Positions 1 through 33,525 of a DNA stretch of 33,525 nt are shown here, piece after piece. Under the pieces are notes generated by a model that saw nothing but the letters and a program-made list of their open reading frames with translations, made no database searches and was not told where the DNA came from. This DNA comes from a virus, in IMG/VR virus record IMGVR_UViG_3300033064_008226, positions 1-33,525 of that record. One strand, written 5' to 3'. The position numbers and the translations under genes were made by a program. Every line of letters starts with the position of its first letter. Within the stretch, counting starts at the first letter, position 1.

Positions 1-951
1 CCCCGTATCTGCTTCTTTGAAAACGTCGAGGGACATATTTCGTTGGGGTTGCCCGACGTTATCGAAGACTTGGGACGCTTGGGTTACCGAACAACGTGGG
101 GAATATTCAGCGCGAGTGAAGTCGGCGCACCGCACCAAAGAAAGCGGGTCTTCATCTTGGCCCACCGCAACAACCAGGGATTACAAAGGGCCATCAGCAA
201 GAGCATACAAAGGCAATCCAGAGAATTTGTCGGACATAACAATGATGACTTGGCCGACTCCAACAACAGCGGAAGCGGGGAAGATCAGTTGCCGTCCGAA
301 TTACGGACAATTGGGGTTGAGCAATCATCCAGATGTTCACGGCTACCAAGTGAATCGACCCAAGTTGGAAAAATCACGGTCTGGCCGTCCCGACCCGGTG
401 AACCCCAGCACGGGTGGGAGCCGCCCAGGGTTGTGGCCGACCATCACCGCCAACACGCCGGACATGGAGAGCAACGGCCCGAACGGACACTCAGGGACTT
501 ATCTGGCGGGTGCGGTGAAGCAATGGGCAACGCCTCAAGCGATGGACGGCAACATGACAAACAACCCGCGCAAGGACGGCGGGCAGCAACAGTTGCCGAA
601 TCAAGTCAATGCGAATTGGTCAACACCGAACGGGCTGACAGGACGAGGGGCAAGCAAGACGCAGGGGAAAGACTTGTTGATGGATGTGAAGCAATGGGCA
701 ACGCCTCAGACGCGGGACAACCCAGAGCGCAGCAGGAATCTCAACGACCAGATTGCAACCAAGACAACGCAGAATGCAAAATTAAATCCGCGCTGGGTGG
801 AGACATTGATGGGTCTTCCGGTGGGATGGACTATGCCGAGTTGTGCGTCTCCTGTGACAATCGCACCGACGAACTCAGACTCCTTGGAAACGGAGTCCTT
901 CCGGCCACCGTTGAACGAGCTTTCCGAACTCTCATTGGGAGATTAATATGA
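1..951 (+). CDS. DNA (cytosine-5) methyltransferase, C-terminal part (5' end outside window)
   Basis: Frame 1 is open from the first base and runs to a TGA at 949-951. It starts with CFFENVEGH, the ENV-type motif VI of C5 methyltransferases, and continues to GAPHQRKRVFILAH (about 100-165), motif VIII. The last 25 codons contain LRLLGNGVLPATVERAF, the motif X signature that completes the catalytic fold. The Pro-Cys active site and the SAM-binding motifs must lie upstream of the window. Between motifs VIII and X lies a long, low-complexity stretch with LADSN/MGNAS-type repeats, as seen in the target-recognition region of phage Dcm proteins. The product would methylate phage DNA, probably for protection from restriction. 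Its stop overlaps the next ATG (ATGA, 948-951). A second long frame overlaps nearly the whole gene (separate entry). Family assignment is firm; specificity is unknown. Confidence 0.85.
   Translation, partial: PRICFFENVEGHISLGLPDVIEDLGRLGYRTTWGIFSASEVGAPHQRKRVFILAHRNNQGLQRAISKSIQRQSREFVGHNNDDLADSNNSGSGEDQLPSELRTIGVEQSSRCSRLPSESTQVGKITVWPSRPGEPQHGWEPPRVVADHHRQHAGHGEQRPERTLRDLSGGCGEAMGNASSDGRQHDKQPAQGRRAATVAESSQCELVNTERADRTRGKQDAGERLVDGCEAMGNASDAGQPRAQQESQRPDCNQDNAECKIKSALGGDIDGSSGGMDYAELCVSCDNRTDELRLLGNGVLPATVERAFRTLIGRLI
17..946 (+). CDS. Overlapping +1-frame ORF with WPTP repeats, inside the methyltransferase gene
   Basis: Frame 2 is also open from the window edge to 946. It carries repeated WPTP/WATP units (158, 251, 434, 524, 617, 695) followed by LNPRWVETLMGLPVGWTM. 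From memory, that repeat-plus-tail arrangement occurs in the C-terminal part of some phage-annotated methyltransferases. Each WPTP unit is the same DNA that frame 1 reads as LADSN, LVNTE or MGNAS. Whether frame 2 is translated (overprinting or frameshift) or is a by-product of the repeats cannot be decided here. Motif X is only in frame 1, so frame 1 is favoured as the enzyme. Confidence 0.3.
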   Translation: MKTSRDIFRWGCPTLSKTWDAWVTEQRGEYSARVKSAHRTKESGSSSWPTATTRDYKGPSARAYKGNPENLSDITMMTWPTPTTAEAGKISCRPNYGQLGLSNHPDVHGYQVNRPKLEKSRSGRPDPVNPSTGGSRPGLWPTITANTPDMESNGPNGHSGTYLAGAVKQWATPQAMDGNMTNNPRKDGGQQQLPNQVNANWSTPNGLTGRGASKTQGKDLLMDVKQWATPQTRDNPERSRNLNDQIATKTTQNAKLNPRWVETLMGLPVGWTMPSCASPVTIAPTNSDSLETESFRPPLNELSELSLGD

Positions 952-1667
952 CCGGATACACCAAACTTTTCGGCAGCATCGTGACCTCCACGATCTGGAC
1001 TGAGGATGCTCGGACCTGTAAGGTCTGGGTGACGATGCTCGCAATTGCGACCAGGCACGGTGATGTGCTGGCATCAATACCAGGTCTCGCCCAGATCGCG
1101 GGACTCCCGCTGGAAGACACTGAGATTGCCATCAATAAATTCTTGTCTCCTGATAAGTATAGCCGGACACCCGACGACGAGGGTCGCCGGATCGAGAAGA
1201 TCGACGGTGGGTGGACGCTTCTGAACCACGCTAAGTATCGCGACATGGCGAACATCGACGAGCAAAAGGAGGCTGCGGCTCGGCGGCAGTCGGCATTCCG
1301 AGACCGCAAAAAGCGTAACGAAATAGTAACGGATAGTAACGCTTCGTCACACGATGTCACAAAAAGTAACGACATAGCAGAAGCAGAAGCAGAAGCATAT
1401 ACTACCTCTGCTAACGCAGAGGTTCCCCAGTCGGACAAGCCGACTCGGGCTGCGTCAACGAAATCTGTGACTGATGAGGCGTTTTTGGCCGAACTCAGCC
1501 GGCACTACCCTGACATCGAGGTCGCCCGGGAACTCCGCAAGATGGATGCGTGGTTGTCCACCCGTCCAGGCAAGCAGAAGACCCGCAGGTTCATCGTCGC
1601 ATGGCTCAACAAGGTCGAGACCCCGGTCAAGACCCTACCGCAGGAGGATTCCAAATGGACATTCTAG
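948..1667 (+). CDS. Phage replication initiator-like protein
   Basis: This 239-residue protein has an N-terminal part (about 1-105) resembling the winged-helix region of phage O/DnaD-type initiators: YTKLFGSIVTSTIW, then a LAQIAGLPL helix-turn-helix-like segment. A charged AEAEAEA linker follows (about 145-150), then a C-terminal helical block with RHYPDIEVARELRKMDAWL and RRFIVAWLNKVE, common at the ends of such proteins. Family function, by analogy, is to bind the phage origin and recruit helicase through the loader encoded next. Position supports this: the DnaC-like gene follows with a 13-base overlap. The linker-coding DNA contains phased direct repeats (1315-1375), as expected if the origin lies in the initiator gene, as in lambda O. 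The start ATG overlaps the methyltransferase stop. The assignment rests on architecture and neighbours, not on a catalytic motif. Confidence 0.7.
   Translation: MTGYTKLFGSIVTSTIWTEDARTCKVWVTMLAIATRHGDVLASIPGLAQIAGLPLEDTEIAINKFLSPDKYSRTPDDEGRRIEKIDGGWTLLNHAKYRDMANIDEQKEAAARRQSAFRDRKKRNEIVTDSNASSHDVTKSNDIAEAEAEAYTTSANAEVPQSDKPTRAASTKSVTDEAFLAELSRHYPDIEVARELRKMDAWLSTRPGKQKTRRFIVAWLNKVETPVKTLPQEDSKWTF
1315..1375 (+). repeat. Six phased direct repeats (candidate replication-origin iterons)
   Basis: GTAACG occurs at 1315, 1326, 1336 and 1366, and the related GTCACA at 1346 and 1356. This makes six hexamers starting every 10-11 bases, one helical turn apart. The period is not a multiple of three, so protein repetition does not explain it. 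A purine-rich GCAGAA triplication follows (1377-1394). The repeats sit inside the initiator gene, as lambda iterons do in gene O. Origin function is inferred. Confidence 0.5.
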
Positions 1668-2359
1668 CACCGCTCATGGAGACCAAGTCCTGCACCCATT
1701 GCTGGGAGCCGGTGGAAGTAGAGGTGCATTTCGTTGGCGCAAGGAAGCTCAATTTCCAGGTGTCGTGTGATACCTGTGAGGAAAAGCGGTCCGTAGCCGA
1801 TGAGCAGGAGCGGGTCGTGGCGGCACAGAAACGGCAGCAGGATGAGTTCAAACTCATTTGCCCACCACTTTACCTCGAAAGCGATCCTGACCGTCTTCCT
1901 GCCCAATTCCGCGAGGCATGCGACAAATGGGTCTACGGTCCCAAGGGGATCGGGATGGTCGGGCCGGCAGGCAGCGGGAAGACTCGTTGCGCCTGGACCA
2001 TCCTTCGCCGGGAGAATTTCGCCGGGAGAACGGTCTTCGGTGTCACCTCGACCCAACTCGCCGCCGCCGCCGCAAACCAGTGGCACGATGACAACCGGGT
2101 CAAGGCACTTGCTGAGTCCACTCTGCGCCGATGCCACACGACCAAGATCCTCCTCCTCGACGATCTGGGGAAGCAGAAGTTCAGTGACCGAGCGGAGTTG
2201 GAACTCTTCGACATCCTCGACCACAGATCATCTCACCACCTCCCGGTCATCTGGACCGCAAATGCGGACGGGAGACAACTCAAGGCAATGCTCTCGCCTG
2301 ACCGGGGTGACCCGATCCTACGCCGACTCACCGAGTTTGCCGACATCATCAAACTTTAA
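1655..2359 (+). CDS. DnaC-like AAA+ helicase loader
   Basis: A protein of 234 residues. The N-terminus has two Cys pairs (CTHC near residue 10 and CDTC near 35), likely a zinc ribbon. The ATPase core has a Walker A GPAGSGKT (about 105-112) and a Walker B ILLLDDLGK (about 167-175), with the downstream DnaC/IstB-like segment VIWTANADGRQL and a terminal RRLTEFADIIKL. Members of the family load the replicative helicase at the origin using ATP. The start at 1655 is chosen because CAGGAGGA lies seven bases upstream; the frame is open further 5' but that stretch lacks family sequence. It overlaps the end of the initiator gene by 13 bases, which suggests translational coupling. The helicase itself is not in the window, so the phage may use the host DnaB or carry it elsewhere. 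Confidence 0.85.
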   Translation: MDILAPLMETKSCTHCWEPVEVEVHFVGARKLNFQVSCDTCEEKRSVADEQERVVAAQKRQQDEFKLICPPLYLESDPDRLPAQFREACDKWVYGPKGIGMVGPAGSGKTRCAWTILRRENFAGRTVFGVTSTQLAAAAANQWHDDNRVKALAESTLRRCHTTKILLLDDLGKQKFSDRAELELFDILDHRSSHHLPVIWTANADGRQLKAMLSPDRGDPILRRLTEFADIIKL

Positions 2360-2390
2360 TCTCAACCAAACCAACCAAACCAAAAACACA

Positions 2391-2633
2391 ATGGCATACG
2401 ACAACACAAACAAGGGAACCCTCGGCAAAAACAAACGCAAAACTGAAGACACCCACGCAGAGTATGTGGGGAGCATAAACATCGATGGGGTCGAGTTCTG
2501 GTTATCGGGCTGGATCAAGACGAATAAAGACACCAACGAGAAATTTTTCTCTCTTTCCGCGAAGCGGAAGGAACCCCGGGCTAACGTGCCTCTGAAAATC
2601 GTGTCCGCAGATGACGACGACATCCCGTTCTGA
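2391..2633 (+). CDS. Small conserved phage protein with SSB-type acidic tail
   Basis: The protein has 80 residues and begins MAYDNTNKGTLGKNKRK. A short beta-rich middle (EYVGSINIDGVEFWLSGW) leads to the end DDDDIPF. The DDDIPF tip is the hallmark of bacterial single-stranded DNA-binding proteins, where it docks onto partner enzymes. The body is shorter than an SSB OB domain (about 110 residues). It resembles a family of small phage proteins with the same start and tail that I recall without being able to name with certainty. A role in replication or repair, recruiting SSB-tail-binding enzymes, is an inference from the tail and from its place after the helicase loader. The leader lacks a Shine-Dalgarno and is a repeated AACCAAACC tract. 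Confidence 0.75.
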   Translation: MAYDNTNKGTLGKNKRKTEDTHAEYVGSINIDGVEFWLSGWIKTNKDTNEKFFSLSAKRKEPRANVPLKIVSADDDDIPF

Positions 2634-2634
2634 G

Positions 2635-3108
2635 ATGGAAGCAACACTGGCAATCGCTCAAGAATTTGAGCAATCGTATGCTGTGATGTTGGCAGCAAAG
2701 GTCGAGATTGCCAGGGTGCGAATGCTCAACGAGGTCCACAGGAGAAACACTGCCTACGCACCGAAACCAATCTCACATCGCGCAAGCAAGAGGGTGGCAT
2801 TGCTCTACACAAAGGAGGCGAAGCGCAGGAAATTACTGCTCAAGGTAAAGTTGGCGACCTGGGTCTCTCGGATAGCTAAGATCCCAGATGGACCATGTCG
2901 TGCTGCTGCTGCTCGGATCATCTGGTGGGATTATCTGAGTCTCGGGTTAAGCCCGGGACGGACAACGAGTTTTGTCGGGTGGCTCAATGCTGGATATGAA
3001 AGTGTGAATGACGGTGATCTGGAACTCGCACTGTATGCGTGCGGGTATTCCCCGTGGCAGGCAAGGAACCGGATCTCGGCCAAGGAGTTTGATGAAGACG
3101 AAAATTAA
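2635..3108 (+). CDS. Hypothetical protein, helical and basic
   Basis: A 157-residue protein of unrecognised family. The start ATG at 2635 is one base after the previous stop, arguing for coupled translation; an ATG at 2611 in the same frame lies inside the previous gene. The first half is strongly basic and helical (HRASKRVALLYTKEAKRRK, about 48-66). The second half has a Trp/Gly-rich segment (IIWWDYLSLGLSPG, FVGWLNAGYESV) and an acidic tail EFDEDEN. No signal peptide, membrane segment or catalytic motif is visible. Its place in the replication block suggests an accessory DNA-metabolism role, but this is only positional. Confidence 0.6.
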   Translation: MEATLAIAQEFEQSYAVMLAAKVEIARVRMLNEVHRRNTAYAPKPISHRASKRVALLYTKEAKRRKLLLKVKLATWVSRIAKIPDGPCRAAAARIIWWDYLSLGLSPGRTTSFVGWLNAGYESVNDGDLELALYACGYSPWQARNRISAKEFDEDEN

Positions 3109-3112
3109 ATTT

Positions 3113-3466
3113 ATGAACAATGCGATGAGCTGCACAGCCCCGAAAAAAAAAACTATGAAAACCACTCAAAACTCCAACGGGGCTGTGTTAGCTCCATCGA
3201 CTGTTCGACATATTTCTGGCGAGTGCCATGATCCCGACCACGACGCAATAAATGCAGAACGCGCAGAGGCCAGAGGGCTACGGAAGGCGTGGATAAAAGC
3301 CGATAACGAAAACCAGAATCTCCGACGATGGATACGGGAGCATGGGCAACAGACCGATACCTGCACATACCACATTCTCGGCAAAGAAATCTGCCAACAC
3401 TGCCAGTGCGGGCGAGCGAAAGATATTTTGTCGAACGCAGAACTGAGCGACAGCCGCCCTCTATGA
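3113..3466 (+). CDS. Hypothetical protein with Cys/His zinc-binding C-terminus
   Basis: About 117 residues from the ATG at 3113; in-frame alternatives are 3092 and 3155. The middle is charged and helical (AERAEARGLRKAWIKADNENQNLRRWIREHG). The C-terminus has CTYHILGKEICQHCQCG, a Cys/His cluster that probably binds one zinc. No family was recognised. An A10 run at 3143-3152 lies between the first and third candidate starts and could cause slippage. The stop overlaps the next gene as ATGA (3463-3466). Confidence 0.55.
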   Translation: MNNAMSCTAPKKKTMKTTQNSNGAVLAPSTVRHISGECHDPDHDAINAERAEARGLRKAWIKADNENQNLRRWIREHGQQTDTCTYHILGKEICQHCQCGRAKDILSNAELSDSRPL

Positions 3467-3837
3467 CTACCGAATTACCAACGACGTGCGGGGCGGCTGT
3501 TCGCTCCAGTGATTTGTTAGCCAGCCCGCAACGGATTCAACTGTCTCGAAAGAAGGGATGGAGGATGCCACCAAACACGCTGAATGTCGCCCGCCCATCC
3601 CGCTACGGAAATCCTCATCGCATCGGATTCTGTCCGGTGTGCGGAGTGACACACACGCGAGACGAAGCGGTGGATGAGTTCGAGGCTGAACTGTCGGAAC
3701 TGTCCGCGAATCACTTCGAGGTAATGCGCGGTAAGAATCTGGCCTGCTGGTGCAGGAAGAATGAGAGGTGTCATGCTGACGTGCTGCTCAGGCTGGCGAA
3801 CGAGGAAGTGAGCGACCGGAACGGTTCGCTCGACTGA
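3463..3837 (+). CDS. DUF4326 family protein
   Basis: A protein of 124 residues. The pattern RIQLSRKKGWRMPPNTLNVA, then RPSRYGNPHRIG, then LRGKNLACWC-type (here MRGKNLACWCRKNERCHADVL) matches the DUF4326 family found widely in phages. The conserved start (Lys/Pro/Asn around VARPSRYGNP) and the closing CWC...CHAD cysteines and histidine are present. An extra CPVCGVTH pair (about 65-72) could add a metal site. Biochemical function is unknown; it is common among phage accessory genes. The ATG is set by the ATGA overlap with the previous stop, although the frame is open upstream. Confidence 0.8.
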   Translation: MTTELPTTCGAAVRSSDLLASPQRIQLSRKKGWRMPPNTLNVARPSRYGNPHRIGFCPVCGVTHTRDEAVDEFEAELSELSANHFEVMRGKNLACWCRKNERCHADVLLRLANEEVSDRNGSLD

Positions 3838-3855
3838 AGGTTCGACGTTAATCTT

Positions 3856-3909
3856 ATGACTGACCACCACGCAGACCTCGCGTTTGATGCCGCACGCGAA
3901 TCACGATGA
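3856..3909 (+). CDS. Possible 17-residue leader peptide
   Basis: A tiny ORF (MTDHHADLAFDAARESR) whose TGA overlaps the next gene's ATG at 3906-3909. The overlap geometry is the same as between neighbouring genes, so it may couple translation into the resolvase. Length gives no statistical support. Confidence 0.25.
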   Translation: MTDHHADLAFDAARESR

Positions 3910-4310
3910 CCCATGCCGACCTCATCAAACAAGGATACACACGGGGACCAGGTGGTTCCTACGACCGTCCACCTGCGACTCCCAGGCAGACTCCCAAGTT
4001 GGAACCAACTGCTCGCCATGCACCACTGGTCTCGCAGCAAACTGAAGGCTCAAATAGCCAAAGATTTTTTGTTCGCGTTACGAGTGTCCGCAAACGACTC
4101 CTCGACGAAGACAACCTCTGCGAAAAATTCCATGTCGATCTTTGCAGATACTCTGGAATCTTACTTGGAGACGAAGCGGACAAAACGCACATCGAAACGA
4201 CTCAGCGCAAAACCCAAAAAGGTGAAGAGGAACACACGCTCATCGAAGTGACTCACTTGCCTCAGGCGAATGCTAATCACCCCCCAAAATCCTTGTCAAG
4301 TCAAATTTGA
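3906..4310 (+). CDS. RusA-like Holliday-junction resolvase (frame with the catalytic half)
   Basis: A protein of 134 residues. The C-terminal half contains LLDEDNLCEKF (about 65-75) and GILLGDEADK (about 84-93), fitting RusA acidic residues Asp-x-Asp-Asn...Lys and a later Asp (D67, D69, K74, D89). RusA enzymes are dimeric nucleases that cut Holliday junctions formed during recombination. The first ~50 residues in this frame are Pro/Thr-rich and do not look like the RusA N-terminus. That part is instead present in the overlapping frame starting at 3913 (LPGRLPSWNQLLAMHHW). The two halves can be joined by a -1 shift at TTTTTTG (4065-4071). It may be expressed as read here, or as a frameshift fusion of about 132 residues, close to the family's length. 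The stop lies inside the 4306 copy of the repeated motif. Confidence 0.65.
   Translation: MTHADLIKQGYTRGPGGSYDRPPATPRQTPKLEPTARHAPLVSQQTEGSNSQRFFVRVTSVRKRLLDEDNLCEKFHVDLCRYSGILLGDEADKTHIETTQRKTQKGEEEHTLIEVTHLPQANANHPPKSLSSQI
3913..4251 (+). CDS. Overlapping frame with RusA-like N-terminal half
   Basis: The 112-codon frame has VHLRLPGRLPSWNQLLAMHH (about 19-38), resembling the PG.PPS.N start of RusA-like proteins, and a basic helix to about residue 52. After the T6 run at 4065-4070 the sequence becomes Ser/Thr/Lys-rich and no longer resembles the family, just where the 3906 frame starts to. It is most simply the upstream half of a -1 frameshifted gene; a separate overprinted protein is also possible. 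Confidence 0.35.
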   Translation: MPTSSNKDTHGDQVVPTTVHLRLPGRLPSWNQLLAMHHWSRSKLKAQIAKDFLFALRVSANDSSTKTTSAKNSMSIFADTLESYLETKRTKRTSKRLSAKPKKVKRNTRSSK

Positions 4311-4318
4311 CTGATACC
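4306..4318 (+). promoter_or_regulatory. Repeated regulatory motif, copy 1 (before small terminase)
   Basis: TTTGACTGATACC touches the ATG at 4319. This copy also forms half of a perfect 14-base palindrome, AGTCAAATTTGACT (4299-4312). No Shine-Dalgarno lies between it and the start. Confidence 0.6.
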
Positions 4319-4774
4319 ATGCCAACCGTGAAAAAAGTCGTAGCGAAAAAAAAGTTGGGTCAACCAACCAAGCAGACGCCAGCGATCATCAACGAGATCC
4401 TGCAACGCATCGCGACTGGCGAACCGCTGGAGGTCATCTGCCGGTCTCCTCACATGCCGGGAGTGCGTGCTGTCCATCTCTGGAAGAGTAAAGATGCGAT
4501 ACTAAATGCAGCCTTCGCGTGCGCGAGAGATCAGGGGTTCGATGCGATTGCTGCGGACTGCCTGGAGATTACCGACCAGACCGGGCGCGACACGATCATA
4601 GGTGATGATGGTAACGCACGCCAGGACTCCGAGTGGATTGCGCGTTCGCGTCTGCGGGTGGATACCAGACTCAAGTTGCTGGCGAAGTGGTGTCCGCGCC
4701 GGTACGGTGAGAGGATCGAGGTCGAGCAGACAGTGGCGGCACAACTGCGGATCGTGATGGGTGGAGATGTCTGA
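4319..4774 (+). CDS. terS: Terminase small subunit
   Basis: A protein of 151 residues. After a Lys-rich start there is a helix-turn-helix-like region (INEILQRIATGEPLEVIC ... VRAVHLWKSKDA, about 22-60) and the family-like SEWIARSRLRVDTRLKLLAKW (about 107-127) followed by PRRYGER. Small terminases bind the packaging site and regulate the large subunit. The large terminase follows with an 8-base overlap. ATG 4319 is preferred; TTG 4307 in the same frame is part of the repeated motif, which recurs elsewhere out of frame with its gene, so it is unlikely to be coding. Confidence 0.85.
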   Translation: MPTVKKVVAKKKLGQPTKQTPAIINEILQRIATGEPLEVICRSPHMPGVRAVHLWKSKDAILNAAFACARDQGFDAIAADCLEITDQTGRDTIIGDDGNARQDSEWIARSRLRVDTRLKLLAKWCPRRYGERIEVEQTVAAQLRIVMGGDV

Positions 4775-6095
4775 GGTCGTCGAGTTGGAGATCCGCCCGC
4801 GCCGGCAGTTCCGACCCTACCTGGAGCGGACCCAGAGGTGGGCATGCATGGTCGTGCATCGCCGGGGGGGGAAGACGTTCGTGTGCATCCAGGATCTGCT
4901 CGCCCGGGCGATCACGCATAGCAGGCCCGGTCCCCCGCTGCGGTATGCGTACATCGCGCCAACCAGGGATCAGGCCAAGGACATTGCGTGGGCATATGTG
5001 AAGAACTACGTCTCGCGGATCCCCGGGGTGAAGATCAATGAGGCGGATCTGATGGTCACGCTGCCCAACGGTGCGACGATCCGGCTATATTCCGGTGACA
5101 GCTACGAACGGATGCGCGGGCTTTTCCTCGACGGGGTGGTCATCGATGAGTTTGCCGACATCGATCCTGCGGCATGGCACTCTGTGTTGCGTCCGTGTCT
5201 GACAGATTACAACGGGTGGGCGACGTTCATCGGCACTCCGAAGGGGAGGAACATCTTCTGGCGACTGTGGACTGCTTCGCTCAACGATCCGGCATGGTTT
5301 TCACTTATGCTCAAGGCGAGCGATAGTGGCATCATCCCGCCGGCAGAACTCAACGACATCCGAGCCAGCACGCCGAAGCACATTTTTGAGCAGGAGTACG
5401 AATGCTCGTTTGCGGTGGGTCGCCCGGGTGCGATCTACGTCAGGCAACTGGAGCAGGCACGCAATGCGAAGCGGGTCAGCAACGACACCCTGTGGTTCGC
5501 GGAACTGCCTGTCTACACGTCGTGGGATGTCGGCGCTCCTCTCAACCAGAAGGTCTGGATCTGGCAGTTGGTCGGGGACAGGATCAACTACCTCGAGGCA
5601 CTGAGCGGCAGCGATGACTGCAAGACCCCGGCAGACTGGGCTGCGAGGCTCAAGTCGAAGCAGTATGCCTACGGGTCGCACTTCCTTCCACACGATGCTT
5701 GCGCAGTGAATGGTGGTCTCTGGCAGTCGGGCCTTGCCACTGCCGGCCTCGACGGGGTCGTGCCTGTGCCGCGCCAGTTCTCGGTGTGGGATGGGATCAA
5801 CCTTGGACTGAGTTCGTTTGTGCGGTCCTTTTTCAACGAAAGCGGGTGCGCAGACGGGATCGATGCGCTCGATGCCTACCACAGCAAGGAGGAGCGGGAC
5901 GGGGTGACCATCAAGGACGTGCCTGTCCACGACTGGGCATCTCACTATTGCGATGCGTTTAGTCTCTCGCACCAAGCGATATCCCGGGGACTCATCATCG
6001 ACCGCAGCGCCATCGCAAAGAAACCGACATCAGGATCCGGCGCGAAGGTCATCGCCGGGTTCCGAGGTGGGTTCTCGGGGAAGGTCAGGAGATGA
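4767..6095 (+). CDS. terL: Terminase large subunit
   Basis: A protein of 442 residues, the usual size for the family. The ATPase has an HRRGGKT Walker A variant (near residue 31), an IAPTRDQAKDIAW segment, Walker B GVVIDEFADI (near 125) and a coupling-like GTPKGRN (near 155). The C-terminal nuclease half has acidic candidates in TSWDVG and near HDWASHYCDAF. The enzyme pumps DNA into the procapsid and cuts the concatemer. ATG 4767 is preceded by GGTGGAG; the frame is open slightly upstream, but that lies inside terS. The following gene starts in an ATGA overlap (6092-6095). Confidence 0.93.
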   Translation: MSEVVELEIRPRRQFRPYLERTQRWACMVVHRRGGKTFVCIQDLLARAITHSRPGPPLRYAYIAPTRDQAKDIAWAYVKNYVSRIPGVKINEADLMVTLPNGATIRLYSGDSYERMRGLFLDGVVIDEFADIDPAAWHSVLRPCLTDYNGWATFIGTPKGRNIFWRLWTASLNDPAWFSLMLKASDSGIIPPAELNDIRASTPKHIFEQEYECSFAVGRPGAIYVRQLEQARNAKRVSNDTLWFAELPVYTSWDVGAPLNQKVWIWQLVGDRINYLEALSGSDDCKTPADWAARLKSKQYAYGSHFLPHDACAVNGGLWQSGLATAGLDGVVPVPRQFSVWDGINLGLSSFVRSFFNESGCADGIDALDAYHSKEERDGVTIKDVPVHDWASHYCDAFSLSHQAISRGLIIDRSAIAKKPTSGSGAKVIAGFRGGFSGKVRR

Positions 6096-6481
6096 CAATC
6101 CAGCAGGAGATCGCCCGTCTCTACTCGCTCCACCCGCAGCCTCGCACGTTCTCGGAGGAGGTCGAGGCACACTCATGGAATGGGTTCGTCCTCAACCTGC
6201 CTACATTGGTCATGCTGGCAAGGCCGGTGGACATCTACGACGCGCAGGAACGCTGGCGAGACCCATGCCACATATGGACACGCGATGAGCAAAACTGCTG
6301 GTTCATCACCCTCTATTGTGGTATCAGTCAAAATAATCCTTGTAATTATGCGCCATATGAGTTGCCATTCGCGGCGTGGTCGCGCCGGGGCAAACCGTTG
6401 CGTGTCCACAAAACCGCAACCCTAAAACGATTATGCGCCTCGATGACCCTCTCCTCAACCCGCTTCTCTATCGGTCCGTAA
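6092..6481 (+). CDS. Hypothetical protein after terminase
   Basis: 129 residues, family not recognised. It begins MTIQQEIARLYSLHPQPRTF and has an aromatic, Cys-containing centre (WRDPCHIWTRDEQNCWFITL) and basic C-terminus. Its ATG overlaps the terminase stop, so it belongs to the packaging operon. DNA from about 6300 to 6360 is AT-richer than its surroundings and holds a reverse-oriented copy of the repeated motif (6320-6333), read here as GISQN. Its C-terminal 16 codons overlap the next ORF. Confidence 0.6.
   Translation: MTIQQEIARLYSLHPQPRTFSEEVEAHSWNGFVLNLPTLVMLARPVDIYDAQERWRDPCHIWTRDEQNCWFITLYCGISQNNPCNYAPYELPFAAWSRRGKPLRVHKTATLKRLCASMTLSSTRFSIGP
6320..6333 (-). promoter_or_regulatory. 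Repeated regulatory motif, reverse copy inside a gene
   Basis: The plus strand reads GGTATCAGTCAAAA, the exact reverse complement of TTTTGACTGATACC. It is the only copy in this orientation and lies within coding sequence. No minus-strand gene follows, which argues against a translation signal. Confidence 0.55.
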
Positions 6482-6891
6482 ATTTCTTCGGAGGGGGAGC
6501 AAAGGGACCGTCGGCGGCATCACAGCAGGCGTCGGCCTTGCAGAATGAGCGGATGATGCAGCAGCAGCAGGCACAGACACTGCAAGCGAGTCAGGCACAG
6601 CAAGCATCTATTGCGCAGGCGCAGGCGCAGCAACGTGCGCAGAGTCAGCAGATGGCGATGATGAGGGAGCAGCAGACCGCAAGCCTCGCCAACCAATCGG
6701 CTCAACTCGCTGCGGTGAAGGCATCGCAGCCTGTCATCTCTCCTGCCTCCCGGGCAATGGATTCGTCCAGCCAGATCGCTCAAGACCAGCAGATAGCGGC
6801 AGCGAGACGCACCGGATACCGCAGGTCTATCCTGGCAGGCGAAGCGAACCAGTCTGTCCCCCTCACAACCGGACGCAGCACCCTGGGTTGA
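6433..6891 (+). CDS. Gln-rich coiled-coil protein, probable virion component
   Basis: 152 residues from the ATG at 6433. Residues about 30-115 are very rich in Gln, Ala and Met (MMQQQQAQ, AQAQAQQRAQSQQ), predicting a long helix. The C-terminus has ARRTGYRRSILAGEA, a type of ending I recall in small structural proteins encoded next to podovirus portals. No enzymatic motif is visible. Its position between terminase and portal suggests a head-assembly or minor internal protein; this is inference. It overlaps the end of the preceding gene by 49 bases. Confidence 0.65.
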   Translation: MRLDDPLLNPLLYRSVNFFGGGAKGPSAASQQASALQNERMMQQQQAQTLQASQAQQASIAQAQAQQRAQSQQMAMMREQQTASLANQSAQLAAVKASQPVISPASRAMDSSSQIAQDQQIAAARRTGYRRSILAGEANQSVPLTTGRSTLG

Positions 6892-6899
6892 TTTTCCTG

Positions 6900-6913
6900 T
6901 TTTGACTGATACC
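6900..6913 (+). promoter_or_regulatory. Repeated regulatory motif, copy before portal
   Basis: TTTTGACTGATACC ends two bases before the portal ATG. The match with the 8925 copy extends upstream to 20 bases (6894-6913: TTCCTGTTTTGACTGATACC). No plausible -10 box lies 16-18 bases downstream of its TTGACT. Confidence 0.6.
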
Positions 6914-6915
6914 GA

Positions 6916-8583
6916 ATGAAAGGATCCCCCTTAGTCGAAAAGGTACTGCGGAGACACCAGGATCTGGTCGGACAGCGGGCGATCTGGGAACCATTCTGGG
7001 AGGACATTGCCAGTTACGTCATGCCTCGGAAATCAGGCACGATATTCAACAAGACCCGCAATCCCGGGGCGGAAAGCGAGACTATGCTGTTCGACTCTAC
7101 GGCAGTGCGGGCGAACATGATCCTCGCCAATGGGCAGTTGTCGTGGATGACACCTCTTGAGAGCCGATGGTTTTCTATGGATCCGCCAAAGTCGATGGAG
7201 GAGATGGACAAGGTCGAGCAGTGGTTCAAGACCTGTACCGAGGTGGTGCAGGCCGAGCTTGCCCGCAGCAACTTTTACACAGAGATTCACGAATTGTATT
7301 TGGACCGGGGTTGCTTCGGGACTGCGGCGATTCTGGTCGAGGGTGGTCGGGCGCAGGCGCTCAACTTCACGAAGTTGGACATCGGTTCATTCGCCATTGC
7401 CGAGAACGATGAGGGCTATGTGGACACACTGACCCGGGAGTACGAGTGGACATCGCGCCAGTGTGCGCTGAAGTTCGGCGAGCAGGCACTCTGCGAAACG
7501 ATGCGCAGCGATCTGGAGAACGGAGACTCGCAGAAGAAGTTTGTGATCGTGCATGCGATCTATCCTCGCGGGCCAGGAGAGATCGAGATTGGCAAGATGG
7601 ATGGACCGAACAAACCCTACGCGAGCGTCTATGTGGATAAGGCGAACAAGCACGTCTTGCTTTCCAGCGGGTTCGACGAGCAACCTTTTTTCTGCACCCG
7701 ATATCTGAAGTGGCGCAACTCTGAGGTCTACGGGTACTCGCCTTCCTGGGTCGCACTGCCGGAAGCACGGCAGTTGAATTTTCTGGAAAAACAACTGGAT
7801 GCGCTCGCCGAGTTGGCAGCGTTTCCGAGGATGCTCATTCCTGCCGGATACGATGGGGACATTGACCTGCGTGCTGGTGGTGTCACCTACTTCGACCCGA
7901 ACAACCCGGGCGCGAAACCCATCGAGTGGGGGACGCAGGGACGCTACGATGTCGGACTCAACCGGGCGGAAGTGAAACGCAATGCGATCAATGAGGCATT
8001 CCATGTCGATTTGTTCAAGATGTTTGCCCAGCTGGAGAAGCAGATGACGGCACGGGAAGTCGCCGAGCGCAGTTCGGAGAAGCTGATTCAGTTCTCGCCG
8101 ACGTTCGCCCGCATGACGACCGAGCTTTTCAATCCGATGCTGCGCAGGGTCTTTGCTTTGCTCGCACGTCAGGGTAAGTTCCCGCCGCCGCCGCAGGAAC
8201 TCCAGATGACCGGGTTCATCCCCGAGCCGGAAGTGTCGTACTCCTCACGAATCGCACTGGCGATCCGGCAACTGGAGAACAACGCCTTCGCCCGCACTTC
8301 CGAGATGCTGCTCCCCTATGCGCAGATCAAACCTGACATGCTGGATAATTTTGACTTCGACGAGATCACCCGGGACATGGCACGCAATGATGGTCTCCCG
8401 GCCCGGTGGTTGCTCGATGAGGAAATGGTCGCCCAGTCCCGTGCAGCACGCTCGCAGGCTGCGCAGCAGCAGGCACAGCAGCAGCAGATGACTCAGACGG
8501 CAGAGGCAATGGGCAAGGTGGGGGCAGTGAAGTCTGACTCACTGGTCGGGCAGGCACTCGGCGCTCAACTCCAGGGACAATGA
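6916..8583 (+). CDS. Portal (head-to-tail connector) protein
   Basis: 555 residues, typical of T7 gp8-type connectors. Family-like landmarks are WEPFWEDIASYVMPR (about 24-38), ETMLFDSTAVRANMILANGQ (about 56-75), YLDRGCFGTAAILVEGG, VYGYSPSWVALPEARQLNFL (about 275-294) and MTAREVAERSSEKL (about 376-389). Twelve copies would form the DNA channel and the docking site for tail proteins. The last ~50 residues are Gln/Ala-rich. Translation probably starts at ATG 6916 directly after the repeated motif; no strong Shine-Dalgarno is visible. The next gene overlaps by ATGA (8580-8583). Confidence 0.92.
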   Translation: MKGSPLVEKVLRRHQDLVGQRAIWEPFWEDIASYVMPRKSGTIFNKTRNPGAESETMLFDSTAVRANMILANGQLSWMTPLESRWFSMDPPKSMEEMDKVEQWFKTCTEVVQAELARSNFYTEIHELYLDRGCFGTAAILVEGGRAQALNFTKLDIGSFAIAENDEGYVDTLTREYEWTSRQCALKFGEQALCETMRSDLENGDSQKKFVIVHAIYPRGPGEIEIGKMDGPNKPYASVYVDKANKHVLLSSGFDEQPFFCTRYLKWRNSEVYGYSPSWVALPEARQLNFLEKQLDALAELAAFPRMLIPAGYDGDIDLRAGGVTYFDPNNPGAKPIEWGTQGRYDVGLNRAEVKRNAINEAFHVDLFKMFAQLEKQMTAREVAERSSEKLIQFSPTFARMTTELFNPMLRRVFALLARQGKFPPPPQELQMTGFIPEPEVSYSSRIALAIRQLENNAFARTSEMLLPYAQIKPDMLDNFDFDEITRDMARNDGLPARWLLDEEMVAQSRAARSQAAQQQAQQQQMTQTAEAMGKVGAVKSDSLVGQALGAQLQGQ

Positions 8584-8873
8584 CCGAAAAAGATACAGCA
8601 GATCTGAATCGCGAGCGTGAGCGCCAAAGCACGATCAATGCCTATCGCAGGACGTTTGAGAGTGCCGATGGCAAGATCGTCCTGGAAGACATGCGGCGCT
8701 CATTCAAGACAGATGCCCAGGCATTCCTCGCAGGGTATGAGTTCAACCCGATTGTCGCAGCGATCCGAGACGGTCAACGTGGTGTCGTTCTGCATATCAA
8801 TGACATGTGCCTGCGACCCGTCGTCGCCGATTCGTTGGTCGTCGCACCGAAAGCAAGGATCCGCAGAAAATGA
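8580..8873 (+). CDS. Bbp19-like phage protein
   Basis: 97 residues with AYRRTFESADGKIVLEDMRR (about 21-40) and IRDGQRGVVLHINDM (about 62-76). This pattern matches small proteins of the Bordetella-phage Bbp19 type that follow podovirus portals. It is probably a structural or assembly accessory; the precise role is unknown. ATGA overlaps at both ends (8580-8583 and 8870-8873) place it in a coupled portal-scaffold operon. Confidence 0.75.
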   Translation: MTEKDTADLNRERERQSTINAYRRTFESADGKIVLEDMRRSFKTDAQAFLAGYEFNPIVAAIRDGQRGVVLHINDMCLRPVVADSLVVAPKARIRRK

Positions 8874-9067
8874 AAACCAAACCCACACGCAAGAAACCTG
8901 TCACGCTGCCGGAATCCGTTCCTGTTTTGACTGATACCAAGGAACCACCGATGGACCCGGCAAGCGGGGACAAGACGCCGGCCTGGGTGGAGTGGCTGCG
9001 AGACACCGACCCTGCGGCATTTGCGGCTCGATACAAGGACCGCACGACGCACCTGGGGAAAATGTGA
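8870..9067 (+). CDS. Small hypothetical protein between portal and scaffold
   Basis: 65 residues with the C-terminal segment WVEWLRDTDPAAFAARYKDR followed by TTHLGKM. The start is set by the ATGA overlap with the previous gene. A copy of the repeated motif lies within it and reads VLTDT. An alternative start after the motif (ATG 8951) would give a 38-residue protein preserving the conserved-looking C-terminus. Confidence 0.6.
   Translation: MKTKPTRKKPVTLPESVPVLTDTKEPPMDPASGDKTPAWVEWLRDTDPAAFAARYKDRTTHLGKM
8925..8938 (+). promoter_or_regulatory. Repeated regulatory motif, copy upstream of scaffold
   Basis: TTTTGACTGATACC lies within the 8870 ORF, 133 bases before the scaffold ATG and 13 before ATG 8951. 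It shares the 20-base extension with the portal copy. Confidence 0.55.
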
Positions 9068-9070
9068 TTT

Positions 9071-9949
9071 ATGGAAGGCAACGATACTCCCTCTGAGGGT
9101 TCACTCCTCGAAACAGGGACAGCACCAGCAACGCCGGAAGAAGGCGTTGAAACCCCGAACGAAACCGCGCCGGCAGAAACCTCCGGTGATGCGCCGAAGG
9201 CATACGTCAACGCCGATGGGACGCTTGCCGATGGATGGGCGGATAGTCTGCCCGAGGATCTGAACCCATACAAGGCGTCGGTCAAGAACATGAAGGGTGT
9301 GCCTGATCTGGTGAAAGCACTCGGCAACGCAAACCATCTCATCGGCAAGAAGCTCGGTGTGCCTACCGACAAGTCGTCGCCCGAGGAAGTGGCTGCGTTC
9401 CGCACCGCACTCGGTGTGCCTGAGTCGGTCGAGGAATACAAGTTTGCGCCGAGCGCCATGCCGGAAGGCATGACCTGGAGTGATGAGATGAGCAAGCCAT
9501 TCGCAGCTATCGCGCACAAGCACGGGATCCCGCCCGGTGCGATGACTGCGCTCGCCGACCAGTTTGCCCAATACGAGTCCGCAAAGTTAGGCGTGATGCA
9601 GGAAGGGTTCGACGCGCAACGCAAGTCGGCAATCGCCACCCTCCAGCAGGAATGGGGTGCAAAGTTTGACACGAATATCGCCACCGCAAAGCAGGCCGCG
9701 AAACTTGCCGGCGTGGACAGCAACTCGTCGGGGTTCTCGGACCCAGAGGTCGTGCGTGGATTTGTGCGCCTTGCTGCGATGATGAGCGAGGACAAGATCG
9801 GTCGCGTGAGCGGAGGCAGCGAACTCCTGTCAGGCAGCGCCCGGGCCAAGGACATCATGACCAACGCCGATAACGCCTGGTACAAACGCTACCAGGAGGG
9901 TGACGCCGAAGCAGTGGCGATGGTCACCAGTCTGCTCAGGAATAAATAA
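9071..9949 (+). CDS. Scaffolding-like protein
   Basis: 292 residues, acidic and largely helical. It has a disordered Thr/Pro/Glu-rich N-terminus (about 1-45) and then a conserved-looking core: LPEDLNPYKASVKNMKGVPD, KKLGVPTDKSSPEEVAAFRT and LGVPESVEEYKFAPSAMPEG. This composition and its position between portal and major capsid match T7 gp9-type scaffolds, which template procapsid assembly and leave before packaging finishes. It starts four bases after the preceding stop. No protease motif is seen. Confidence 0.8.
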   Translation: MEGNDTPSEGSLLETGTAPATPEEGVETPNETAPAETSGDAPKAYVNADGTLADGWADSLPEDLNPYKASVKNMKGVPDLVKALGNANHLIGKKLGVPTDKSSPEEVAAFRTALGVPESVEEYKFAPSAMPEGMTWSDEMSKPFAAIAHKHGIPPGAMTALADQFAQYESAKLGVMQEGFDAQRKSAIATLQQEWGAKFDTNIATAKQAAKLAGVDSNSSGFSDPEVVRGFVRLAAMMSEDKIGRVSGGSELLSGSARAKDIMTNADNAWYKRYQEGDAEAVAMVTSLLRNK

Positions 9950-9955
9950 TAATTT

Positions 9956-10026
9956 TGCAGGATGGAGAAGGGGGATCTCGTCACGCTCATACCGTGGAGT
10001 CCCGGGTTCAAATCCCGGTCCTGCTA
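9956..10026 (+). tRNA. tRNA-Met (CAT)
   Basis: A 71-base cloverleaf can be drawn. Acceptor GCAGGA pairs with TCCTGC (9957-9962 with 10019-10024; the outermost pair is a T-T mismatch). The D arm is GAG...CTC. The anticodon stem TCACG/CGTGG holds loop CTCATAC, with anticodon CAT at 9988-9990. The T arm is CCGGG-TTCAAAT-CCCGG. CCA is not encoded. The anticodon stem lacks the three G-C pairs of initiator tRNA, so elongator Met, or lysidine-modified Ile, is more likely. Confidence 0.8.
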
Positions 10027-10220
10027 TCTTTTTTGAAGAAATGTTTTGACTGATACCGATAAAGTCGGTATAGGGATGGTCAGTTGAGCAGACAACTCCT
10101 TTTGGAATCTGTTCCCGAAAAAACCTTCGTTCCGACGATCTGACTCATTGAGTCCGACAACCGGGGGAAGAGGGAGCAGTTAGCAATCCAAAAAAACTCA
10201 ACCAAAAGGAAACCAATCCC
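10027..10220 (+). other. Capsid gene leader (no ORF)
   Basis: A 194-base intergenic stretch between the tRNA and the capsid gene. It holds the repeated motif with a promoter-like extension, a small hairpin (AGTTG at 10082 with CAACT at 10093) and, before the capsid ATG, an AAAAGGA Shine-Dalgarno within a CAACCAAAAGG tract. Nothing else was recognised. A long leader would fit a heavily expressed, stabilised capsid mRNA. Confidence 0.5.
10044..10074 (+). promoter_or_regulatory. Repeated motif plus -10-like box upstream of capsid
   Basis: TTTTGACTGATACC (10044-10057) contains TTGACT (10046-10051), and TATAGG follows after exactly 17 bases (10069-10074). This fits a sigma-70-like promoter for the capsid gene. 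The conserved GATACC beyond TTGACT is not part of a -35 box and suggests an additional binding protein. Confidence 0.5.
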
Positions 10221-11123
10221 ATGTCTGCTATTACTCAGATCCCTGAGCATTTTGCAACGCAGTTCGACACGAACTGGCGTCAACTTGTTCAACAGAAAAA
10301 CTCGCGTCTCAAAGACCGGGTGACCCTCGACTCAATCTCCGGTAAGGAGAAAAGCTACAACCAGATCGACGAAGCGTCGATGCAGTTGATCACCGCTCGC
10401 GCCGGGGAAACCCGCATCACCGATCAGGCGACTGCCAAACGCTGGATCCGTCCCGTTGCCTACGACACGGCTAAAGTGTTTGACGAATTTGACGAGCAGT
10501 TGCTCGGCGAGATCGTCCTGCCCACCTCACCTGTCGTGCAGTCTCACGGCGCAGCCTATATGCGCACCTGCGATCAGGTGATCATCAATGCGCTCGGCGG
10601 CACTGCTTACACCGGCGAAAGCGGAACGACTGCTGCCAACCTTGCCTCGGCAAACCAGGTCGCTGTTGACTTCGTGGAAAGCGGATCTACCGCCAACTCC
10701 GGTCTCACCATCGCGAAACTGCGTCAGGCCAAATACATCCTCGACGCCTTTGAGGTCGATGACGACGAAGAACGTATCTTCGTTCTGAGCGCCAAACAGT
10801 TGCAGGATCTTCTCGGAACCACCCAGGTGGGTTCGGTTGATTACAACAGCGTAAAGGCACTGGTTGACGGGGCACTGAAATCCTTCATGGGGTTCACGTT
10901 CCGCCGCTCGCAGTTGCTTGACCGGGTTGTCGCAACGGACGTGCGTTCGTGCTACGCCTACGTCAAGTCGGGAATCACCCTGGCCGAACGTGGACTCAAG
11001 ACCCATATGGACGTGCGTGTGGACCTCAGTCATTCCCTGCAAATCCGCAGCGTGGCTAGTCTCGCTGCCGTGCGCATGGAAGAGAAAAAAGTCGTGCAGG
11101 TGTTCTGCGACGAATCCCCATAG
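10221..11123 (+). CDS. Major capsid protein
   Basis: 300 residues with family-like segments FDTNWRQLVQQKNSRLKDRV (about 15-34), KRWIRPVAYDTAKVFDEFD (about 74-92), GLTIAKLRQAKYILDAFEVD (about 156-175) and FRRSQLLDRV. It resembles the phage capsid family found in many podoviruses with HK97-like folds and needs no obvious prohead-protease domain. Its own leader, preceded by the motif/promoter and followed by decoration gene and terminator, indicates a strongly expressed capsid transcription unit. The start is supported by AAAAGGA upstream. Confidence 0.9.
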   Translation: MSAITQIPEHFATQFDTNWRQLVQQKNSRLKDRVTLDSISGKEKSYNQIDEASMQLITARAGETRITDQATAKRWIRPVAYDTAKVFDEFDEQLLGEIVLPTSPVVQSHGAAYMRTCDQVIINALGGTAYTGESGTTAANLASANQVAVDFVESGSTANSGLTIAKLRQAKYILDAFEVDDDEERIFVLSAKQLQDLLGTTQVGSVDYNSVKALVDGALKSFMGFTFRRSQLLDRVVATDVRSCYAYVKSGITLAERGLKTHMDVRVDLSHSLQIRSVASLAAVRMEEKKVVQVFCDESP

Positions 11124-11155
11124 GCGTAATTTAACCTCAATAAGGAACCAATATT

Positions 11156-11626
11156 ATGGCTAATACTAAAACCGCAGAGGCAACTCTGCAAGATAACGGT
11201 CTTCTCGCCCTGCGGGTCGCCGGAAACCTCTCCGCTGGCACACTGCGCTACGCTGAGTACACCTACACTGCCACAGGAACCGAAGCAGCATCCGGCGACA
11301 CCATCACCATTGGTGATGTCCCGGTGGGCTGCGTCGTCCTCCCCGAGAAAAGCTCCGTCGCAAGCGAAGCGTCTATCGGCGGATCGGTGGTGGCGATCAC
11401 CAAGATCGGTGATGCGAGTGACGATGACCGATACTCGGCAACGTCCCTCTCGGTGGACTCCACGACTGCCGCATTCACTGCGGTGACTCCTGCCATCGCG
11501 ACTGGTGTGATGACAAGAACCAAGGTCGTTGCCGCGACCAAAACATTGGTAGCCGGGTTCTCCCGCACCAATGCCTTGACCGCTGGCAAAAAGATCAAGT
11601 TCATCATCGCTTACCGGCTGAACTGA
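11156..11626 (+). CDS. Capsid decoration/head-associated protein (probable)
   Basis: 156 residues rich in Thr, Ala, Val and Gly, predicting a beta-structured protein (ALRVAGNLSAGTLRYAEYTY; VVLPEKSSVASEASIGGSVV; KKIKFIIAYRLN at the end). No catalytic motif. It lies right after the capsid gene with AAGGA about ten bases before the ATG and ends just before the terminator, so it is co-expressed with capsid. Head decoration or stabilisation is the likely role, from position and composition only. Confidence 0.65.
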   Translation: MANTKTAEATLQDNGLLALRVAGNLSAGTLRYAEYTYTATGTEAASGDTITIGDVPVGCVVLPEKSSVASEASIGGSVVAITKIGDASDDDRYSATSLSVDSTTAAFTAVTPAIATGVMTRTKVVAATKTLVAGFSRTNALTAGKKIKFIIAYRLN

Positions 11627-11639
11627 CAATCCCCCCCGC

Positions 11640-11678
11640 TGGCAGGCCGGGTTACAATAGCCTGCCACTATTTTTTTT
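11640..11678 (+). terminator. Intrinsic terminator after capsid/decoration genes
   Basis: A perfect 8-bp stem, TGGCAGGC (11640-11647) with GCCTGCCA (11660-11667), has a 12-base loop and is followed after CTA by eight Ts (11671-11678). The T run directly abuts the next ATG (11679). This matches the place of the T7 T-phi terminator after gene 10. Confidence 0.75.
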
Positions 11679-12962
11679 ATGACCGACGTTCAGATCTGCA
11701 ATCTGGCGTTGGCGAGGCTCGGTGATGCCAGGATCACAACCCTCGCCGATGCCACCGCACAAGCTCAATTCTGCACGTTGTTCTATGCTCAGACTGTCCA
11801 GGAACTGGAGACGGATCTGGATTGGCAATTCTGCCGCAAACTCGCCAGCGTGAATGCGGATGCCACCGCACCCACATTCGGGTTTGCTGCACGGTTCGCG
11901 ATCCCTGCCGACTTCCTGCGGGCGCTGCGCATCAATGGGGTGGACGCATCGGAGAACTTCGGGCAGTGGGAGATCCTTGCCGGATACATTCACACGAACC
12001 TGACCGGCCCGATCCAGCTGGACTACATCGCCAGCACGACCACCACCGCACTTTTCCCGGCGATCTTCATTGAGCTTCTGACGGCAAAACTCGCAGGGAA
12101 CCTCGCCATGCCGCTTACCGGCAGCAAGGATCTGTTCGCTCAGATGGTGGGGATCTTCGGTGACACGCTCAAACGTCCTGCGGTGCGTGAGGCAGTGGTC
12201 GCTCAATCGAGCGGACGCACTGCTCCCGCCATCTCAGCCGGCGAGATTTGCAGGCAGGCGATCCTGCGGCTCGGCCTTGCAGAATCGTTCACGCCTTCGA
12301 TGCAAGCGTTCCTGCTTGCAGGGACACTCTACCCGCAGGTGCGGGATTCTTTGCTGACTGCCGGAGCATGGACTTGGGCATCCAAGACGACGACCCTCAC
12401 CTCGGATGCGCTGGATCCTGAGTTCAAGTGGTCCCACCGTTACGCTTTGCCGTCCGACTGCCTGCGCATCATGCGGGTGGATGAGCTGGAATACAACGAC
12501 CCGGCGACATCGTGGGAGGTGCAGGGCAGTTACCTTCTGACCGACGAGACCACCGATGCGCCGGAATGGGTCACGGGACGTGCATACGTTGTCGGCAATG
12601 CTGTCACACGGCTTGAGGTCGTGTACCGCTGCCTGACTGCGAACACGGCAGGCACGTTCGCGACTGACCTTGCTGCAAGCAAGTGGGTCGTCTGGGCGGG
12701 ATCCCTGGTCGCAATCGAATACATTTTCCAGCAGACCGACGCGACGAAGTTCGATGCCGGGTTTGTGGACCTGATCACGTCCACGCTCGCGGCGAAGTTG
12801 GCAACTCCTGTGACGGGTGACATCAACAAGGCAGCGATGCTCGCCCGCGAGGCAGAGGCATTGCACAAGAATTCCTCGATGCGCCGGGACTCGACCGAGC
12901 GCAAGAGCAGGATCCAGCCTGCTTGGATGACCTCAAAACTTGTCAATTCGCGCAATGCCTAA
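11679..12962 (+). CDS. Tail tubular protein A (gp11-like), duplicated
   Basis: 427 residues, about twice the length of T7 gp11. Two related halves are visible: residues about 6-180 (ICNLALARLGDARITTL, FAIPADFLRALRI, WEILAGYIHTN, FIELLTAKLAGNLA) and about 188-400 (ICRQAILRLGLAES, YALPSDCLRIMRV, WEVQGSYLLTD, FVDLITSTLAAKLA). The second half contains an insertion (about 292-340; WVTGRAYVVGNAV...YRCLTAN...WVVW) resembling a carbohydrate-binding CBM5/12-type beta module. gp11 proteins form the adaptor ring below the portal. The ATG immediately follows the terminator's T run and lacks a clear Shine-Dalgarno, so expression may rely on read-through or processing. Confidence 0.85.
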   Translation: MTDVQICNLALARLGDARITTLADATAQAQFCTLFYAQTVQELETDLDWQFCRKLASVNADATAPTFGFAARFAIPADFLRALRINGVDASENFGQWEILAGYIHTNLTGPIQLDYIASTTTTALFPAIFIELLTAKLAGNLAMPLTGSKDLFAQMVGIFGDTLKRPAVREAVVAQSSGRTAPAISAGEICRQAILRLGLAESFTPSMQAFLLAGTLYPQVRDSLLTAGAWTWASKTTTLTSDALDPEFKWSHRYALPSDCLRIMRVDELEYNDPATSWEVQGSYLLTDETTDAPEWVTGRAYVVGNAVTRLEVVYRCLTANTAGTFATDLAASKWVVWAGSLVAIEYIFQQTDATKFDAGFVDLITSTLAAKLATPVTGDINKAAMLAREAEALHKNSSMRRDSTERKSRIQPAWMTSKLVNSRNA

Positions 12963-15711
12963 ATTTGACTTCTACCCCAGCTTCAACGCCGGCGAGGTAT
13001 CACCTCTCATCGATGCGAGGACATCGCTTGAGAAATACAAAAGCGCATGCCGGATCATGGAGAATTTCCAGATCCTGCCATATGGTGGAGCGGTGCGCAG
13101 GCCCGGGATGCAATTCATAGGACTGGCGAAGAATTCAAGTTCCCGCTGCCGGTTGATCGGATTCAATTTCTCGACCACGACCCGGTTCATCATAGAGATC
13201 GGGGTGGGATACATGAGGGTCTGGAACGGGACATCTCAGGTGCTGTCAGGAACCGCTCCACTGGAGTTGGCGACACCATACCTGGAGTCTGAGTTGCGCG
13301 AGGTGCAATTCACGCAGATCAACGACATCATGTATTTTGCTCACGCGAACCATGCCGTCTACAAACTGAGCCGGGTGTCCGACGTTAGCTGGACATTCGC
13401 GGAGGTTGTCTGGGCTTATCCTCCCGTTCGGGATGTCAACACATCTGCGACCCAGATTTCCGTGAATGGCGCAACTGGGAACATTACCGTGACGGCAACT
13501 TCCAGCATCTTCGACGCAGGGCACGTCGGATCCCAGTGGCGACTTGACTGGAAACGGACAAGTGGCGTCCTGGAGACCCCGATATCCGCAGTGAAAATCT
13601 CCGATGCCATAGATATCACGGGTGCGTGGGACATCCAAACTTACGGCACATGGACTGCGACAATCCGAGTTTTGCGCATCCCGACAGAAATCTGGAAGAA
13701 TGGTCCCATCACTGCATCGGCAACCCGGGTGACGACCGTGGCAACGGTCACACATACGGCACATGGATATTCCAACGGAGACCTGATCCATGTGACAATT
13801 GGAGCAGCACCATTCGCGACGACTGTCCCGGTGGCGATCACCTATGTAGGGGTGAACACATACACCTACACCGTGGCAAATTCGGGAGCCACCGCAGCAA
13901 CTCCTATCACCGTTGAGAACGTGACCCAGATGGAGGTCGTGCGGGAATACGATTCCAATGCCGATCTCAACATCACTGCATCGGGCGTCGAGTATGACCG
14001 GGTCGGGCTAAAAATCTATGTCGTCGCATGGACATCTGGGACCAACGCCCGGGCAACTCTGACCACCTCGAAATTCATTACCGGGGGTCAGATCAGGATC
14101 ACCGCAGTGGCTAGTGGCACAAGCGCATCGGCAACGGTCGAGGAATGGTTGGGAAGGGATTCGGCGTCGTCGAAAAAGACCCAGTATTGGTACGAGGGTG
14201 CGTTCTCGACATACCGGGGATTCCCGCGAGCGGTCGCTATGCATGAGCAGAGACTGTGTTTTGGTGCTGTCACGGCATCTCCAACGACACTCTGGTGCAG
14301 TCAGATTGACGACTTTGAGAATTTTGAAATCGGCAGCAATGCCGCAGATGCAATCTCGTTCACGCTTTCCGCCTCGGAGGGAAATCGGATCAACTGGATG
14401 TACTCGCAGAGCAAATTGCTTGTGGGCACATCCGGCGACGAGTGGACTATCGGATCCTCCGATGCCGCGCAATCAATCTCAGCATCGAACGTGCAGGCGA
14501 ACCGGCAATCGAGCTACGGGTCGAAGTACATGCGGGCCGCGATGGTCAACGATGTCCTGCTGTTCATACAGCGCAATGGTCGCAAGGTTCGTGAGTTGGT
14601 GTACTCGCTCAACAAGGACGGGTGGGTCGCGCCAGACCTGACCCTGCTGGCTGAACATATCACGATAGGGCAGATCACCGATGTGGCGTACCAGCAGCAA
14701 CCCGATGCTATCCTGTGGTGCGTGCGAGGAGATGGTGCGCTCATCGCGATGACTTATGAACGTGACCAGCAGGTGGTCGGATGGCACAGGCATGTCACCG
14801 ATGGGGTCGTCGAGAGTGTCGCCACAGTCTACGGGAATGGCACAGAGGATGAGGTCTGGATGGTTGTTTATCGGACAATCGACGGGTATCCCAAACGATA
14901 CATCGAGCGGTTCCAGCTTCTGTGGCGCACCTACCTGGACTCTTCGACGACTGACTCATGGCGCTACCTCGACTCCTATGTGGACGCTCCCCCGGGATCC
15001 TTTGCGGTCTCATCGGTTGCCTCCAGGACGGTCGAGATCGGGGCATCGCTCGAGATCGTTCTCAATGATTCACTGTTCACCCTCGAACTGGCTGCGGGTG
15101 ACATCGTGACGATCTCGGGTGTCGTCGGGACGACCCAGATCAATCGGCAGTGCAAACTCCAGACACCGACCGGGGTGACGCATGGTGCTTATTGGGTGCT
15201 GGCGGATCCGGCAACGAACCTCCCAATCGATGCGGATGGGTTCACTGCCTACACGTCGGGCGGAACGGCAGTGTTCCAAAACCTTTACTCCGCGCCAACC
15301 CTCTCAGGCAAGAGCGTCACGGTCTATAAGACCGGTGGTGTGACCGAGACCGTCACCGCAACAAGCGGCAGGATCCCATGCACGTCTCAGCCACTGGCAG
15401 TCGGACTTCCTTACACGTCCACCCTGCGCCCGATGAAGCTGGACATGGAGTTCCCAGACGGGTCAAGCCAGGGTCGCAAGAAGCGGGTCCACCAGATCGT
15501 CGTGCGGACTCACAAGTCGCAGGGGGGACAGGTCAGGACGAATGCCGGCGACTGGTTTGACTTGGCCTCGACTCTTACCACCGGGGATCAAAAAATCGTC
15601 CTTGCCGGCGCATTTGGTATTGATGCAGATATCGATGTCAGACAGACTGCACCTTATCCGTTTTGTCTCATCGCAGTGGAACCGAAGTGGGACGCTTTTG
15701 GAAATGAATAA
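12955..15711 (+). CDS. Tail tubular protein B (gp12-like nozzle)
   Basis: 918 residues. The N-terminus FYPSFNAGEVSPLIDARTSL (about 4-23) and NFQILPYGGAVRRPGMQFIG (about 36-55) are the signature of podovirus tail nozzle proteins. Other landmarks are NDIMYFAHANHAVYKL, FPRAVAMHEQRLCFGA (about 420), TLWCSQIDDFENFE, LLVGTSGDEWTIGS and a CVRGDGALIAMTYERDQQVVGWHRH block (about 580-605). Six copies would form the distal DNA conduit. A Thr/Val-rich segment (about 255-325) with THTAHGYSNGDLIHVT looks like an inserted adhesin-type beta domain. The gene overlaps the gp11-like gene by eight bases. Confidence 0.88.
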   Translation: MPKFDFYPSFNAGEVSPLIDARTSLEKYKSACRIMENFQILPYGGAVRRPGMQFIGLAKNSSSRCRLIGFNFSTTTRFIIEIGVGYMRVWNGTSQVLSGTAPLELATPYLESELREVQFTQINDIMYFAHANHAVYKLSRVSDVSWTFAEVVWAYPPVRDVNTSATQISVNGATGNITVTATSSIFDAGHVGSQWRLDWKRTSGVLETPISAVKISDAIDITGAWDIQTYGTWTATIRVLRIPTEIWKNGPITASATRVTTVATVTHTAHGYSNGDLIHVTIGAAPFATTVPVAITYVGVNTYTYTVANSGATAATPITVENVTQMEVVREYDSNADLNITASGVEYDRVGLKIYVVAWTSGTNARATLTTSKFITGGQIRITAVASGTSASATVEEWLGRDSASSKKTQYWYEGAFSTYRGFPRAVAMHEQRLCFGAVTASPTTLWCSQIDDFENFEIGSNAADAISFTLSASEGNRINWMYSQSKLLVGTSGDEWTIGSSDAAQSISASNVQANRQSSYGSKYMRAAMVNDVLLFIQRNGRKVRELVYSLNKDGWVAPDLTLLAEHITIGQITDVAYQQQPDAILWCVRGDGALIAMTYERDQQVVGWHRHVTDGVVESVATVYGNGTEDEVWMVVYRTIDGYPKRYIERFQLLWRTYLDSSTTDSWRYLDSYVDAPPGSFAVSSVASRTVEIGASLEIVLNDSLFTLELAAGDIVTISGVVGTTQINRQCKLQTPTGVTHGAYWVLADPATNLPIDADGFTAYTSGGTAVFQNLYSAPTLSGKSVTVYKTGGVTETVTATSGRIPCTSQPLAVGLPYTSTLRPMKLDMEFPDGSSQGRKKRVHQIVVRTHKSQGGQVRTNAGDWFDLASTLTTGDQKIVLAGAFGIDADIDVRQTAPYPFCLIAVEPKWDAFGNE

Positions 15712-16117
15712 CACCATCACCATGAGACCATACATCGAAGAGGATCACGACATGATCGACGGGTGGAACAAGGCACATGGGAAGTGCGGGGTTCCGAAGT
15801 TAATCCTGCCGAAATGCGGGGTGGTGTGCGAGATCGATAGTATCCCGAGCGCAGCGATTTTCCTCCACATGGATAACTCCTGCGGGTTGTGCCTCATCGA
15901 CCATGCGGTATCCCGTCCCGGTCTCTCGTTCGCCAAAAGCAAGGTTGCATTTCAGCACTGCATGGAGTGCCTCAAGAAGGTCGCACGCGAATTCGGATAC
16001 CACACGGTGTCGGTCTTTACCTATCCTGCGATTGCCAGGGTGCTGAAGAAGCAGGGGTTCATCGCAGCCGAATCCGGCCTCGTCCAATTATTTTCAACAA
16101 CCCAGGAGGCAAGCTAA
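15704..16117 (+). CDS. GNAT-like acetyltransferase, phage tail-block type
   Basis: 137 residues (ATG 15704; ATG 15722, MRPYIEEDHDMI, is an alternative). The order RPYIEEDHDMIDGWNKAHG, then SAAIFLHMDNSCGLCLIDH, AFQHCMECLKKVAREFGYHT and a C-terminal AIARVLKKQGFIAAESGLVQL fits the GNAT fold: beta strands around an acetyl-CoA helix, then the GF.....G terminal strand. The usual Q/RxxGxG/A pyrophosphate loop is not clear, so activity is uncertain. Such genes commonly lie between tail and internal-virion genes in podoviruses. It overlaps both neighbours by a few bases. Confidence 0.6.
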   Translation: MNNTITMRPYIEEDHDMIDGWNKAHGKCGVPKLILPKCGVVCEIDSIPSAAIFLHMDNSCGLCLIDHAVSRPGLSFAKSKVAFQHCMECLKKVAREFGYHTVSVFTYPAIARVLKKQGFIAAESGLVQLFSTTQEAS

Positions 16118-17076
16118 TGTCCGACGGAGGAATTTCAGCGGCACTGATGGCAGCGTCACTCGTTGCCACTGCAGCATCGACCGGGATGCAGATGTATTCT
16201 GCCGACCAGGCGAGCAAAAGTCAGGCTGCGATTGCAGACTACAACCAGCAAGTCGCGCAGCAAAATGCCCAATGGCAGCAGATGGCGGCAACCCGCGCCG
16301 CGCAGAGTGACCAATTCAATGCGCAGTTGCAGATTTTCAATGCGGACCAGAGCAAATCGCAGGCACAATTCGATTCATCCATCGCTACGTTCCAGAACCA
16401 GCAGATGCGTCAGCAGGCGTCGTTCACCGACATGCAGGCCGAGTTGCAGAAGAACACTGCCGCAATGCTGCGTCAGGAGGCAGCCGGGACGGAGTCTGAG
16501 GCGACAAAGCAGAGTGAGCGCATAAGGTTGGAGAAGGAACGCATCCTCGGCCTGCAACGCAACCAGTTTGCACGTGCGAACGTCACCACGCAGGGATCCC
16601 CGCTCGCTATCCTCTCGGAGACTGCCTCGATGTATGAGGCACAAGCGGTGGATACACGCTTGCTTGCAAACCTCAATGCGACGAAGCTGCGGTACAACTC
16701 GCAGGTCACCGACATGAATGCCGGCATCACATCGCTGGAGGCGAATGCGGCTCGGGATCAGGCGAACATCAACGACACTGCGATCCGGTTCAACCTCAAT
16801 CAGGATCTGTTCAAAAGCACTCTCGATATGTCGGCAGCAAAGACCAATCTGAACGATGCGCTTTTTGCCGAGCAGGCTGCGGGAGCTGGCTACAGGATCA
16901 ACATGCGGCAGGCTGAAATCGAACACATGGCAGGTATGGCGACATCCCGGGCAACTCAGATGAGCGGCTACACGGCACTTGTTTCGGGCGCGGGGCAAAT
17001 GGCAAATACGGGGTATGATTACTACATGCAACGCCCGCCGAAGACTCCCGCTTCAACACTTTATCCCATCAAATAA
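16117..17076 (+). CDS. Internal virion protein (gp14-like)
   Basis: 319 residues. The short hydrophobic N-terminus (ALMAASLVATAASTGMQMYS, about 9-28) is followed by a long Gln/Ala coiled coil (about 35-150), then IRLEKERILGLQRNQFARAN and GSPLAILSETASMYE, typical of gp14-like ejection proteins. In T7 this class leaves the capsid first and forms a pore in the outer membrane. AGGAGG at 16104-16109 defines ATG 16117; the frame is open upstream but without family sequence. The start overlaps the previous stop by one base (TAATG). Confidence 0.8.
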   Translation: MSDGGISAALMAASLVATAASTGMQMYSADQASKSQAAIADYNQQVAQQNAQWQQMAATRAAQSDQFNAQLQIFNADQSKSQAQFDSSIATFQNQQMRQQASFTDMQAELQKNTAAMLRQEAAGTESEATKQSERIRLEKERILGLQRNQFARANVTTQGSPLAILSETASMYEAQAVDTRLLANLNATKLRYNSQVTDMNAGITSLEANAARDQANINDTAIRFNLNQDLFKSTLDMSAAKTNLNDALFAEQAAGAGYRINMRQAEIEHMAGMATSRATQMSGYTALVSGAGQMANTGYDYYMQRPPKTPASTLYPIK

Positions 17077-17078
17077 CC

Positions 17079-19052
17079 ATGCCTGCGATCAGCATTGCCC
17101 AGATCCCCAACGCACTTCCGCAAGCGACATCCGCCAGCGGGATGAACATCTCGCCACCGAGCGCCCCCGGCCTGATGGTGAAACCACAGGTTGCACTTGC
17201 CGGCAACGCAGCCTCCGCGAGCGGAGATAGCTTCCGAGGCGCAGCCAAGGGGATGCTTAGTCAGACGCTTGAACTGGGAGCATTCTCGGCAGAAGCGAAC
17301 GCTGCGATGAAAATGGGGCAGGCAGTCGGCAACATTGGGTTGGCTGCCAGTGAACTCAGTAACAGATTCGCGGCAGCAAAGGACACGGCAGATATGGCCC
17401 GGGCTGAGACCACGATGCGTGCCGCTTTTGAAAAGCAGCAGTACGAGCAACTCGGACTCCCCCCAGAAAAATGGCAGGATAACCTGACCCGCAACCTGGG
17501 CGAGACCCAGAAGGCGCTCGGAGAAATCAAGATGTCCAACAACGCAGTCGAGAAGTTCGGACCATCGTGGGACAGGTGGAGTCAGCTCTCCCGTGTCCAG
17601 GTCGAGGGGCAGGCCCGGGGCAAGCAACTCGAGGGATGGCGGCAGGATGTCAACACGAACGCTTTGATGAAGGTGACAGATGGTGACCTGTCCGGGGCTA
17701 CTGCGACTATTGACCAGGCAGTGAAATCAGGAATCTTCTCTGAATCTGAAGGCAAGGCTGCCAAAGCAAAGATCTATGTTGATGAGGCCGCAAAGCAAAA
17801 GGACGAGCATTTTGCGAGCATGATCGGCGTGGTGGTCAAATCCCCGCATGAGGCACTGACTGTACTGGAAAAGGACGTAAAAAACGGATCATCCACATTT
17901 GCTCCAGGCGCAACGAAAGTTGATAACCTCAGATATCTTGCCGCAGCCAGATCAAACGCCAACCAAAACGATGTGGATACATACAACTGGATCAGGGATT
18001 CCATCGTCGGCAATAGAACAACCACCAATGAGGAGATCGACGCTGCCGGGAAGTACCTGGGAGACACAGAACGTACCGCTCTGAAGGGTTTCCTGATAAC
18101 CGATCCTGCCTATGATGCAGAAAAGATTTCAAAGATTCGGATGGACATCGCAAATCTCAACATGCAACCAACCGATGACCTGTCTGGATATCATGGAATC
18201 GGGAATCGTATTCTGACGGAGGTTCCAAAGAACTTGCAGGATGAACTCAGGGGGGATCTAAAGAGTGTCTACGACAACCAGGGGAAACCACCCACACCCA
18301 AGCAGGCATTCGTCGGAAGTCTGGCAACTCATATTGATGGACTCGCCACCCGTGGGGTCTTCGGTAAATACTGGACTGGAGCAGACACGCCGGGTGGGGC
18401 AGGGGCACAGATTGACGAAGTGAAAAAAGCTGAAGTGTGGACGAAGGTCGAGACCTACAACACGCAGATCAGAAAATACCTTGCTGACACTCCAAATGCT
18501 TCGTCTGCGGACGGCATGGAGTTTTTTCAAAAAATAGCCGGTCCTGAAGCTAGCGTTGCAATCAGTAAGGAAATCGAGGAACAGAGACAGAAACCAAGTT
18601 GGTATACGCCTCTGGTTGATTGGGCGACCGGAGCAGGCGACCCGGGCGAGGACACGGTCAAGATGGTCAAGGGATTTGAGGGATTCACTCCTGCTGCTTA
18701 CCCTGACGGAAAGCAGAACAGTGGCGGATATGGGACTAAAGCAAAATCCCTAGGCGAGGTTCTCACCGAGAAACAAGCAGACGCTCGCCTGCGGCAAGAA
18801 CTTTCCATGCATACCAAAATAATTGACGATGCCGCAAAGGTAGCAGGCATGACATTAACCAAGAACCAACGTCAGGCACTGATCAGTTTCGACTTCAACA
18901 CCGGCGCGGGAGGACTCGTTATTCGCCGCAGTCGTGGCGACCACACCAAGATTCCCGCCGAGATGGTTCCCTATCGGACGCAGAATGGGATAGTGCTGCG
19001 TGGACTTGAAGACAGACGCAAAGCGGAAATTGCTCTTTTCAACACTCTGTAG
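17079..19052 (+). CDS. Internal virion protein (gp15-like) with C-terminal GH24 lysozyme
   Basis: 657 residues. The first ~510 are helical and resemble gp15-type ejection proteins (LSNRFAAAKDTADMARAETT; LPPEKWQDNLTRNLGETQKA). From about 525 to the end is a T4-type lysozyme: KGFEGFTPAAYPDGKQNSGG with Glu534 and Asp543 spaced as in T4 lysozyme (E11/D20), a Ser in place of the usual Thr, GYGTKA, then NQRQALISFDFNTGAG and VLRGLEDRRKAEIALF. The domain would cut peptidoglycan during DNA entry. In T7 the lytic activity sits instead in gp16 and is a transglycosylase. This gene and the giant protein that follows likely form the periplasmic DNA conduit. Confidence 0.85.
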   Translation: MPAISIAQIPNALPQATSASGMNISPPSAPGLMVKPQVALAGNAASASGDSFRGAAKGMLSQTLELGAFSAEANAAMKMGQAVGNIGLAASELSNRFAAAKDTADMARAETTMRAAFEKQQYEQLGLPPEKWQDNLTRNLGETQKALGEIKMSNNAVEKFGPSWDRWSQLSRVQVEGQARGKQLEGWRQDVNTNALMKVTDGDLSGATATIDQAVKSGIFSESEGKAAKAKIYVDEAAKQKDEHFASMIGVVVKSPHEALTVLEKDVKNGSSTFAPGATKVDNLRYLAAARSNANQNDVDTYNWIRDSIVGNRTTTNEEIDAAGKYLGDTERTALKGFLITDPAYDAEKISKIRMDIANLNMQPTDDLSGYHGIGNRILTEVPKNLQDELRGDLKSVYDNQGKPPTPKQAFVGSLATHIDGLATRGVFGKYWTGADTPGGAGAQIDEVKKAEVWTKVETYNTQIRKYLADTPNASSADGMEFFQKIAGPEASVAISKEIEEQRQKPSWYTPLVDWATGAGDPGEDTVKMVKGFEGFTPAAYPDGKQNSGGYGTKAKSLGEVLTEKQADARLRQELSMHTKIIDDAAKVAGMTLTKNQRQALISFDFNTGAGGLVIRRSRGDHTKIPAEMVPYRTQNGIVLRGLEDRRKAEIALFNTL

Positions 19053-19069
19053 ATCCCGAGAACGCGATT

Positions 19070-22000
19070 ATGGCAAAAGCAGATTCCATCGGTTACGAGA
19101 GTGGTCTTGGCAAGGCTAGTCCAGACAATCCTGAGACGGCAAAGGCGCTTGCTGATTACCAGCAGGGTGAAGTTGCGGATGATACATATAGCCGGATATT
19201 CACCGACGTTGCGTATTACAAGAAAATCGAAGGGTCTGCGATGGTGCAGGATGCTCTCTCGCTCTCGCCATTCAAGGGAGCCGCAGTAAAACGTGGTGCG
19301 TTGATGGGGTTCCTCTCGGCCAAGCTCGGACGGGATGTCACTGCTCTGGATTACGAGGCAAGCCGGAATGGGTTCGCGCAGGCTAATTACGGCAAGGACA
19401 AGGTGACCGATGACGAGATGTTCGGTCTTGTCAAAACAAGTTTCGAGGGTCAAAAAGCCCGGGCCGGATATCGGGACCAACTGATGGGGACAATTGCTCT
19501 TGCCCACTTCCGAGGCGAACACCCCAACACGGTGGAAATCCTCCAGCAGCACAAGGTTCAGAATCCTGACTTCTCCAAGGGACTGAGTGGCGAGGACGAG
19601 GCGAACATGATCGCCTCCATGTCGGTAGCGTCTCAGGAAATCAGTGCGCAATTTGAAAAACATTCCGGCACTGCGAAGCGACTCTACGATGCGGTGACTG
19701 CCCAGACCGGGCAGGCCGGCAAGCCGGGATATGCAATCCCTTACTCGCAGGGTGGGTTGCCGCTTCCCACGCAGGGTGGTGGTGCGTTGCCAACGACCGT
19801 TGACACGTCGGAGATGAATGATGCTGTTTCCGAGCTTATTAATATGCCGGCAAAAGACCGGAATGTGATTTATTCGACGATACTGCTGGCAGCGCAACGC
19901 GAAGGCTACGACCCCAAAACCGTCCTGGGTCAACTCGGCGAAAGGCTGGGACGCACGACCTTCGGGGCAGTCGGACAAGTCACCCGGGTATTCTACGAGG
20001 ACGCACTGCGTGGTGAGAATGACAAACTGCGCAATCCCTCCAGCCAGATCTATGTGCCCGGTGTCGGGGGAATTCCCTTGCAATCCAGTTCGCAGATGAC
20101 CCAGCAGGAGACCGAAAGCAAGATCGCCGGGAACGATGACAAAATCAAGGCGATCACGGTCATGCGCGAGATCAGCAACCTGGCCGAACAGGTAGACCCG
20201 ATCAAGGTCGTGCAGGATTCTTGGATGCCGGCCTTGATGCAGAAAGGCGCAGATGTCGCAGTGGGGTCTGTGGGATTGATGGCAATCTCTGCGATCCCAT
20301 ACGCAGGACCGGCTGCGGCATTCTCGATGTATTACGCGAGCAACAGCGAGCAGATCGCCATTGAGTCGCCTGACCTCGACCCGACGCTTCGCCGGAATCT
20401 CTCGATAGCGATGGCAATCCCCGAGGCGTTGATGGACCGTCTGCAACTCAAGATCCTGCAAGGGAAAGCGCCATCCTTCGTGAAGGCGCTCAAGGATGTG
20501 AAGGCATCAAAACTTGGTGCGGTCGGTCTGATGAAACAATGGGGGAAACATTCGCTTGAGATGGGTCTCTTTGAGACAGGTGTCGAACTCCCCCAGAATT
20601 TCATCAAGGTTGTCGGGAACCAACTCGGGATGGCGCTTTCGGCGGATTATCACAAGACCGAATTCCTCGATGATGTTGCCCAATGGTGGGATGTTGCACC
20701 GGAGACGCTTGTCGGGATGATGCTCGTCGGCATGGTCGGTGGAGGATTTGCTGCGCACACAGACATAAAGAATGGTGCTGCTCTCATCACTCACATCGAG
20801 CCGCTGCGGTGGGCTGGGATGACTGAGGAACAGGCGTTGGATATTTCCACCCAACCATCGGCAGACGCTGCGCAGGAAAAGCTCAGAGAATTCTACAAAC
20901 TCCGCACACCGGAGAGTATCGCCGAGGGGGTGAAACTCGCAAACGAGGCTGCGGCGAAGATCCGCGAAGACGCGAACCGGCCCGGGCCGAAGATCACCAC
21001 CGAGACCAACGGTGATGGTGGTATCGTCTACCAGGTCCGGCGAGCGGACGATTCCATCGTCCATAGCACGACCGAGGAGATGTCCGCAGACCTGATGCTG
21101 CGCGAACTCAACCGCAATGAGATCACGAAGACCACCAGGGGCATTGCAGAGGCGACAGAGTGGTATGACAAGGTCAACGCTGCGCTCAGTCGTGGTGAGG
21201 ATATTTCAAAACTACTTCTTGAGGAAGCACCCAGGACACTGCTCGCCGACTACGTCGAGAATCCCACCAAGGCAAACCTCGAGCGTCTCTACGAGACCGT
21301 GCGTTCGATAGGCCATGAGATCAACACACCGGAACAGTTGGCGAACTATTGGGTCGAGGCGAGCAATATCAGGGTCGGTGGAGTCGAGGACATGGTCTAC
21401 CGTTCGCTCATCCGCCTCAACGTGAACAACGCGACCGGGGTCTCGGTGCTGCGTGACATGGCACAGGAGAATTTCAAGCGGGCGCTACATGAGGGTCGCT
21501 ACTCAATCCAATGGGCAAGGGAGCAACTGCAAGCGATCATCCCGCTTATCGACTCCTCACGCATTAAGGGCAAACTACGAAGCGAGACCGACACCGATGT
21601 GATCGAGGCATGGTCGGATGTGGCAGTCGCCTACATGCGCGGATTCGTGAAGGACGAGCAACTGCCGACCGGGATCAGGGGATTCCTGCGTCAGATGGCG
21701 ACAGTTGTCAAAGACATCTTCCGCCGCTCTTACAAACTGCACCGGCTGCGTGCGGAGGGGAAACTCGACACGAACCTGGAGGCAGCGATTGCTGACAGCA
21801 TCGGACTCAACTCCCAGGCCCGGGTCGATGTCGCCCGGGACTCCACTGCGGCGAAGATTGACGGCATGAATTACAGTGTCTCCACTGCCGAAGACACCCG
21901 CTACCTAGACCTCGCGAAAGACCCTGAGAAAAATCGGGCGGATGTTTTGGCCGATTTGTCAGCAAAAGCTCTCAAAGCCCTTTCAAATCCTGAAGAATTT

Positions 22001-25000
22001 CAGACATTCCGGCTTCAGAACATGGCGGAGCCATTCATTCCGTTGGTGCGCGCTCTTGGGGGACAGATTGAAATTGACTCTCCTGGTTCGTTTTACATTG
22101 GGATCAGACTGCCGATTGACACGGAAAGTCTTGATGACGCGCAGGAAATCAAAGACATCCGCGTGACGATTCGAGATCATGACGTTGCGCAATCAACGCT
22201 TGCTCACGGAAGACTCACAAAAGTCATCATGGTTACGGACATGAATGATCCGGCTGCTGTTGAGAATGGGGGAACTCGGGCCGTAAAGTATTTGTCTGAT
22301 GAACTGAAACCTTACATCGGATGGCTTTTTGAAAACGCAGACGCCGAAACCCTTTCGAGTTTCGGCGTTGCTGGAATCAAGACTTCCCCGAAGGGAGCAG
22401 CGGATAAATCCGGTGTAGCTGACTTGCAGCCAGGGAGTGGAAGTGCGCTGACAAGCGGACAATCATCCGAAGTTGCCCAGCTTGTCAACCCCAAAAACCC
22501 TGACACCCTCGCGCCGGGGGATGGCGCGAATTATTCAATCTCTGCTGCCGAGGACGCACGCTATCTAGACCTTGCCAAAGACCCTGAGAAGAACCGGACT
22601 GTATTGCAGACGATGGTGGATGCGGCGGCGAAAGGCAAAATAAAGGTTTGGCGCGGAGATCAGTCTGCAATTCAAAAATTTGATAAATTAAAACGGTCTG
22701 GGAATTTCACTTCCGCCATTGGCTTTTCTTTCACAAGTGATAGGGGCACGGCGGAGGGTTACGGAGAACCTCGACAATTTTTTATAGATGCCAAACGAAT
22801 ATACTCCTTAGATTATATAAAAGATCGCGGAGTATCTGATGATGCCTTCGGATTTGATGAAGAGGCACTTTCTGAATTGCTTGGATTGGCAGATGTTGAC
22901 ACAGCCGACGAATCCGCGATTGCTGCATGGTGGAGCAGCATAAAGGCTGACGTTGTGAGAATTGACAATATTGATGATAGCGACATTGTTGGAATTGGGG
23001 TTTACGGTGGAGACATTGAACGCAAAGCAACTCTTTATTTTGTTAAAGATGCTAACCAAATCAAATCCGCCGACCCCGTAACCTACGATGCTGCCGGCAA
23101 CGTCATCCCACTTTCCGAGAGGTTTAACCCATCGCTCGACAACATCAACTACTCGATATCCATGACGGTCGCACCCGTCAGGCGTGATGCACTGGATAAT
23201 TTCAAAAAAGGTGAAATGCAGAAGCGTGCAACGTCTGCAAAATTCATTCATCTCAAGCAAGTCATCGACGACGTTGCTGTTGCATATGGAGTGAATATCG
23301 AGGCACGGCAACCAGTCATCGGCGGATGGGTTGAGTCTGGTCAAATGAGTCTTGAAGTGCCAGAAGTCGTTCTTTTTGACACAAACGACATGGATCTTGC
23401 GGAGGAAATGGCAGCGATCATCGGAGCATCTGCGCCAGAACTCCAAAGTGCCGTGATGATCTGGAAGGATGACGACAACGGGACAGACACGGTCCTCCAT
23501 TTTAAGGCGAAAAGCGCAGATGGTGCGCTTGAAATCGCAAAGGATCTCAATGCTGCCGGGATGAATGGGTTCACATATGACACGAACACCAGAAAGTTTT
23601 CCCTTGTGTTGGCGGGTCTTTCGACGGAAGATGTATCAACAGTCCATGAGTTCATCAAAGACCATACCGAGCAAAGCCGCATTAGCACTAGCGGAGGCAC
23701 TCAGGCGAGGTCGGGATCCGCTCGATTCCCGTCCGAAGGCGACTACCGACGACATTTGCAAAATGCTCGGAGCCGAGCGGATTTATACGGGCAAGGACAG
23801 CAACGTGAAACCCTCAACGATGTTATTTCTCGGGCAGAAAGACGAGTAGACCGGAATGCTGGTGCGCTAAAGATCTCGGCGAAGGCGAAGAAGATCCTCC
23901 AAAAACTCACGCAACCGCTTACTGCGGCAATTGCGATTGAGAAGGAACTCGCAGGCAAGAAGTTCGACAACATCCGGCAACTTGGGCTTTACCTGGATGG
24001 CAGGTTTAACCAAGTCTACGGGAAACCGTATTTCAAGATCGGAGGTCAAGAGGGTCTGGATATCGCATCCGATGCGCTTGTCTACGATATCGTCGATGGG
24101 CTTGCTGGGGACGGTTCCGGCATGGGGTGGTATGACGAAAGGGTGCAGGAGACCTTCCGCGAATTGACAAAGATCCACCCCGAGTTCGCAACGGATCAAG
24201 ATGCATTGGCAGTGTATATCGGTATCCTGACTTCAACTTCGCAAGGGTATACGGTCGTCCAGAACTTCAAGCAAGCGAACAGAGTTTACGAATCGTACAA
24301 AAAAACTGGAAGACTTCCTGCTGACTTCAAATTCGCTCAAGCCCATGAACCGATAAATGCCAACCTGGCTCAAATCCAAGCAATCATCGATGAGTATGGA
24401 TTGAGCGGGTATACGAAATTCATGGATTCCCTAGTCACCGGGAAGGCACTCAGGGAACGATTTGGCGAACTCCCATCAGGAGTCACCCTACAGGACAAGG
24501 TGCGCGGGAACAGGGTTCTTGGTCCGAAGATCGGGTCGTTCTTCAATAACATCAGGGGTCGCTTCGATACGATCACGATGGATCTCTGGTATACCAGGAC
24601 GATGCATCGCTTCTTGGGTCAGGCAGTGGTCCCGCTTGACTCTGGGAAGATGCAAGGAGCGATTGCGAAGTTTCGTGATGAGATACAACGTGAAGGTGCG
24701 CGAACTTACGGAATAGATATTGTGGACGCACTGAAGGACGACGAGTCCACTGTGCAGGCCGGCTTGACCTTGTTCCAGAGATGGGCAAGAGGGGACAATG
24801 ACTATACTGAAAAAGGCTACTTCAAATTCAGCGATGGATATAAAATAGAAAAAGCATCCCGCCTCCTTTTCGCCATTGGAGGGATGAAAGGAGCGCCTCA
24901 AAATAAATCCTATAGGACATACTTCGCAGGAGTGGTCCTTGAAGCGAAGGCGAAACTTGGCAAACTCGGGCTGAAACTCACTGAGGCGGATATGCAAGCC

Positions 25001-28000
25001 ATCATCTGGTATCGGGAGAAGAATCTATTCGCTCGCACTGGAGTTGCCAATGCGGCTGCGAAACCAGCAGACTACCTCGATGCTGTCATGGTCCTGCGTG
25101 CCGGGGGACAGGCAACCGAGGATGACGATCCAGCCGATAGTGGAGGCACTGAAGACACCAACTACTCGATCAACACCCAGGCCGAGATCGACCGGGTGAA
25201 CACTGCGCTCGACGGGATGAACCGTGGACCGGATTCCCGGCTCGATGTCTACAACCGTGCGAAGTGGGTCTTCGGGAAACTCCTCGACGAGAACAAGAAT
25301 CTGCTCGACACGATCAAGGCGACTGATGTCCCTGACGCTGCGCCGGCAATACAGTCCGTCGAGAATGAGCGTGCTGCGGCACAGGCAGACCTCCAGATTG
25401 ACGAGGAGGCACAGGTCAAGGAGGCGTTGACCGACAATGCCGACGCATTCCTGCCGAGGATCGCTGCCGCGCCGGAAGGGTCCGAGCGCCGGAAGGTCGA
25501 GCGAGATTCCATCGCACGCGAGAAGAGCATCGAGAAGGGTATTCGCGAGACGTTCAACGAACGACGCAAGGCGATTGATGAGACGGCAAAAGTAGAGACC
25601 AAAAAGATCGAGGTCCACCACGCCGCGATGACCACGCTCGGGGATGCGAAGCTGAAGGGCACGATGCGCCACACGAAGTTGCTCCAGGCTATCGGCGAAC
25701 TCGATGCGATCTTGTCGGTGCTGCCGGCAGAGGTGCGAGGACGGGTGGGTGGTTTTTCGACGCTGGCGAACGTAGGGACGGGGGACCGGGCACTTGGGAA
25801 ATTCTTCGCGAAGCGGATTGCGATGATCGACAAGGAACTGGAAAGGGTAATGTCCCGGGACTACCGGGAGGCAATCCTCAAGGCACTCAAAGGATCTCGC
25901 CCGAAGCGTGGTGACAGCGGGGTCAGGAAATCCACTTTGGGCGCAGATGCGCAGGCATATGCAGACCGGGTCTTGCGGGCGACCCTGCTCGACAATGACG
26001 CAACCTCGGCGCGGTTGGTCGCTATCGAGGCCGGCATCGCCACTGCATCACCCGAGGCACGCATCGACCTGGCCGAGGAATGGGGGATCCTCAATACCTT
26101 CGGCGACCTAGAGAACCGCAGCGCCGACACGCTGGCGCAGGGACTGGAGGAACTCCAGACGACGCTCAAGGAGGGTCGGGCCGCATGGCGGATCAAGGAG
26201 CAGGACAGGATCAATACGCAGCGGGAACGTGCAGGGAAGATCATCGGGGCACTTGGGAATGCCGGGAAGATTGGTCGGTTCAAGGAAAAGAAGAAAATTC
26301 AGAGAATCATCGATCAGGCGACTGCCTACGGACTCGACCACGCTTCGTTCGCGCAGTTCATTGAGGCAGTGCTGCAAGACCCCGAGACTGCCGCTGAGTG
26401 GTCGAAGGCAATGCGGATCGCCGACACCGGGTCGCAGGACATGGAGATCCAAATGAGAGGGGATTTCCTCAATGCTCTGCGGGCTGCGGCAAAGGCCGGC
26501 GATATGTCCACCGGCGCCGGGGTGAAGGCGCTAAAGACCGTGGTGAAGTCGAGTGTGCGTGCGCTCGATGGCAGGATGGTGACCGATGAGCGGATCTCTA
26601 TCGAGCTTGCCGAGAAGATCGTGCGTGGTGCTGCGGACCCCGGGAAGCTCAACGCGACGGACATCGAGACCCTGCGGGCCGAACTCGCTGCGCTGCCGAA
26701 GGACACCCAGAAGGAGTTCGTGACCATCCAGCGGGTGATCTCGCGTGGTGTCGAGGTGAAGCTCGATATGACCCCGGCGCAGGGTATACAGTTGCTGCTC
26801 TCCTGGGGGCAACCGGACGTGCAGGACAAGATGCGTCGTGAGGGGTGGTCCGACGAGAGTATCGCGGACATCGAGGAGATCACCAAGGACACTGTCTCGC
26901 AGGGTGTGCTGGCATACCTCAAGGATTTCTACGCATCCGCACACAAGGTGGTGAACCCGGTTTACGCGAACATGTTCGGCATGAACATGCCGCGAGTGAA
27001 GGACTACGCACCGACCAGGTTCCTGCACAGCAAGGACAGCAACGAGGTGGGTCTCGACGGGTCGCCGGTGATGAGCGGGTCGCTGCCCGGGTTTGCCAAG
27101 TCGCGTGTGACGCACTCAGCGCCTATCGCGCCGGCAGACGCTTTGACTGTCTTCCAGCAGCATGTCGTGCAGACTGCGCACTGGGTGAACTTTGCCGAGT
27201 TCGCACGGGAGGTGCGTGCGGTCACCGGGAATGTGGATCTCCGAGAGTCGATCAAGCAGACTGCTGGCGAGGGTGCGCTGCGGTCGATGGATGCCTGGGT
27301 CGAGTTGATCGAGCAACGGGGAGGGAACAAGGCACGGGAAGTAGCGTGGCTCAACCAGATGCTGGGGTCGCTCATGTCTGCCAAGGCGATCTCGGGCCTT
27401 GGGTTCAATATGAAGTCGGTCCTCATGCAGACTGACTCGGCGATGAGGTTCATGCTCGCGATGAACCCGAAGCAGATATTCTCGGCGCTGGCAAACCCGG
27501 CTCAACTGGCGGCAGACATGCCAACGGTGTGGCGCTCGCAGACTATCCAGCGACGGATCCTTGGGGGAATGAACCCCGAGGTGCAGTTCCTCTTCTCTCA
27601 GACCGGCAACAACCCTGGACTGCTCGGCAGTCTTGCCCATGCTTCGATGCAACCTTTGCAGTTTTTGGACGCTGCGGCGACCACCCTGTCCTCGGCAATG
27701 GTATTCCGGTCGGCATTCAACGAGGCACTCGATGCCGGCATGGGCGAGGTTGAGGCGCAGAGGCAGGCACTCGATGCCGTTGATGAGGTCGTCTACAAGT
27801 TCTCTCAGCCCACCGGGTTCGGATCGAAGTCGATAGTCGAGAACACCAGTGGCGCAGTGATGAAGACGTGGATGATGTTCATGTCGGACCCTCGGTTGAA
27901 GACGGGGATCATGCTTGCAGCAGCACGGGACATCGCAGCAGGGAAGAATGTGGGAATGAACATCCAGCGGATCGCCGTGATAGAGGCAATGTCGGTACTC

Positions 28001-28402
28001 TCCCACGTCCTCGGATGCCTGTACCGTGACTGGCTCAGTGATGACAACGACGAGGACATCTGGTCCAAAGGAGGGTTTGCGAAGGCGATCCTTCTTGCTC
28101 CTCTCCAGGGACTCTTCATAGCCGGGACGGTGTCGGAGGTCACATTCTCCAAGATCACCGGGGGTAGACTCTTCGCGCCGAGCCAGAACCCGCTCATCGA
28201 TATCATCTCGTCCGCAGACCGTGCGGTGAAGAACCTCGACAATGCACTCCAGCCAGACGACCCGGGCGCGATGTTGCGCGAATGGACAAATATTCTCCGC
28301 ACTATCGCCATCACCCCATCCCTCGGTGTGGTCGCAGCACTGCTGAACATCATCAAACCGTTCGTCGGCGCTTACGAGAACTCGCAGAAAGAGGAGGAGT
28401 AA
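19070..28402 (+). CDS. Giant polyvalent internal virion protein (3110 residues)
   Basis: This one ORF takes 28% of the window. Residues 1-930 are an ejection-protein-like region with Gly/Ala-rich hydrophobic segments (about 394-425 and 543-562) that could cross a membrane. NYSI-type linkers at about 934, 1154, 1360 and 2031 separate modules: 935-1150, unknown; 1160-1357, ADP-ribosyltransferase-like (KVWRGD, FSFTSDRGTAEGYG, closing QIKSADPVTYDAAGNVIPLS); 1360-1590, unknown; 1590-2015, a polyvalent-protein domain with GWYDERVQ, GPKIGSFFNNIRGRFD and AIIWYREKNLF. Residues 2035-2650 are mostly coiled coil. From about 2650 to the end is a helical region (FNMKSVLMQTDSAMRFM, MKTWMMFMSDPRLKTG) seen at the ends of such phage proteins. 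It is probably injected with DNA. The 935-1590 modules are visibly AT-richer than the rest. Confidence 0.85.
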   Translation: MAKADSIGYESGLGKASPDNPETAKALADYQQGEVADDTYSRIFTDVAYYKKIEGSAMVQDALSLSPFKGAAVKRGALMGFLSAKLGRDVTALDYEASRNGFAQANYGKDKVTDDEMFGLVKTSFEGQKARAGYRDQLMGTIALAHFRGEHPNTVEILQQHKVQNPDFSKGLSGEDEANMIASMSVASQEISAQFEKHSGTAKRLYDAVTAQTGQAGKPGYAIPYSQGGLPLPTQGGGALPTTVDTSEMNDAVSELINMPAKDRNVIYSTILLAAQREGYDPKTVLGQLGERLGRTTFGAVGQVTRVFYEDALRGENDKLRNPSSQIYVPGVGGIPLQSSSQMTQQETESKIAGNDDKIKAITVMREISNLAEQVDPIKVVQDSWMPALMQKGADVAVGSVGLMAISAIPYAGPAAAFSMYYASNSEQIAIESPDLDPTLRRNLSIAMAIPEALMDRLQLKILQGKAPSFVKALKDVKASKLGAVGLMKQWGKHSLEMGLFETGVELPQNFIKVVGNQLGMALSADYHKTEFLDDVAQWWDVAPETLVGMMLVGMVGGGFAAHTDIKNGAALITHIEPLRWAGMTEEQALDISTQPSADAAQEKLREFYKLRTPESIAEGVKLANEAAAKIREDANRPGPKITTETNGDGGIVYQVRRADDSIVHSTTEEMSADLMLRELNRNEITKTTRGIAEATEWYDKVNAALSRGEDISKLLLEEAPRTLLADYVENPTKANLERLYETVRSIGHEINTPEQLANYWVEASNIRVGGVEDMVYRSLIRLNVNNATGVSVLRDMAQENFKRALHEGRYSIQWAREQLQAIIPLIDSSRIKGKLRSETDTDVIEAWSDVAVAYMRGFVKDEQLPTGIRGFLRQMATVVKDIFRRSYKLHRLRAEGKLDTNLEAAIADSIGLNSQARVDVARDSTAAKIDGMNYSVSTAEDTRYLDLAKDPEKNRADVLADLSAKALKALSNPEEFQTFRLQNMAEPFIPLVRALGGQIEIDSPGSFYIGIRLPIDTESLDDAQEIKDIRVTIRDHDVAQSTLAHGRLTKVIMVTDMNDPAAVENGGTRAVKYLSDELKPYIGWLFENADAETLSSFGVAGIKTSPKGAADKSGVADLQPGSGSALTSGQSSEVAQLVNPKNPDTLAPGDGANYSISAAEDARYLDLAKDPEKNRTVLQTMVDAAAKGKIKVWRGDQSAIQKFDKLKRSGNFTSAIGFSFTSDRGTAEGYGEPRQFFIDAKRIYSLDYIKDRGVSDDAFGFDEEALSELLGLADVDTADESAIAAWWSSIKADVVRIDNIDDSDIVGIGVYGGDIERKATLYFVKDANQIKSADPVTYDAAGNVIPLSERFNPSLDNINYSISMTVAPVRRDALDNFKKGEMQKRATSAKFIHLKQVIDDVAVAYGVNIEARQPVIGGWVESGQMSLEVPEVVLFDTNDMDLAEEMAAIIGASAPELQSAVMIWKDDDNGTDTVLHFKAKSADGALEIAKDLNAAGMNGFTYDTNTRKFSLVLAGLSTEDVSTVHEFIKDHTEQSRISTSGGTQARSGSARFPSEGDYRRHLQNARSRADLYGQGQQRETLNDVISRAERRVDRNAGALKISAKAKKILQKLTQPLTAAIAIEKELAGKKFDNIRQLGLYLDGRFNQVYGKPYFKIGGQEGLDIASDALVYDIVDGLAGDGSGMGWYDERVQETFRELTKIHPEFATDQDALAVYIGILTSTSQGYTVVQNFKQANRVYESYKKTGRLPADFKFAQAHEPINANLAQIQAIIDEYGLSGYTKFMDSLVTGKALRERFGELPSGVTLQDKVRGNRVLGPKIGSFFNNIRGRFDTITMDLWYTRTMHRFLGQAVVPLDSGKMQGAIAKFRDEIQREGARTYGIDIVDALKDDESTVQAGLTLFQRWARGDNDYTEKGYFKFSDGYKIEKASRLLFAIGGMKGAPQNKSYRTYFAGVVLEAKAKLGKLGLKLTEADMQAIIWYREKNLFARTGVANAAAKPADYLDAVMVLRAGGQATEDDDPADSGGTEDTNYSINTQAEIDRVNTALDGMNRGPDSRLDVYNRAKWVFGKLLDENKNLLDTIKATDVPDAAPAIQSVENERAAAQADLQIDEEAQVKEALTDNADAFLPRIAAAPEGSERRKVERDSIAREKSIEKGIRETFNERRKAIDETAKVETKKIEVHHAAMTTLGDAKLKGTMRHTKLLQAIGELDAILSVLPAEVRGRVGGFSTLANVGTGDRALGKFFAKRIAMIDKELERVMSRDYREAILKALKGSRPKRGDSGVRKSTLGADAQAYADRVLRATLLDNDATSARLVAIEAGIATASPEARIDLAEEWGILNTFGDLENRSADTLAQGLEELQTTLKEGRAAWRIKEQDRINTQRERAGKIIGALGNAGKIGRFKEKKKIQRIIDQATAYGLDHASFAQFIEAVLQDPETAAEWSKAMRIADTGSQDMEIQMRGDFLNALRAAAKAGDMSTGAGVKALKTVVKSSVRALDGRMVTDERISIELAEKIVRGAADPGKLNATDIETLRAELAALPKDTQKEFVTIQRVISRGVEVKLDMTPAQGIQLLLSWGQPDVQDKMRREGWSDESIADIEEITKDTVSQGVLAYLKDFYASAHKVVNPVYANMFGMNMPRVKDYAPTRFLHSKDSNEVGLDGSPVMSGSLPGFAKSRVTHSAPIAPADALTVFQQHVVQTAHWVNFAEFAREVRAVTGNVDLRESIKQTAGEGALRSMDAWVELIEQRGGNKAREVAWLNQMLGSLMSAKAISGLGFNMKSVLMQTDSAMRFMLAMNPKQIFSALANPAQLAADMPTVWRSQTIQRRILGGMNPEVQFLFSQTGNNPGLLGSLAHASMQPLQFLDAAATTLSSAMVFRSAFNEALDAGMGEVEAQRQALDAVDEVVYKFSQPTGFGSKSIVENTSGAVMKTWMMFMSDPRLKTGIMLAAARDIAAGKNVGMNIQRIAVIEAMSVLSHVLGCLYRDWLSDDNDEDIWSKGGFAKAILLAPLQGLFIAGTVSEVTFSKITGGRLFAPSQNPLIDIISSADRAVKNLDNALQPDDPGAMLREWTNILRTIAITPSLGVVAALLNIIKPFVGAYENSQKEEE
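21866..22597 (+). repeat. Duplicated NYS-linker repeats flanking a module
   Basis: Two related ~69-base segments begin at 21866 and 22529. They encode NYSVSTAEDTRYLDLAKDPE and NYSISAAEDARYLDLAKDPE and differ mainly at third codon positions. They bracket one AT-richer module; shorter NYSI copies lie at 23147 and 25160. They could act as homologous joints for module exchange. Confidence 0.75.
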
Positions 28403-28431
28403 AAAAACCAGAAATCCCTTGAAATTATTCG

Positions 28432-28462
28432 TTTTGACTGATACCAACGCACAATCTAAAAT
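28432..28462 (+). promoter_or_regulatory. Repeated motif with -10 box (promoter for tail/lysis block)
   Basis: TTTTGACTGATACC (28432-28445) contains TTGACT (28434-28439). TAAAAT (28457-28462) follows after 17 bases, a 5/6 match to the -10 consensus. The gene's ATG starts six bases after the -10, so the transcript could be leaderless or nearly so. Confidence 0.6.
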
Positions 28463-28467
28463 AACCG

Positions 28468-28947
28468 ATGAAAAATTTCCCTCGCTACACATCCCGATTA
28501 TCCATCACCCGGCCTGCCGATACCACGGCATACACCGCACTCGACGTGGTCGGGCCGGCGACAACCGGAGTTCTGGAATTCACGAACATCGCGCCGGTTG
28601 GTGGTGGGGCAATCGTCCTGCTCTACGCCTCGCTCATGGTCGAGTCCGCTAGTGTCCCGAGCGGGATGGGGTCGTTTAAAATTCACCTCTATTCCAGCGC
28701 ACCGACTGCCATCGCAGACAACGCTGCCTTCGATCTCCCGTCTGGCGACCGCACGAAATACCTCGGCTCGATCACGCTCGGCACTCCTGCCGACCTGGGC
28801 GCAACGCTTTTCGTCGAGGACGACATGATCCGCAAACAGGTCATCGCGACCGGGTCGAGTCTGTTCGGCATCACGCAGACGGTTTCTGCTTTCACTCCTT
28901 CCAGTGCGACGATCAAAAACTGGACGCTTTCCAGCGTCGAAGCGTAA
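28468..28947 (+). CDS. Hypothetical phage structural protein
   Basis: 159 residues, beta-rich. Segments such as RLSITRPADTTAYTALDVVG (about 10-29), SFKIHLYSSAPTAIADNAAF (about 70-89) and LPSGDRTKYLGSITLGTP match a conserved small phage protein that I recall in tail-fibre neighbourhoods but cannot name functionally. It begins the distal tail/lysis block behind its own motif/promoter. The stop overlaps the next ATG (TAATG, 28945-28949). Confidence 0.7.
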   Translation: MKNFPRYTSRLSITRPADTTAYTALDVVGPATTGVLEFTNIAPVGGGAIVLLYASLMVESASVPSGMGSFKIHLYSSAPTAIADNAAFDLPSGDRTKYLGSITLGTPADLGATLFVEDDMIRKQVIATGSSLFGITQTVSAFTPSSATIKNWTLSSVEA

Positions 28948-29702
28948 TGCCTTCCCCCGTCGTCAACCTGATTCTGCGTAGTCCGCAGTCAATAAACCCG
29001 GCAAGTCTGCCGGGGATTGCCGCATGGTATTCAGCCGATTATGGGGTTCTCACTTCGGTTGGTCCGGACGTTGCTGCAACAAACGGACAAACTGTAAGAC
29101 GGTGGCTAGACAAGAGTGGCAATGGAAGAGACCTTGATCAAGCCACACTGTTGAATCAACCAACATTCGCTACAACATATCTTCAGTCTCCATGTTTAAG
29201 GAGTCTTGGGACAGGTTCATTCCAATTAACTGGATTGCCTTCCTCAACGGAAGCAACGCACTATACCGTGTTCAGTTGTGCTTCTTCAAACTATGTGACG
29301 GATGGTCAATTATTTCTTACAAATGGATTTTGGATAGCGTCTGACAGGTCAGTCCAAGTAAACTCAACAAATTCTGGAAGACTTGTATCGCCTTCAACAT
29401 ATATTGATACTGATATAACAAAGACTGCCATTGTTGCAATTAGGTATTCTGTCACTATTGGAAAGCAAATGAGCATAGGAACAGGCGCTGGAAACATTGG
29501 GGTAATACAAGAATTCACTACACCTGTGATTGTTACGGTTGCTGCCTCAACGGGTATCACTCTTTTTCGGCATGGATCAGGTACTGTTGCTTCCAATACA
29601 AACATCGTTGAACACATCAGGTATTGGGGGCAGACCCATGATGACGCAACTATGCGTAAAATGATAAAGTACCTTGCGCGAAAATGGGGGATTCAAGCAT
29701 GA
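28947..29702 (+). CDS. Lectin/LamG-like tail fibre or receptor-binding protein
   Basis: 251 residues. PGIAAWYSADYGV (about 23-35) with RRWLDKSGNGRDLDQ (about 51-65) is a start typical of concanavalin/LamG-like phage adhesins. The end, EHIRYWGQTHDDATMRKMIKYLARKWGI, matches their usual closing helix. A jelly-roll in between is likely (alternating Thr/Ser/Val strands). Function by family and position: host recognition at the tail tip. From about 29100 to the end the DNA is clearly AT-richer than the structural genes, consistent with recent acquisition. A chaperone-sized gene follows in ATGA overlap. Confidence 0.7.
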   Translation: MPSPVVNLILRSPQSINPASLPGIAAWYSADYGVLTSVGPDVAATNGQTVRRWLDKSGNGRDLDQATLLNQPTFATTYLQSPCLRSLGTGSFQLTGLPSSTEATHYTVFSCASSNYVTDGQLFLTNGFWIASDRSVQVNSTNSGRLVSPSTYIDTDITKTAIVAIRYSVTIGKQMSIGTGAGNIGVIQEFTTPVIVTVAASTGITLFRHGSGTVASNTNIVEHIRYWGQTHDDATMRKMIKYLARKWGIQA

Positions 29703-29950
29703 GATTTTTTCGCACATCTCCTGAGTTATACGCTCAGACTCAACTTGCCGTTGATGAGGCTTTTCGCACAGATTACATTGATGCAGGAAGGTGTGACCAT
29801 GTCCTGCCTGTTGAGCTTCCGGCGCAATCGGATGGCAAATGTTACATCGCACTCCCAGACTGGATGACAGACCATCCTCTTGCTGCGTCATTCATTTCCA
29901 CAGTCGAAGAAGTTAGTGAAGAAGTGTACTCATTAAAAATTAACTCCTGA
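29699..29950 (+). CDS. Small hypothetical protein after the receptor-binding gene
   Basis: 83 residues, acidic (MRFFRTSPELYAQTQLAVDE ... STVEEVSEEVYSLKINS). The start is fixed by the ATGA overlap at 29699-29702. No family was recognised. Position directly after a receptor-binding protein would suit a tail-fibre assembly chaperone or minor tail protein, but there is no sequence proof. Confidence 0.6.
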   Translation: MRFFRTSPELYAQTQLAVDEAFRTDYIDAGRCDHVLPVELPAQSDGKCYIALPDWMTDHPLAASFISTVEEVSEEVYSLKINS

Positions 29951-29952
29951 CA

Positions 29953-30135
29953 ATGGACAACCCTCACCTCCACACAATCACAGTCGGTTCAATCGGGACT
30001 CTGGCTCCACTGCTAGGGGTGATCACGTCGTTTCAGCAAGACATTGATTTTTATTTGCGAATAATTTCACTTTGCCTGGGAATTCTCGTCGGCCTTGCGT
30101 CTCTATATTCCATCTTAAAAAACCTGCCAAAATGA
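29953..30135 (+). CDS. Putative holin
   Basis: 60 residues. Two hydrophobic stretches are visible, the first weaker (TITVGSIGTLAPLLGVIT, about 9-26) and the second strong (IISLCLGILVGLASLYSIL, about 37-55), with a short charged C-terminus. Size, hydrophobicity and location a kilobase before the endolysin fit a small holin that forms lethal membrane lesions. The next ATG overlaps its stop (30132-30135). Confidence 0.6.
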   Translation: MDNPHLHTITVGSIGTLAPLLGVITSFQQDIDFYLRIISLCLGILVGLASLYSILKNLPK

Positions 30136-30359
30136 AATTGTTCCTTCAGCTTGTCTCTATCGTCTGGTCGAACCGGGCGATCCTGATTGCAGCGATCCCG
30201 GTCGTCATGCAGGCGCAGAAATCCTATGTTCTCAACGCGAATAAAAAAGCGTGGGCAGTGGCGCAACTTGAAGATTTGAAAAAATTCACGCCCGACAATA
30301 TCGACCGTGGCATCGAGGTCGCAGTGCAACTGCTCCAACTCGGCGGCAAATTGAAATGA
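30132..30359 (+). CDS. Small membrane-associated protein of the lysis cassette
   Basis: 75 residues. The N-terminus is hydrophobic (MKLFLQLVSIVWSNRAILIA, with AIPVVMQ) and the rest is an amphipathic helix (LEDLKKFTPDNIDRGIEVAV). It could be an antiholin, an accessory holin or a small virion protein. The start is chosen from the ATGA overlap with the holin-like gene. Confidence 0.55.
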   Translation: MKLFLQLVSIVWSNRAILIAAIPVVMQAQKSYVLNANKKAWAVAQLEDLKKFTPDNIDRGIEVAVQLLQLGGKLK

Positions 30360-30374
30360 ACCCCCTCTACTAAT

Positions 30375-30842
30375 ATGAAACTCTGGATACTGAAACAGGT
30401 GTCCGGCCCGCTAGGCGTGATTGTCCGCCCGATCATTGCCGCAATCGTCGGTGTGCTTGTCGGTATGCTTTACGAGCAAGCGTGGATTGCCGTTTACAAG
30501 GTCGGTTGGATACGGTTCTTGGTCGAGCGGGTCATTTACTCTCTAGCCCCTGATGTTGTGCAGTCGTTTACTCCCCAGGCTATTGGAGCAGTTGTTGCAC
30601 TTGGAGTCTGGGCATGGGTTAGTGACTGGTTAATCGGGCAGATGAAAGCGGGGGCAGTACAAATCCAGAACACCCTCAATGCGACCCCGGCTGCGACAAA
30701 CGTGGTCGTGGATGGCATCATCCTGCGGCACGGGGAGACGGCAACCTCGGTGTCTCGGTTGGCATACGAGGCGCTGTACCCTGCCGACACTGCGAATCGC
30801 GGTGGTGACGGGATGCCCGAAATTCGGAGAACGCTGCCATGA
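30375..30842 (+). CDS. Hypothetical membrane protein in lysis cassette
   Basis: 155 residues with two likely membrane segments (VIVRPIIAAIVGVLVGMLYE, about 15-34; AIGAVVALGVWAWVSDWLI, about 69-87) and a soluble C-terminal part of about 65 residues. No family was recognised. The position between holin-like and endolysin genes suggests a lysis or membrane role. Its stop overlaps the next ATG (30839-30842). Confidence 0.6.
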   Translation: MKLWILKQVSGPLGVIVRPIIAAIVGVLVGMLYEQAWIAVYKVGWIRFLVERVIYSLAPDVVQSFTPQAIGAVVALGVWAWVSDWLIGQMKAGAVQIQNTLNATPAATNVVVDGIILRHGETATSVSRLAYEALYPADTANRGGDGMPEIRRTLP

Positions 30843-31042
30843 GTGAAGAATCATTAACCTTTAAGGTGGATCAATTTGTTGACTGCAACCAAATGATCCC
30901 CGACGACATTTTGCGTGTCCACCCTTCTCGCGACACGCGACCTTGGTGGCAGAGGGTGAAGTTGTCACCCTGGCGCGGCACTGAAAAAGTTCGCGGGAAA
31001 AAGGAAACCATCACCGGAATAAAAGGGGGGCTGGAATTTTGA
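30839..31042 (+). CDS. Small hypothetical basic protein
   Basis: 67 residues with RDTRPWWQRVKLSPWRGTEK (about 31-50), basic and Trp-rich, with no membrane segment. Unrecognised. ATGA overlap upstream; its TGA overlaps a TTG start downstream. Confidence 0.5.
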   Translation: MSEESLTFKVDQFVDCNQMIPDDILRVHPSRDTRPWWQRVKLSPWRGTEKVRGKKETITGIKGGLEF

Positions 31043-31185
31043 TCTCCGATAAACAAGCGACTCAGGTCTGCTCGTTTGCGTTGGCAGTCATCAGTTTTTT
31101 CATCGCCGCATGGTTGGTCAGTCGGGTGCAGTCCACGCACGACATGCGCCTGCCGGTCGAAGAGATCCCCGTCGAATACCGATGA
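31039..31185 (+). CDS. 48-residue single-pass membrane protein (TTG start)
   Basis: Reading from TTG 31039, which overlaps the previous stop as TTGA, gives 48 residues. They contain one strong membrane helix (VCSFALAVISFFIAAWLVS, about 10-28) and a soluble tail ending VEEIPVEYR. The stop overlaps the endolysin ATG (31182-31185). Membrane topology and position fit a small holin/antiholin or inner-membrane spanin-like component; there is no lipobox. Confidence 0.55.
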   Translation: MISDKQATQVCSFALAVISFFIAAWLVSRVQSTHDMRLPVEEIPVEYR

Positions 31186-31787
31186 GCGAACTCTCTCAAG
31201 CCGGTATGCAACTCATCCTCGACTACGAGGTCGGGGGAGGGGAGGCGTATTATCGCAAATTCCTCCAGCATCCCACCTGGCCGGGGTGTCAGTCGGGGGT
31301 CACTATAGCAATCGGCTACGATCTCGGGTTTACTCCCCGAGCGATATTCACTGAAGATTGGGCGGGATTGGACGAGACCACCCGGGACAGGTTGGGCGCG
31401 ACGATTGGCGTGCAGGGGGTGCGGGCCAAAGCCCGAGCCGCAGAGGTCCGAGATATCGTCATCCCGTGGGAGCAGGCGCTGGAGGTTTTCAAGAGACGCA
31501 CAATCCCCCGATATGTAGCCCAGACCCGTGCTGCATTCCCGGGTGTGGGTGCATTGCCGTGGGACGCAATGGGCGCTTTGGTCTCACTCGTTTTCAACCG
31601 TGGACCCGGGATGGATGGGGATCGCAGGCGTGAGATGCGCGACATCCGCGAGGCAGTCCAGGACAATGACATTCCTGCCATCGCCCGCCATATCAGGAAA
31701 ATGAAAAGACTCTGGACCGGGCGCGGGCTGGACGGACTACTCGCCCGCCGCGAGGCTGAGGCTGCGCTTGTCGAGGGTGCGGTGTGA
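31182..31787 (+). CDS. Endolysin, lysozyme-like (pesticin/GH24 type)
   Basis: 201 residues. MQLILDYEVGGGEAYYRKF supplies the catalytic Glu (about 16), and SGVTIAIGYDLG (about 38-49) matches the lysozyme beta-sheet region of pesticin-type muramidases. LPWDAMGALVSLVFNRGPGM (about 126-145) corresponds to the conserved helix with the N-R-G turn, and LDGLLARREAEAALV is the closing helix. It would hydrolyse host peptidoglycan once the holin opens the membrane. No signal peptide is visible. This is the second lysozyme in the window, distinct from the virion-borne one at 17079-19052. Confidence 0.85.
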   Translation: MSELSQAGMQLILDYEVGGGEAYYRKFLQHPTWPGCQSGVTIAIGYDLGFTPRAIFTEDWAGLDETTRDRLGATIGVQGVRAKARAAEVRDIVIPWEQALEVFKRRTIPRYVAQTRAAFPGVGALPWDAMGALVSLVFNRGPGMDGDRRREMRDIREAVQDNDIPAIARHIRKMKRLWTGRGLDGLLARREAEAALVEGAV

Positions 31788-31791
31788 TTTT

Positions 31792-31829
31792 ACCGGTATC
31801 ACGAAACCATATGGTGCGGTGATACTGGT
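31792..31829. repeat. Long inverted repeat in convergent gap
   Basis: ACCGGTATCAC (31792-31802) pairs with GTGATACTGGT (31819-31829), 10 of 11 bases Watson-Crick plus one G-T. The 16-base loop contains the perfect palindrome ACCATATGGT (31806-31815). No T run follows on either strand, so it is not a classical intrinsic terminator, though it sits exactly between converging operons. Confidence 0.65.
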
Positions 31830-31987
31830 CACCCGGTGCTGACCTGCTTTGAGATCCCGAGCTTCCTGCGCCGGGACATCTCCGCAGAGCGTGCGATTTT
31901 GCTCAATTTTGCCCACCGTGACCTCGCAGCGGCAGACTGCTGGATCGTGATGGGTTTCCCGCAGTGTGGGCAGGGGTGGGTTTTCAT
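31829..31987 (-). CDS. Small zinc-ribbon protein
   Basis: 52 residues: MKTHPCPHCGKPITIQQSAA, then a basic helical part (RWAKLSKIARSAEMSRRRKL). The single CPHCG knuckle and basic tail suggest a nucleic-acid-binding or regulatory protein. The start is fixed by the ATGA overlap (31987-31984) with the upstream gene of the minus-strand operon. Confidence 0.65.
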   Translation of the reverse strand: MKTHPCPHCGKPITIQQSAAARSRWAKLSKIARSAEMSRRRKLGISKQVSTG

Positions 31988-32238
31988 AGACCAACCTCCA
32001 TGAGGCGCAGTCGAGTCTCGCATGCGTCAGGGTTTACGCCAGAAAAGGTTTTCTTTGAACGTGTGGTCGGTTCGCAGGCAGCGCAGCGGATACGGAATCT
32101 GCGACCAGTGGAAGAACGGTGTGTTCCGAGTTCCTTACCGAGGAATTTATTCGCACCACTATATGTGAGAATTCTGCCGCACCCTGCCGGGACCTGGGAC
32201 TGACACCAATCACAGTTCGATGGGTATTTGTTTCTCAT
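31984..32238 (-). CDS. Small Cys-rich zinc-finger protein
   Basis: 84 residues. Cys pairs CDWC (about 9-12) and CAAC (about 52-55) bracket a short beta region, as in small phage zinc-finger proteins with a C..C...C..C ribbon. No enzymatic motif. It is the middle gene of a three-gene minus-strand operon with ATGA overlaps at both ends (32238-32235 and 31987-31984). Confidence 0.65.
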   Translation of the reverse strand: MRNKYPSNCDWCQSQVPAGCGRILTYSGANKFLGKELGTHRSSTGRRFRIRCAACEPTTRSKKTFSGVNPDACETRLRLMEVGL

Positions 32239-32939
32239 TTTGATTCCTCCTCAAAGTAGTTTTTCGATATGACCTCTTCCCACCGGGCCTTGAACGCTTT
32301 CGAGTTGCAGCGACCCCAGCATTTGCAGTGGATCTCGAGCAGGATCGAAAGTGCCTTTGGAGAGGGGACGATACCCCGATTCAGATCTCCAAGGACAGAG
32401 CAAACGAACCCTTGGTCTCCGGTGGAGTAAGCGTCCACCCATTTCCGCCCGAGTGCCTCGATGATCTCCTGCGCCCGGGATGCCACTGCTGCCGCTTTTG
32501 CAGCACGCTCGCCTGCGCGAGATTCGAGTTCGTGTGCGACCAGTGCCTTTGCGAGTTCCGCCGTCTGGACGTATTTGTTGGGGATGCACGCAGTCTCGCA
32601 CAACCAGATCAAATAGCCGGGGTCTTCGTCACGAACCTGGTGGATGGATTTCCCGTCATGCTTCCCGGCCTGGAAGATTGACCAGTCGATCTCCTGCGCC
32701 GGACGCTTGCGGATCTCATCGAGGTCGAAATCCACATCGAGCAGGCGACCGCAATGCTCCTTTGCTTTCGCAATAGCCTGCTCACGGTCGGTGGACAGGT
32801 TGCGAACGTAGAAGTCACGGTCACGATAACCGATGGACACCTGGTCACCCTCGACGATCTGGTATGCCTCCACGAACCTGTGGCGCAGGGTGTAGAATCC
32901 GTTGAGGTCTCCGGTGGAGATGTAGTAGGTCGAGTTCAT
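32235..32939 (-). CDS. Protein with ExoX C-terminal-like GK.GKS..V...DPGYL..L segment
   Basis: 234 residues from ATG 32939 (an ATG at 32954 would add five). The central GKHDGKSIHQVRDEDPGYLI (about 93-112) followed by WLCET resembles the short domain at the C-terminus of exodeoxyribonuclease X and related phage proteins. The nuclease motifs themselves are absent. The N-terminal ~75 residues are beta-rich (MNSTYYISTGDLNGFYTLRH; YRDRDFYVRNLSTDREQA). The C-terminus has CVCSVL-like and CKCWGRC cysteines that might bind metal. ATG 32939 is preferred because the -10 box overlaps the upstream ATG. A DNA-transaction role is plausible but unproven. Confidence 0.7.
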   Translation of the reverse strand: MNSTYYISTGDLNGFYTLRHRFVEAYQIVEGDQVSIGYRDRDFYVRNLSTDREQAIAKAKEHCGRLLDVDFDLDEIRKRPAQEIDWSIFQAGKHDGKSIHQVRDEDPGYLIWLCETACIPNKYVQTAELAKALVAHELESRAGERAAKAAAVASRAQEIIEALGRKWVDAYSTGDQGFVCSVLGDLNRGIVPSPKALSILLEIHCKCWGRCNSKAFKARWEEVISKNYFEEESK

Positions 32940-32945
32940 GCCCAC

Positions 32946-32973
32946 AGAATACATCGACTTGCGCGTGTGTCAA
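32946..32973 (-). promoter_or_regulatory. Sigma-70-like promoter of the minus-strand operon
   Basis: On the minus strand, TTGACA (32973-32968) is a perfect -35, followed by 16 bases and TATTCT (32951-32946, 4/6). The expected start is near 32939, where the preferred ATG begins, implying a leaderless message. Upstream DNA is AT-rich. Confidence 0.65.
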
Positions 32974-33006
32974 AAGAAAAATGAAATTATTTTTCGGAGT
33001 AAAAAT

Positions 33007-33137
33007 GTCGTTGATTTTACGTTATTAATGCACACATGGTTCTGCGATGGTGGTCACCCGTTTTCCCGGTGGACAACAGAAATATTGACGGACAACAAGG
33101 ACAACAGTGGACAACGTCCTCCGCAAGTCGTTGATTT
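33007..33137 (+). repeat. Direct repeats next to the attachment site
   Basis: GTCGTTGATTT occurs at 33007-33017 and 33127-33137. GGACAAC occurs at 33071, 33090, 33099 and 33109, about one or two helical turns apart. Direct repeats of this size beside an attachment core are what integrase arm-type or excisionase sites look like. No ORF on either strand is convincing here. Confidence 0.5.
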
Positions 33138-33152
33138 AGAACATCCCGTTTA

Positions 33153-33197
33153 CGATTCGTAATCGATAGGTCGGGAGTTCGAACCTCCCCGTCGGCT
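33153..33197 (+). other. Attachment-site core: 3' part of tRNA-Thr (CGT)
   Basis: The sequence has an anticodon loop TTCGTAA, the stem's 3' side TCGAT, variable AGGTC, T arm GGGAG-TTCGAAC-CTCCC and an acceptor strand ending CGTCGGC. The 5' half of a tRNA (a GCCGACG acceptor strand and D arm) is absent upstream. Similarity starts only at CGA in the anticodon stem. This is the pattern left by, or used for, phage integration into a tRNA gene. Confidence 0.7.
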
Positions 33198-33525
33198 CAC
33201 CCCTGCGTAAAGCCCGTAAAGGCTGATGGATAATGGGTCTCAGGTATTGCCGGTGATTTTTCTTGTCTTTGATAATTGTTGCAAAGAACAAACCGGCAGC
33301 ACGGGGGCAGAGAGTCCGCAATGGGCATCGCCGACGATGAAGGCGAGGAATGGCTCGCCCCAGGCGATGCTCGCAACGGTCGTAGGTGCGGAACTGCTTT
33401 TTTTAAAGCAACCGGCTGTCGTTAATCTCTTCGTCAGCGAGGCCTCCTTTTTCAAGGCCAGCAGCCGGACGGGAATTCGCGGCAGGGTTTGGGCAGTTCC
33501 TGCTATTCACGATGAGGCGGATTAG
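33198..33525. other. Unassigned terminal region, possibly host DNA
   Basis: No recognised gene. A plus-strand frame is open from 33226 to the last base, and a minus-strand frame from 33455 to 33240. Neither resembles a known family or has a ribosome-binding site. If the tRNA fragment is an attachment junction, this could be bacterial chromosome; if it is attP, it continues the phage. Confidence 0.4.

Follow-up and report, generated by a model that had tools for sequence, protein, structure and literature searches.

A stoperator-like asymmetric motif at the late-gene starts of Verrucomicrobia podoviruses and a small phage protein as its candidate reader

Stoperators are a well-worked exception that is known mainly from actinobacteriophages. 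In the cluster A mycobacteriophages the stoperators (L5, GGTGGMTGTCAAG; Bxb1, GTTACGWDTCAAG) are asymmetric sites of 13-14 bp that lie at gene boundaries with an orientation bias, overlap a promoter at one or more places, and have a consensus that shifts coherently between phage groups (PMC3029335, PMC6550527; the L5 system is also covered in PMC9283540). The phage LRRHood carries a cluster A repressor without the sites (PMC3029335). Cluster K mycobacteriophages contain Start-Associated Sequences (SAS, GGGATAGGAGCCC), which are asymmetric 13-bp elements placed just before start codons (PMC3203893). Stoperator-like sequences are also described outside the Actinobacteria, namely the 22-bp repeats of T1/Stevie and the motifs of the Nostoc cyanophages A-1/N-1 (PMC4319613, PMC4916379), and in alphaproteobacterial phages CtrA sites are dispersed in promoter regions (PMC9437464).

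The motif described here resembles the cluster A stoperators in that there are multiple asymmetric sites of ~13 bp mainly at gene boundaries, at least one site overlaps a promoter (the capsid promoter, in 18 of 18 sequences), and the spelling differs coherently between phage groups. It differs from them in the type of phage and the host phylum, in the number of sites per genome (5-12 compared to 24-34), and in a looser orientation rule, under which one orientation predominates within a class (5 of 6 sites in the window) and the orientation at homologous places inverts between spelling classes. The candidate reader is a helical protein of 60 aa rather than a two-domain HTH repressor of 183 aa, and the motif is not tied to the immunity-type genes. 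Read as its reverse complement (CTTGACAKCCACC), the L5 site matches the class B spelling (CTTGACTGACACC) at 11 of 13 positions, a likeness that is no test of kinship. The T1/Stevie and A-1/N-1 elements are likewise asymmetric intergenic repeats, but their sequences differ from the motif, and no reader candidate is proposed in the parts of those reports drawn on here. If podoviruses of Verrucomicrobia have a network of this kind, roadblock operators distributed over a genome would have evolved more than once.

The DNA analysed (the window, 33,525 nucleotides) is a 33.5-kb virus record in which the portal shares 31-33% identity with the portals of HTVC010P-like podoviruses and the genes run in the order terS, terL, portal, capsid, tail, internal virion, lysis. 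A prophage relative was found in a Verrucomicrobia MAG (2.6 Mb), and the phages of this group are temperate podoviruses of Verrucomicrobia. Five exact copies of the motif TTTTGACTGATACC are present in the window, at 6900, 8925, 10044 and 28432 on the plus strand and at 6320 on the minus strand. About 0.0003 exact copies are expected by chance, in agreement with the preliminary description of this DNA, which had put the expectation far below one and had counted the same five copies. The sixth, given there as 13 bases at 4306, is a 14-mer at 4305 (ATTTGACTGATACC) with one mismatch to TTTTGACTGATACC. When up to three mismatches were allowed, eight matches were found in the window compared to 1.88 expected from shuffles, a count reached in 0 of 100 shuffles, and the reversed pattern used as a control gave no match in the window. 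Five of the six copies are oriented along transcription. The features are as follows.

4305 to 4318, plus strand: motif copy with one mismatch, abutting the terS ATG (4319); terS is PHROG 1482; syntenic in relatives
6320 to 6333, minus strand: inverted motif copy between terL and portal, within ORF 6092-6481 (GISQ on the plus strand)
6900 to 6913, plus strand: motif copy 2 nt 5' of the portal ATG (6916); portal is PHROG 332
8925 to 8938, plus strand: motif copy 5' of scaffold, within the small ORF 8870-9067 (VLTDT)
10044 to 10057, plus strand: motif copy whose TTGACT is the -35 of the capsid-gene promoter, 177 bp 5' of the capsid gene (MCP)
10069 to 10074, plus strand: -10 box TATAGG, 17 bp past TTGACT; TA at 16-17 bp in 18/18 relatives
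10086 to 10180, plus strand: conserved MCP 5' leader GCAGACAMCTCC...GAGCCTGC...GGGAGCAG, kept in relatives
28432 to 28445, plus strand: motif copy 22 nt 5' of ORF 28468 (distal structural/lysis block)

The copies upstream of terS, portal, scaffold, MCP and ORF 28468 stand where the preliminary description had placed them, and the distance to the ATG, which it had called variable (0 to over 100 bases), ranges from 0 nt at terS to 177 bp at MCP. These positions recur in other phages. In relatives with portals that are 74-78% identical, copies were found before terS, portal, scaffold and the lysis block and, inverted, behind terL; a copy also lies ~160-200 bp 5' of the capsid gene, often with a second ~60 bp 5' of it (TTTCGACTGATACC). 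Syntenic sites recur in dozens of relatives, and in most of these phages the motif ranked first in a search for repeated k-mers that was blind to it. The survey of position and orientation that had been proposed at the outset thus places the sites at fixed orthologous positions and not at random. The earlier view that the copies are not protein-driven has to be corrected in that the copies at 8925 and 6320 do sit in ORFs. The inverted copy is conserved in classes A and B and is exact in 19 of 20 non-redundant homologues. The view was borne out for this copy, which is retained directly after terL in relatives without the ORF that houses it. Conservation of the 6320 copy by its protein was therefore rejected; a codon analysis of this copy was weakly informative alone. 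Separately, TTTTGGCTGATACC (LADT) in the internal virion protein gene, seen at L088 13138 (G003 33138) and in G006, G009 and G027-G029, is a conserved coding near-match to the motif that may be protein-driven.

At least six spelling classes of the motif were distinguished. Class A is TTTTGACTGATACC, class B is TCTTGACTGACACC and class C is TTTCGACTAATCC, and the rarer classes D (TTTTGACTAAACC), E (TTTTACTAGACCC) and F (TTTTGACTAATCC) were found in single phages or small groups. Class B sites occupy the same places as class A sites, and one phage with class B (L409) has a copy at the position matching the window copy at 28432. The capsid-start site keeps a variant of its own, TTTCGACTGATACC in class A and TTTCGACTAACCC in class C. 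Classes were mixed in 0 of 130 loci, some of which overlap one another, that have at least two exact sites (81 A, 23 C, 19 B, 4 F, 2 D, 1 E). On a tree of portal and capsid the class B phages G001 and G007 nest within class A (support 98/96), and G034, also of class B, is distant. The sites are thus shown to be a coordinated set, kept in place and re-spelled jointly from class to class, and re-spelling of this kind calls for one common reader. Most sites at late-gene starts point the opposite way in classes C and F compared to classes A and B, and in class C either orientation is found 1-3 nt before start codons. Inverted sites at homologous gene starts speak for recognition of the motif as double-stranded DNA rather than as RNA. 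Antisense RNA pairing between the inverted copy and the leaders was considered and rejected, as the class C copy at the same gene shares the sense of the leader site.

A promoter can be recognised at one of the sites. In the copy upstream of the capsid gene, TA stands 17 bp past TTGACT in 14 of 18 distinct sequences and 16 bp past it in the other 4; among 170 other distinct class A and B sites, TA was found at 16-17 bp in under ~5% (1-3% per spacing). In classes C and E the motif overlaps the -10 instead, within a TTGACN-17 promoter that stands about as far from the conserved capsid leader. Late promoters of the sigma-70 type would have a -10 box at 16-18 bp from TTGAC at every copy; as no -10 was found outside the capsid gene, a promoter at every copy was rejected. 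The spacing of TA at the capsid sites alone indicates one promoter operator per genome and that the remaining sites are not promoters. The preliminary description had seen -10-like boxes behind the copies at 10044 and 28432 and had named promoters as one candidate role. The box at 10069 is kept in relatives and the one at 28457 is not, and the role survives for the capsid-upstream copy only, the others being without a -10 and mostly reversed in classes C and F.

The most likely candidate for the reader is g13, a putative DNA-binding protein of 60-70 aa that is basic and encoded beside the integrase. The window contig ends before its own g13, and the gene is known from relatives. Early regions were compared in complete and near-complete relatives, and among 713 ORF families drawn from three reference genomes only g13 was found in every motif-bearing genome (11/11) and in no motif-free one (0/7); this profile corresponds to ~3 independent gains or losses on the tree, so that shared ancestry accounts for much of it. 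Additionally, the g13 alignment was run against viral contigs, again without reference to the motif, and 77 new loci were obtained; many of their contigs overlap with ones found before, and the majority are class A. The exact motif was present in 75 of these loci, and its class was the one expected from the g13 subgroup. In L409, the most telling case, the g13 protein shares 60% identity with its counterpart in G034, a distant phage of class B, and only 32-39% with those of class A, whereas the integrase is 44-51% identical to class A and 24% to G034; g13 thus follows the motif class where the neighbouring integrase does not. A truncated site of the cognate class lies across the start of g13 in class C (TTTCGACTATGCC) and in class A (ATTTGACCTATGCC), and a class B site with one mismatch lies just 5' of g13 in L409. 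Cognate sites at or near the start of the gene suggest that g13 is autoregulated.

An AlphaFold2 model of g13 has three helices (mean pLDDT 87, pTM 0.51). Searches with g13 gave no match to a Pfam or PHROG family, no sequence match in the PDB, which includes the cluster A repressor structure 7R6R/7TZ1, and no similar fold among PDB structures or viral models. The phage G042 carries a g13 closely matching that of G028 yet is without the motif, so that g13 is not sufficient, and G042 parallels the mycobacteriophage LRRHood in that a gene for the known or candidate reader is present and the sites are absent. This complete phage (L382/G042; L405-L407) has unrelated late genes, terminal repeats of ~125 bp and an integrase-g13 module, and the module is exchanged between phage types.

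Other phage proteins were considered as readers. In each class A genome the interval between integrase and recT contains two RHH genes, which are Arc/CopG-like, and one Xis-like HTH gene. The RHH pairs are of three types, each with its own repeated local operators (GGTTTTAGTAACC; GGTGGTTATACACC; GGTGTCWGACACC), and all three are found under motif A; the class B phages also differ, with type II in G034 and a pair like that of class C in L240 and L409. The motif does not change with the RHH genes in this comparison. Similarly, two subfamilies of the Xis-like HTH_17 protein are swapped under motif A and two unrelated TerS families are found under one motif. Since the RHH, HTH and terS genes are swapped without a change in the motif, none of them is the reader. 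The strict L5 sense of the sites as operators of the immunity repressor, which would here be the RHH pair, is largely refuted by this exchange and very improbable, even with Arc/CopG-like genes in the lysogeny module and an ACACC end that one RHH operator has in common with motif B. A reader of the kind of the immunity repressor (~180 aa, HTH and stoperator domain) was not found, and no cluster A repressor-type ORF was recognised among the early ORFs inspected by eye. The comparison with L5 stoperators in the preliminary description therefore holds for how the motif appears to work (asymmetric, dispersed, at gene starts, with an orientation bias, coordinated re-spelling and one promoter overlap) and fails for an L5-style immunity repressor as its reader. 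The adjacent RHH genes are of interchangeable types with palindromic or near-palindromic operators (L087 7812-8632, L205, L207, L213, L217, L218), and the three types with their operators are candidate immunity groups.

With moderate confidence, we take the motif to be what a DNA-binding protein of the phage, most likely g13, recognises in order to regulate the late genes, in a manner that would be stoperator-like in the lysogen. There the reader would cover the single recognisable late promoter, 5' of the capsid leader, at its -35 in classes A and B and at its -10 in classes C and E. Bound at the remaining gene starts, the reader would stall RNA polymerase arriving from upstream, as at the L5 stoperators, and the particle-building genes would thereby probably be silent during dormancy. 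Binding and silencing are inferred, and the direction of regulation is taken from the promoter overlap, the non-promoter sites and the position of g13 in the lysogeny module. More tentatively, and with some doubt, a 60-aa three-helix protein may read an asymmetric site in either orientation and silence the late operon, having arisen independently of the cluster A repressors, being separable from immunity, and existing as several natural reader/site specificity pairs. If g13 is the true reader it would be a tiny and new kind of sequence-specific DNA-binding protein, and classes A, B, C and F would be natural reader/site pairs with which the simultaneous re-spelling of operators becomes testable.

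The placement of the sites at late genes and the TTGACT-16/17-TA promoter at the capsid gene would also fit activator sites, with a late regulator of the phage bound to the motif and bringing RNA polymerase to the late promoters. We consider this unlikely, as the non-capsid sites are without a -10 and mostly lie 0-14 nt before the ATG, which leaves no room for a transcript start, and as the sites are mostly inverted in classes C and F. A host DNA-binding protein could read the sites in the way that CtrA does in alphaproteobacterial phages (PMC9437464), and the class B spelling is found in two phage lineages that are far apart and could have a host in common. This is rather improbable, because the motif is missing from the host chromosome and the phage gene g13 tracks the motif class. 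The frequency in the host chromosome had been named as a check in the preliminary description, and exact class A copies in the MAG are confined to the prophage contigs C79 (related portal) and C47 (g13); at up to one mismatch there are 3 matches off these two contigs compared to 8 for the reversed control. CtrA sites differ from the motif in this respect, being read by a host protein.

A translation-level start element that is read in the mRNA, like the cluster K SAS, is improbable. Most sites do lie 0-30 nt before start codons, and the SAS are also asymmetric, placed at start codons, mostly in one orientation with a single reversed site, and absent from the host (PMC3203893). However, the SAS have a Shine-Dalgarno core, whereas the motif has no GGAG and no Shine-Dalgarno complementarity, its distance to the start ranges from 0 to over 100 bp, one copy is in a promoter 177 bp from the ATG, and the corresponding gene starts of classes C and F have the sites inverted. 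It is barely credible that the copies were left behind where modules meet, as recombination linkers or mobile short repeats: sites are found at module edges and terS is exchanged below a constant site, but the orthologous positions are fixed across distant relatives and the re-spelling is concerted.

Several minor observations concern the capsid leader, the tRNA-like sequences and the longest gene. The 5' leader of the capsid gene is strongly conserved, also in the motif-free L194, L195 and L271, and GCAGACAMCTCC...GAGCCTGC is invariant. It contains a hairpin in which 2 of 8 pairs have changed on both sides and a predicted long-range stem CUGCUCCC/GGGAGCAG. The stretch CACCUCCU in the leader is similar to the anti-Shine-Dalgarno tail of the 16S rRNA and might block the ribosome site of the capsid gene. 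An Rfam search at the gathering threshold gave no match for the leader and tRNA as the only match. The ORF at 19070-28402 encodes 3110 aa and has no PHROG match; its counterparts in relatives are ~3000 aa. A tRNA-Met gene is located at 9955-10028 of the window, just 5' of the capsid promoter, and tRNA-like 3' ends also precede the capsid-promoter site in several relatives. Near the right end of the window, at 33150-33205, there is the 3' half of a tRNA-like sequence, which is possibly an attachment-site junction with host DNA beyond.
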